Source: Ilex aquifolium (taxonomy: Eukaryota > Streptophyta > Magnoliopsida > Aquifoliales > Aquifoliaceae). From it: a stretch of DNA of 64,000 nt. The stretch spans positions 12,930,960 through 12,994,959 of the forward strand of contig OX637409.1 of assembly GCA_951799425.1 (NCBI GenBank). The letters run 5' to 3'. This document shows, one piece after another, positions 1 through 64,000 of this stretch. Numbering within the stretch: position 1 is the first letter of the stretch; the number at the start of each line of letters is the position of its first letter. The notes below the pieces were generated by a model. It had not been told where the DNA came from. It searched no databases and saw only the letters and a program-made list of their open reading frames with translations. The translations under genes and the position numbers were made by a program.

Positions 1-925
1 CTCACAAGGCACCAACCCCACTACGAGTGGTAGGAAAAATTCAAACCCGCACGGAGTAAGAAATGGATCTACCCACTCTACGATACCCGGTCAACGGCCA
101 CCCATGGTCATCCGAACATCCACAAGAGATACAATACCCAACCAATTTCATCAAGTCACAAACAAATCCAAAAATCCCCAAATTTCATATGGAGTATTAC
201 CATAGAACCATTTAAGAAAATATACAAGAGATCATCCACAATACCATTTTGTTATTCAATACAAAGTACTAAAGTTTTAAAAACAAGGACAAAGGAAGAA
301 TCAAGAGAAAAATCTATTTCTCTTGAAAACTAGGGTTTTTAGTCAAGAAAAGAGATTTAATAGCTATTCCACCATGGCATTGTCCAAAACATGGTAATAT
401 TTACAAGAATATCAAGAATCAAGGATTTCATAGCATACATATAGGATTTAGAGTCAAAAGAATACATATATATAAGCCCTAGCCTCAATGTAAGAGAATA
501 GGAAGAAACCCCTATCTTAAATCAAGAGTTCCAAGCAAAACCCAAGCTCTAGAGACTTCCTTCCTCCCTTTTCTTTTTCCTTTTATCTTCCCCTAGGTTT
601 CTAAGAGGTTTGGGGTGAGAGTGGAGTGAAAGAATAGAAGAAAATAGGGTGAAAAGGTGTTTTAAACTCAGCCCAATCCCGAATTTTACTGTTTTAAAAT
701 TTTTGATTTTTACCGACAGTACCGGTACGCTGTACCGATATGGTTTGCTCTCGGGACATTGGGGCACTGGTACGCTGTACCGGTACGGTTTGTCCGGATT
801 TACCTTTTTCACCTGTTTTTCATTTCCAATCCATTCCAAACCCTTCCAAAATCAACCCATTATACAATATATATTTGTATATCAAACATAGTTGATACAA
901 GTTCTATTACATGTGGGGGTTTACA
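1..925 (-). mobile_element. 3' LTR (partial) of chromovirus A
   Basis: This stretch matches 8777-9646 closely from end to end, so it is the second LTR of the same minus-strand element; its outer part lies beyond the left edge. Read on the minus strand it begins TGTAAACC at 925, directly after a purine tract, as expected for a 3' LTR. Differences from the 5' LTR are scattered substitutions plus about 58 bp extra around 729-786, within the palindrome cluster. Confidence 0.93.
719..786. repeat. GTACCGGTAC palindrome cluster in A 3' LTR
   Basis: Two exact GTACCGGTAC copies (719-728, 777-786) flank degenerate relatives at 732-741 and about 768-775. In element sense the cluster lies 140-205 bp inside the LTR start and about 50 bp before a TTTAAAAC box. 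The 5' LTR of the same element keeps only one copy. Confidence 0.9.
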
Positions 926-940
926 ATCCACCCCCCTTGA
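926..940 (-). other. Polypurine tract of chromovirus A
   Basis: On the minus strand the bases AAGGGGGGTGGAT directly precede the LTR start TGTAAACC. This is the expected site of plus-strand DNA priming. The pol reading frame ends at 967, just upstream. Confidence 0.85.
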
Positions 941-966
941 AGAAAGTTTCGTCCTCGAAACTTACC

Positions 967-2305
967 TCAGGTAGCGAACAAATGAGGGTACTTCTCTCGC
1001 ATCTCCAGCTCCGGTTCCCAAGTAGCTTCCTCCACCCCATGATGTTGCCACAAGACTTTCACCAGTTGGATGACTTTATTGCGAAGCACCTTCTCCTTGG
1101 TATCAAGAATCTTCACCGGTTGTTCTTCATATGTTGCTCCATCTTGAACTTCAATATCCTCTAAATCCACGACATGCGTTGTATCCGATTGACACTTTCT
1201 CAACATTGAAACATGGAACACGTCGTGTACGCCTGACAACTGAGCTGGTAACCGAAGTTGATACGCCACTTTGCCCATTGCTTTGATCACCTCAAATGGT
1301 CCGATGTACCTTGGAGCTAATTTCCCTTTCTTGCCAAATCTAAACACCCCCTTTTTGGGTGACACCTTGAGGAACACATAGTCCCCCTCTTGGAATTCCA
1401 AGGGTCTTCTTCTTCTATCCGCATAGCTTTTCTGTCTAATTTGAGCCGTGCATAGTCTTTCCCCGGATGAGTTGAATTTTCTCCGTAGTCTCCCGTACAA
1501 CCTCTGGCCCAAACAAACTACTTTCTCCAGCTTCCAACCAACAAGTCGGGGACCTACATGGTCTTCCATAAAATGCCTCATAAGGAGCCATTCCAATACT
1601 TGCCTGATAGTTGTTGTTATATGCGAACTCCATTAGCGGTAAATGATCACTCCAACTTCCCTTGAAGTCCAACATACAAGCTCGTAGCATGTCTTCCAAA
1701 ATTTGTATCACCCTCTTGGATTGGCCATCCGTTTGGGGATGAAAGGCGGTGCTAAAGTGTAACTCTGTCCCCATAGCTCGTTGTAGACTTTGCCAAAATT
1801 GCGCCATAAAATGAGAATCACGATCCGACACAATAGAGAGTGGAACTTCATGCAATCTAACAATCTCGCAAATATAAAGCTTGCTCAAGGTCTCTAAAGT
1901 GTTAGTGGTCTTCATACTCAAGAAATGAGCGGACTTGGTGAGTCTATCTACAATGACCCATATGGTATTATGCCCGCGTGAAGTTCGTGGAAAGCCAGAC
2001 ATGAAATCCATGGTGATGTGATCCCACTTCCACTCTGGGATAGGTACGGACTGTAGTAACCCTCCGGGTTTCTGATGCTTAATCTTCACCTGCTGACACA
2101 CCGCGCACTTTGCAATGTACTTAGCCACGTCTTGCTTCATCCCTTTCCACCAATATTGACGCTTCATGTCTCTATACATCTTAGTACTACCCGGATGTAT
2201 GGAGAATTTTGAACGATGACACTCACCCAACACTTCTTCCCTTACTTGGTCATTGTTTGGTACACATAGTCTTCCACGAAACTTTAACTCGTCATTGTGT
2301 ATGGA
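967..2305 (-). pseudogene. Integrase plus chromodomain of chromovirus A (broken)
   Basis: This is the C-terminal part of the Tekay-type polyprotein, which joins retrotransposon cDNA to host DNA. A zinc-binding HHCC region (CHRSKF...HPG, then CAVC) is followed by the catalytic core with MDFMSGFP and SDRDSHF. The third catalytic residue, normally Glu in GQSERVIQ, reads Lys (GQSKRVI), so the enzyme should be dead. A one-base frameshift near 1466 separates the core from a C-terminal domain containing KVLRNK and VEEATWEPE, which is the chromodomain pattern of Tekay/Del chromoviruses; in such elements it directs integration toward marked heterochromatin. The frame ends at 967. Upstream, a TGG-to-TAG stop at about 2306 divides it from RNase H. 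Not functional, but family assignment is firm. Confidence 0.93.
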
Positions 2306-2980
2306 CTAGTTCTCAACAACCTCATTCCTCTTCAATCTATCCCGAATAGTTTCCAACTCTGTGTCTAATCGTTGCGACTCTACAATCCGTTGTCGGAGAA
2401 TTAGTTGAGCTACAAGATTGAATAAGCATGGTCGATCCCCCTGCCTATCCACCAATAGATCAAAGTCCTCCAAAGCATCAATCATCTTCCACCTATTAAC
2501 AACAAGAACATTGATTTCTCCCCGAGACTTCCTACTCAGTGCATCTGCTACTACATTAGCCTTCCCCATATGGTAGTTGAGTGTGAAATCGTAATCTTCC
2601 AAATATTCGATCCACCTTCTTTGTCGGAGATTCAAATCTTTCTGTGTGAATATATACTTGAGACTCTTATGATCAGAAAACACTTGAAACTTTTCTCCAT
2701 ATAGGTAACGCCTCCACAACTTAAGAGCAAAGACCACATCGGCCAGCTCTAAGTCGTGAGTGGGATAGTTCTGCTCACGAACCTTTAGTTGTCTCGATCC
2801 ATAAGCGACTACCCTGCCTTCCTGCATTAGCACACATACTAACCCTCGTAACGAAGTATCGGTGTAAACATCGTATCCTTCCCCATTGCTAGGAATAATG
2901 AGGACAGGGGCTGTTGTCAACCTCCCCTTCAAGGTGCGAAAGGCTTGTTCACATGCTTGAGTCCACAAGAACCTTTCCCC
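2306..2980 (-). pseudogene. RNase H domain of chromovirus A
   Basis: This domain removes the RNA strand of the RNA/DNA hybrid during reverse transcription. Visible features are YTDTSLRG (first Asp), the [12 protein letters not shown] helix with the Glu, [11 protein letters not shown] (Asp) and [11 protein letters not shown] (last Asp), in the order typical of Ty3/gypsy RNase H. It begins after an in-frame stop (LTK then TAG, normally a CAG-type codon) and ends at another stop near 2306. Both stops look like transitions in otherwise intact coding sequence, so the element was recently coding and then decayed. Confidence 0.93.
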
Positions 2981-3775
2981 CTACTTGGTGAGGCGGGTCA
3001 TTGGCATCGCGAGCTTTGAGAACCCTTCCACAAACCTCCGGTAGTAGCTTGTTAATCCTAAGAAACTACGTACTTCGGTCACATTCCTTGGTGGTTCCCA
3101 TTTCATCACGGCTTCAATCTTTGTGGGGTCAACAGCTACGCCTCGTTCCGACACAACATGGCCAAGGAATTTCACTTCCTTCATCCAGAACTCGCATTTG
3201 CTCATCTTAGCATACAACTTATGCTCTCTCAATGTTTGTAGAACAATCAAGAGATGGCGTTCATGTTCCCCTTGTGTCCGTGAATAAATCAATATGTCAT
3301 CAATAAACACGATAACAAACTGATCTAGATACGTCTGAAATACCCTGTGCATCAAATCCATAAAGGCTGCAGGAGCATTAGTCAGTCCAAACGGCATTAT
3401 CGTATATTTGAAATGACCATACCTGGTATGGAAAGCTGTCTTAGGAATATCCCCCTCCTTGATCCGTAGTTGATGATATCCTGTGCGAAGATCAATCTTG
3501 GAGTAATACTTAGAACCCCTCAGTTGATTGAATAAATCATCGATTCGTGGCAACAGATATTTATTCTTCACTGTCACCCGATTCAACCTTCAGTAATCTG
3601 TGCATAGCCGAAATGTCTCATCATGCTTCTTCACAAAGAGGACCGGGGCTCCCCAAGGTGAAGTGCTTAAACAAATAAACCCAATAGTCAACAGATGGTC
3701 CAACTGCTTCCTTAGCTCCTTTAACTCCAAGGGTGCCATCCTATAAGGAGCAATGGCTATGGGTTCGATCCCCGG
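2981..3775 (-). pseudogene. Reverse transcriptase of chromovirus A
   Basis: This region copies element RNA into DNA. On the minus strand it runs from a PLELKEL and [12 protein letters not shown] region through DYHQLRI-type residues, [20 protein letters not shown], the catalytic box FIDDILIYS and the connection region [17 protein letters not shown] stop interrupts the conserved DYRxLNRVTV segment near 3590 (TGA where an Arg codon is expected). A one-base frameshift near 3775 separates it from the protease linker. Length and motif order are normal for Ty3/gypsy. Confidence 0.93.
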
Positions 3776-4269
3776 ATATCGATTGCAAACTCGATCTCTC
3801 TCTGTGGGGGTAACCCGGGTAGTTCATTTGGAAAGACATCTGGAAAGTCCAACACTATCAATACCACGTCCGGTTGGGATCTATCCCGATTATCTCCCAT
3901 CAAGCTAGCTAAGAAACTCAAATGGCTCCCCGCCTTAGCTTTTAAGAATCTACTACCCGTAGTGGGGAATGGATGGGAAGAATTTCGATCATTCATGAAA
4001 CTGAAAACTACCCCACCCAGTAATTGAAATAAAATCCGCTTGCGAAAAAAATCCATTACCGCACGGAAAGTGGACAACAAGTCCATCCCAAATATTATGT
4101 CATACCCCTTCATGTCTAACGCAACCAAATCTACAATCAATTCTTGCTCCCCAATTCGAAGCACGCAACCTCTACACACCCTTTTTGTATCCAACCGTTC
4201 TCCCATAGGCATGACAATACTCAAAGCATGTTCTAACTTCTCAAATTCCAATCCCAAATTAAGAGCATA
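3776..4269 (-). pseudogene. Protease C-terminal part and linker of chromovirus A
   Basis: This is the second half of the retropepsin-like protease. It shows the YDIIFGMDLLS segment typical of gypsy proteases, then a linker ending in [18 protein letters not shown], the usual lead-in to reverse transcriptase. The first half, with the catalytic Asp, lies at 6471-6644. Between them sits a 2.2-kb solo LTR. If the LTR and one target duplication are removed, the two halves join in frame at the residues TTY/AL. Confidence 0.9.
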
Positions 4270-6465
4270 TGTAACGCCCCAAAAACCACCCTGGACGATA
4301 TTACATTCTAAAACCATTTACATAATGAGAGCACTAAGATAATCCATCAATAAGAAAATTTTTCCATTCATCATCCATAGAATTTGCAATATCATCCCAA
4401 AAGAATAAGCCCAGCTATGGCATTTACATCTCAAAGGATCAAACGTAACTTAGCAGCGGAATAACAAAAGAAAACTAAACTTCACATGATTTCAAAATAA
4501 ATTCTCAAGTCTAGTACAAAAGAAGCTATGTCTCTACAGGTCCACCTCGGGTGGGGCCTCCCAATACCCCGGCTCGTCAACTCCGAGATTCTCCTCTAGC
4601 TCCAAATCTGGAAATGTTTAACTGTAGGGGGTGAGCACGAGGCTCTGTAGCAAAATCTTCCCAAACTCATACAAGGTTTAAAAAAACATATATAAAATGG
4701 TCGGTCTCATTTTACAAATAGCATACATAATCTTTGAAGTAAAATAGGGACATTTTAGAATGGATCTCAAGTTTAAGTAGCAACAGTAATTTAAATGAAC
4801 AGTAAAAGAAACCAAGATCCAATACATATCCATTTCCCAAAATATAAACCATTTTCCCACAAGACCTTGTGTAATCCCATACTCCCACAAGTTCTTGTAG
4901 GAAACCATTTTCCACAATAATACAATAATCCCTAACTTGAATATTCCACAACCATATGTATATGTATCTCAAACATGATGTGAGGCAAACCCCATGAATC
5001 AACACATTGAGTAATATCTAGCCCACACACACCCACACAAATCTTATCAAAGATATCCATCCTTTAGGAAGGGCGTATGCCATACCAATGGCAGTGACGT
5101 ATCCAACCCAGGTATTAGTATACTAACCCTCTGACACGGCACCCGTGAGCAATAGCGGTTTAGTCTTACCAAAGCACTAACCCCACTACGAGTGGTAGGA
5201 AAATGCCAACCCACACGGAGCAAGCAACACGTCTACCCACTCTACGATATCTCGTCAAAGGCCACCCATGGTCATACCACACTCATAAGAGATACAATAC
5301 CAAACCCAATTTCACAATTTACAAGTATATCTTAAAAACCCCCAAATTTATCACATGACAATTTCAATAAACAATTACAAAAATACAAGAGATCACCACA
5401 ACATCATTTTATTACTCAACACAAAACACTATGGTTTCAAAATCAATAATAAAGGAAGAATTTAAGAAGAAAATCCATCACCCTCCAAAAACTAGGGTTT
5501 TGAAACACAAAAAGAGATCTCATGGGTATTCAACCCTAACTTTGTTAAAAACATGTAATCTTTGCCCAAAATACTAAGGGAGGATGATTTCATATCATAT
5601 ATATAACATTTAGAGCAAAACATTCATATATACATAAGCCCTAACCTCAATGTAAGAGAAAGAGAAGAAATCCCCTACCTTGGTGTTCTTGAAATCTAGG
5701 GCTTGAATCTTGAATCACCCTTAAATCTTGTGTTTTTCCCCTTTGATCTTGAGTTTCTCTCTTCCTTTCTTTCTCTCTAAGTGTTTCTAAAGTGTTTAGG
5801 GTGAGAGTGGAGTGAAGAATGGGGCAAATGAGGGCTTGAGGTGGTGTTTTAAACCCCAAAATCCTAACTTTTTAACTGTTCGGCGAGTGTCAGAGAAATC
5901 GTACCGGTACACGGTACCGGTACGGTTAAGCTACTGGAGTTGGGCGTACCGGTACGGTTTGATTGACAGATTTTTTCTCCGACTTCCAGTGAAGTTTTGA
6001 CCCATTTAGAGGTCGAATTGGAAAATTTTCATGAGATACACTTTTGTAGCCCTAGATGTCTAATATCTACTGTCAAAATTTAGGATCAATTGGACATCAG
6101 GATAAACAGTTATGGACAAAATACTAGAAGGTGTCCCAAATCCTTTTTACCCAAATTCTCTCTAAGTGTGTTTTCACTCCGGAATACTTCCTAGCTTCCA
6201 ATACACCCCATATTACCTCTCCCAATGTTTTTCGACCTTCCAGATTCAATGGAATCATTATTTTGACCTAAATGCATTTAGAAACTTACATAATCCCTCT
6301 TCTCAAGCTTACACACATTCGAAACTTAAACGTTACAATCCATTTGTCTCCCTAGTATTTATTCCTACTGTTACAATCTATTTAGTTTATTCTTACATCA
6401 TTGCTTATATTAGAATTACTAGAAAATTATATTACTATATTAATCTAAACATGTGGGGGTTTACA
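4270..6465 (-). mobile_element. Solo LTR 2 inside the protease of A
   Basis: A 2.2-kb LTR without any internal region. Ends on the plus strand are TGTAACGCCCC at 4270 and GGGTTTACA at 6465. The flanks are GCATA (4265-4269) and ACATA (6466-6470), a 5-bp target duplication with one mismatch. It is a relative of the A LTR and very similar to the LTRs at 15688-17947 and 58246-60576. A nested full element is ruled out because no gag or pol remains. Recombination between two LTRs is the usual origin. Confidence 0.92.
5901..5955. repeat. GTACCGGTAC cluster in solo LTR 2
   Basis: Three exact copies at 5901-5910, 5914-5923 and 5946-5955. The spacer contains AAGCTACTGGAGTT, whose reverse complement recurs in Athila LTR clusters near 53150. 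On the minus strand (element sense) the box GGTTTAAAACACC follows roughly 50 bp downstream. Confidence 0.92.
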
Positions 6466-6470
6466 ACATA

Positions 6471-6644
6471 TGTAGTGCGTATGAATGAATGAGTCGCACC
6501 GGGATCAAATAAAATTCGGGCCCAAGAATTATAAAGAAGAACGATACCTTCCACAACTGTATTGGAAACGTCTTCCTCCGGTTGGGTCAAAGCAAACACT
6601 CTTCCCTGATTTGCACAGGCTGGGGCTGGAGCTCCTAACGGTCT
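6471..6644 (-). pseudogene. Protease N-terminal part of chromovirus A
   Basis: On the minus strand this begins just after the stop that ends the gag frame and reads through to LFDPGATHSFI, the aspartic-protease active site. The middle residue is Pro (DPG) where many retropepsins have Ser or Thr; DPG also occurs in other plant gypsy elements as far as I recall, so this alone does not prove loss of function. The frame is cut at 6470 by the solo LTR and resumes at 4269. Confidence 0.9.
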
Positions 6645-7679
6645 CTACTGTAGCGGCTTCTGTAGGAGTGGCTTGTTTGCATTTACTTGTCCTGTTGCTT
6701 GATTGGTCTTTGTTGAAAACAATGGGCAGTTATTTTTGAAGTGCCCGAAACCTCCACATGCGAAGCATTGACGTGGATCAATGCCTACTCTCTCTGGTAT
6801 GCCTCCAACTCCTCGAGCTATCTGAAGTCTTCGTCCAACCGCTTGGTCTGGGCGACTGTATGGTGCCGCCCTCTGCACTCCACTGCCACTAGCACCCGTC
6901 CGGATCGGATCTCCCCTCATGAAGTTCTGTCACCTCTGGTTGTCCTTCGTGTCTCTCTCCACCAATGCAGCTCTGTCAACAAGATCCCCATAGTCCCGAA
7001 TCTTGAGAGCCACAAGCTTCTCCCTGATGGTAGGCCTCAAGCCCTGCTCAAAGCGTTTGGCCCTCCTGGCCTCGATAGATATGAACTCCGTGGCATAACG
7101 GGATAGCTCATCAAACTTTCCCTCATACTCCGTCACCGTCATGCTACCCTGTCGTAGAGCGAGAAAATCTGCACTCATCTTGTCTCAGACCGATTCAGGG
7201 AAATACTTGTCTTGGAAGATTTGATCAAACTCCTCCCAGGTAAAAGCATCCGTGTTCCTCCTTCTCTTCACTGAGTCCCACCAATGATCTACCTCCCTCT
7301 CTAACAGATATATAGCTAATTCGACCTGAAGATCCTCGGCAACTCCCATGCCATCACACATCTTCTTCACACGGCGAATCCATCTATCCGCATCCATGGG
7401 GTTAGAGCTTCCTTGGAAGGTAGGTGAGTGTTGGCGTAAGAATTCTCGAAGAACTACCATCCTTCGATTTTCATCCCCATTGCCCGACACCTGAGCTACG
7501 GGATGAACCCCATCATTGTGGTTGTTGTTGCCATTCTGGTGTTGTACCAGAGTGGTTAGCTCCCTTAAGCATTGATAAATGCCATTCATGGCATCTGGAG
7601 GTGGTGGTGGTGGTGGTGGTGGTGGTGGTGGGTGTGCTTGGCCACCACGTCCTCATCCACGTCCACGTCTACCGTCCAT
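6645..7679 (-). pseudogene. Gag of chromovirus A
   Basis: Gag forms the virus-like particle. The likely start is the ATG at 7679 (MDGRRGRG), 175 bp inside the primer site, giving the Arg/Gly-rich start common in Tekay elements, followed by a run of Pro residues encoded by a trinucleotide repeat. Then come the retrotransposon gag fold (DADRWIRRVKKMCD, YLLEREVDHWWD, FPESV) and a C-terminal CCHC zinc knuckle, CFACGGFGHFKNNC, at about 6760. In-frame stops occur at about 7662, 7184, 6929 and 6644, several of them TGA where CGA or TGG is expected. The shared frame into protease suggests one gag-pol polyprotein originally. Confidence 0.92.
7599..7631. repeat. (GGT)n microsatellite in gag
   Basis: About eleven GGT units; on the minus strand they encode the polyproline stretch near the gag N-terminus. 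Confidence 0.9.
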
Positions 7680-7853
7680 CCTGCACATCAATTCACAGTT
7701 TAGTTCCTTGATGTACAAGACATCCTAACTATCACCTTAATCTAAAGCGTGATGCTTGTATAAAAATTTAAATCAATAATTTCCTTCAACCTAATCCTGC
7801 CTCTCTACTGGTAATCCATAACCTACAGCTCCCATGTAAGACCTAATTCCTAG

Positions 7854-7865
7854 GCTCTGATACCA
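7854..7865 (-). other. Primer binding site of chromovirus A
   Basis: On the minus strand TGGTATCAGAGC starts 6 bp after the 5' LTR end. This is complementary to the 3' end of initiator methionine tRNA, the standard primer in this lineage. The roughly 175 bp from here to the gag ATG are untranslated leader. Confidence 0.93.
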
Positions 7866-7871
7866 AAATTT

Positions 7872-9646
7872 TGTAACGCCCCAAAATCCCCCTTGGACGA
7901 CATCACTATCTAAAACCATTAACATCATAAGAGCAACTAATAAAATTCATAAACAGAGAAACTTTCATTTATCATCCATAATATCTACAACGTCAGCCAA
8001 AAGAATAGGCCAATCCATGACCATTACATTCAAAAGAATATGTCATTCATGGCAATTACACCCAAAAATCAACTATTATCTTGCAGCATAATAACAAAGA
8101 CATAAGACTTCACATTTTCTCAAAAAGAACTTCCTAGTCTAGGACATAAGAGAATGTAGCTCTAAACGTCCACCTCTGGATTCACGTTCCCATCTATGGG
8201 AGCTTCCCAATGTACCGGCTCATCCACTCCAAACTCCTCCTCTAGGCCATAATCTGAAAAGATGTTGTTTGTAGGGGGGGTGAGCACTCAGCTCTGTAGG
8301 AAAATCCTCCCAAACTTGAACAAGGTTTAGAAAACATATAAAACAAGTCGGTCTCATTTCACAATTATCATATATAACTTTTGAAAGAAAACAGTGACAA
8401 TTTATCCGATCTCAAGTTTAAGCAATATCAATGAAGTAAATGAAGAAGTAAAACCAATTTCCAAAACAAACAATTCCAACAAATCACTATAAACTATAGC
8501 CAACCATTGACACCATAAACCATAGCTAACCATTGGTACAATAAATCATAGTTCAGAATGTATTTCAAACCACAACTTGTATCTCAGGTATGATGTATGA
8601 TATCGCATGAATAAACGCATCGAGAATATCCTGGCCCACACACACACACCCAATCCTCTCAAGGATATACAACTTTAGGAAGGACGTATACCAACACATT
8701 GGCAGTGACGAATCCAACCCAGGAGTAGTATACTAACCCTCATCCTCGGCACCTGTGAGCGAATAGTGGTTTGGTCCTCACAAGGCACCAACCCCACTAC
8801 GAGTGGTAGGAAAAATTCAAACCTGCACGGAGTAAGAAACACAACTACCCACTCTATGATACCCGGTCAACGGCCACCCATGGTCATCCGAACATCAACA
8901 TGAGATACAATACCCAAACAATTTCCTCAAGTCACAAACAAATCCAAAAATCCCCAAATTTCATATGGAGTATTACCATAGAACCATTTAAGAAAATATA
9001 CAAGAGATCATCCACAATACAATTTTGTTATTCAATACAAAGTACTAAAGTTTTAAAAACAAGGACAAATGAAGAATCAAGAGAAAAATCTATTTCTCTT
9101 GAAAACTAGGGTTTTAAGTCAAGAAAAGAGATTTAATAGCTATTCCACTATAGCATTGTCCAAAACATGGTAATATTTACAAGAATATCAAGAATCAAGG
9201 ATTTCATAGCATACATATAGGATTTAGAGTCAAAAGAATACATATATATAAGCCCTAGCCTCAATGTAAGAGAATAGGAAGAAACCCCTACCTTAAATCA
9301 AGAGTTCCAAGCAAAACCCAAGCTCTAGAGACTTCCTTCCTCCCTTTTCTTTTTCATTTTATCTTCCCCTAGGGTTCTAAGAGGTTTGGGATGAGAGTGG
9401 AGTGAAAGAATAGAAGAAAATAAGGTGAAAAGGTGTTTTAAACTCAGCCGAATCCCGAATTTTACTGTTTTAAAATTTTTGATTTTTACTGACAGTACCG
9501 GTACGGTTTGTCCGAATTTGCCTTTTTCACCTGTTTTTCATTTCCAATCCATTCCAAACCCTTTCAAAATCAACCCAAACTTATACAACATACATTTGTA
9601 TATCAAACATAGTTGATACAAGTTCTATTACATGTGGAGGTTTACA
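7872..9646 (-). mobile_element. 5' LTR of chromovirus A
   Basis: A complete LTR of 1,775 bp. Element sense is minus: it starts TGTAAACC at 9646 and ends GGGGCGTTACA at 7872. The primer site follows immediately. The right flank (TACCC, 9647 on) is Athila C gag, so A inserted into C. No clear TATA box is present; TTTAAAAC near 9440 followed by a C/T-rich leader may serve as the core promoter. Confidence 0.94.
9495..9504. repeat. Single GTACCGGTAC in A 5' LTR
   Basis: Only one copy is present where the sister LTR has two exact and two degenerate ones. The sequence is consistent with loss of one repeat plus intervening DNA by recombination or slippage between direct repeats. Confidence 0.9.
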
Positions 9647-10166
9647 TACCCCACGGTCCAATCCGTAAGGGTATTCACAAAACCTGCCTTCACAAAGTTT
9701 TTCCCAAAGTCCACCTCCACAAAGTTATGGTCAACAAGGACCATCCAATCCTCCCACCTACCAACCACCTCATAAGAGGAACTTAGAGGATGTGGTGCAC
9801 CAATTCATACAAAGCCAAACCATCATCAACAACCAAACTGCCACCGCCTTCAATGATATTCGGACCTAAATCACAAAATTTACCAATGCCATAGGGTCGG
9901 CCTAACAAGAGAAAGGAAAATTCCCTGTTCAACCCCAAGATAACCCTAGAGGCCAACATGTGATTAGGTCATTCGAACCCACAAAGGAGAGTTGTGAGCA
10001 ACTCAAGGCGGTCACCACCTTAAGGAGTGACAAGCAAATCGACAAGACCATTGTGCCAAAAGTCTCACCCAAGACCACTTTGACCAAAGAAAATGAGACT
10101 AAGGGTGACTCCGAGGGGGGGTGAGGTGAGTGAGAAAGAAAAAATTGTTGATGAAAATGTGCATAC
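9647..10166 (+). pseudogene. Athila C gag, C-terminal remnant
   Basis: A decayed coding stretch. One frame contains LEDVVHQFIQSQTII and then DIRT followed by a TAA stop and ITKFTNAIGS, which fits the coiled C-terminal part of Athila gag. Several stops follow before the protease region. The N-terminal part is missing from the window because element A lies at its left edge. Confidence 0.7.
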
Positions 10167-11311
10167 ATGTCCCATTCCGGCCTCTTTTCCCAATTGTTTG
10201 ATAATTATTCTGACATTATTGAGATGTTCAAGCAGGTTAAGATCAACAACCTGCTCCTCGATTGCATAAAGCAAATCCCTTCATGTGCCAAGATTTTGAA
10301 GGATTTGTGCACTGTGAAAAGAAAGTTGAATGTGCATAAGAAGGCATTCCTCACCGAGCAAGTGAGCTCAATCTTGAGGACAAACACACTGCCAAAGTTC
10401 AAAGACCCCCGATGCCCTACCATTGCCATCATAATAGGGAATTGCCGGGTCGAGCAAGCATTTCTTGATTTGGGGGCAAGTGTCAACCTCCTACCCTATT
10501 TGGTGTATCAACAACTCCAACTTGAAGAGTTGAAGCCAACTCCAATCACTCTTCAGTTAGTGGATCGAAGCATTAGAACACCGAGGGAAGTAGTTGAGGA
10601 TGTCTTAGTTCAAGTTGATAATTTCTATTTCCCTGTTGATTTTGTTGTACCTGAAACTCATCTGGTTGCTAACCCTAGCTCACAAATTCCTGTCATTCTT
10701 GTTAGGCTGTTCCTTGCTACTTCTAATGTCTTGATTAATTGTAGGAATGGACTTATGAAGCTTACTTTTGAGAATATGACAATGGACCTCAACGTGTTCA
10801 ATTTATGCAAACAATCGGGGACGATGAGGAAGTGCATGAAGTCAATAGGATTGATACTTTGGTGGAGGAGCACTTGGAGCTATTGAGCACATTGGAGTTT
10901 GGGGAGGAGAAGATGGTTGATCAAGAGGAGCCGAAAAGTTTACAAGGGGTAGAAAAATGGACCCCAACATTTGAGAGACTTCCTTTGCAAGATAAAAAGA
11001 TCTTCCCATCGACTGTGAAAAATCCCATCTTGGAGTTGAAGGCATTACCATCCAACCTCAAATATGCATTCTTGGGGGAGCATGAGACCTTCCCGGTGGT
11101 AATAATCTCAACTTTGGAGGTGAAGCAAGAAGAAGATCTATTGAAAGTGTTGAGGAGGCACAAGGGAGCAATTGGTTGGACAATTTCTGACATCAAGGGG
11201 ATAAGCCCCCTCATTTGCACACACAACATCTACCTTGAAGAAGGCTCCAAGCCATCCCGACAACCACAAAGAAGGTTGAATCCGATTATGAAGGATGTGG
11301 TGAGGGATGAG
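10167..11311 (+). pseudogene. Athila C protease and start of RT
   Basis: The frame starts with MFKQVKINNLLLD-type and KDLCTVKRKLNV residues conserved upstream of Athila proteases. The active site reads LDLGASVNLLPY near 10467-10502, with Leu in the position usually held by Ser or Thr; this DLGA form is normal for Athila. A one-base frameshift near 10815 leads into the second frame, containing LPSNLKYAFLGEHETFPV and SRQPQRRLNP, the Athila lead-in to reverse transcriptase. Coding stops at the inserted LTR at 11312 and resumes at 13118. Confidence 0.9.
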
Positions 11312-13117
11312 TGATTGATGAAAAACGTTGTTGTTTCCAACCCCTAAACATCACCATTTGACATGTGTATATGGCTTATGTGTGAAAGGGAGTGTCACTC
11401 TCCCTCGGGGTAATGCAAGAGATTAGGCAACAACGGATTGGTGGAAAATGGAATGAAGAAAATGTGAAATGAAATGCGGGTGTGTGAACAAAAGTGCTCC
11501 CAATCGCAAAGAGTCTTTTGTGGGTCGGTGTTTTACTTGGAAAAGTATTCCAAGGTCGTCTCCTCAGGGAAGGAAAGTTCAAGTTGTGTGAAGGTGATTT
11601 TGCAAAAGGTAAAGAAAGTGAAATCTTTTGTTTGAGTTTTTGTGATTGAAGTTTGTAAATGAAAATACAATAAAAAAAAATGTTGGCTAATCCAAAAGGT
11701 TCACTCCAATGGGAATGCCCAATCAACTCGAAACCTTCCTCCGAGGGTTTATAGATGAACGATTGATTCGTGGGAAGCTAGGGATAAGATGGGTTACTAT
11801 CTAAGCATAAACCGTGACTAGGCCTACGGAATATCAAAGACTCACCAACTTATCCACCCTCAACTCAGTCAAACCGAACCATCGTACACCGAGAGAGGAA
11901 ATAAAATGAGTTGAATTGGAAAATCCAAGAGGAGGTCTCTCTTGAATTAGCCAACTAAAAATCTAGCTACTCATGAAAGCAAGAAAGAAATGCATAATGT
12001 AAAGAGACATAATTGAAATGGAGAATGAAACTTAAATGAATGCAAGAAATCTTAAACTAAGAAGAAAAATATTCAATACCCATTTTAAAGCAAGAAATGA
12101 AGAAAACTTGGAAGCAATAATGGTGGATTGAAGAACATGTAACTAAACTTGAAATATACTTGAAATAAAGGAGATTACAATGCAAGAAATAAAGATTACA
12201 AGAGAACTACAACTTACTGCCATGAAATGAGTGAAGAAAATGCAAAAACATAAGCTTCTATTACACTATTCATCATCTTCTTCATTGAACTACTCCTAAG
12301 CTTAGGTAGCCACCCCCTGAAGAACTTGTGTAATGCTGAATATATGGAGAGTGAGCCTTCCAATTTCGTCCATGAGGCTCCCCCTAGCCTGTGTGCAGAC
12401 CTCCCATCAATAGGAGGCTGAATGGATGGGTGTTGCAGGCTAGGACAAGCCTCCCCCAGGCTACCCCTTCTCTCTCTCGTCCCCCTTAATGCCCAAGCCT
12501 TCAAAGTCTTCAAGTAGGGTGTAGGAGGCATGGTTGTAGGGATAAAATGTCAGGCTAGGTGTGGGCGAAGTGTAGGTGGGACCCCCCAAGCAAGTGGAGC
12601 ATGATTGCAGGCGATTCTGGGCTGTCAGGAGACAGTACCGGTACTGCATACCGGTACAGTTTCTCTGCTCCGGACCAGTCTTCATAGAATTGGAGTAACT
12701 TTTGATCTAACCGTCCGATTGAGCTGAAATTTTGAAACAACACAGAAGACATCTAGATCTACAACTTTCATTTTTTGAACTTGTTCAGATTCGAAGTGTA
12801 TCATGGTCAAAATGGAGGAATACCAAGGCTCTGTTTCCAGTTGGTGTGGCTGCTGGTGCTTTTGTTCCCAAACACCAATACCTCCTTGATTTCTTCACTT
12901 TTAAGCCTCCAAATCTTCATGTAATGTGTCCATGCCCTCACCACACACCCATCATAGTTGCAAGGTCCTAAAATCAATCATTTAAGCTATAAAAACTTGC
13001 AACATTGAAAATTCAACATTATTCATAAAATTGGCTAACACTAAGTACTTATATGCAAAAGTTGAGTTAAAATGAATGTAATGAGGCCTTCAAATATACA
13101 ATATTTTGTGCTCCTCA
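11312..13117 (-). mobile_element. Athila solo LTR in the RT of C
   Basis: A 1.8-kb LTR flanked by a perfect 5-bp target duplication ATGAG (11307-11311 and 13118-13122). On the minus strand it begins TGAGGAGCACAAAATATTG, the same start as the LTR of C itself (24383) in inverted orientation. No internal region remains. Excision of the LTR and one duplication restores the RT frame across VRDE/VLKLLD. Confidence 0.95.
12635..12656. repeat. GTACCGGTAC pair in Athila solo LTR
   Basis: One exact copy at 12635-12644 and a one-base variant (ATACCGGTAC) at about 12649-12658, about 460-480 bp from the LTR start in element sense. Confidence 0.85.
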
Positions 13118-13925
13118 ATGAGGTACTCAAGCTACTTGATGTGGCCATCATCTTTCTAATTGTCGATAGTAAATGGGTTAGCCCCACTCCAGTAGTGCCA
13201 AAAAAATCGGGGGTCATAGTGGTTGCAAATAAGGAGAATGAGTTGATTCTGATAAGAGTAGTCACCGGATGGAGAGTGTGTATTGACTATCGGAAGCTCA
13301 ACTCTTGCATAAGAAAGGACCATTTGCCTTTGCCCTTCCTCGACCAAGTATTGGAGAGAGTAGCCGGACACTTGTTCTATTATTTTTTGGATGGATACTC
13401 TGGCTACAATCAAATTGAGATCGCATTGGAGGATAAAGAAAAGACCACCTTCACTTTCCCCTTTGGTACTTTTGCCTACCGATGCATGCCATTTGGGTTG
13501 TGTAATGCCCCAAGGACTTTTCAAAGATCTGTGATGGGAATTTTCAGTGATATGGTGGAAAAGATCATGGAAGTCTTCATGGATGACTTTTCCGTATTTG
13601 GGGATTCATTTGAGGGGTGTTTGGAGAACTTGGAGAGAGTACTTGAGAGATGCGAGGAGAAAAATTTGGTTCTCAATTGGAAGAAGTGCCACTTTATGGT
13701 GACACAAGGAATAGTGCTTGGGCATATCATTTTGGCAAAGGGGATCGACGTTGATAAATCAAAGGTTAAAGCCATTTCCAACCTCCCTACACCAAAGGTC
13801 GTCAAAGATATCAGGTCGTTTCTTGGCCATGCCGGCTTTTCCCGTCGTTTTATAAAAGATTTTAGTGCATTGGCTAGGCCCTTGACCAATTTTCTTTCCA
13901 AAGATGTCCCATTTTGTGTGGTCGG
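13118..13925 (+). pseudogene. Athila C reverse transcriptase
   Basis: Contains, in order, KWVSPTPVVPKKSG, WRVCIDYRKLN, the palm helix with FLDGYSGYNQIEIA, MPFGLCNAPRTFQR and the catalytic box FMDDFSVFGDSF, then GHIILAKGIDVDKSKV and FLGHAGFSRRFIKDFS. All core motifs are intact. A one-base frameshift (an extra T) near 13914-13918 breaks the join to RNase H. This is one of the better preserved stretches in the window, so C is probably younger than D. Confidence 0.94.
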
Positions 13926-14662
13926 ATGATTGTGAGGCATCGTTTAAAAAACTAAAAGGCATGCTCACTTCACCTCCGATCATGCGACCACCAAAGTGGG
14001 ACTTACCATTTGAGCTTATGTGTGACACGAGTGATTACGCAGTCAGCGTAGTGCTTGGTCAAAAGGAAGACAAGAGACCATATGTAATATACTACGCTAG
14101 CAAGACTCTAAACGAGGCACAAATGAATTATATCACCACCGAGAAAGAGTTGCTAGTAGTAGTATTCGTATTGGATAAATTTCAGTCTTATATCATTGGT
14201 TCACCTATAGTAGTCTATACCGATCATTCTGCTTTGAAGTATCTTTTGTCTAAGCAGGATGCAAAATCGAGACTCATTAGGTGGATCCTCCTACTCCAAG
14301 AGTTCAACTTGATAACCAAAGACAAAAAAGGAGTGGAGAACGTGGTGGCGGACCATTTATCTCGACTTATGGTTCAAGATGCCGATGAGCATATTCCTAT
14401 CCTTGACTCTTTTCCTGATGAGCATTTACTTTCTATTCATTCTATTTGTCCTTGGTATGCTGACATTTGTAATTATCTTGCTACAGGACAAATACCACCG
14501 CACTGGAGCCCGAAGGATAAACGGAGGTTTATGGCGGATGTGAAGTACTTCTACTTCGACAACCCGTACTTGTTCAAGTATTGCCCAAATCAAGTGATGA
14601 GGAGATGCGTACCAGAAAATGAACAACTGGAAGTCCTTGCATTTTGTCATTCAGAGGCTTGA
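13926..14662 (+). pseudogene. Athila C RNase H
   Basis: Visible residues are FELMCDTSDYAV (first Asp), TTEKELLVVVFVLDKF (Glu), VYTDHSALKYLL (Asp) and ENVVADHLSRL (final Asp), followed by the Athila linker FPDEHLLSI, WYADICNYL. The frame runs unbroken to a stop at 14660-14662, just after CHSEA, the beginning of the integrase zinc region, where a Cys or Gly codon is expected. Confidence 0.93.
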
Positions 14663-15687
14663 GATGGCCACTTCTCTTCAAATAAGACCTCGACAAAGTT
14701 TTTACAATCAGGTTTTTATTGGCTCTCTTTAATCAAAGACTATGTTTCATTTTGTAAGGAATGCGATAGGTGCCAAAGATTGGGTAGTGTGACCCGAAGA
14801 AACATGATGCCCCTCTCCCCTGTACTTGTTATTGAGATATTTAACTGTTGGGGCATCGACTTTAAGGGTCCATTCACCATGTCTTTTGGCTACCTATACA
14901 TATTACTGGCAGTGGACTACGTGTCCAAATGGGTGGAGGCTATCCCAACTAAGATCAATGACCACCGGGTCATGGTTAAGTTTCTCAAAGAAAATATTTT
15001 TTTCGAGGTTTGGAATGTCTCGTGCTATGATAAGTGATGGTGGTTCTCATTTTTGTAATAGGCCATTTGCATATTTAATGCATAAGTATGACGTCACACA
15101 CAAGGTGTCTGCCACATATCACCCACAGACCAATGGCTAAGCCGAGTTGGCCAATAGGGAGATCAAGAACAAACTAAAGAAAACAGTGAACCCTAATATG
15201 AAGGATTGGTCATTTAGGTTGATTGATGCCCTATGGGCTTACCGCACTGCTTCAAGACTATTCTAGGTATGTCACCCTATAGACTAGTCTATGGCAAGGC
15301 TTGCCATTTGCCGGTTGAAAGGGAGCACAAAGCTTATTGGGCCATCAAAACCTTGAACTTCAACTTGAGAATGGCCGGAGAGAATTGGAAATTGGAGATG
15401 AATGAATTAGAAGAGATTCGAAGAGATGCGTATGAGAGCTCAAAAATTTTGAAAGATGACAGATCCATTTTAAGAAAGACATTTGAGCCCAGACAAAAAG
15501 TGCTCTTGTACAACTCTTGTCTCTCTATCTTTCAAGGGAAACTCCGATCCTGTTGGGATGACCCCTATCTTGTCAAGGTGGCCTACCCCAATGGAGCTAT
15601 GGAAATCACCAACCCTGAGGATGGCAAGACATTCAAGGTCAATGGCCAAAGACTTAAGCCATTTTTCGAGGGTTTTGAAGGTCAAAG
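14663..15687 (+). pseudogene. Athila C integrase (main part)
   Basis: The zinc-binding region (CHSEA...GHFS, then CKECDRC) leads into the core with WGIDFKGPF, ISDGGSHF and AELANREIK, so the D, D and E catalytic residues are all still encoded. Breaks are a frameshift near 15005 (KENIFF), a TAA stop just before AELANREIK where Gln is expected, and a frameshift near 15260. The last part, with [10 protein letters not shown] and the C-terminal domain ([23 protein letters not shown]), is open to 15687, where a solo LTR interrupts it. Confidence 0.92.
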
Positions 15688-17947
15688 TGTAAACCCCCAC
15701 ATGTTTAGATTAATATAGTAATTTAATTTTCTAGTAATTCTAATATAAGCAATGATGTAAGAATAAACTAAATAGATTGTAATAGTAGGAATATATACTA
15801 GGGAGACAAATGGATTGTAACGTTTAAGTTTCGAAGGTGTGTAAGCTTTAGAAGAGGGATTATGCAAGTTCTAAATGAATTTAGGTCAAAATAATGCTTC
15901 CATTGAATCCGGAAGGTCGAAAAACATTGGGAGAGGTAATATGTGGTGTATTGGAAGCTAGGAAGTATTCCGGAGTGAAAACACACTTAGAGAGAATTTG
16001 GGTAAAAAGGAGTTGGGACACCTTCTAGTATTTAGGTCATAAATTTTTATTGTGATCTCCAATGGATCTGAAATTTGGACAGTAGATAGTATACATCTAG
16101 GGCTACAAAAGTGTATATCATGAAAATTTTCCAATTCGACCTCTAAATGAGTCAAAACTGTACTGTAAGTCGGAGCAAAAATTTGTCAGTCAAACCGTAC
16201 CGGTACCGCGTACCGGTACGCCCAACTCCAGTAGCTTAACCATACCGGTACCGCGTACCGGTACGATTTCTCTGACACTCGCCGAACGGTTAAAAGTCAG
16301 GATTTTTGGGTTTAAAACACCACCTCAAGCCCTCATTTGCCCCATTCTTCACTCCACTCTCACCCTAAACACTTTAGAAACACAGAGAGAAAAAAAGGAA
16401 AAGAGAAACTCAAGATCAAAGGGGAAAAACACAAGATTTAAGGGTGATTCAAGATTCAAGCCCTAGATTTCAAGAACACCAAGGTAGGGGTTTTCTTCCA
16501 TTCTTGTTCATTGATTTAGGGTTAATAAATATGTATGTTTTGATTCTTAATGATATGTATTTGCTATGGCTTCATTGTTTCTTGGTTCTCTTGCAATTGT
16601 TAACATGTTTTACACAAAGTTAGGGTTGTATACCCATGAAATCCCTCTTTTTGGTTTGAAAAACCTTAGTTTTCAAGAGTGATGGGTTTTCCTCTTGAAC
16701 TCTTCCTTCATTCTTGATTTCAAAACCATAGTGTTTTGTGTTGAGTAATAAAATGATATTGTTGTGATCTCTTGCATTTTCCTAGTTGGTTATTGAAAAT
16801 GTCACATGCTTAATTTGGGGTTTTTAAGATATACTTGTAAATTGTGAAATTGGGTTTGGTATTGTATCTCTTATGAGTGTGGGATGACCATGGGTGACCT
16901 TTGACGAGATATCGTAGAGTGGGTAGACGTGTTGCTTGCTCCGTGTGGGTTGGCATTTTTCCTACCACTCATAGTGGGGTTAGTGCTTTGGTAAGACTAA
17001 ACCGCTATTGCTCACGGGTGCCGTGTCAGAGGGTTAGTATACTAATACCTGGGTTGGATACGTCACTGTCATTGGTATGACATACGCCCTTCCTAAAGGA
17101 TGGATATCTTTGATAAGAGTTGTGTGGGTGTGTGTGGGCTAGATATTACTCAATGTGTTGATTCATGGAGTTTGCCTCGCATCATGTTTGAGATACATAT
17201 ACATATGGTTGTGGAATATTCAAGTTATGGATTATTGTACTATTGTGGGAAAATGGTTTATATTTTGAAATTGATATGTATTGGATCTTGGTTTCTTTTA
17301 TTGTTCATTTCTAGTACTATTGCTACTTAAACTTGAGATCCGTTGTAAAATGTCCTTGTTTTACTTCAAAGATTATATATGCTATTTGTGAAATGAGACC
17401 GGCCATTTTATATGGTTTTATAAACCTTGTTCGAGTTTGGGAGGAATGTTGCTACAGAGCTTAGTGCTCACCCCCTACAAACAACATATTTCAGGTCTTT
17501 GTCTAGAGGAGGAGCTCGGAACTGACGAGCCGGGACATTGGGAAGCTCCCATAGAAGGGAATGTAGATCTCGAGGGAGACGCTTAGTGTTCTATTTTCTT
17601 TTGTGATAAACTAGGAAGTTCCTTTTGAGGCAATGTAAAGTCTAACATTATTTTTATGTTTCCGCTGCCAAGTGTAACTTAATTCTTTTGGGATGTAGAT
17701 GCCATTGTTTGGCATATTCTTTTGGATAATGTTGTAAGAATTTGTATGAATCAATGGACCCGGTGTGGTCAATGTAGTATAATTGCACAGGTTGTGTTTT
17801 GGGTAGAGCTCTCCGAACAAAGGAGACTCTGCCCGAATTTCGTTAAATTAAGGACCCCCGGTTATTTATGGATTTTTATTAGTTGCTCTCATGGTATAAA
17901 TGGTTTTATAATGTAATGCCGTCCAGGGTGGTATTTGGGGTGTTACA
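15688..17947 (+). mobile_element. Solo LTR 3 at the integrase end of C
   Basis: A 2.26-kb chromovirus-type LTR with ends TGTAAACCCCC and GGGGTGTTACA and a perfect 5-bp duplication CAAAG (15683-15687 and 17948-17952). It is the same subfamily as solo LTR 2 but lies in plus orientation. There is no internal region. Confidence 0.96.
16197..16264. repeat. GTACCGGTAC cluster in solo LTR 3
   Basis: Exact copies at 16197-16206, 16210-16219 and 16255-16264 plus a variant at about 16242-16251. The spacer AACTCCAGTAGCTTAACC matches solo LTR 2. A GGGTTTAAAACACC box follows at about 16308-16321. Confidence 0.92.
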
Positions 17948-17998
17948 CAAAGGGTGGAGGAGGACTTGGTGGATCCAGTTTATCCGGACCTTTTGTGA
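17948..17998 (+). pseudogene. Last codons of the Athila C pol
   Basis: After removal of solo LTR 3 the frame continues as RVEEDLVDPVYPDLL and stops at 17996-17998. This fixes the original end of the polyprotein. Confidence 0.85.
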
Positions 17999-19380
17999 GG
18001 AGTAAGTGTTCAAAGTAGCTTTAGTGTACAATTTCTTTCTGTCATCCTTTTTAATTGCAAGATTATTTGTTACTTACTTTATCTTTGCATATAGTGTTTT
18101 CATTCTTAGTGCAGATATTGGTGTTTTTGTCAAAGCTCAAGTGCGAGGTGTTCTCTAACCCTACTCATCTTTTTACAACTTTTTCATTGCATGTCATATC
18201 TTTTTTGTTGCATTGAGGACAATGCATGAATCAAGTTAGGGGGGGGGGGGGGGGAGGTGAGGTGCACCATTTGCATGATAAACCAATTTTTGTGGAAATT
18301 TTTTATTCATAATACCAATTTTTGTGGTGAAATTTACCTTTCACATATCCTACAGATTTTTGTTTACAATAGTTGCAAATTATGTGAAAAATTTGAAATT
18401 TTTTTTGTGAAAAATATCTGAATGTTGATTTGTATTCCCCTATTTAGAGTGTTATGAGTTTGTTAATATGTTGATCATTGCGTTGAACCTTGAATACATG
18501 AGCACATTATATAAGTTCATCCTATGCTTGAGTATCACATATGTGTTTTCTTTTGAACTCAACCTTAAGTGCACCTTGAACGTATAATTTTTGGCAATTT
18601 ACGGAGTTGATTCATATTTTAGTGCTTGACATGAATAGTGGAGATATTTAAGGACCCATGAGAGCTTTAGTGCCAATCCTTGTTAGAGGGAACTTACATT
18701 TACTTAAGGAACAATTTTTCAAATTTCAAATTTGTTCAATAATCTCGTTATGCTTGTTTTGGTTAGATGCATTTGGGTAGTTGATTGAATTTGTCTTGAA
18801 ATGCAATATGCTCTCCCATGCCTATCTAGAAATGATCTTAGGCCATCCTTGATTTACTTTGAGCTTTAGCCTTTTCTTATGAAAAGTTTATCCTTAGTGC
18901 AGTGATTGAGCCTTAATTGTAAATTCGGTTCCATGCCACACATTTTAGCAATCCAGTGCAAAAATGATAAAAATATGCCACACCTTGGTTGTTCCTAAGA
19001 GCTGAATATGAGTGATCATAAAAGAGAAGGAATTGTGGTGCGAAAACTCAACCAAAGGGATGAATGAAGTTGAATTCATAGAGTTGAACGGAAAAGAATG
19101 AAAATCCAAGAAAAGGAGAAAAAAGGGGTGAAAAGAAGAAAAGAATGACAAAAGAAAAGAAAAATGTTAAGGAAAAGAAAGTAAAATAAACAAAGAGTGT
19201 GGTGATGGTGTTAGACTGAAAATCCCATGAAAAGGGAGATGTTTGGAAATAAAAGTAATTCACTCGGAACAACCCTCTTTGTTGTCCTTTATCCTTTGTT
19301 TCACTTACCTCAATATCACCCCAAGGCCTCATTACAACCCGTGAAAGTCCTAAATGATCTAGAAAAGCATGGGGGATGCA
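17999..19380 (+). other. Athila C post-pol spacer, first part
   Basis: Non-coding internal region between pol and the env-position ORF. It includes ATTGAGGACAATGCATGA followed by a G16 run at 18239-18254, a polypurine landmark seen in many Athila/Tat elements, and A/G-rich DNA at about 19090-19200. Related sequence recurs in G (35641-36640) and, inverted, at 62170-63120. I see no gene in it. Confidence 0.75.
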
Positions 19381-21598
19381 TCTATAATATAAAACAGGAC
19401 GGCTTCAACAAGCCGATCCTACGGTCTCAAATTCATTCATCCAATGGTCAAGAAATTATAATTTTTTTCCTTAATATATTTCCCCCCAAAAGTCAACGAT
19501 TACGACTGATCTTAAACATATCTTACGGTCTTAAATTCATTCATTCAACGGTCAAGAAATTAACATTTTTTTTCCTTAATATTTTCTCTCTCAACCAATC
19601 AACGGTTATGACTGATCTTGGAACACAGGATTTTCTCAGACATAATAATTAAATTGGTCAAATTTGCCATAAATATCATCTGTGTAGTGTAACATTTTGA
19701 ATTTCTATAAGACACAATGATAACATTTTGATTAAAAAAAACTCATCAATTTAAGATAAAAAAAAACAATGGCACTGCTTAACACATTTATATTGAATAT
19801 AATTAATTTTAATTTTATTCTTATAATTAATTATCTGAAACTAACATGTCTTACACATAATAAAACATATTCTTATCAAAAGTTCAAGACTAAATTTTTT
19901 TATCTCTTAAGAAAACTCAACGCTAATATATTCTTATAAATTAATAATTTTGTAATAGCTTGTACTAATTAAAAAAATAATATTTTATAAATGATATTTC
20001 TATATAATTTTTTGATATAAAATATTTTGGCGATATGCTTTTTGATAAATTAAATTTTTAGTTTGTATTAGATTTAACTCGATTTTGATTACATGTATAT
20101 AAATTAATATTTTTTTAAGTCAATTATATATCTATAATATAAAACAGTGAGGCTTCAATAAGCCAATCATACGGTCTTAAATTCACTCATCCAACGGTCA
20201 AGAAATTACCAATGTTTTCCTTAATATTTCCCCCCAACCGGTCAACGATTACGACTGATCTCAGAACATATCTTACGGTCTCAAATTTATTTATCAAACG
20301 GTCAAGAAATTAATATTTTTAACCTTAATATTTTTTTCTTCCAATCGGTCAATGATTATGGCTGATCTTGGAACACATGATTTTCTTTGACATAATAATT
20401 AAATAGGTCAAATTTGTCATGAATTTGTATACGACACAATGATAACATTTTGATTAAAAAAAATAAGGGTGCTGCTTAACACATTTATATTGAATATAAT
20501 TATTTTTAATTTTATTTAATTAATTAAATATCTCAAACTAACATGTCTTACACATATCTTGAATCAAAAGTTCAAGACTAATTTTTTATTATCTCTTAAG
20601 AAAACTCAACGCTAATATATTCTTATAAATTAATAATTTTGTAGTAACTTGTACTAATTAAAAAAATATATATTTTATAAAAAATATTTGTAGATATTTT
20701 TTTGATAGAAAATATTTTGGCGATATTTTTTTGATAAATTAAATTTTTAGTTTGTATTAGATTTGACTCGATTTTGATTACATGTATATAAATTAATATT
20801 TTTTTAAGTCAATTTCTATCATATTTCATGGATTTATCTATAATATAAAGTATGGCGGTTTCAACAAGCCCATTCGAAGATCTCAAATAAACTCATCCAA
20901 CAACCACCAACATCTCTCTTAAAACCATTCATATTGAATTTTACCTTCTCACTCTTCTCACTCTTCACTCTCTCTCTGGCAGTGGCAAAGGGAGGAGGGG
21001 CAAGATGGGTCTGGGGCCACCATGAAAAAAAAATATATTTTGTTTTATATATTTTTTTGGATTAATTGAGCCCACTATAATGATTTATGAAAAACAAAAT
21101 TAATTGAGTCAAATAAGTTGGGTATTAGATCAAAAAAACAAAAAGAAAAAGTTCATACAAAATCTCTTAAAATTAGCAAACTAAAATTGATTCCTTAGAG
21201 CATTGGTATGATTTGTTGAATCCTCATTTGGTTCAAAAATTATGGAATATATAGTCAAAAATGAGTAAAATATGAAATTTGTGAGAAGATTAAAAATTAT
21301 AGAATATTGTTTTTATTTGTGTCAAATAAATTATATAATTGATCATTGATGTATAGATGTTTTCTTATTATTTTTTTTCAAATAGACCCTGTTTATATTT
21401 AATGAATTTATAAGTATCAAATCCAATATAAAAAATATAAATATATCACATTATTTTTATCTATTATACTTAAAGTGTGTCCACCTTAGATCATATTTTT
21501 GGTTTCGCCACTACTCTCAAGGATCTTCACTCATCACATCTCCAAATTAATCGGTTGGTTTAAGTTGCATCGTGCCTTCAGGCACGGGTTATCTCTAG
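19381..21598 (+). mobile_element. Non-autonomous Helitron in C spacer
   Basis: The element starts TCTATAATATAAAA after an A and ends CTAG before a T, the usual A/T Helitron insertion pattern with no target duplication. A 6-bp-stem hairpin (CGTGCC TTCA GGCACG, 21571-21586) precedes the terminus by about 8 bp. No helicase or Rep coding is present. The 5' end sequence is repeated at 20131 and 20837, each preceded by A, so the body is about three tandem units (750, 706 and 762 bp) sharing CGGTCAAGAAATTA-like blocks. The Athila spacer resumes at 21599. Confidence 0.85.
21571..21586 (+). terminator. Helitron 3' hairpin
   Basis: CGTGCC-TTCA-GGCACG forms a perfect 6-bp stem with a 4-nt loop just before the CTAG end; in Helitrons this acts as the transposition stop signal. 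Confidence 0.85.
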
Positions 21599-22719
21599 TA
21601 CCTTTAAAGAAAAAAAGAAGTTGAATTTGCTATCTACTACCCTAGCATTCATTTCATGAGATTATGCCAAGGTTGATTCATTTTCATGCATGTACTTCAA
21701 TTTTGGATTATATGTGAGCATACTTTGTTTTGTGCACAAGATTCTATCTCACATATACAAATACACATGGAGAGCATGTTAGGATAACCGTAGTGTGATT
21801 CATTGTTAAGAGACACCCTTGGTGGATAGCCAAAGTGAATGTGAATTCCGTTGTGTAAATGCTTAAATTACATGTCCATTTCACACACACACACGAGTTT
21901 GAAAATGAATATGCAGATGCATACTCTAGACTAGCATTTAAAGCCATGGTGATGCTCATATGTGCTTGGTTCGGGTATTTGAACGATGTGTTATGTAGCC
22001 CTATGCTTGCCGGATGGGGGAATATTGCTCAAACTTTTGATATTTGTAGGAATTAGGAATGCCCTTGTCGTTTGAATATGTGTTTTACATTTTGGGTATT
22101 CATTTTGGTAGTTAAATGTAGAAATCCATGCCTTGTGTGTTGAAAGCATCAAAATTTCAAATCATATTGCAATTTCGGTAATGACTTAGGGCATGATCGT
22201 TCAATTGTGGTTCACATGTGTAGCTCATGTTTTTGGAAGAGTAGAGGTCATGAATAGGGTGTTAGAATGTGTAGGGATTGAAATAAAGTGGAGTGGAAGT
22301 GAAATTGGGAAACCCAAGGGTTTTGTGTAAAAAGGCAAAACCTACCTGTAGTTTTGGTTCAAAACCTTCTGGTAGGTTTCATTTCAGTGCACAAAACCTA
22401 CCGGTAGGTTTTCATCGACCTACCAGTAGGTTTTGCTCAGAATGCCAAAAATAAGTGTTTTAATTCAGATTTTTCGGGGGACTATTCATTGTCTTCCAAA
22501 CTTACGAACTCCAAGACTCTATCCTCTCCCTCTAACCTCTCCCAAACTTCAAAACACCTCACCCAAATCATAGAATACTACATTTCTCTTGTCTAGGGCT
22601 TGATTTTGAGAGGATTTTCCCGAATTTAGTGGACATTTGCATAAACCATAGGTTTCCAATTTTTTCCCCCATTTTCCAATTACTTTTAGGGTTTCTTCAA
22701 ATCCTAGAAATCTCTTGCC
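21599..22719 (+). other. Athila C spacer, second part, and env leader
   Basis: Non-coding DNA with CATTTCATGAGATTATGCC, found also in G near 36185 and inverted near 62140, and a short CA repeat near 21890. The last 400 bp hold the palindrome cluster and a C/T-rich leader before the ORF start. No independent gene is seen. Confidence 0.7.
22342..22438. repeat. CCTACCGGTAGG cluster upstream of C env-position ORF
   Basis: An exact AAACCTACCGGTAGGTTT-like 18-bp palindrome around 22394-22411, with variants CCTACCTGTAG, CCTTCTGGTAGG and CCTACCAGTAGG on either side. It ends about 280 bp before the ATG at 22720. The same palindrome occurs in the LTR of the same element. Confidence 0.9.
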
Positions 22720-24062
22720 ATGGCTCGTGTAGGAAAGACTTTCCTTGACACTTTTGAGCCCATCGAGTGGCTTTTGATGTGGGCTTTGACCATTTTTGGC
22801 ATCAGGGCACTATTGATCACCATGGCCCACACCAAGTGCACGGGACCGGGTTCCCCACAACCCGCAGGTACTATTGCCCGCAAGAGGAGCGGGGAGGGTT
22901 CGAATGGTGATAGGGGGAGATAAGAAAGAAAGCTAGGAACGATGCTCACTACCAAGGCATTGAAGAGAAGAATGTGACATGTGAGCGGTATGTGGATAGG
23001 CTCACCCTTGGCCCGAATAACGAAGTAGTGAGGATCATTGAGGGCCATGGGATAGGGATATGGTTCGAGCCAGTGAGCGGGTTCAACTTGGCGATGTGTA
23101 GAGAATTTTTTCAAAAATTGAAGGTAGTGGACGAATATGAGTGTATTTTGAGGACGAATGTGAGGGGGAAGACTTTTGATGAGACCCTAGACTTCATCGC
23201 TACTATGATGAAGTACCAGAGGCCGCCCCCCAATACCCCGGTGTATCCACACAACATCTCTGGGGTAAAGACCATCCCGGAGTATGCGAGGTTGATGTAC
23301 GAGGACCCGACCCAATTCAGGGGGACAATCCAAGTCGGGGGCCTCAAGCACTCCTATGGGATAATGAATAAGGTGTTACATTATAACTTGATCCCCAGGG
23401 GATCCGAGAAGAGCCCGAACATGGAAAAGCTCTCCCTCCTACATGCTGTTATGATTGGGAAGGCTACAGATGTATCCTTTTTGATATGGGAGTTTATGAA
23501 GGAATTTGCTCAGGCTAGGAAGCCGAAGGCGAATCTCCAATTTGGCAATCTTGTCATCTAGATGTGCGACCACTGCAAAGTCAAGGGATACTTCTTTGAC
23601 GTGCTGACTCCCCCTGAGACCGGAGCCATTGGGAAGTCACACGGTAGCAAGAGGACGACCATGAGTAGGGGTGAGCGAGCCAGAGCCCCGAGACCTGAGT
23701 CATCAGCTGTAGGACCATTTGCTGTGGGGCCGTCTACTTCTGGGCCATCTACTTCTGCCCCTATGCGCACAGTGCCACAACGCCTGGACATTTTGGAAGA
23801 GACGGTGCAGGGGATTTTGATGATGATGACCAGGCTCTTCCAGCATACTTTTCCGGGCGAGCTGATCTCCGGTGGACCTCCGCCTCCAGCCACTGTACCT
23901 TTCACCTCCGCCCCCTCAGTTTCCACTGTTGTTGGGGTGGGGGATTCTAATGATGACAAAAAGGAGGAGGAGGAGGACGGGAGTTAGTATGAGAGTGGGG
24001 ATGATGATGCTGGAGATGATGAGGCTGGAGAGGATGATGATGGGGATGAGGATGATGAGTAG
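22720..24062 (+). pseudogene. Athila C env-position ORF (putative plant transposon protein)
   Basis: This is the extra ORF between pol and 3' LTR in Athila elements; its function is not established. The start MARVGKTF is chosen because copies in I begin MARSLG. Order: a hydrophobic segment (WLLMWALTIFGIRALLI, residues about 18-34), a basic Arg/Lys region, a conserved domain with VTCERYVDRLTL, GIWFEPVSGFNL, VYPHNISGVKTIPEYARLMYE and LHYNLIPRGSEKSPNMEKL, then NLQFGNLVI and FDVLTPPETGAI, a Ser/Pro linker, a short heptad-like VPQRLDILEETVQGI and a very acidic tail. Breaks are a frameshift near 22915 and stops at 23559 and near 23985. The single N-terminal membrane segment could suit an envelope-like or membrane-tethered protein, but that is inference. 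Confidence 0.85.
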
Positions 24063-24368
24063 GATGTCTTGGTTGTGTTGTTTCTTTTGGTTTCAGATTG
24101 TACACACTAGGGTTAGTTTTGTCAGCCCAGTAGAAATGTCTTTAGGATTTTGGGCCGTTTTGTTTTGAACTCTAACCTGTTGTACTAAACTTTTGAAAGT
24201 GATTAATGGAAAGTACCACATTTGTTTGTTCTATCTTGCCCAAATTCATTTCTTAATTTCATTGTGATTTTTGCATTTTCAATGTTTGGTGATTTACTTG
24301 TGTAGATCGATTGTTGTAGTTATTACTTTGTGGTTTGAAAATAAAGTTTGCTAGGGACTAGCAAAACT

Positions 24369-24382
24369 AAAGCTGGGGGGTG
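24369..24382 (+). other. Polypurine tract of Athila C
   Basis: AAAGCTGGGGGGTG immediately precedes the LTR start TGATTAGC. The same tract, inverted, borders the LTRs at 51421 and 53479. Confidence 0.88.
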
Positions 24383-26080
24383 TGATTAGCACAAAATATT
24401 GCACATCATATACACATTTGTACCCTTTTTTACTTGCTTTTGAGGTGAAAATGGGATGAATTGTAATATTTCTAATAAATAATAAGGTTTCGGTGTGTTT
24501 GCAGGCAAATAGTTGGAAATGGCGTGAGTTAAGCCTCCATCATAGTGCTTAAAGTCAATGGAGATGAAGGGGAGGCTTGACGATGGCTTGGAAGGTGAAA
24601 ATACCAAGATTTGAGCAAAACAAGTAAAAACCTACCGGTAGGTTTGCCCATAAAACTACCGGTAGGTTTTGTGTACTAGAGTTGGTTCTACCGCACACCT
24701 TCCAGAAGGTTTTGGCTATTGGAGTAAAACCTACCGGTAGGTTTGGCCATCGATCTACCGGTAGGTTTTGCTGAAAAAAGGCCTGAACTCTGCAACTCAA
24801 CACCAACTTCTTGGGGGGCCCACCTACACTTGTCCCACACCTACCCTGACATGTTCCACATATAATCATGCCATTTCTTGCACAAAGTTCTGAATTAGAA
24901 GAAGAATCATGGAAGAAGAGGAAAGAGAAGGAGAAAGGCTGATAAAGTGCAGGGAAGTATAGGGCATGTCTGCTACTTGCTTGTGCAGGCTTCCAAACCT
25001 CCGAAAATCATTGAATCTCTGTAGCATACAGACTATATGCTTTATAGACGAAAATAGGGAAGGGACATGAGACATTTACACACCATAGTTCAACACTTTT
25101 AGAGAGAGAAGCTCCCAAGGTAGAAGACATAGTTTTAGAGAGAGAAAGCTTATATTTTTGCAATTTCTTCACCCATTTCACTTTTAACAAGCTGTAAGAC
25201 TCTTTTAATCTTTGTTTCTTACATTGTAATTCGTTTATTTCAAGTTTAATCGAGTTTAATCTATTATTCTTGCACTCTTACATTTTATGTTGGGTATGCT
25301 CTGCAACTTCTTCATTTTGGTATGAAAATGAATTTCTCTTTGTAGTTGACTTCTTCCTAGCTTTAATATATGTTCTAAGTTTCATTCTCAACTCATTTTC
25401 ATTTTCATTTCTTCTACATGTCTCTTTACAACATGAATGCTTTTACTTCAACCATGAGTAGCTAAGCTTTATGTTGGCTAATCCAAGGGGAACTTCCTAT
25501 TGGGTATGCTAAATCAACTTTTCTCTTTTCTACCTCGTAGTGTAAAGTGCTTGGTTTGGCTAAGTTGAGTGCGGACGTGGTTGTGAGCTCTTGATACACC
25601 GTAGACTTGTCACGGGGTATGCTTGAGCCTACATTCCACATTAGTCCCTCACTTCCTATGAATCAATCAAGCACCTAGGCGCCATTGGTTGAATGAATTG
25701 AGTTGATTTGGCATTCCCATTGGAATGACCTCTTCGGATTAGCAACCTTGTTTTTATTGCATTTCTACAACCAATCTTCACTCACCAAAACACCAATTCA
25801 CAAGATTTTTACACTTCTCATTTTTACCAAATCACCTTCACACAATTCACATTCCTTCCTTGAGGAGACGACCTTGGAATACCCATTCCAAATAAAACAC
25901 AACACTCGAAAGTATCTCTACGCTTGGGGAGCACTTTTGTACACACACACATTTTCATCCACACACACGTTCACCCCATTTCTTGTATGATATCCGAGGG
26001 AGAGTGAAACTCACCTAATCGTATAAGGAACATACACATTACTGGAATCATGGTCGGAGATTAGGGAACGCAATCAAGCA
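24383..26080 (+). mobile_element. 3' LTR of Athila C
   Basis: A 1.7-kb LTR from TGATTAGCACAAAATATTG to GGAACGCAATCAAGCA. It matches, in inverse orientation, the LTRs at 11312, 26463, 41319 and 51787. The polypurine tract on its left and foreign DNA on its right identify it as the 3' LTR. Confidence 0.9.
24631..24770. repeat. CCTACCGGTAGG cluster in C LTR
   Basis: Exact copies at 24631-24642 and 24730-24741 and variants CTACCGGTAG at about 24656 and 24755, plus a degenerate one near 24706. They lie 250-385 bp after the LTR start, the same position at which other Athila LTRs carry GTACCGGTAC. Confidence 0.92.
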
Positions 26081-26440
26081 CGGATGAGAAATTATAAGGT
26101 TCGTTCTCCTAACCATAACTTGGATAACTCGTTGCAACATAATGGTCAGGGTAAAAAATTTTCGGGGCCCAATAATGAAATTGATCCTTCACATGCAAAG
26201 TCTTGGACCGTATAATTTAATGGACACTCACTAGTGATGTGCTCATACTCATCACAAATCTCACACACATTTTCAAAATTTGGGGCATTTAACACATTTT
26301 CATAAAAATTATGAAACATTACATAAAACATCAACTACAACAAGCTATTTACAATCGAGACGACATACCTTGGCCCGTGATGAAAATCATGAGACTTACC
26401 TATGCCGTCCAAAATCACCTTTGAACTCGACGCTTAACCT
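26081..26440 (-). pseudogene. Gag stub of Athila derivative E
   Basis: On the minus strand a short frame (26334-26146) encodes a CCHC knuckle, CEICDEYEHITSEC, only about 200 bp after the primer site; the residues GPENFLP follow, and further on another frame gives ATSYPSYG-like residues of the Athila gag C-terminus. The large gag N-terminal domain is absent, so E was probably an internally deleted, non-autonomous element. The stub ends abruptly at the LTR of C (26080). Confidence 0.75.
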
Positions 26441-26458
26441 TGCCTGGCAATGGCTCCA
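26441..26458 (-). other. Primer binding site of E (Athila type)
   Basis: The minus strand reads TGGAGCCATTGCCAGGCA four bases after the LTR end. It differs at four positions from the Athila primer site TGGCGCCGTTGCCGGGGA (tRNA-Asp type, from memory). This shows that the LTR to its right is a 5' LTR. Confidence 0.8.
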
Positions 26459-29100
26459 AAAATGCTTGATCCAGTTTACCCTAATCTCCAAACAAGAACC
26501 CTCGAATGTGTATATGGCTTATGTGAGTAGGTGAGTGTCACTCTCCCTCAGGTTCGATCATAGAAATGGGGAAAATGTGTGTGGATGAACAAAAACGTGT
26601 GTGTGCAAAAGTACTCCCCAAGCGGAGAGAGACTTTCGAGTGTCGTGTTTTACTTGGAATTGAGTATTCCAAGGTCGTCTCCTCAGGGAAGGAAGGTTGA
26701 ATTTTGGTGAACGTGATTTTGTAAAAAATGTAAAGTGTAAAATCTTGAGAGTTAGTGTTTTGGTGAGTGGAGTTTTTGCTAAAAATGTAATGAAAACAAG
26801 GTTGGCTAATCCGAAAGGGTCATTCAAATGGGAATGCCAAATCAACTCAAAACATTCTTCCAATGGTGTCTCAGTGCTTAATTGATTCGTAGGAATTGAG
26901 GAACTAATGTGGAGGTGTAGGCTCAAGCATACCCCATGACAAGTCTACGGTGTATCAAGAGCTCACAACCATATTCGCACTCAACCTAGTCAAACCAAAC
27001 CACTTTACACTAGAGAAAGAATGGACGAGAGTCGATTTCACATACCTAAGAGGAAATTCCCCTTGGATTAGCCAACTAAAAGTCTAGCTACTCATATTCA
27101 AAGCAAGAACAAACATAAAAGAAAAAAACATGGTAATGAAATCAAACATGAACTTGCATTAATGTAAAGAGAAGTTTAAACTACAAAAGAAATAGCATTC
27201 ATACACAAAATGTAATGCTTAAAGAGAAAATACCCAAATGTACAACTTGAAATGCTAGAAGATGTAGTTAAACTTGAATACACTTGAATGAAAGAGTTTA
27301 AAGTGAAAGAGAGAAAGATTACAAGTAGTTTAAAGCTTATAACACTGAAAATGGTAAAGAAATATGAAAACCCAGCTTTCTCTCTCTAACTTCATCTTTT
27401 TTTTTAAAAAAATTGAAAAGTGTTTTACATATATTATTGAGAAACACATATAACTTTTTATAAGCTGCTATCAGTACAAATCATTGATAAACAATTGAAA
27501 ATCCGTGGAAAGTAGAAAAGAAAATATCTATAACATTAACAAATTTCACAAGCAGCAGACTCTAAGAACTATATAATTCTCCAAATTCTTTTAAGGCTAT
27601 CATGACATACCATAGAAGTCTGGCCCCCATGTCCAGCGACTCATTGTTCGACCCAACAAGATACAAAGTGACATGGACTTTCACAAAGAATATTGAGATG
27701 CCTTGGCAGCCATACTAGTCACCTGAGCCTACATTTGAGCAGCTCCAACTTTTGAAGTCGTGGCTTGATGGAAAAACTGTTCCCTCGACAACAACCTCAC
27801 AGTCCTCAAATACTGATCAATCGGTACTGCCCCCATTTCCACCGCCTTATCCATTGAATAAATCATATCCTCTATAGCCATATCCGAAGTCGAACACTCG
27901 AGCATTTGCTTAGAAAGAATATCACAGGGCTCAAAAGCATCATCCACATTTACATTGCCCATTTTTGCCATCTTCGCTTCATTGTCTCTCAACCACCCCT
28001 CCAAAACATCGGTATTTGTCAAAACCATCTGCAATTGCTGCTCCAACCCTTCTTTCTCATGCCGCATTTCCCTCAACCCTTTTAACAACTGTTCCTCTCG
28101 CTGTCTCAACACCATTTGGGCAGTAGATAAACTGTCTATTTCTGCCTCCCTCATCTTTCTCAAAGCCCCTATATCGCTATGCAAGCTTTCCATAAGCTTA
28201 TTAATGGCATTCCTCTTGAAAACCTCAGTCGGGTCCTCTGTTGCAGCCACCTCTGGCCTCTGCAGGGACGGTGGCAGAATCCTCCCTCCACCGCCACCAC
28301 CACTCCTTTATGGTGATGGTGGATAAGTCCTGGGAGGAATCGCCGGTCGGTTCGACCCCACCACTGTCGAATTCAAAGAAACCACCGAAGACCCATTATT
28401 TTGGGAGGCAAAACTAGGGTTAGGGTTAGTAGGGTTTGGAGTGGGTCTACGCTGCGCATAGAGCGGTGGATCACAGCCAAAAAAGTGGCTCAAATTGTGA
28501 GCCAAATCAACCAAATTAGAACTAGGGTAGACCCAACTTTGCAAATATTGAATCGATACGACCCCCGAAGGATTGACGAAAGAGTGGGGGCGTTTGATGA
28601 TCATGTCACGAGTTGGGTTGACGAAGACTAAAGGAGGGTGGCGAGGGTAAGACTCCATGAGCCAAATGATGATCAGAATGTTGTAGGTGACGTCTTGGAA
28701 GATAATCAGAACGGTACTGACTTGATCTGAAATGTGTACACCCAAGTGTAGGCGGTCAAGCTGTAGTAATAATTCGGTTTGAGTCCGGAGTCGAATCCAC
28801 AGGGAACTTATGTGGTGTTTTTGAGATAAGCAGTGGTGGAGACCTATCGTTTGTAACCTTTGAGATTTGTTGAGAGATGTGAGATTTCCTGGACAGAATA
28901 TAAGATTCTTTACAAGAGAATTTTCTTAACAAAACAGGAGATAAATGCTAATGAAAAAGGGTCACTCTTTAGTTCAAGGATCTGGACATGTAGTTAATTA
29001 TCTGGTGTATTATACTTGTGCTTGATAACTCAATTAACTCCCGTGTCAACAGCAAGTTAATCGGAAGATAAAGATGGACTGTGAAAATTAAGAACATGAT

Positions 29101-31260
29101 TGTAGAGATCTGAAAACTGAAGATAAAATTTTCAGTTTTGCCGGTAGGACACTATTCATGCATCATTTGTTGTAGAGTACTACATATGCATCATTTATGC
29201 GTAGGTCATGTTTAGGAGCATAATTTGAGTATGCCATAGAAGAGAAACATGCTTAGAATGTTAAAATACACCTACTGTGTGAATTTGAGCATAAACGGAA
29301 ACAGTTTCAAAATTTGGACAAAAAGGGTATCTCGGGTGGCCTAGGTGGGACCGGCCAAACTCGGCCACTATAAAAAATATATTTTTTTGAAAATTTTCAT
29401 TTAAAATAATTTTAAGAACTTTGGCTAAAATAAAATGTCGAATTGAGGCGTTTCGGGACGAGTTGTAATGTAACGGGGTCCCGAATTCATCAAGGGCAAA
29501 AGGGTCATTTTGCACCTTTGCCCTCCACTATAAATACAGACCTTTTAGTGAAAAAATATCAGTATTTGGCCTGAAGATAGAGCAGTACACGTTTTTGGAG
29601 GAAAAGAGAAGAAAAACCCTAAGTTCTTCAAGCTTCAAGCCACCAAAACTCATTCCTAGGCCAAGATTCTTGCAAGACTTCCTTCTAAGAAGTTGTTCCT
29701 ATCAACAAGAGCTATATTCTCACCGATCGGTTCGGCTATAAAGCGAACACAACTCCCTTGGTTTGAGAAAAACCATTCTAGGTATGATGTTTTACTAAGT
29801 TGGGAATAGATTTAAGTTTTCTTGCCTTTCCATGTGTAGATTGAATGATTTAGGTGTTTACTTGATGCTAGAAAATCATTTAGTTGGTAGTTGCTTTGAA
29901 AACTTAGAGTTAATGGCTTAAGTACTTTTGTGTTCTTTGAATTTCTTGACAATTTGTTGCTATGATTAAGGTGTATATTGCTTATGTGTTGAATTATCAT
30001 ATTCTACCTTATGTTTATGTAGAGAAACTCTTGTGGTTTGAGAGTTATGATTTATTCCATGAATTGGTAATTTGTGTATTTGTATTTCTTTGAGAAATTG
30101 TGAAAGTAATGAACATGAAATATGATCACATGTTTAATTCATTGAATTGTGCCTCACATTCATGTAGATAAAGTGTTATGAATTTAAAGTTATGATTTTA
30201 CTTTATAAAGGGGGCATATTTTAAGTTATACGCCAAGTGTTTGATGAAATGTTTCATAGAATTTACATTGAGAAAAATCATAGCATCTTGGCATACATGA
30301 GTCCTTGGAACATAGTGTGGGTTGAGCACTTGGTGCTATGCATTATGAGGGTGTAGATCCTGTGGTGAAAAACCCAAAATCTGGCCAATGACAGTACTCG
30401 CGGGCTGACGGGGGCGGACCGTGAAGCGAGACATGGGTGCCATAGAGTTGCATGGGTGTGTCATACATATTGACATTGCATAGTATTGAGGGATTACGGG
30501 TTGTAGCTTTTAAAATGTACACTTGCACATGCTACACCTTAAATTTGTTCCTAGCATTAGTATTTTGTCATACCAGCGGTTGAGCTGACCCATTCGTGGG
30601 ATATCATATTACAGATGAGGCTCCCGGTACTTGAGACTTGAGTAAGTCTTAAAGGAAGGAGAGAAAAAGGGCTTGAATGGATATTTGGCCCTTGAGGCAT
30701 ATTTTGTATGTATGGGCATAAGCCCAAATGACTTGTATTTCAATTTGGAAAAGTAATAGATTATAAACCTTGGGTCATTTTAAAGTGTAAGGGTGTAAAC
30801 CCAATTGATATGTTGGATGTCTTTATTTAATGAGTATCATATGTGTATATTGGGGCAATTAGATGTGTATGTTGAGAACAAGGGATGTATGTTTAATTTA
30901 CATGGATTGTGGCCACCGAGTGAGGGTGGGTTGTGATATATTTATGCATATGAAAATTGTAAATATTAGGTGGGAAAAAGGCTTGGAAAACAAAGGAGGT
31001 TATGTCGAAATTTTTTTGAAAAATTAAAAGACTTGTTAAGTGTGTAAAACACCTTTTAAATAGGTGGGAATGATGTCAAAAGGGGGGTTTTAGAAACCTT
31101 GAAGGAATAGGCTAACAATGGAATAAAAATGGCTTGAAAAACTTTGGGAAAAAGTGGGAAATGAATGAGAAATCAATTTATCCAACCTAATGACCTTTCA
31201 TTTACTTTTCTTCTTCTTTTTCACTCACTCCTCGGGTTTGTGGAAATTCGGGGCGTGACA
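29101..31260 (+). mobile_element. Solo LTR nested in F
   Basis: 2.16 kb with ends TGTAGAGATC and CGGGGCGTGACA and a perfect duplication ATGAT (29096-29100, 31261-31265). The end sequence suggests a gypsy chromovirus. A TATA box lies at 29529-29536. There is no internal region and no recognisable gene. Confidence 0.94.
29529..29536 (+). promoter_or_regulatory. TATA box of the nested solo LTR
   Basis: TATAAATA, about 430 bp after the LTR start, followed by a leader with AAAACCCTAAGTTCTTCAAG. No CpG palindromes precede it, unlike most other LTRs here. Confidence 0.7.
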
Positions 31261-32265
31261 ATGATTCCGATATCTTTCTAGAAGTTTACAAGAATTGTCT
31301 GTGCCGAGACTTAACCCGTCTACAAACAAGCAAGTGTTTCTACAAGACATCCAATCATGACATTAATATTCCATTCTTTAAATGAAGCACAATAAGGGGG
31401 AAGATTGAAGGGTAGTCCTGAAGATCTAGCCGGGGTATTTGCCTTAAACCAATGAGTCTTTCTATGCAAGAGTCATCTGTGTCATAGAGAGAACCCATGA
31501 TTATACAAAGTACCTTAGCTGTGCTAGATGCAATCAATCATCCAATAAACAAGGAGAAATAAACGTTAAGCATTAGAACAGAGCACAAATATAATTCCTG
31601 GATAACTTATACATGCCCTTCTCCTCTTACTAAAGAGTGAATGAGAAACTACTCACTCTTCATGGCTTTGGTAAAGCTAGAAAAGTGAGTGATGCTCATC
31701 CCTCCAAGTAGAAGAATTAAAAGATAAAATAACAATGAACAAGGAGCCAATCTTTAACAAAGATTGAGTGAATCACGTTCCACCCTTCACAGCTTTGGTA
31801 AAGCTCTAGAAAAGTGGAAGAGTTTCACTCCTCCAAGAAAGAAAGAAGCTCAAGCAATGGAAGTGAAGTACATAAACAATAAAAGTAGAAGAAAGCTAGT
31901 CACATTTGGAGGGTGGCTTCCTCAACCAAGAAATGGAGGGTTGCTTCCTCAACCAAAAGATGAACTAACTCCCTTCTATGCATGTAAATGAAAGGATAAG
32001 CATAAAACTACTCTTATTGATTAATCCTAATTAATGCATGAATTAATTAAGTTAATAGGTCAATTGTGTTAGTAAAACAAAGTTAAACTAATCAAAATTG
32101 ACCTATTAGGGTTAGTATGTGAATTAGGGATAATGCATTAATTGTTGTTCTTTTCAGGGTTTTATGCGTCAAAACTACAAACTACCGGGGAGCCAATTGT
32201 GACAAAGCTACAAATTCTAGGATGACAATTATTAAAGCTCTAAACAAGAGAGATGAAAGTAATCC

Positions 32266-32465
32266 AAATGTCATCTTTTGGAGGTTTGTGAATGACAACT
32301 TTTGGAAGTTTGCGAATGACAACTTTTGGAAGCTTGTGAATGACAACTTTTGGAAGTTTGTGAATGACAACTTTTGGAAGCTTGTGAATGACAACTTTTG
32401 GAAGCATGTGAATGTCATCTCTTGGGCTTGTGAATGGCATCTTTGGTGTTTGTGAATGTCATCCC
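32266..32465. repeat. 24-bp tandem repeat in F loop
   Basis: At least five near-identical and several degenerate units of 24 bp (core TGAATGACAACTTTTGGAAG). Because 24 is a multiple of three, open frames occur on both strands (for example FWKLVNDN repeats), but no start context or homology supports a protein. Confidence 0.9.
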
Positions 32466-32582
32466 TTGAGGGTTGTAAATGCTATCTTTTGGTTGCCTAT
32501 AAATACCACCCCTTTGTGGCTTGTAAAAAACATCAAATTTTTGCTAGAGATCTCTTTGGTTGTGGAAAACCCTCCAAAAGTA

Positions 32583-32640
32583 ATTGTTGCTTTCTTGTAT
32601 TGTTGCTTTCTTGTATTGTTACTTTCTTGTATTGTTGTTT
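32583..32640. repeat. 16-17-bp tandem repeat
   Basis: Three to four copies of a unit close to TTGCTTTCTTGTATTG, next to the 24-bp array. Confidence 0.85.
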
Positions 32641-33936
32641 TCTTCTAATTGAAGTATTACCTTCTTTTATTGTAGTTTGTCTCTTTTAATTTCATGTCTA
32701 GAAGAAAGATAGATTGCTTTTGGTTGTGGATTACCATCCAAAAGTGACTACTTTTCTTCTACTTTTAATTTGTGTTTCATTCACTTCCATTGCTTGAGCT
32801 TCTTTCTTCCCTTAGAGGAGTGAAACTCTTCCACTTTTCTAGAGCTTCGCCAAAGCCGTGAAGGGTGGAACGTGATTCACTCATTCTTTGTCGAAGATCG
32901 GCTCCCTGTTTAGTGTGCTTTGCTTTGTGATCCCTTTACTTGGAGGAATGAGCATCACTCAATTTTCTAGCTTTACTAAAGCCATGAAGAGTGAGTAGTT
33001 TCTCATTCACTCTTTAGTAAGAGGAGAAGGGCATGTATAAATTATCCGGATGTTATATTTGTGCAATTTCGATTATGCTTAATGCTTTATATTCCCCATG
33101 CTTATTGACAGATTGATTGCATCTAGCAAAGCTAAAGTACTTTGTATAACCAAGAGTTCTTTCTGTAACATAGATAACTCTTGTATAGAAAGACTCATTG
33201 GTTCAAGGCAAGTACTCCGGCTAGATCTTCATGACTACCCTTCAATCTTCACAATTATTGTGCTTAAATTAAAGAATGGAAATGGAATATTAATGTCATG
33301 ATTGGATGTCTTGTAGAAACACTTGCTTGTTTGTAGAGGGGTTAAGTCTCGGCACAGACAATTCTTGTAAACTTCTAGAAAGACATCGGAATCATATACT
33401 TAATTCTCATAATCCACATTTATCTTTCGATTAACCTGCTGTTGACACGGGGGTTAATTGAGTTATCATGCACAAGTATAACAAACCGGATAATTAACTA
33501 CATGTCCATATCCTTGAACTAAAGAGTGACTCTTTTATATTAAAGTCTATCTCACATTTTGTGTAGAAAACTCTCCTAGAAAGAATCTTATATTTTGTCC
33601 AGAAAGAATCTTGAACACCACAATTTCAAATCTCAAAGGATACAACCAACTGGTCTCCACCACTGTTTACTTTGAAACATTAACAACAGCTCCCTGTGGA
33701 TTCGACTCCGGACTCAAACCGGATTATTACTACAGCTTGACCGCCTGCACTTGGGTGTACACATTTCGGATCAAGCCACTTATAACAAACAAGGAGATGT
33801 TGGACTAAAGCCAAACTAATCTCTAAAATAAAAACATCATAAAAAGAAAATGTAAGCTTGAATCTACAATGTGAGTGGGAGTCTAAGCCTCCATCAACCC
33901 TTCTACTTGGCTCCTCTAGCTCTCCAACAAGGGGAG

Positions 33937-33944
33937 TATTTATA
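33937..33944 (-). promoter_or_regulatory. TATA box of F
   Basis: The minus strand reads CTATAAATACTCCCC. It lies about 95 bp downstream, in element sense, of the last CGTTCGAACG copy. Confidence 0.8.
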
Positions 33945-34038
33945 GGCAAGACGAGGAGACAAGAGGAGGTGAAGGAATAGTGTATGCCGCCCAAGTCCAA
34001 GTGAAAAACCAACCACTCTGCTGCCAGTCTGTGGAGAA

Positions 34039-34350
34039 CGTTCGAACGTGAGTTGACGTTCGAACGTTGTTTCTGTTTTTGCACTAAGGGCGTTCGAACG
34101 CCAGATGTGTTCTGACCCTTTCACTCGAGTGATCTGTTGGTCTTCTGTGAAGTTTAGTTCCAACTCTATGCAGTAGTCTGGTCTTCAATCAACTCAAGTG
34201 CACGTTCGAACGTGAGTTGGCGTTCGAACGTGACACTCAAGTGCCTCATAGTTTCACAGTCTTCTTTCCTAACTGCAACACGCCTTCTCTTAGCAGTTGA
34301 GCCTGCTACAGTGCAATGTGGCCGTTCGAACGTGAGTTGGCATTCGAACG
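34039..34350. repeat. CGTTCGAACG cluster in F LTR
   Basis: Exact copies at 34039-34048, 34057-34066, 34091-34100, 34203-34212, 34221-34230 and 34323-34332, with a variant at about 34341. Pairs are separated by the spacer TGAGTTG(A/G). They sit 190-495 bp after the LTR start and upstream of the TATA box. Confidence 0.93.
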
Positions 34351-35327
34351 TTCTGGCTGTGCTCCAAGCTTTTCCAATTTTGTGCTTTAATGTGCTGGTG
34401 TTGCATTCAAGTGTGGTACTCATTGTTCTTGAGTCCTTGTTCAGTTTAGGGCCTGAAATGACATCACTTAAACTCCATCAAAGTACAATTAGTCTTAAAA
34501 TGGCATAGTAACATGCTACTTTTAAGTGCTAATCAGGTACCATCAACTTGTAGAAGGTTGACGGTACGACCGTCGTTGTGGGTGAAGACGGCGGTCTTGG
34601 GTTGGATTGAAGGGTAAGCGTTGGAGAGAGATGAGGTGTTGACGGATCAGCCATTTCAAGTCTTCGGAGTAGGGGAAGGCCGATGGGCCACGTTTAGAAA
34701 GAACGCTGCTCAGTAATGGTTGGGTGTATTGGGAGTTTGGAGATGATGACCCTGAATGGACTACCGGTGGTGGAACCATCACCGTCGTGTGTGTGTGTGG
34801 TTGTGGTGGTGGTGATGGTGATGGGGTGGTGGATTTGTAGTCTTGTGATTGGGAGTATTTCGGGAGGCTTTTTGATTAAGCGATTCCTTCGAGCGGTTGA
34901 ATTGCGAGTATTTCGGGAGGCTTGAGCTGTCTATCTCTAAAACTACTCCTAAGCTTAGGTAGCCTCCTTCCTTTTCAAAAGCTTATGTGAAGCTGAATAA
35001 ATGGTGTAGAGACCTCTGCATTTTCGTCCATAGGGCTCCCCTAGCTTGTGTGTGCAGGCCTCCCATCAGTGGGAGGTGAGGTGATGCATTGGACAGGCTA
35101 GGACAAGCATAGCCTACACCCATCATGCCTCCTTCTTTCACTTTTAAGCCTCCAAATCCTCATGTAATGTGTCCATATCTTCACCACTCATCCACACTTA
35201 GTTGTAGGGTTCCGAAAGCCATCATTTACCCTATGATTACCTGCAACATCAAAATTTCAACATTATTCATAAATTTGACTAACTCTTAAGTAATTAAATG
35301 CAAAGTTGAGTTAAAATGCATGTAAGC

Positions 35328-35640
35328 TAAGGTTCTTAAGCTACTTGATTAGGTATCATTTTTTTTGGGGGAGGGGGAAGGGGGAAGAGGGAAGGGGGCT
35401 TGAACCCTTGACATCAAGAAGGCAAAGCCTTCACAAGACAAAGAGTACCATTGGACCAAAAACCCATTCTTGATTAGGTATCATTTACCCCAATTGCTGA
35501 CAGCAAATGGGTAAGCCCTATACAAGTGGTGCCAAAGAAGTCGGGGGTTACTATAGTTGCGAATTAAAACAATGAGATGAATTTAACTTGGGTTGCTATT
35601 GGTTGGAGGGTTTGCCATACATTTTTGGGAAATGATTATA
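35328..35640 (+). pseudogene. Athila G reverse transcriptase fragment
   Basis: The plus strand begins AKVLKLLD and, after a SINE insertion, continues with ADSKWVSPIQVVPKKSG, then GWRVCH, the N-terminal part of Athila RT. It abuts the damaged end of the E LTR at the same RT position where the solo LTR sits in C. At about 35640 it passes directly into spacer sequence, so most of pol has been deleted. Confidence 0.85.
35362..35469 (-). mobile_element. tRNA-derived SINE
   Basis: About 108 bp flanked by a perfect 17-bp duplication TTGATTAGGTATCATTT (35345-35361 and 35470-35486). The minus strand holds a pol III A box TGGTCCAATGG and B box GGTTCAAGCCC 42 bp later, then a C/T-rich stretch and an A tail. 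The long duplication and tail indicate LINE-mediated insertion. It sits inside the RT fragment of G. Confidence 0.88.
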
Positions 35641-36640
35641 GGCCATTTTTAAAATTAATTTGAGCTTTGGCCTATTCTTTCTTGATATCATCCGTAGTTG
35701 CCGTGATTAAGCCTTATTGAAAATTCATTTCTTTGCCACCTAAATAACCAAGCCAAGCATAAATTTATTTACCTTACCTTTTGGTATTGCTTACAATTTC
35801 GAAAGGGGATGGTGGCTATTAAAAAAAATAAAAAGGAGGATGATGAGTATTTGAGTTTATTGCTCAACCGAAAAGAAAAGGAAAGAAGGAAATGCATTTT
35901 AATAACAAAACATAGGTAGAAAGCCAAAGGTTGTGAAAAACAAAATGAAGGATATAATGTTACAAAGACTTGCCAAAATGAAAAAGGCAATGTTTTGAAA
36001 TATGACATCCTTGGAATAACTCCTTTTGAATTCTTATAAACCTTCGTTTCTTTACCCTTCACCTAAGGCCAAGATACACTCGGAGAAAGTCCTATTTGAT
36101 ATTAAGAATTGTGGCAAGTACATATTTTTGATGAAATAAGAGATATATCAACTATTTTATTTTCATTTTTTTCCAACATTCTTTCATGAGATTATGCCTA
36201 GGTCGTTTCATTTTGAATGATGTTCTTCATTTCGAAAAAATATATGTGAGTTATATTTTGATTTAGACTATATAAATTCTCCTCACATATAAACAATGAG
36301 TGAAACATTAATATAATTAGAGGTTTTCTATTTTAAGAATGAATCCTTGGTGAGATTTGCATCGAAGCTAAAATTGGATAGCTAATCAAGATGTGGATGT
36401 TGTTTGATAAATTTCTTAAATTGCATAATCATTTCACACATACACACACACACGAGTTTCTAACGTTAATATGTATGTGAGTACTTTTACAACTCAATTT
36501 TATGGGTACAATCTCAAGCAAAGTACACTACAACCGGTTCTTAGCACTATTTGTACTAGTTCTTGGCTCGTTAATGTCTATTGGCAATGCATTTATTTTA
36601 GCATGTGACTTACGATGAATGAAGACTAAAGAAAGAAAAA
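35641..36640 (+). other. Athila G post-pol spacer
   Basis: Matches the spacer of C in order: TTTGAGCTTTGGCCTATTC (compare 18858), an A/G-rich block, TTTCATGAGATTATGCC (compare 21653) and ACACACACACACGAGTTT (compare 21884). No Helitron is present here. No gene is visible. Confidence 0.75.
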
Positions 36641-37551
36641 TCTAGACACCTTCACATGGGGCTATTAAGACAACCTTGGAGAAAAAATAGCTGGGTCTTT
36701 ACTCTTCAATTCCCAAGCGTGGATATGCCGCTCAGGAAATTTGCATCAACACTGTGCATGGGTTTTGACGCTCGAGCTTCACAAACTTCACACTCTCAGA
36801 TATAAATTGATAGTATGGAGGATGGATTCAGACACTCATACTCACACACTCATACCCATTTCTACTCACCCACTCACATACCTATTTACTCGTACACACA
36901 TATATAGCTATAGAGTGATACATATATTTGATGTTGTTGGGATGAAGGAGATTTCTTTTGTTGCCCTAATCAGAGTGGAACACAGGAGTACTGTTGTGGA
37001 GTTGGTTAACTCTAAACTTGAGATTGTTGGTAGGTTTGGGAGTGGAACTGTCTTTGTTGAGAAGCAGGTTGTTGCTATTGGGTTGTCACAGCTTGGACGT
37101 TGTTCCATCTCCCTCTATGTCTCCTTTGGTTTCTTTGAATTTTCTAGGGCAGTACGAATTGGGGTTTGCGGGGAGCTCCTTTGTAGAGTAAGCAAAACAG
37201 AGCATTCATTTCATTTACTTTTTTAGCATTTTTTTGGGTTGCCTTAGTTCTTGCATTAAACTTGTTATTCTTAGTAGAGTTAAATCTTCCTAATATTAGA
37301 ATTTGTTTGCCTTTCTTTTAGATTTATCATGTTTATCATCAACGTTTTAGTTTAATAGGTATTATGTTTGGCTAAGTTAGCCTCAGTGCAATACAAGGGA
37401 GGATTCTCAACTGTGATGAGGTGATATTGATTCTTAAATGGGTTGTTACTACTGGGTGTTGTTTTGTTGATCAAAATAATTATTTTTAAAGACATGATTG
37501 ATTTGTAAACATCTTTGATTACCTTGCAAAAAATTATTCTGGCACGGGTAA
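36641..37551 (+). other. Unassigned region with one 161-codon ORF
   Basis: An open frame runs from 36741 to 37226 on the plus strand; the part from about 36930 (GMKEISFVALIRVEHRSTVV onwards) has balanced composition unlike its A/T-rich surroundings. I do not recognise it. The first 60 codons cover a CA-rich repeat-like stretch, so if real the start is probably the Met at about 36942. The DNA from 37226 to 37551 is T-rich and looks intronic or intergenic. It could be a captured exon or chance. Confidence 0.35.
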
Positions 37552-37783
37552 TGATTAACAGTAAATAATGCGTAAATGAATTAGGGTTTAGTGTTTAATT
37601 GTGTGCGTAAATTAGGTTAAAGTGATTAATTTATAAAGTATTTGGGCTAATGATTAATTTGTATATTTTGTAGGGTTTCAAGCATAAATACGGAAGTTTA
37701 AGAGTATCAATGTGCAGAGGCTAAATAAAGCAAGGGAGGCAAGTGTAATTAAAAAATCAAAGAGTCAAACAAGGGTGGCTAAC

Positions 37784-37813
37784 TGTCCAGACGATGATGG
37801 TGGCGTCTGGACG
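37784..37813. repeat. Decayed palindrome pair in D LTR
   Basis: TGTCCAGACG (37784-37793) and CGTCTGGACG (37804-37813) are near reverse complements. Each is one or two transitions away from CGTCCGGACG, a CpG-centred palindrome. They lie about 235 bp after the LTR start and 110 bp before the TATA box, where other LTRs carry intact palindromes. Confidence 0.6.
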
Positions 37814-37924
37814 GTACTTAAACCGGCTCACTTCTCTCTCTTCTCCCATTGGTCCATTTGAGCAATAAAAGCCTCCTATTGATCAACTTGGGTGTCTGTA
37901 GCCTTATATATTCCTTCCGGTGCG

Positions 37925-37932
37925 TATAAATA
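37925..37932 (+). promoter_or_regulatory. TATA box of D LTR
   Basis: TATAAATA in GGTGCGTATAAATAACC, about 375 bp after the LTR start. Confidence 0.75.
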
Positions 37933-39108
37933 ACCAACTTCAGCCATTTTTCAAAAGGAGGTTTGCCAGAGTCCAGTTTAGTTTAAGGAAGGAGAGAAAG
38001 AAAGGAAAAAAAGATAGAAAGGGAGATTTCAGGGAGTGTTTCAGTCAAAAAACGAGCGAAGCGCTGCCCTAATCACTTCTCAGCCAGAATTGTCTCTACC
38101 TCTACATTTATGTTTATCCTTTCTACTTGGAGGGTTGAACCTCTCCCATTTTTGTGCCCTACCTGGTAATAAGAGTGACAGTGTTTCAGCTATTCCTTTC
38201 GAAATGACGTTGTTGTATTTTATTTTCGGTTGTAAGGGGATTACCTCATTCTTCTTGCTCGTCTATGACAATGAAGCGTGAGTAGTCTGTTTATACTCTT
38301 TGGTGAAGGGTGAATACATGTGTAATACTATTTAATTTATGAAAATGCCAATATCTTATTTATACGTTAATGTTTATACCTCCCTTAATTGATTGATGGT
38401 TATTATTATAATATGCTCATGGTTATGAACACCGAGCAAAGCCTAATGCTATATATCATTCTATCTATAATTATTACGTACTTCATACATGATATGGTGA
38501 CATACATAGTTGGGCTTTATGTAACAGTCAGGAGATTAGTTATAGACGGGTTAAATCTTGCCATAGCTAATGCTTTTGATTCAATTCATAAATCGAAACT
38601 CTGTCTTCATTGAATCATCAACCTGCAGGTTGAATAGTTAGAGTAAACCTTTTGAATGGTTCACCTTCAAGTTTTTTAGGTTTATTTGGTTTTTGCATGG
38701 TATATAGACCTTCCGACTAATGTAACCAGTTGCTGTGATATGGTTTAATTAAACATTAAACCTACCGGTTAACTTTCTAGTAAAATGGGAGTTAATTTTT
38801 GTAAGGTAGCATATTCATAAATAAGCAATATAATGCATGTTGGATCCCTGAACTAAAGAGTACCTTTTATCATTGTTATTCAAAGTTTTAGTTAAGAGTT
38901 TATTTGATAATTCTAAGCTCACACCACAAGCTACTCTATTGCACACTACACACACACATGACAAATTTTTTTTTTTTTTTTTTTTTTCTGTTTTTGAGTA
39001 CCAACAGTTAGCTCCCTGTGGGTTCGACATCGGACTTAACCGAGAAATACTATAATTTGGCCACTTATACTTGGGTGTCTGATTTAATTCAGGCCAAATC
39101 AAGCTTTT

Positions 39109-39126
39109 TGGAGCCGTTTCTAGGGA
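39109..39126 (+). other. Primer binding site of Athila D
   Basis: TGGAGCCGTTTCTAGGGA differs at four positions from the Athila primer site TGGCGCCGTTGCCGGGGA and follows the LTR end by 4 bp. It shows that D runs in plus orientation. Confidence 0.8.
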
Positions 39127-39269
39127 GTTACAGTAATATCAAAACAAAATGGGAAGTTGTCTAGTTTGTATTATATGTGTATATATTGTTTGCTTTATTT
39201 TGATTGTTTATGTATGTTAAGTCATTAGTAGGGTCTGTAAATCAGTCTAGTTCTTCATCTTCGTGATCT

Positions 39270-40560
39270 TCATCATCACAAGCATCATCAGAATCTTTTG
39301 AGTTGAGCATGGTTAATAATAATCAAAGGGAGCAAGAAATAGTTTAGAATGTTAGACCTTTAAGAGAATATTTGCATCCCACACACAGTAGTGTCCCTTC
39401 ATGTTTTTCTTTTCCCACTAATGCTCCAAACTTTAACATTAAAGCATGGACAATACAAATTTTACTGTAATTTCATGGTCTCGAGTCTGAAAACCCCTAT
39501 TTGCATATGAAAGAATTTGAGGAAGTATGTGGTGCATTACAAGATAATTCTGAAATGACCCGGTTGAAATTTTTTCCTTTTTCTTTGAAGGATAAAGCTA
39601 AATAGTTGCTAAATTCTTTGGAAGCTCAATACATTCCAACCTGGCAATTTTGAAAACCAAAATTTTCAAAAAGTTCTTTCCTGTGCACCACACTAATGCA
39701 TTGAGATGACAATTTATGAATTTTTCTGTAAAAGGAGAAACTTTCTATCAATGTTGGGAAATATTTAAGGATCTTCTCCAAGCTTGCCCACAACAAGCAT
39801 TTGAGAATTGGACTTTAGTTGGTTTCTTCTATGATACCCTCCCAACTGCAATGCGTAAGTTTGTTGAAATGATGGCTTAAGAAGAATTCATGGGTAAGAA
39901 TCCAAATGAGGCATTTGAGTTTTTTGATTCCATTTTTGAGAGTTCCCAAATGTGGGAGTTAGCCTCGCCAAATATTGTTGAAACTAAGTCATCTTCATCC
40001 CAAGGAGGGAAATACATGTTAAAAGAGGATGATGACCTAAGGGCCAGAATGACTAATTTGTCCTGAAAACTTGAAGCTCTAGAGATGAAAAAAGTCAAGG
40101 AAGTTTCTGTTGTATCACCCACTGATCAGTTATGTTGATCTGTGCTTTGTCAAGACATCCAATGGGGGAATGTCCCACCATTCCAGTATTCAAAGAGGTC
40201 TTGATGGAACAAACCAATGTCATTTCAAATTTTAACAAACCTTATTCCAATCCCTATTTTGAAACCTATAACCCAGGATGGCGGAATCACTCGAATTTCA
40301 GTTGGAAAAATACATAGCCTGTGAGTCAGCCACTAGGTTCTCACCTTCACCACAACCGTAGACTCAGCAGCCATATCAGCCTTATTAACCCCCATATAAG
40401 AGGAGTTTAGAGGACACAATGAACCAGTTCATTCAAATTTAAATGAGTTTTAATACTCAGTCTACTCAAGCATTCAATGATTGCAAGGCTCAGACTTCAC
40501 AAAAATATTGAGGATATCAAGAGTCATCTAGCTAAATTAACCTAATCTTTGAGCACAACA
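39270..40560 (+). pseudogene. Athila D gag
   Basis: Heavily decayed gag. Recognisable pieces in shifting frames are FFSLKDKAK, LNSLEAQYIPTW, GETFYQCWE, NWTLVGFFYDTLP and the C-terminal FETYNPGWRNHSNFSW, which are Athila gag landmarks in the right order. Several stops are TAG or TAA where CAG, CAA or TGG is expected. A candidate zinc knuckle near 40140-40180 (HPMGECPTIP) is too degenerate to confirm. Confidence 0.8.
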
Positions 40561-41318
40561 GAGAAGGAAAAATTCTCATCTCAACCTAAACTTTCACAGG
40601 GTCTAAACCAAGCTAATGTTGTGTCTTCTGAACCTTCCCCTAGTCAAGTACAAGCAATCACCACACTAAGAAGTGGAAAGGTGATTGACAAAGCCATTAA
40701 AGCCAAAATCTTAGAGCCCATAGCTGAGTTAATCCCTGTTAATGAACCAATTGAGCCTGAACCTTTGGTTGAAAAGGAAACATAAATGCTAAATAAAAAA
40801 GAAAAATTAAGTCATGTTCCTTTACCTTTTCCTAAAAGAGTCAAGAAACCACAACCATTGAACAATCATGCTGAAATCTTCAAATTTTTTAAGCAAGTAA
40901 AGATTAACATCTCCCTGTTGGATGCAATTAAGCAATTCCCATCCTATCCCAAGTTTTTGAAAGACCTTTGCACAGTTAAGAGAAGGATTAATGTACAAAA
41001 AAGAACATTTTTGACTGAACAGAGTAGTGCTATCATTCAACACAAGGCCCCTCTAAAGTACAAAGATCCTGGAGTCCTATAGTCTCATGCATAATCGAAA
41101 ACTTTAGGATTGAGCAAGCCTTGCTTGATCTTGGAGCTAGTGTTAATTTGCTTCTATATTCTGTTTATGAGCAGTTAGGATTGGGTGAATTAAAACCCAC
41201 TAATTTCACATTGTAGTTGGCGGATCGTTCTGTGAAAATTCCACGTGGAGTTGTGGAGAATGTACTTGTTTAAGTTGATAGATTTTATTTTTCAATGGAT
41301 TTTATTGTGTTAGATACA
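40561..41318 (+). pseudogene. Athila D protease, first part
   Basis: The frame at 40786-41082 carries FFKQVKINISLLDAIKQFP and KDLCTVKRRINVQKRTFL, conserved before Athila protease. After a frameshift near 41080 another frame gives ALLDLGASVNLL, the active site, and KIPRGVVENVLV, with TAG and TAA stops at Gln positions. The coding is cut at 41318 (VLDT) by a solo LTR and resumes at 45622. Confidence 0.85.
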
Positions 41319-42655
41319 TGCTTGACTAAAACCGTTGTTGTTCCTAACCTCCTAAAGTCATCCATCAATGTGTATATGGTGTATGTGTGAAGGGAGTGTC
41401 ACTCTCCCTCGGAATGATGTGGGAAATAGGGCAACAGAATGGTGGTGATGAAAATGGAATGAAATGTATAAAATGTGTGTGTGGTAAACAAAAGTGCTCC
41501 CCAAGCGCAAGGAGTCTTTTGACTGTCGTGTTTTACTTGGAAAAGTATTCCAAGGTCGTCTCCTCAGGGAAGGAAAGTTCAAGTGTGTGAAAGTGATTTT
41601 GTCAAAAAGGAAAAGTATAAAATCTTTTGGTTTTGAGTTGTTGTGATTTTGTGTTCTTGATGAAAATGAAATGAAAACAAGTGTTGGCTAATCCGAAGGG
41701 TTCATTCCAATGGGAATCCCAAATCAACTCGAAGCCTTCCTCGAATAGAGCTTAGATGAACGATTGATTCGTGGGAAGCTAGGGACAAAATGGAGGTGAG
41801 GATCCAAGCATAACCCGTGACTAGGCCTACGAGATATCAAAGACTCACAACCGCATCCACTCTCAACCCAATCATACCGAACCATCGTACTCTGAGAGGA
41901 GGAAAGAAAATGAGTTGAAATGACACACCCAAGAGGAGGTCTCCCTTGAATTAGCCAACTTAAAAATCTAGCTACTCATGAAAACAAGAAAGAAATGCAT
42001 AATGTAAAGAGACATAATTGAAATGGAGCATGAAACTTAAATGAATGCAAGAAATCTTAAACTAAGAAGAAAAATATTCAATACCCATTTTAAAGCAAGA
42101 AATGAAGAAAACTTGGAAGCAACAATGGTGGATTGAAGAACATGTAACTAAACTTGAAATATACTTGAGATAAAGGAGATTGCAATGCAAGAAATAAAGA
42201 TTACAAGAGAACTATGACTTACTGCCATGAAATGAGTGAAGAAAATGCAAAAACATAAGCTTCTATTATACTATTCATCATCTTCTTCATTGAACTACTC
42301 CTAAGCTTAGGTAGCCACCCCTTGAATCTTGTGTATATGCTGAATATATGGAGTGAGAGCCTTGCAATTTCGTCCATGAGGGTCCCCCTAGGTGTGTGAA
42401 TGGCCTCCATCAATGGGAGGTTGATTTGAATGCTTGGCAGGCTAGGACAAGCCAACCCAGCAACTCCCCTGGCAGCCCCCTTCTCTCCCATCCCCATTAA
42501 TGCCAATGTCTCCAAAGTCCAAGCATGGGTGATGGGAGGCATGTAAATGTGTAAGGGAAGTCAGGGGACAAGTGGGAGAAGTGTAGGTGGGACCCCCAAG
42601 CATGTGGGAGAAGACTTGCAGGCATTCTGGGCATTTTGGGGTGTTTTAGAAGAGC

Positions 42656-42710
42656 GTACCGGTATGGCGTACCGGTACGTCGAACACTAGTAGGTAAATC
42701 GTACCGGTAC
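42656..42710. repeat. GTACCGGTAC cluster in the D solo LTR
   Basis: Exact copies at 42669-42678 and 42701-42710, with variants GTACCGGTAT at 42656 and GTACGACATACCAGTAC-type bases beyond. Confidence 0.9.
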
Positions 42711-43038
42711 GACATACCAGTACTCTTCTGCTCCGGACCAATTTTCGTAAAATTATCATAACTTTGGATCCAACCGACCGATTGAGCTTAAATTTTGACA
42801 CAATATAGAAGACATCCAGGTCTACAACTTTTATGTTTTGAACGTTTTCATATTGGAAGTGGATCATGGTCAAAAATGGGGAACACCTAGGTACTGCAAC
42901 CAAATGGTGTGGGTGCTGGTGCCTTTGTTACCAAGCACCCATACCTCATTGATTTCTTTCACTTTTAAGCCTCCAAATCCTCAAGTAATGTGTCCATGCC
43001 TTCACCACACATCCACACTTAGTTGCAAGGTTCTAAAA

Positions 43039-45474
43039 TGTGACGCCCCAAAATCCGGGGGTCCGTTGATCATCCATCAACCCGCGGAAATACCCGTGGA
43101 TGCCACTCAAATCAACACCACGGCGATAGCATCCCTTCGCTGGGATCATAACTCATAAATATAACTGAATTCAATTATTCGTTGGGTTCAACCCAGACCC
43201 AATATATCAGGATTTGTACTCCATTATAGTCCATTTATATCATTGGAGGGAAGGAAAACCTAGATTGAAAATGGGGCAAAGCAGTTTAAAAATCTGAAAA
43301 TTTCTGAGAGTGTACCGGTACAGTGTACCGGTACCATATCGTACCGGTACACAGTACCGGTACCCTACCGTACCGGTACACAATACCGGTACAGTTAACC
43401 TACTGGAAATGACGTACCGGTACTGTCTGCCCAGTATTGCCTTTTTCAACCATTTCTCGTTTTCAATCCATTCCAAACCTCCCAAAACTCATCCAACACA
43501 TGTTTAATGAGATTTTCCATATAATACATAACTTATACAAGTTCCATTACAATTAATTCCATAATTTACACGTCAAAATGGAATTTTGATAAAAGTTTTA
43601 CAAAAACTCAAACTAAGGCCACAAGCCGGCCCCCTTCATGCTTGATGCTCTCCAAGTGAGCCATCCGCCGGTGCAAACCCCACACCTGAAATGTTTCCCA
43701 TATAGGGTGAGTCAACGCCCAGTAGAGTAAATCCTACAAGGGCTACTCTCCCCCTAGATGCTCATGCTCATGCAACATTCATTTGCAAACAATCATTTCT
43801 CATAAGGACATGCATTCTAAGTTGAAATGCAATACTACCATGCCATGAAATGAGATGACGCTCACTCATGCAATTCAACCCGAGTCCTCACCGACTCCTA
43901 CTACACGATGCAATGTCAAAGTGTTTCATTTCATCATTTATGTTTACATCAAATGATATTTTCCAAAAACTAGGGTCTTTCTTGGGATCGGACATTTCAT
44001 GGACTCATACCAAGGGTCTTCCACACCCGTACACTTTATGGACTCTTATACCAATGGAGTGCACCCCCCAATTCACCGGGCCTTGCACCCGAGAGGTCGT
44101 CATGCCTCTTCTTGCTCATCCCGACCCATATTTATCATGCAATCAAGCGGTTTAGTTAGGTCTTCGACCCAACTTTTCCCAAGTCATACCATCAACCACC
44201 AAGTGTGGTGTTGACATCAACCATGCACACACCCATGTAATGAGATGCTTCCGTGCACATGAAATGCTATGTCCCATTGCATACCACATGAGGTTCATTA
44301 TGTCAAGAACAACCCATGCACAATTTCAACATATCCATGGTAAATTTATGTCCTAAGCATATAAATACCATATTCATTCCGATGTTAATATATCAACCTA
44401 TGCATATATCAACAAGCACCTTTAATTACAATCACATCATAAGCATATGATTCCACAAGTTGAACTTAAACATGTTATTTCAATTAGATCAAAACAACCA
44501 TTCCATTCAAACAAGGCATTTAATCAAACACCTTCTAGGCACAATATATAAATCACATAATCATGCCTCAAATTTCCCCAAGTTACGTAATAAATCACAT
44601 GTACTTCATATACCAAATTCGAACTAGAATTTAGTTTAAACCATTTCTAGGCTCACTTTTCCGTTTCTATACCCATAACCCTATATATGAAGGTCTATCA
44701 TAGGCATAACATATTAAACCTTTAGACTACCAACATCTAAGGAAAGATTACACCAAAGTAGGAAGAACCCTACCTCTTGAAGCGTAATTCACCCGAATGA
44801 AGCTTCAAGAACACTTCCCGAGCCCAAGACTAGATTTCCCCCAAATCTCCTCCTTTGGATCTTCGGTGAAATCCCTTGCTCTTGGTGTGGTTGCGTAGCC
44901 CTCGTCGATGTGATCGACTTTAACTCTTGGCTCGACGGATTCCGACCGACGGAACTCCGGGAATCGACGGAGAAAGCTTGAAGATCAAGGTTTTCTCTCT
45001 TTTCTCTCTTCTCTCTCTCTTGGCCGGCCAAACAAGAACACAAGAGGCTAAAATTCTCATTTTCTAAGATATTTACCCCTATATATAGTTTTAAATATTT
45101 GGCTCACGTCGCGCCACGTGTCCTTCGTTTAATCGGATCCGATTTCGTCCCGAAACGATTTATTTGATCCCGGTTTAAGTTCAAATTAATTTTATTTGAT
45201 CTTTAACTTAATTTTAAGGAAATTTCATAAAATTTATTTATGGGGACGTTCGTAAGGTCATTCGCCACGCAGTCGTCTCGAACGACGTGCAAAATCTGAC
45301 TATCTCGGAATTCGACGAAATTTGACAAGGTGACTCGTTTTCGCGATACGAATCTAACAGCGAACTCCGTTTCCTCATCCGAGGTCTAGAACATGAGTAT
45401 TTTAAGTACGCATTATAGTGGCAAATTACTATTTTGCCCTTTTTGGAAAAAGTTCAAATTTCCCGGGTTTTACA
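43039..45474 (-). mobile_element. Chromovirus-type solo LTR nested in solo LTR
   Basis: The plus strand runs TGTGACGCCCC...GGGTTTTACA with a perfect duplication TAAAA (43034-43038, 45475-45479). Element sense is minus. It looks composite: at 43570 a second LTR-like start (TGTAAATTATGG) is followed by sequence homologous to the first 180 bp of the A LTR, then palindromes and a TATA-like TATAAATG (43232-43239). Another TATA (TATATATAGG) lies near 45080, close to the outer start. No coding region was recognised. Confidence 0.9.
43312..43423. repeat. Largest GTACCGGTAC cluster
   Basis: Six exact copies at 43312-43321, 43325-43334, 43341-43350, 43354-43363, 43370-43379 and 43414-43423, with a variant at about 43384. 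Spacing is mostly 13-16 bp, so neighbouring copies fall on nearly the same face of the helix or can pair into longer stems. The cluster ends about 73 bp before TATAAATG in minus sense. Confidence 0.94.
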
Positions 45475-45621
45475 TAAAATCCATCATTTAAGCTATAATT
45501 ACTGCAACATAAAAAATTCAACATTATTCATAATTTCGGCTAACTTTAAGTAATTAATTACAAAATTGAGTTAAAATGCATGTAATGAGGCCATCAAATA
45601 TGCAATATTTTGTGCTGATCA

Positions 45622-46310
45622 ATACACAGCTAGTCTTGCATGTCTCTACACAAATTTCAGTCATTTTAGGGTGACCATTCCTAGTTACATCAAATGCATT
45701 GATTAATTGTTGGAATTGAATCATGAAACTTTCACTTGGGAATATGACATTTACATTAAATGTGTTTGATATTGCTAAGCAACCCAGAGAATAAGAAGAA
45801 TTGCATGAAGTAAACTGCATTGAGACATTAACTCAAAATCAGTTTGAAAGTGCTTGTACAAAGAAAGAGTCACATGCATTAGGGTCTGCAAATAATATTG
45901 AGTCTATAGATATGTCAACTATTGAAACATGGATTCCAAAATTTGAAGAGTTATTGCCTTCTGGAACCAAGTCTGTAGAGTCTAGTGTTGTAGTCCCCAA
46001 ATATGAGTTGCAACCTCTTCCGTCTGACTTGAAATTTGTCTTCTTGGGGGAGAATGAAACTCATCCAGTGATAATACCTTCAAAAATGTCAGAATTACAA
46101 GAAAAACAATTGATAAAATTTATAAAAAAATATCAAAATGGAAAGGGTTGGACGGTAGTAGATATAAAGGAAATAAGTCATCTTCTCTGTACCCATTGTA
46201 AATACTTGGAAAAAGACTCTAAACCATCTAGACAGCCGCAAAGAAGGTTAAATCCACACTTGAAAAAAATACTCTGGCTGAAGTACTTAAACTATTAGAT
46301 GCTGATATTA
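45622..46310 (+). pseudogene. Athila D protease end and RT lead-in
   Basis: Continuation after the solo LTR: the frame gives HVSTQISVILG, stop, PFLVTSNALINC, stop, MKLSLGNMTFTLNVF, that is, protease end with TGA at Arg and Gly positions. Then 45801-46298 is open (HEVNCIETL, LPSDLKFVFLGENETHPV, SRQPQRRLNP), the conserved segment before RT. A frameshift near 46270 leads into RT. Confidence 0.88.
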
Positions 46311-47035
46311 TATATCCTATATTTGATAGTACATGGGTCATCCCTACACAAGTAGTACCTAAAAAGTCTGGAGTCACGGTAGTGAGAAACCAAGAAAATG
46401 AATTAGTCCCTATGCGTACAGTCACTCGTTGGCGTATGTGTATTGACTATTAGTTTCCCCTACCTTTCCTAGATCAAGTTTTGGAAAGAATAGCCAGACA
46501 TGCATATTATTCTTTTTTGGATGGATACTCCGGCTATAACCAGATTGAGATGGCAATTGATGACCAAGAGAAAACTATTTTTACATGTCCCTTTGACATT
46601 TTTGCTTGTAAAAGAATGCTATTTGGATTGTGTAATGCTCTAGCCACTTTTCAATGTTGTATGTTAAGTATTTTTAGTGATATGGTTGAGCGATTTTTGG
46701 AAGTTTTTATGGATGATTTTTCTGTATATGGAGATTCATTTCAGTTATGTTTAGAAAATCTTGAAAAAATCCTTACTCGATGTAAGGAAACAAATCTTGT
46801 TTTGAATTGAGAAAAATGTCATTTCATGGTCACACAGGGCATCGTTTTTGGACATGTAGTTTCGACAGAGGGAATTGAAGTTGACAAGTCCAAGATTGAT
46901 TTAATAGCCAATCTCCCTCCGCCTAAGACTGTAAAAATGTTCGATCCTTTCTAGGTCATGTAAGATTCTATAGAAGATTCATAAAATATTTTAATTTGAT
47001 TTCTAAACTTTTGTGTAATCTTCTATGTTAGGATG
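46311..47035 (+). pseudogene. Athila D reverse transcriptase
   Basis: Shows VVPKKSGVTVV, WRMCIDY followed by a small deletion and TAG, FLDGYSGYNQIEMA, FGLCNALATFQ and the catalytic FMDDFSVYGDSF. The frame is open at 46481-46810 and ends with TGA at a Trp position. A frameshift near 46940 falls in the FLGHV-type connection. This is older decay than in C. Confidence 0.9.
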
Positions 47036-47690
47036 TACCATTTGATTGGAATGATGCATGTCAATCAACATTTGATAAAATCAAAAGCATGCTTATTTCT
47101 GCACCAATTATGCAGCCTATTGATTGGTCTATACCTTTTGAATTAATGTGTGATACTAGTGACTATGCAATAGGAGCTGTTTTAGGTTAGAGGAAAGATA
47201 AAAGATCTTATGTAATTTACTATGCAAGTAAAACTCTGAATGATGCGCGATGAATTATTATACCACAAAAAAAGAATTTCTTGCTGCAATATTTGCTTTA
47301 GATAAATTTCGATCATATTTAGTTAGATCCTCAATTGTTGTGTTTACTAATTATGTAGCCTTGAAATATTTGCTTACCTAGATGGATGCTAAACTATGTC
47401 TCCTATGATGGATACTACTGCTTCAAGAATTTGATCTTATCATTAAAGACAATAAATGAGTTGAAAATGTAGTCGCTGATCATTTATCAAGGTTGAATTA
47501 TGATACAAAAGAAGAGTCAATACTAATCAAAGAAACTTTTCCAGATGAGCAAGTGTTTGTAATCACAGAAGTACCATGGTATGCTAATATAGCCAATTAT
47601 TTAGACACATGTACTATTCCTTTTCATTATATTTGGACCGAGAAGACGAAATTTTTAAGAGAGGTACACAATTTCTTTTAGGAAGATCCC
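47036..47690 (+). pseudogene. Athila D RNase H and linker
   Basis: Recognisable pieces are FELMCDTSDYAIGAVLG then TAG, VIYYASKTLNDA, KKEFLAAIFALDKF and ENVVADHLSRL, then the linker FPDEQVFVITEVPWYANIANYL (47493-47681). At least five nonsense changes are visible, mostly TAG or TGA at Gln, Trp or Arg positions. Confidence 0.88.
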
Positions 47691-48228
47691 TATGTGTTTA
47701 AGTACTGCAAAGACCAAATAATAAGGCATTTGTACCCAATCATGAAATCGGCCAGGTCATTTCATTTTGCCATACTGAAGCTTATGGTAGACATTTTTCT
47801 TCAAAGATAACCTCTACTAAAATTTTACAGTGTGGATTTTACTAGCCAACCTTTTTAAAGATGTGCATGTCTTTTGTCTAAATTGTGACAGATGTCAAAG
47901 AATGGGGAATATTTCAAAAAGAAACATGATGCCTTTGAACCGTATTTTAATTATTAAAATTTTTCATTGTTGGGGCATTGATTTTATGGGACCATTTTCC
48001 CCATTTTTTAGACATCTGTACATTTTGGTTGCCGTTGATTATGTTTCCAAATGGGTAGATGCAATTCCTTGTTGAAACAATGTTCACCGTACAGTGATCC
48101 AATTTTTAAAAGAAAACATTTTATCTATATTCAGAATTCCTCGAGACATTATAAGTGATGGGGGAACACATTTTTATGATAAAATTTTTGAAAACCTAAT
48201 GAAAAAGTATTTGATTTCTCATAAAATA
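47691..48228 (+). pseudogene. Athila D integrase, truncated
   Basis: Starts with CHTEAYG and a CxxC-like segment, then FHCWGIDFMGPFSPFFRHL, VDYVSKWVDAIPC and IISDGGTHFYDK, giving the first two catalytic Asp residues. It ends at KKYLISHKI near 48226, where a minus-strand chromovirus fragment begins, so the Glu and the C-terminal domain are missing from the window. Confidence 0.9.
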
Positions 48229-49697
48229 ATTTTTTTTTCAGACTTTTATGGTCCGAAACACCTCAAACTGCTCACCATACAAATAGTGGCGTCAAGCCTT
48301 CAAGGCAAATACAATGGCCGTCAACTCCATGTCATGCGTGGGGTAGTTCTGCTCATGGCTCTTTAACTACCGAGAACTATAAGCTACCACCCTCCCGGAC
48401 TGTATCAAAATACACCCAAGTCTGTCCTTCAAGACATCACAATACACCGTGTACCTCTGTCCCCTCTCCAGAACTATCAAAATAGGAGCTGAAGTAAGCC
48501 TCCTCTTCAGCTCTTGGAACGCCTTCTCACATGAGTCATTCCACTCAAATTTGACCTCCTTCCTGGTCAATCTCATCATAGGTGCAGCTAGTCGGGAGAG
48601 TCCTCAATGAACCTCCTGTAATACCCTGCCAATCCCAAGAAACTACGTATCTCGAAGACTGACTTTGGCCTCTCCGAACTCATAACTGCCTCAACTTTCT
48701 TCGGGTCAACTGTCACACCCAAAGCCGACAACACGTGTTCCATAAACTTTACATCTGTTAGCCAAAATTCACACTTGCTGAACTTGGCGTACAACTGATG
48801 GTCTCTCAAGATCTGAAGAACAACCTTCAAGTGACCCTCATGCTCCTCCTCAGACTTGGAGTAGATCAGGATGTCATCAGCAAAAACCATGACAAACTGA
48901 TCTAGGTAGGGTTGAAACACTCTATGCATGAGATCCATGAATGTTGCTGGGGTATTCGTCAATCCAAAAGGCATAACTGTGAACTCGAAATGCCTATACC
49001 GCGTCTTAAAATCCGTCTTAGGGATATCTGCCTCTCTAATCCTCAACTGATGGTAACAAGTGCGTAGACCCGTGCCCCTCTCAGTTGATCAAACAAATCA
49101 TCAATCCATGGCAAAGGGTACCTATTCTTGATAGTAACCCGATTCAACTGCCAGTAGTCTATATATAACTGAAGGGTCTTATCCTTCTTCTTGGCAAACA
49201 ACACCGGAGCGCCCCAAGGTGAGGTACTCTGTCTAATGAAACCCTTGTCCATCAATTCGTGCAACTGGACCTTGAGTTCTTAAAACTCTGCATGTGTCAT
49301 TCTATGCGGAGTCATAGAAATAGGCGATGTCTCAGGGTACAACTCAATGGTGAAGTCTACATCCCGATGTCGAGGTAATCCTGGTAGTTCGTCAGGAAAA
49401 ACATCCTCAAACTCAAAAATCACCCGAGGTAGACCCAACTCTTGTCTCACCTCGTCCTCCAGGGTAAGGCTCACAAGCCAACCCACCAACTGTCCGTGCC
49501 AATGGGAATCATACACTACTTGGGGTAAAACATCATGCTTTTTTTCCTGAAACTTGAAACAAACACCCCTTTAGTTTATATGCAGTGACCCTTTTCTAAT
49601 CACAATTAATGACGACTCGGTATACCGCTAACCAATCCATCCTGAGGATGACATCAAACTCCGACATGTCCAAGACCCTAAGGTCCACTGTGAGTAG
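48229..49697 (-). pseudogene. Chromovirus fragment: protease end, RT, RNase H start
   Basis: On the minus strand the piece starts inside the protease (DMSEFDVILRMDWLAVY), passes VFPDELPGLPRHRDVDF, then RT ([67 protein letters not shown]) and stops within RNase H at a segment resembling FSDHKSLK. It is related to but distinct from A. Stops (YSSR then TAG; LKA then TGA) and a frameshift or deletion near 49050 make it dead. It lies between D integrase and the H LTR, so it probably inserted in D and was then hit by H. Confidence 0.9.
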
Positions 49698-50861
49698 TGA
49701 CTTGATCCAAAATAAGTACACCCAAGTAAAAGCGGTCAAGTTGTAGTAATAATCCGGTTAAGTCCAGAGTCAAATCCATAGGGAACTAATGTTGGTGTTT
49801 CAAAGTAAGCAGTGACAGAGACCACAGTGACTAGAACCCTTGAGGTTTAAAGTTGTGATGTTTAGGGATTTTCCTGGACAGAATATAAGGTTCTTTCCAA
49901 GGAGATTTTCTAGAAAAAATATAAGAAGTTATCAAATGTAAAAGTCACTCTTTAGCTCGAGGATCTGAATCATGTAGTTAAGCATCCAGTTGTTATACTT
50001 GTGCTTGGGAACTCAATTAACAACCGTGCCAACATGAAGTTAATCGGAAGATAAAGATGGATTGTGAGAATTAAGAGCATGGTTCCGATGTCTTTGTAGA
50101 AGTTTACAAGAATTGTTTGTTCCGAGACTCAATCCGTCTACAAACAAGTAAGTGTTTCTACAAGGCATCCAACCATGACATTAATATTCCACTCTTTAAA
50201 TGAAGCACAATAATGGTGAAGATTGAAATGTAGTCATGAAGATCTAGTCGGGGTACTTGCCTAGAACCAACAAGTCTTTCTATTTCAAGAGTCATCTGTG
50301 TCATAGAAAATACTCATGGTTCTACAAAGTACCTTAGCTTTGCCAGATGCATTCAATCATTCAATAAGCAAGTGAAATATAAAACATTAAGCATAAAATA
50401 AATGCATAAATATAACTTCCGGATGGTTTATACATGTCCATCACCTCTTACAAAAGAGTGAATGAGAAACTACTTACTCTTCATGGCTTTGGTAAAGCTA
50501 GAAAAGTGAGTGATGCTCATCCCTCCAAGTACAGGAGTTACAAGGTAAAACACTACACAAGGAGCCACTCTTCGACGAAGAATGAGTGAATCACGTTCCA
50601 CCCTTCACGGCTTTGGTAAAGCTCTAGAAAAGTGGAAGAGTTTCACTCTTCTAAGGGAAGAAGGAAGCTCAAACAATGGAAGCAAATGAAACTAATAATG
50701 AAAGTAGAAGAAAGCTAGTCACTTTTGGAGGGTTTCCACCTCAACCAAAAGATGATCTATCTTCCTCTATGCAAGTAAATGTAAATTTAAGTCTAACTCT
50801 ACAACTAGCTCTAGCCCTCTATCTAAGTATCTGATGCCCCTTGAAGCTCCTACAATGGGAG

Positions 50862-50869
50862 TATATATA
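50862..50869 (-). promoter_or_regulatory. TATA box of H LTR
   Basis: The minus strand reads CCTATATATACTCCC, about 550 bp after the LTR start and 150 bp after the nearest CGTTCGAACG. Confidence 0.75.
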
Positions 50870-51020
50870 GGCAAAGAGGAGGGGGTAAGGGAGTGTGAAG
50901 GAATAATGCAAGGTCTTCAAAGTCCAAGTGAGTGCCCCAATGTCCGGATAGAAAATCAACCACTTTGCAGCCTGTCTGGGGACAACGTTTGAACATTGTC
51001 TCTTGTCTTTGCTTGATGGA

Positions 51021-51235
51021 CGTTCGAACGCTAGATGGAGTTTGAACCTCCTACTCAAGTGGCCTATGTTCTTCTATGAGAGTAACTGCATCACACCATG
51101 TACCATTGCCCTTCCACTCAACAGCCTGGTCTTCAATAATTTAGGACAAAGTTCGAACGTGGTACTCAAGTACCTCTGTGTTTTTCGTCTTAGTTGCAAC
51201 ACGCCATATATCATCATCTCAGCGGCGTTCGAACG
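51021..51235. repeat. CGTTCGAACG copies in H LTR
   Basis: Exact copies at 51021-51030 and 51226-51235, plus decayed ones (GTTTGAACATT near 50989, AGTTCGAACGT near 51150). Fewer than in F, at matching positions. Confidence 0.88.
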
Positions 51236-51421
51236 TCCATGCCTTGTTTCACAACTTTTCCAATTTTCTTCCAGAGCATGCGATTGCTGCATGAAAGTTT
51301 GATATTCATTGCCTTTGGGCCCTTGTACAATTTATGTCCTGAAATGTCATCATTGAAACTCTATCAAAGCATAATTAGTCTTAAAAAGACATAGTATGAT
51401 GCTCATTTTAACTACTAATCA

Positions 51422-51786
51422 CACCCCAACCTAAATATTGCTAGTCTCTAGTAATACAACAACAATTGAATGCAAATTTATTTACAATGCCATTTTCGTA
51501 GGTCATCCGGTTGCATTTAGCATATTCAACAAGCCGTTAAGCCACTAGGTTTCCCCTAGCGGACGAGTGTTGTCTCGTGAGGGTTTTCAGTGAAGCTACC
51601 CACAAACTTCAGTCGAACAGATGTGTATGTGTGAGATTGCTTGTCAAAGTGAGTTAGCACCATGGTCGTTGGGACACCCAACCCTCAATTTCGACTTATC
51701 TTCCAAACACTTCTCTTTCATAGGTACTTACTCTATGCAAAAATTATCATTTGTCACTTTGGCATTTGGAATTCCTGTATAGTAGG
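51422..51786 (-). other. H internal region adjoining its 3' LTR
   Basis: Begins with the inverted polypurine tract (CACCCCAACC) and TTGCTAGTCTCTAGTAA, like the DNA beside the I LTR at 53480. The remainder is non-coding Athila 3' internal sequence. It ends where the I LTR begins, so I inserted into H. Confidence 0.75.
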
Positions 51787-53479
51787 TGCTTGCTCAAAAA
51801 CCTTGTTATTTCCTAACCTCTAAATTCTATCCCTCAAAATGTGTAATGTATGGATAAGGGGAGTGTCACTCTCCCTTGGGATAGTGTGAAAAGAAAGGGC
51901 AAGAGGAAAGGAAAATGGGATGGTGGAAATATGAAATGTGGATGCACAAAACTATGTGTGTGTGTGTACAAAAGTGCTCCCCAAGCGCAAGGAGACTTTC
52001 GCGGGCCGTGTTTTAGTTGGTGGTATTCCAAGGTCGTTTCCACGGGGAAGGAAGTAAACCAAGGGGAAGGTGATTTCAGGTAAGAGAAAATGTAAAATCT
52101 TTTGGTTGTTGAGAGTTGTTTGGTAGTGTATGTTGATGAAAATCAAATGAAAAACAAATGTTGGTAAAGCCAAGAGGTCACTCCAATAGGAATGCCATCT
52201 CAACTCGAATCCCTCCTACGGTAGAGCATGAATGAACGATTGATTCATGGGAAGTTGAGGATACTAAGGGTGAGTATCTAAGCATAAACCGTGACTAGGC
52301 CTACGGAATATCAAAGACTCACCAATTTATCCACCCACAACCCAGTCAAACCGAACCATTGATTTCTAGAAAGGGAGGAGAATGAGTTGACATGGCATAC
52401 CCAAGAGGAGATTCCCCTTGGTTTTACCAACTAAAGGATTTAGCTACTTATGCTTGTAATGAAGTTGACTATGTAAGAAAAATGCAATGCAAGAGAGTAA
52501 GTTCTTGAATAGCTAAAATGCAAGTAGACAGAGATCAGAAAAGGGTGCATTTAAGACCCATTTTAGCTAAGAAAATAATGAACCTTGTTGCATTAATGGT
52601 GAGAAGTCAAGAGAGCATTAAACTAACAATGAACTTCAAGAAAAACAACATTAATGGTATTCAAATGAAGCTTGAAATGTTCTTACAACAAATTACAAGA
52701 CAATGCAGAGAAGAAAATGCAGAAATCTGAAATTTATCTCTCTAGAACACTATTCATCATCTTCTCCAGACTTTTCTCCCTCTATATCTATCTATTTTCT
52801 GCTACCAGCTGAATGCCTCTCTCCCTTGGACTTGGCTTCCAAAAACGTGCATGGAGAGATTCCCTAGTCTCCAGAAAATGACTTCCATCAGTAGGGGTGC
52901 AGTAGTACTGGGCTGGAAGAAGGGTTGTAGAGTTTGTCTGCACACCCAGCTCTTCTTCTCTTATCTCTCATCATTTATCAACAAGACTCCAACTTGCAAT
53001 CATAGGTGTAGAAAGGGGTCACTAGCATTGTAGGTGCGTCAGGGGAGCAGGGGATGTCTGTTGGTGGGTCCTTCAAGTCAGCAATCATGAGTTGCAAGGA
53101 AGTTGGACTGATCAGGCAAGGCGTACCAGTACGCGTACCGGTACGGCGAACTCCAGTAGCTTGAGCGTACCGGTACACGTACCAGTACGGTTTACTCCAG
53201 CAACCTTAGCGTATCGGTATGCGTACCGGTACGGTTTGGCTGGTTTCTTGATTTTCTGGTTTCCTCCTCCACTGAGCTATCTACAAGCTGTCTTCTCATC
53301 TTCATTTGCCTCACATGATTGGGGAAGGCCTTAAGAGGTCTCATTTGGCACCATTCAACTGCAAACACCAATATCATCGTTAAGAGTTCAATTAAACTAA
53401 CTCCCATCATTTAAATCTCCAAAAACAATTAAAAAAAGATGATTAGCACATCAAAATATACAAATTTTTGTGCTAATCA
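51787..53479 (-). mobile_element. 3' LTR of Athila I
   Basis: 1.69 kb, from TGATTAGCACAAAAATTTG (minus sense, 53479) to about 51787 (TGCTTGCTCAAAAACC). A polypurine tract (minus AAGTTGGGGGGTG) touches its right end, so it is the 3' LTR of a minus-strand element that extends right. The left flank is GTAGG; the other flank is outside the window. Confidence 0.9.
53123..53232. repeat. GTACCGGTAC cluster in I LTR, unit 1
   Basis: Exact copies at 53135-53144, 53167-53176 and 53223-53232, with variants GTACCAGTAC at 53123 and about 53180 and GTATCGGTAT near 53213. Spacers are GAACTCCAGTAGCTTGAGC and TTTACTCCAGCAACCTTAGC. Confidence 0.92.
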
Positions 53480-53767
53480 CACCCCCCAACTTAGGTTTTG
53501 CTAGTCCCTTAGCAAAAGATTATTTTCAATCACAAAACAGTAAGTATAATGCACACTTAATCCATCTAGCTAACCATTCATTCAATCAATTAAAAAGCAT
53601 AAATCATAATGCAATTTCAAAATAACATAGACAAGATTAGATCCGAAATTATGGTATTTTCATTAATGTGTTCTGAAGTTGGAGTACATAACGTAGGACA
53701 ACGAAAGAGACAAAATAGCCTACGACTCCATTCCATCCAATTCAACCCTAAAAGAAAAAGATACAAA
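53480..53767 (-). other. Polypurine tract and 3' spacer of I, unit 1
   Basis: The inverted tract CACCCCCCAACTTAG borders the LTR; the rest is A/T-rich untranslated DNA between the ORF end and the LTR. The same stretch recurs at 56958-57267. Confidence 0.8.
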
Positions 53768-55081
53768 CTATAAACCACTACATATCATCCTAATCATCAT
53801 CAAGCCATCATCCTCCTCGGACTCTTCACCTTCATTATACTCCTCACCCTCCCCCGATTCTTCAGTTTCTGCATCATCATCCTCCTCGTCCTCCTCGACT
53901 ACTGTAGGGGCAGAGGGGGCAGAAGGAGAAGGAGCAGTGGCCGGAGCTGGTCTAGTGGGCACTTCTGGGATGGGTCTCCCAGGGAAGGTATGTAAAAATA
54001 GCTCTTGCATCATAGCCTCCATTCCTAGCACAGTAGCCTCAATCCCATGCACTGTAGTCTCTAGTGCATCGAGGCGCTGAGGGACTGAATGGGGAGGTGC
54101 TGCAACAGATGGCCCAGCAGATGAAGATTCCCCGGGGGCCTCAGAACCAGTAGCCATGTTCTTGGCTCTCTTTGCTCGACTCATTGCTTTCCTTTTCTTT
54201 TTAGTGGTCCTACTAATGGCTCCAAACTCAGGTGGGGTTACCAAGTCCCCGAATGGCAGTTTAATCATGGGCTTCTGCAATTCAGCAAAATTTTTCATTT
54301 CCTGCCAAATAAGAAAGGCAAAATCAACGGCCTTCCTAGAAACGACTGCATCCAAAAGGGTCAGCTTCTCTATGTTTGGCTTCTTTTCAGCACCCCTTGG
54401 CATAAGATTGCAGTGGAGGAGCTTGTTAAGCAATCCATAAGTGGGCTTGAGTCTCCCACTTTGCACTGTCCCTTTGAAGTCTCCAGGCTCTTCATACATC
54501 AACTCAACCAACTCAGAAATTTTCTTGGCTCTGGTGATGTTGTGGGGATAGACAAGCGTAGACTCCGGTGGCCTCTCGTACCCTCCCAAGAGTGTGGCAA
54601 TGACATCCGGGGTCACCACAAACACCTTGCCACGGACATTGGTTTTTAAGATTTCCACACCATCCACCTCAGACACCTAGAGCATCTGGTAAAATTCCCT
54701 ACATATCGATAGATTGTACCCCTCAACCGGCTCAAACCAAAACTTCATACCATGTGCTTCAATGATTTTTATGGCCTCGTTCCTAGGGGTGAGAGAGATG
54801 GAGTCCAGGTACCTTTCACAAGTCACTCTTTTCTCCTGGATAATTCGATCCCTAGCCTTATTTTTTGCCTTCTTTCTCTGCTCATTCCTATCCCCACTCG
54901 ACCATTCTCCACTTCTTTTACGACCACTTGAGCCTTCAGGTGGAAGGGATTTGTATCCCGTCCTCTTGGTGCGGGCCATGCATAGCAACAATGCCCCCAT
55001 CATGAGAAAGGTACAAAGGGCGAATAGGAGACTCTCAATTGAGTCCATGGTCCCTTGGAAACACCCTAGAGAGCGAGCCAT
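53768..55081 (-). pseudogene. Env-position ORF of Athila I, copy 1
   Basis: Homologue of the 22720-24062 ORF, better preserved. The start MARSLGCFQG at 55081 is preferred to the upstream Met at 55144 because it matches C. Then come a hydrophobic segment (FALCTFLMMGALLLCMA), the basic RTKRTG...RKRSGEW region, VTCERYLDSISL, FWFEPVEGYNLSICREFY, the YPHNITRAKKISELVELMYE block, LLNKLLHCNLMPRGAEKKPN, LPFGDLV, a Ser/Pro linker, PQRLDALETTVHGI and an acidic tail. Defects: a TAG at about 54677-54679 in YQML/VSEVDG, a 48-bp in-frame deletion after LPFGDLVT relative to copy 2, and a 2-bp loss near 53800 that alters the last residues. Function unknown. Confidence 0.88.
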
Positions 55082-55350
55082 TTGAGAGATGTGAAAAAGT
55101 TTTGAGAATTGGAGAGAGAAAAGGGTTTGGGGAATTTTCGGCAATTAGGGTTTCACAAGGTTGGTTTCCAGTCAATCAAAGAACAAGGAAGAGGATTGGA
55201 GAGATTAAAGGGGCTTGGTGTGATTGGAAGCTTAAGGGTTGATTTCGGGTGAGAGAAAGGAGTGAAGGGGGGCTGTATTTTAGGAGGGAAATGAGGATGT
55301 TTTAAAACAAATCGATTAAAAGCCCTAAATCTTGGCTTCCCAGGAAAAGC

Positions 55351-55452
55351 GTACCGGTACGACGAACTCCAGTGGCAAAAGCGTACCGGTATGCGTATCA
55401 GTACGGTTTGCTCCAGTAGCCTTAGCGTACCGGTATGCGTAGTGGTACGGTT
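55351..55452. repeat. Palindrome cluster upstream of I env-position ORF, unit 1
   Basis: One exact copy at 55351-55360 and decayed ones at about 55383, 55395, 55427 and 55439. It sits 270-370 bp before the ATG (minus sense). TTTTAAAACATCC follows about 45 bp downstream, then a C/T-rich leader containing CTTCACTCCTTTCTCTCACC. Confidence 0.88.
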
Positions 55453-56204
55453 TGGCTGTCTCCCTGAAAATTCCTGCTGAGCAGCCCTTTCACTACTCCC
55501 TTTCATTTTAGGACCTCCCCTACACATTCTAACACTATTTTCATAACCTCTACTCTACCCCAAAATGTACTCCACTTATGAACCACAATCCGAACCATCA
55601 TGCCCAAATTATTACTGAAATTGCAAAGTGATTTAAACTTTTAAAGCATTCAAAGTATAAGGAATGGATTTCTATTCTTAACCATCAAAATAAACACCCA
55701 AAATGCTAGTCATATAATGAATAACAAAGAAATTCCTAATTCTTTTCAAATATCAAAAAGTTGAGCCATATTCCCTCATTCTTGCAAGCATGGAGCTATT
55801 TGACAGATTTCTCAAATGATTGAACTAAGTATACATGAGCCACACCATAGTCTTAGATACTAGTCTAAGGTATGCACCTACAAATTTATTTTCAACTCGA
55901 GTGTGTGTGAAGTTTAACAATCAATTTGAGCACTTACACAACGAAATTCACATTCGAATAGCCAGACAACTTCAGTTTCGATGCAAAACTCACCAAGGGT
56001 CACTCTAAAACAATGAAATACACTCAAGTTATCCTGGTATGCATTCCATGTGTACATGTGACATAGAATCTTGTGTTCAAAACAAAGTGTGCTCACATGT
56101 AATCCAAAAATGAAGTTCAGATATGAAAAGGAGCGACCTGGGCATAGTCTTATGAACAGAATGCTAGGGCATTAGCTAGTAAGACTTGACTCATTTTCAA
56201 GCTA
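55453..56204 (-). other. Athila I spacer, unit 1
   Basis: Inverted spacer sequence related to 21620-22330 of C (for example the CTCGAGTGTGTGTGAAG and GCATAGTCTTATGA segments). I see no gene in it. Confidence 0.75.
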
Positions 56205-56957
56205 ATGCAGTGAAGAAAATGCAAAAATCTGAAATTTATCTCTTTAGAACACTATTCATCATCTTCTCCAGACTTTTCTCTCTCTATATCTATCTATTTT
56301 CTACTACCAGCTGAATGCCTCTCTCCCTTGGACTTGGCTTCCAAAAACGTGCATGGAGAGATCCCCTAGTCTCCAGAAAATGACTTCCATCAGTAGGGGT
56401 GCAGTAGTACTGGGCTGGAAGAAGGTTTGCAGAGTTTGTCTGCACACCCAGCTCTTCTTCTCTTCTCTCTCCTCATTTATCAACAAGACTCCAACTTGCA
56501 ATCATAGGTGTAGAAAGGGGTCACTAGCATTGTAGGTGCGTCAGGGGAGCAGGGGATGTCTGTTGGTGGGTCCCTCAAGTCAGCAATCATAAGTTGCAGG
56601 GCTGTTGGACTGATCAGGCAAGGCGTACCGGTACGGCGAACTCCAGTGGCTTGAGCGTACCGGTACACGTACCGGTAGGATTTACTCCAGTAGCCTTAGC
56701 GTACCGGTACGGTTTGACTGGTTTCTTAATTTTCTGGTTTCCTCCTCCACTGAGCTATCCACAAGTTGTCTTCTCATCTTCATTTGCCTCACATGATTGG
56801 GGAAGGCCTTAAGAGGTCTCATTTGGCACCATTCAACTGCAAACACCAATATCATCGTTAAGAGTTCAATTAAACTAACTCCCATCATTTAAATCTCCAA
56901 AAACAATTAAAAAGAGATGATTAGCACATCAAAATATACAAAGTTTTGTGCTAATCA
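56205..56957 (-). mobile_element. Partial Athila I LTR, unit 2
   Basis: Copy of 52706-53479; about 920 bp of the LTR's 3' side are missing because the duplication breakpoint lies within it. The polypurine tract follows at 56958. Confidence 0.9.
56625..56710. repeat. GTACCGGTAC cluster in I LTR, unit 2
   Basis: Exact copies at 56625-56634, 56657-56666 and 56701-56710, and a variant GTACCGGTAG near 56671. Compared with unit 1 it has one palindrome fewer at its left and right ends, though flanks are nearly identical. Confidence 0.92.
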
Positions 56958-59842
56958 CACCCCCCAACTTAGGTTTTGCTAGTCCCTTAGCTAAAGTTTA
57001 TTTTCAATCACAAAACAGTAAGTATAATGCACACTTAATCCATCTAGCTAACCATTCATTCAATCAATTAAAAAGCATAAATCATAATGCAATTTCAAAA
57101 TAACATAGACAAGATTAGATCCGAAATTGTGGTATTTTCATTAATGTGTTCTGAAGTTGGAGTACATAACGTAGGACAACAAAAGAGACAAAATAGTCTA
57201 CGACTCCATTCCATCCAATTCAACCCTAAAAGAAAAAGATACAAACTATAAACCACTACATATCATCCTAATCATCATCAGAGCCATCATCCTCCTCGGA
57301 CTCTTCACCTTCATTATACTCCTCACCCTCCCCCGATTCTTCAGTTTCTCCATCATCATCCTCCTCGTCCTCCTCGACTAATGTAGGGGCAGTGGGGGCA
57401 GAAGCAGAAGGAGCAGTGGTTGGAGCTGGTCTAGTGGGCACTTCTGGGATGGGTGTCCCAGGGAAGGTATGTAAAAACAGCTCTTGCATCATAGCCTCCA
57501 TTCCTAGCATAGTAGCCTCGATCCCATGCACTGTAGTCTCTAGTGCATCGAGGCGCTGAGGGACTGAATGGGGAGGTGCTGCAACAGATGGCCCAGCAGA
57601 TGAAGATGCCCCGGGGGCCTCAGAACCAGCAGCCATGTTCTTGGCTCTCTTTGCTCGACTCATTGCTTTCCTTTTCTTTTTACTGGTCCTGGTAATGGCT
57701 CCAAACTCAGGCGGGGTAATCTTGTCGAATGCATAGCCCTTAACCTTGAATTGCATGCACATCCGGGTTACCAAGTCCCCGAATGGCAGTTTAATCATGG
57801 GCTTCTGCAATTCAGCAAAATTTTTCATTTCCTGCCAAATAAGAAGGGCAAAATCAACGGCCTTCCCAGAAACGACCGCATCTAAGAGGGTCAGCTTCTC
57901 TATGTTTGGCTTCTTTTCAGCACCCCTTGGCATAAGGTTGCAGTGGAGGAGCTTGTTAAGCAATCCATAAGTGCGCTTGAGTCTCCCACTTTGCACTGTC
58001 CCTTTGAAGTCTCCAGGCTCTTCATACATCAACTCAACCAACTCAGAAATTTTCTTGGCTCTCGTGATGTTGTGGGGATAGACAAGAGTAGACTCCGGTG
58101 GCCTCTCGTACCCTCCCAAGTGTGTGGCAATGACATCCGGGGTCACCACAAACACCTTGCCACGGACGTTGGTTTTTAAGATTTCCACACCATCCACCTT
58201 AGACACCCGGAGCATCTGGTAAAATTCCCTACATATCGATAGATTTGTAACACCCCAAAAACCACCCTGGACGGCAATACATTCTAAAACCATTTATATA
58301 ATGAGAGCACTAAGATAATCCATCAATAAGAAAATTTTTCCATTCATCATCCATAGAATTTTCAATATCATCCCAAAAGAATAAGCCAAGCTATGGCCCA
58401 CAATATCAAAAGAATATGCCACACTATGACATTTACATCTCAAGGATCAAACGTAACTTAGCAGCGGAATAACAAAAGAAGACTAAACTTCACATGATTT
58501 CAAAATAAATTCTCAAGTCTAGTACAAAAGAAGCTATGTCTCTACAGGTCCACCTCGGGATCTAGATTCCCCTCGGGTGGGGCCTCCCAATACCCCGGCT
58601 CGTCAACTCCGAGATTCTCCTCTAGCACCAAATCTGAAAATGTTTAACTGTAGGGGGTGAGCACGAAACTCTGTAGCAAAATCTTCCCAAACTCATACAA
58701 GGTTTAGAAAAATAAATATAAAATGGTCGGTCTCATTTTACAAATAGCATACACAATCTTTGAAGTAAAACAGGGACATTTTAGAATGGATCTCAAGTTT
58801 AAGTAGCAACAGTAATTTAAATGAACAGTAAAAGAAGTCAAGATCCAATACATATCCATTTCCCAAAATATAAACCATTTTTCCCACAAGACCTTGTGGA
58901 ATCTCATACTCCCACAAGTGCTTGTAGGTAACCATTTTCCACAATAATTCAATAATCCATCCATATGTATATGTATCTCAAACATGATGTAAGGCACACC
59001 CCATGAATCAACACATTGAGTAATATCTAGCCCACACACACCCACACAAATCTTATCAAAGATATCCATCCTTTAGGAAGGGCGTATGCCACACCAATGG
59101 CAGTGACGTATCCAACTCAGGTATTAGTATACTAACCCTCTGACACGGCACCCGTGAGCAATAGCGGTTTAGTCTTACCAAAGCACTAACCCCACTACGA
59201 GTGGTAGAAACAATGCCAACCCACACGGAGCAAGCAACACGTCTACCCACTCTACGATATCTCGTCAAAGGCCACCCATGGTCATCCCACACTCATAAGA
59301 GATACAATACCAAACCCAATTTCACAATTTACAAGTATATCTTAAAAACCCCCAAATTTATCACATGACCATTTCAATAAACCATTACAAAAATACAAGA
59401 GATCACCACAACATCATTTTATTACTCAACACATAGCACTATGGTTTTAAAATCAATAATAAAGGAAGAATTTAAGAAGAAAATTCATCCTCTCCAAAAA
59501 CTAGGGTTTTGAAACACAAAAAGAGATTTCATGGGTATTCAACCCTAACTTTGTTAAAAACATGTAATCTTTGCCCAAAAGACTAAGAGAGGATGATTTC
59601 ATATCATATATATAACATTTAGAGCAAAACATACATATATACATACGCCCTAATCTCAATGTAAGAGAAAGAGAAGAAATCCCCTACCTTCTTCTTCCTT
59701 AGTGTTCTTGAAAAACTTGAAGTTTTGATCCTCTTCAATGTGTAAATCCTCCCTTGATCTTGTGTTTTCCCCTTCTTTTCTCTTCTCTAAGTCTTCCTAG
59801 GGTTAGAAATTTTGAAATGAGACAAAGAGAGGCGTCCTTATG

Positions 59843-59850
59843 TATTTATA
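59843..59850 (-). promoter_or_regulatory. TATA box of solo LTR 4
   Basis: The minus strand reads CACTATAAATACATAAGG, about 55 bp downstream of the nearest CGTTCGAACG copy. Confidence 0.8.
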
Positions 59851-59903
59851 GTGGAAGAAATGGCCTCATGTGCGTGATTCTGAAGTTCAGAATACGTAAC
59901 TCA

Positions 59904-60069
59904 CGTTCGAACGTCATTGGCGTTCGAACGGTCGTTGCTCCCAGTACTTTTGTTTTTCCATCAGAGAAGAGTACTGGAACGCACTTACGTTCGAACTTTT
60001 ATTCACGTTCGAACGTCGATTCACGTTCGAACGTCGATTCACGTTCAAACGTCGAGTCACGTTCGAACG
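59904..60069. repeat. CGTTCGAACG cluster in solo LTR 4
   Basis: Exact copies at 59904-59913, 59921-59930, 60006-60015, 60024-60033 and 60060-60069, plus variants at about 59989 and 60042. The middle copies recur every 18 bp with the spacer TCGATTCA. This replaces the GTACCGGTAC cluster of the related solo LTRs 2 and 3. Confidence 0.93.
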
Positions 60070-61216
60070 GAATTCCTGTTTTTGCTGAAACTTCCAGTGA
60101 AGTGTTGGCCTATTTGGACATTGCTTTGGAAAATTTTCGTGAGATACACTTTTGTAGCCCTAGATGTCTAATATCTACTGTAAAAATTTCAGATCCATTG
60201 GAGATCACAATAAAAAGTTATGGCAAAAATACTAGGCAGTGTCCCAACTCCTTTTTATCCAAATTCTCTCCAAGTGTGTTTTTTACTCCGGAATACTTCC
60301 TAGCTTCCAATACACTCCATATTACCTCTCTCAATGTTTTTCGACCTTCCGGATTCAATGGAGAACTTATTTCGACCTAAAAATATTTAGAAACTTCCAT
60401 AATCCATCTTCTCAAGTTTACACACCTTCGAAACTTCAACTTTCCAATTCATTCCTAAGCCAACTAAATCCATCCCAAACCTCTCCAACACATATTTCTA
60501 CACATATCCACATTTTTACAACAATTATTTACTATATATCTATATACATATATAAAAGAAAATGCGGGGTGTTACAAGATTGTACCCCTCAACCGGCTCA
60601 AACCAAAACTTCATACCATGTGCTTCAATAATTTTTATGGCCTCGTTCCTAGGGGTGAGAGAGATGGAGTTCAGGTACCTTTCACAAGTCACCTCTTTCT
60701 CCTGGATCAGTCGATCCCTAGCCTCATTTTTTGCCTTCTTTCTCTGCTCATTCCTATCCCCACTCGACCCTTCTCCACTTCTTTTACGACCACTTCAGCC
60801 TTCGGGTGGAGGGGATTTGTGTCCCGTCGTCTTGGTGCGGGCCATGCATAGCAACAGTGCCCCCATCATGAGAAAAGTACAAAGGGCAAAGAGGAGACTC
60901 TCAATTGAGTCCATGGTCCCTTGGAAACACCCTAGAGAGCGAGCCATTTGAGAGATTTGAAAAAGTTTTGAGAATTGGAGAGAGAACAGGGTTTGGGGAA
61001 TTTTCGGCAATTAGGGTTTCACAAGGTTGGTTTCCACTCAATCAAAGAACAAGGAAGAGGATTTGAGAGATTAAAGGGGCTTGGTGTGATTGGAAGCTTA
61101 AGGGTTGATTTCGGGTGAGAGAGAGGAGTGAAGGGGGCTGTATTTTAGGAGGGAAATGAGGATGTTTTAAAACAAATCGATTAAAAGCCCTAAATCTTGG
61201 CTTCCCAGGAAAAGCA

Positions 61217-61313
61217 TACTGGTACGCGTACCGGTACGGCGAACTCCAGTGGCAAAAGCGTACCGGTACGCGTATCGGTACGGTTTGCTCCAGTAGCCTT
61301 AGCGTACCGGTAC
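61217..61313. repeat. Palindrome cluster upstream of I env-position ORF, unit 2
   Basis: Exact copies at 61228-61237, 61260-61269 and 61304-61313, variants at about 61216 and 61272. It differs from unit 1 in copy number at both edges. TTTTAAAACATCC follows at about 61160-61175 in minus sense. Confidence 0.9.
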
Positions 61314-63200
61314 GGTTTGGCTGTCTCCCTGAAAATTCCTACTGAGCAGCCCTTTCACTACTCCCTATCATTTTAGGACCTCCCCTACACATTCTAACAC
61401 TATTTTCATGACCTCTACTCTACCCCAAAATGTACTCCACTTATGAACCACAATCCGAACCATCATGCCCAAATTATTACTGAAATTTCAAAGTGATTTA
61501 AACTTTTAAAGCATTCAAAGTAAAAGGAATGGATTTCTATTCTTAACCATCAAAATGAACACCCAAAATGCTAGTCATATAATGAATAACAAAGACATTC
61601 CTAATTCTTTTCAAATATCAAAAAGTTGAGCTATATTCCCTCATTCTTGCAAGCATGGAGCTATTTGACAGATTTATCAAATGATTGAACTAAGTATACA
61701 TGAGCCACACCATAGTCTTAGATAATAGTCTAAGGTATGCACCTACAAATTTATTTTCAACTCGAGTGTGTGTGAAGTTTAACAATCAATTTAAGCACTT
61801 ACACAACGGAATTCACATTTGAATAGCCAGACAAATTCAGTTTTGATGCAAAACTCACCAAGGGTCACTCTTAAACAATGAAATACATTCAAGTTATCCT
61901 GGTATGCACTCCATGTGTACATGTGACATAGAATCTTGTGTTCAAAACAAGAATTTTTATATAACAAACATTCCACTTTACCACCTTCCATGGATAGCTT
62001 TGATTTCACAAACCTCTCTTAGAATGCTCTCAGCAAAAATTCCCTCCGATTATAGTGACTTTTGTCTCAAAGGGCATGTGATCAGAAGAATTCACAAGCA
62101 TAATTAGTACGAGAGTGAAATCGAAGGAATAGACTAATCATGTTTGGCATAATCTCATGGAAGAATATTGATGCAATTAAAGAAATACTATTTAACATAC
62201 CCCAACTTTTGGTTGACGACCTACACATGCATCGAACTTGAGATCAATTAGGGCTTTTTATAGGTTGTAATGTGGCCAGAGGTCAATGGCTAACGAAATG
62301 ACATTAATGGTATTCAAAAGCTATCCTTTCATTATGTAGTGTAGCACACCTCTTTCTAGCTTTTCAAAATTTCACCTACACGGTGTTTCATTCTTTCATT
62401 TTTCTTATTTTTCTGTCTCTTTTCTTTTTCAGTTGTTTTCACCGACTTTTCTTTTATTGAACAGTAGCCACCATTGTCTTTTCTTTTTCCCTTTTTTTTT
62501 TTTGTATCACACTTGATCTTTATAAGAGGGTGCAAGAAAATTAGATAGCAAAGGTTTGTTGGATATATTTTCCTGTGGCTTGGTTATCATATGGGTTACT
62601 TGAAAAAGAAATCATACATTCATGGCCCAATCACGGCTAACTAGGGATATAATTTTCAAAATTGATTCAAAGATGGCCTAAGATCCTTTCTCAAGTATGT
62701 GCACATGTATGTGTCGTATGAACATATTCTTTGTGGGATATGTCAATAGATTACTTTAGTTGAATCAATCAAAACAAGTTTAACGAGATTATTCAAGGAT
62801 AGACAGTGAAAAACCTTACTTGAGTAAATGTTGATATTCTCTCAAAAGCATCGCAAGGCTCGAAACTTACAATGGTATTATTCGTTATCTCCACTGGTTA
62901 TGTCAGGTTTTTCAGGGAATGTCGGTTATACATCGATTCCATTTTCGAGTTTGGTAATCTTGTACCTTAAGAATAACAAATACCAATGTACATTTGAAAA
63001 TTGAGTATAGAGAAAATACCATTTTTCCAAGACATGTGGTTTTAAGTCTAGGTTGCTAAGTGAGGTGCCAAACCGATCATGTGATTAGTCACTTTAACAA
63101 ACAGTCTCAATATTCACATTTGTTCCATTATTCATTGACAAATAACAATGTAATGCTAAGTATACACATGCATTTAAAAAGATAAAAGTGATAAAACTAA
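61314..63200 (-). other. Athila I spacer
   Basis: Inverted Athila spacer. Landmarks are GGCATAATCTCATGG (62137), CATACCCCAACTTTT (62203), a long C/T-rich tract at about 62385-62510 and GATGGCCTAAGATCC (62672), the complements of the spacer of C in reverse order. I see no gene in it. Confidence 0.7.
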
Positions 63201-64000
63201 ATCATTCATTTTATAAAATATCATCGTTTTAACACAAAAGATTCAAACATCCACAAAATAAAAGAAGTAACACACACAACCATTAAATACAGAAATCTCT
63301 CTCTCACTCTCTCGTCTCTCCAGCTCCTCCAGCTCCACCCCTCAAATAGCTGAGAATCTCCTCCTGCTGTCGGAGAATCTCATCCTGCTTGGCCTCGATG
63401 CCAAGCATAATCTCTCGCAGCGACTATCGGGTGCTGGCGCTGGGTCTTGCCTCCGTCTGGGTCTGTGCATGGTCTCTCTCATCCTCTAGCTCTCTCTCCT
63501 CCTCCTCATCCAGGACATCCTGCACCTCATCAGTGGCTCGGGCAGGTGGCACATCCTGTCTCGCCGCCAGCCACCACTATGACCTTGGGTCCGTCGGAAG
63601 GAAGCCTTGTTCAGTGGTCCCATCAACTTCTGCACTCCCATCTGTGGCCTGACTTGGACTCCATGGTCCAAGCACCTCTCTGTCACAAGGGTGCCGAAGG
63701 GGAGTGAATTTCTCTTCACGTCACACCCCTTCATCATCTCTGTCAAGATCAATGTGGGGAGGTCTATGCTTTGGCCCCTTCCGATTGCGTATAGCAATCG
63801 GGCCATCTCCGGAAGTATTTCGTTCTTCCGTCCGATCGGGGCAAGCTTGGAGACGGCAATCAAATTCAACATCTTGTATTTGTCAGTCAACTCACCTTAC
63901 CGAAAAAATCTCTGACCCGCCCAAGAAAATGTTGCCACGCCCGTCAATTCCGCCCCCACAACATCCATCCCAACACTCTTTCTCGGGGGATAGTGTGTCC
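63201..64000 (-). pseudogene. Third env-position ORF, C-terminal part
   Basis: On the minus strand the frame 63890-63486 contains KYKMLNLIAVSKLAPIG, EILPEMARLLYAIG, LPTLILTEMMKGC and SLPFGTLVTERCLDHGVQV. The last aligns with LPFGDLVTRMCMQFKVK of copy 2, so this is a divergent member of the same family. Downstream the frame shifts but Ser/Pro/Glu-rich residues (WMRRRRE and beyond) suggest the acidic tail. The N-terminal part is outside the window or lost to a TAA near 63900. Confidence 0.7.

Follow-up and report, generated by a model that had tools for sequence, protein, structure and literature searches.

CpG-centred palindrome cassettes in chromovirus and Athila-like retrotransposons of Ilex aquifolium: candidate enhancer-like elements

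The window, the whole 64,000-nucleotide stretch of Ilex aquifolium DNA analysed here, carries clusters of short palindromes in several LTR retrotransposons, and the question it raises is why elements of different lineages should hold the same symmetric words. The first-pass annotation had read these clusters as sites for a dimeric factor. On the evidence of sequence comparison, and with somewhat better than even confidence, the clusters are interpreted here as enhancer-like cassettes of LTR retrotransposons that would be bound by a homodimeric transcription factor, most likely one of the host.

Abundance and CpG centring of the palindromes

An exact recount agreed with the counts and coordinates reported earlier, with 28 copies of GTACCGGTAC, 13 of CGTTCGAACG and three of CCTACCGGTAGG in the 64-kb window. 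For GTACCGGTAC, the first-order Markov expectation is 0.009 per 64 kb, which lies within the bound of fewer than 0.1 given by the first-pass annotation. That annotation had also proposed a comparison with controls; CpG-centred palindromes of 10 bp numbered 50 in the window against a simulated mean of 6.1 and a maximum of 12 in 100 simulations. Palindromes of 10 bp centred on GC, AT or TA were inside the simulated range.

Genome-wide, GTACCGGTAC occurs 51,910 times, CGTTCGAACG 32,359 times and CTACCGGTAG 22,728 times. The four palindrome words reach 192-639 times their Markov expectation, and six comparison words reach 0.7-1.7 times. The idea that all CpG palindromes are common in this genome was ruled out by the CpG-centred comparison palindrome GATCCGGATC, which is not enriched genome-wide (278 against 267 expected). 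One word, CGTCCGGACG, had been spotted in a display marking CG-centred palindromes only. A scan made without that choice looked for the same 8-bp palindrome, with two or more G or C, occurring twice in succession at a distance of 8-100 bp; CG-centred words made up 36 of 39 such pairs in the window and 12 of 15 in a 200-kb systematic sample, where five of the 12 came from one GATCGATC cluster. Among the papers listed as containing GTACCGGTAC, the titles concern other matters, and the sole match for GTTCGAAC and ACCGGT with context words concerns a bacterium.

Host elements, promoter boxes and internal cassettes

The features of the window are as follows.

707..798, minus strand: GTACCGGTAC cluster in an LTR of chromovirus A, the minus-strand element 1-9646
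5889..5967, minus strand: GTACCGGTAC cassette and linker in fam2 copy 4267-6465
9495..9504, minus strand: lone GTACCGGTAC in the other LTR of chromovirus A
12623..12669, minus strand: GTACCGGTAC doublet in an LTR with an Athila-like start at 13117 and its end at about 11312
16185..16276, plus strand: GTACCGGTAC cassette and linker in fam2 copy 15688-17737
22330..22441, plus strand: in Athila-like element D, an internal cassette of CTACCGGTAG type (array1) that precedes the PF20167 ORF
22914..23558, plus strand: first open piece of the PF20167 accessory ORF in element D (E 3.2e-13)
24383..24396, plus strand: start of the element D 3' LTR, immediately 3' of the polypurine tract (PPT)
24620..24776, plus strand: LTR CTACCGGTAG-type cassette (array2) of element D
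34027..34362, probably minus strand: CGTTCGAACG clusters in LTR-like context, partly similar to 51224-51421
42644..42735, minus strand: GTACCGGTAC cassette in an LTR with an Athila-like start at 45621, split by 43039-45474
43300..43435, probably minus strand: GTACCGGTAC cassette of seven sites (six exact) in insertion 43039-45474
50974..51247, probably minus strand: CGTTCGAACG sites
53111..53244, minus strand: LTR GTACCGGTAC cassette (array2) of Athila-like element F; LTR start 53479
53771..54676, minus strand: PF20167 accessory ORF of element F (E 6.5e-14)
55339..55460, minus strand: internal GTACCGGTAC cassette (array1) of element F
56613..56722, minus strand: LTR GTACCGGTAC cassette of element H; LTR start 56957
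57271..58293, minus strand: PF20167 accessory ORF of element H, 341 aa (E 1.9e-19)
59892..60081, minus strand: CGTTCGAACG cassette in fam2 copy 58243-60453, in a segment that does not align to fam2 copy 4267-6465 and lies between segments that do
61204..61325, minus strand: internal GTACCGGTAC cassette of element H

Element A has an integrase SH3 domain (SH3_Tf2-1, E 6.4e-28) and a Chromo match (E 8.5e-4) that falls under its cut-off. Domains RVT_1, RNase H and integrase follow the Ty3/gypsy arrangement both in element A and in L096, a GTAC-type element whose Athila-like Ty3/gypsy pol has no chromodomain match; reverse transcriptase identity between the Athila-like and chromovirus A sequences is 37%. 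Family fam2, for which the queries gave 5221 and 4267 first-look genome candidates, is linked to element A by DNA similarity alone (71-78%). The Athila-like traits are the sense PF20167 ORF and the PPT-LTR junction in D, F and H, with pol taken from the one GTAC-type element L096; in the D-type element L095, four ORFs in the upstream stretch gave zero Pfam matches. A search for ATHILA ORF-1 (PF03078) found no match anywhere, and 14 control genomes were likewise blank. The earlier claim that clusters occur in different lineages is upheld by the chromovirus with its integrase SH3 domain and the Athila-like pol lacking a chromodomain match.

A TATA, TTTAAAAC or TTTTAAAA box lies 8-42 bp downstream of the cluster edge in both LTRs of element A, in the three fam2 copies and at the internal cassettes of F and H. 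When both strands were tried at the 34k and 43k clusters, boxes were found at 83 and 61 bp on the minus strand and none on the plus, and the 51k cluster has TATATAT at 105 bp as its sole box. The proposed link between clusters and promoter boxes holds for element A, fam2, the F and H internal cassettes and, if they are on the minus strand, the 34k and 43k clusters, but not for the five Athila-like LTR clusters or the D internal cluster, where no box was found within 400 bp. In fam2 LTRs the cassette has a fixed place upstream of the core promoter: 38 of 40 copies carry a TTTAAAACAC or TATAAATAC box 48-79 bp past the start of the last core. The module combinations in these 40 copies are GTAC with TTTAAAACAC (30), GTAC with TATAAATAC (2), CGTTCG with TATAAATAC (6) and CGTTCG with neither (2).

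Most clusters lie in LTRs, as had been described, but those at 22330-22441, 55339-55460 and 61204-61325 are internal. Besides its LTR cassette, the Athila-like element has a second cassette upstream of the PF20167 accessory gene, about 2 kb before the PPT/3' LTR junction; in element H an intervening fam2 copy of about 2.2 kb brings this distance to about 4.2 kb. Internal and LTR cassettes share their palindrome type in 18 of 19 elements, the exception, L074, mixing types. Across ten GTAC-type elements the likeness of the two cassettes within an element is 0.669, while permutation gives a mean of 0.503 and reaches the observed value in 0 of 5000 rounds. In the D group it is 0.292 against 0.321, and two of nine second arrays are not of D type.

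This arrangement bears on the alternative that the factor is encoded by the element itself, as VANC is by VANDAL transposons. The PF20167 protein would then be a sequence-specific homodimeric factor that binds the LTRs and internal promoter of its own element and counters silencing or activates transcription; palindrome type would change together with the protein, and chromoviruses, perhaps copia elements too, would hitch-hike on the borrowed activator. Foamy viruses encode a transactivator, and sites are common to their LTR and internal promoter. The concordance in type and the GTAC-type likeness agree with such a factor, as does the protein, which has basic patches and an acidic tail (D/E form 24 of the last 45 residues in the window copy). 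In sunflower Athila a sense 3' aORF with PF20167, as found here, is predicted to be nuclear (PMC11728184); palindromic cassettes are unmentioned in the available text of that paper (0 occurrences of "palindrom"). Against it, chromovirus LTRs carry identical words, none of the four element A ORFs in the scan matches PF20167 (ORFs of 155 and 186 aa lay outside it), D-group cassettes are no more alike than permuted ones, and concordance in type is explicable by descent. The maximum 19-residue hydropathy of five PF20167 sequences is 1.27-2.04 and exceeds the usual mark of 1.6 for a membrane segment in four of them, so a membrane segment is possible. An element-encoded factor is considered quite improbable.

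Cassette symmetry, spacing and linker

Each cassette consists of several symmetric sites of 10-14 bp at preferred spacings, often around a linker; in many, a stretch of about 20 bp holding TWCTGG parts one group of palindromes from the next. Sites are spaced at 13 bp in 42 and at 31-32 bp in 35 of 123 cases, and CGTTCGAACG sites at 17-18 bp in 25 of 34. The linker motif TWCTGG/CCAGWA, which was picked after inspection of the cassettes, is present in 10 or 13 of 19 representatives under two stricter masking rules (1.1-1.3 expected) and in 5 of 19 under a loose mask of three mismatches that hides linkers too (0.9 expected). It is retained while the palindrome type differs between cassettes. A cassette's two outer edges form an inverted repeat.

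The symmetry does not end with the core. Bases flanking TACCGGTA are complementary at ±1 in 195 of 230 sites, where shuffles reach at most 162, and at ±3 in 108, where they reach at most 94; at ±2 the count, 119, equals the shuffle maximum, and from ±4 outward there is no excess over shuffles. These shuffles leave shared ancestry in place, and many copies are related. The pairs C-G, G-C and A-T are all frequent, and four control palindromes show no such symmetry. The suggestion that arrays are protected from methylation decay was unsupported: C-to-T decay affected 9 of 97 dyads inside sites, a rate not clearly lower than the 17 of 111 among neighbouring CpGs, and neither protection nor strong constraint on each site is clearly indicated.

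The inverted edges could instead mean that the cassettes act as structure, with an RNA hairpin or cruciform DNA serving as a small-RNA source, silencing target or RNA signal. All eight cassettes tested folded better than their dinucleotide-shuffle mean (z -2.0 to -7.6), seven of them better than all 200 shuffles, and in some, such as 16185-16276, the two sides form a stem and the linker a loop. A cassette in U3 is expected in RNA at the 3' end only, which weighs against an RNA role, and a hairpin requires inverted arms, not loopless units each symmetric about CpG. For the internal cassette of F, folding is weak (z -2.0) and is matched by 8 of 200 shuffles. A structural role, which has been put forward for the palindromic LTR regions of maize Sireviruses (Bousios 2016, as cited in PMC10760457), is judged unlikely here.

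Site number differs among close copies and fam2 candidates run to thousands, as would be expected if slippage and element copy number alone had spread short words. Such a neutral origin sits poorly with the presence, in different elements, of four distinct symmetric words centred on CpG, several kinds of complementary flank pair, the constant promoter distance in fam2 and the lack of excess for the comparison palindrome; it is held to be slightly less probable still than an element-encoded factor.

Under the enhancer-like reading, the homodimeric factor would occupy the candidate sites and drive transcription, from cassettes directly upstream of the core promoter in chromovirus LTRs and, in Athila-like elements, from LTR cassettes as well as those preceding the accessory PF20167 gene. 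Elements would gain and lose sites, and the palindrome of an entire cassette would sometimes be swapped, as if switching to another factor. The overall reading of the first-pass annotation keeps its footing in the range of lineages, the symmetry beyond the core and the promoter position in fam2, but loses it for the promoter link at Athila-like LTR clusters. The internal cassettes, the linker, the set-wise difference in palindrome type and a published Sirevirus precedent go beyond it. If the enhancer-like reading is right, a single promoter switch is common to different retrotransposon lineages of one genome and is traded among them. The candidate dimer sites, nearly identical and numbering tens of thousands, would then be open to direct testing. 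Two further questions would come within reach of experiment: do plant transposons supply activators of their own, and does one host factor govern several TE lineages together?

Exchange between lineages and known systems

Cassette edges are similar in chromovirus and Athila-like elements, and one cassette type is found before different promoter boxes. The earlier wording had left open whether families "converged on or exchanged" the sites; exchange fits these two observations better. Because edges match across lineages, pure convergence looks less likely than exchange, though functional edges might converge too. Cassettes may have passed between elements by recombination, probably template switching. 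Modules have been exchanged between distant elements in recombinant Athila lineages of Arabidopsis (PMC2410132); as described there the exchange is inside Athila, whereas like cassettes here span chromovirus and Athila-like elements.

A layout of palindromic boxes in the LTR and internally is already described for Sireviruses (Bousios et al. 2010, PMC2829016), Ty1/copia elements whose palindromic RM boxes stand both within the LTR and 5' of env. The shared traits, as far as that account goes, are a high-copy, symmetric, CpG-rich LTR motif and further copies 5' of a gene in the env position (here the PF20167 ORF). Sirevirus LTR boxes lie upstream of TATA, a position seen here in A, fam2 and the F and H internal cassettes and not in the Athila-like LTR clusters or the D internal cassette. 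The hosts here are Ty3/gypsy chromoviruses and Athila-like elements, and given the Ty3/gypsy pol order in A and L096 the cassette works like a Sirevirus cis-region without being a member. In the data given for Sireviruses most elements have their own word (Table 3 of PMC2829016), whereas one word here is common to different lineages and the linker is retained while the palindrome differs. Units here have no intervening bases, which is so in just some Sirevirus boxes. The Sirevirus CGG-CCG core, missing in 1 of 13 elements tabulated there, has its triplets overlapped in the other order in TACCGGTA words (CCG and CGG), and CGTTCGAACG has neither. The papers listed on Athila with palindromic LTR motifs and on PF20167 contained, in titles and abstract starts, no report of such Ty3/gypsy cassettes.

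VANDAL transposons, in which dense short VANC motifs occupy noncoding regions and arrays gain or lose copies and change together (PMC5735166), are alike in placing dense short motifs in noncoding parts of an element with an accessory gene. They differ in that "palindrome" is absent from the accessible text of that paper, and a VANC-type protein is only a candidate here. The fourth word flanks a Ty1/copia pol frame in the one place examined. Tnt1 and Tto1 have short repeated binding boxes in U3, and the likeness to these elements and to foamy viruses is one of layout only, in repeated U3 boxes and in sites at the LTR and internal promoter.

Enrichment of CpG-centred palindromes

The copies of GTACCGGTAC, CGTTCGAACG and CCTACCGGTAGG counted in the window by the first-pass annotation (28, 13 and 3) were recovered. 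CpG-centred palindromes of 10 bp were in excess, with 50 in the 64,000-base window against 6.1 expected (100 Markov simulations, maximum 12). Counts of 10-bp palindromes with non-CpG centres in the window fell inside the range of these simulations. In a word-free scan, 8-bp palindromes containing two or more G or C were scored when repeated within 8-100 bp. CG-centred pairs accounted for 36 of 39 in the window; in a 200-kb systematic sample (20 stretches of 10 kb from contigs C1-C7, one stretch with 1,563 N) they made up 12 of 15, five of these 12 being due to one GATCGATC cluster; simulated sequence gave only 0.1 and 0.2 such pairs, respectively. The sample held four GTACCGGTAC in a single cluster, two CTACCGGTAG and two CGTTCGAACG. 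A CpG-centred cluster of six GATCGATC within 190 bp was seen in a sampled locus (L010:1955-2137).

Exact counts were obtained across the 800-Mb genome (that of a plant, to judge from its elements; 103 contigs, with the window in contig C19), including a fourth word, CGTCCGGACG, first spotted in a nested piece of locus L065. Against the Markov-1 expectation, GATCCGGATC and the five backward words were at only 0.7-1.7x.

Genome-wide exact counts, control counts of the same word read backwards, and enrichment over Markov-1 expectation from the 200-kb sample
GTACCGGTAC: 51,910; control 907; 567x
CGTTCGAACG: 32,359; control 278; 639x
CTACCGGTAG: 22,728; control 353; 192x
CGTCCGGACG: 8,992; control 134; 429x
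GATCCGGATC (comparison CpG palindrome): 278; control 440

Carrier elements and their cassettes

Retrotransposon A (1-9646, minus strand) codes for RT, RNase H and an integrase bearing an SH3 domain; its chromodomain match is below cut-off, and on these features it is classed as a chromovirus. Its DNA is 71-74% identical to family fam2 over the internal side and 72-78% in the LTR. The window holds three fam2 copies:
4267-6465, fam2 copy
15688-17737, fam2 copy
58243-60453, fam2 copy

Retrotransposons D, F and H were labelled Athila-like from a polypurine tract (PPT) ahead of an LTR start (24383, 53479 and 56957, respectively), an accessory ORF of Pfam family PF20167 preceding this junction, and a parallel in sunflower Athila, for which PMC11728184 reported a sense 3' aORF with PF20167. 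When three mismatches are allowed, a PPT-LTR pattern of 29 bases occurs at 831 + 804 sites in the genome. Athila-like elements were grouped as GTAC-type or D-type by the palindromes of their cassettes. In the GTAC-type element L096, frames for a protease and for RT-RNase H-integrase precede the internal cassette by about 2 kb, with no chromodomain match in the pol frame (four of 11 ORFs of at least 85 aa scanned); no Pfam match was found in the 6 kb upstream of D-type element L095 (four of five such ORFs scanned).

A second cassette of Athila-like elements lies internally, upstream of the PF20167 ORF and about 2 kb before the LTR. Among ten GTAC-type elements, taken from the 100 PPT-LTR sites listed, eight had the internal cassette and all ten the LTR cassette. 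All ten D-type elements sampled from 39 non-self matches had the internal cassette; the other cassette, assigned by position except in the three with the PPT-LTR pattern, was of D type in seven and GTAC type in one (L074), and was not found in L065 or L072. L065 carries a nested piece with CGTCCGGACG. Type agreed in 18 of the 19 elements with both cassettes (D, F and H included). In a slightly different 19 (L065 in, L067 out), internal and LTR cassettes of ten GTAC-type elements were more alike than permuted pairs (0.669 vs 0.503, maximum 0.660; 0/5000); nine D-group elements, two with second arrays not of D type, had no excess (0.292 vs 0.321 permuted).

At C1:2959030-2963600, two CGTCCGGACG clusters with matching internal spacing are separated by 4,458 bp, and a 2-kb piece of the intervening DNA (L097) encodes a Ty1/copia pol frame. 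At least one copia element thus apparently carries an LTR palindrome of its own, CGTCCGGACG. The phenomenon is therefore broader than the original finding.

Cassette anatomy and symmetry

The common layout is palindrome, 2-3 bp, palindrome, a linker of about 20 bp, and one or more palindromes. Of 123 start-to-start spacings for GTACCGGTAC, with related copies included, 42 were 13 bp and 35 were 31-32 bp; of 34 for CGTTCGAACG, 25 were 17-18 bp. TWCTGG or its complement, a motif picked post hoc by inspecting the sequences, was present in the linkers of 10 (two-mismatch mask) or 13 (one-mismatch mask) of 19 representative cassettes, against 1.1-1.3 expected, and in 5/19 with a looser mask (0.9 expected). 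Linkers such as CTTCTGGAGT may be weak or relic sites, since they have three mismatches to the palindrome CTTCCGGAAG, an additional symmetric variant in D-type cassettes.

Symmetry extends beyond the cores. Across 230 distinct contexts of TACCGGTA, flanking bases were complementary in 195 at ±1 (shuffle maximum 162), 119 at ±2 (equal to the maximum, 119) and 108 at ±3 (maximum 94), with the excess gone from ±4 outward. Because related copies inflate such tests, more weight was given to the variety of pair types, which at ±3 were near-equal (C-G 37, G-C 36, A-T 33). The excess reached ±5 for CCGG cores and ±2 for TTCGAA cores (64 at ±2, shuffle maximum 62); it was absent from the control palindromes AAGCTT, GGATCC, TTGCAA and GTTAAC. 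Eight cassettes folded as RNA gave z between -2.0 and -7.6, the linker forming the loop in some. A structural (small-RNA) role is therefore a serious rival, albeit an unlikely one.

Probable exchange, decay and possible function

In a pair of fam2 copies both sides align (86% and 90%) and the middle differs, one copy having GTACCGGTAC with a TTTAAAAC box and the other CGTTCGAACG with a TATAAATA box. Forty copies (20 of 39 non-self matches from each of two queries) combined GTAC with TTTAAAACAC (30) or TATAAATAC (2), and CGTTCG with TATAAATAC (6) or neither (2). The claim that clusters lie upstream of a promoter box held in fam2, the box, when present (38/40), being 48-79 bp downstream of where the last core starts. 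Locus L019 has two LTR-like stretches with similar flanks, in which CTACCGGTAG and GTACCGGTAC cassettes share, by eye, an identical linker word. In fam2 copies L045, L056 and L038, other sequence starts within or soon after the cassette, possibly as nested insertions.

Usable edges of 30/40 fam2 and 18/24 Athila-like cassettes, some falling inside cassettes whose outer site has decayed, matched between the two groups at 6.31 of the 14 bases outside the cassette on the left (3.91 permuted; 0/2000 reached this) and 5.90 of 14 on the right (3.60; 1/2000). The left and right edges are inverted repeats of one another. Of the convergence or exchange first suggested, this likeness favours passage of the cassette between lineages; convergence is less favoured, though functional edges could converge.

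Words one base away from GTACCGGTAC and no more than 60 bp from an intact site differed by a C-to-T type change in 57/70 cases (28 hitting position 1, 19 the dyad CpG and 10 the outer C of CCGG). A C preceded 21 of 27 position-1 variants checked, compared with 167/308 intact contexts. Genome-wide, GTACCAGTAC/GTACTGGTAC numbered 6,310 (backward control 2,810) beside the 51,910 intact words. Judged from these substitutions, the decay pattern is that expected from methylated DNA. Protection of dyads was not clear in fam2 (9/97 decayed vs 17/111 neighbouring CpGs, omitting two dyads with other changes).

Beyond the observed anatomy, enrichment, symmetry, place in fam2 and sharing between lineages, we infer that a homodimer, probably host-encoded, would bind the cassettes and drive LTR and internal promoters, the cassettes having presumably spread by recombination. 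Binding by an element-encoded factor and neutrality of the cassettes are rival readings, both quite unlikely. The PF20167 protein has basic patches and an acidic tail (D or E in 24 of the last 45 residues at 57271-58293, minus strand), which suggests a nuclear protein, but its hydropathy maximum (1.27-2.04 in five sequences, 1.66 in this one) makes a membrane segment possible.

No report of such cassettes in chromoviruses or Athila was found among titles and abstract openings, which covered few subscription papers. Bousios et al. 2010 (PMC2829016) described high-copy palindromic LTR boxes close upstream of TATA in Sireviruses (Ty1/copia), with a CGG-CCG core in all but one, and further boxes upstream of env, where an internal promoter is discussed; they are termed Sirevirus-specific relative to classic retrotransposons. 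The present cassettes would work like these boxes, but they occur in Ty3/gypsy lineages, share words between lineages, and have a palindrome that differs from set to set.

Two other features of the window were observed. At 27732-28925 (minus strand), ORFs matching the UEV and Vps23 core domains mark a putative TSG101/ELC-like host gene or gene piece amid the retrotransposons, and 19380-20901 contains repeats with a unit length of about 100 bp as well as a duplication of about 0.8 kb.
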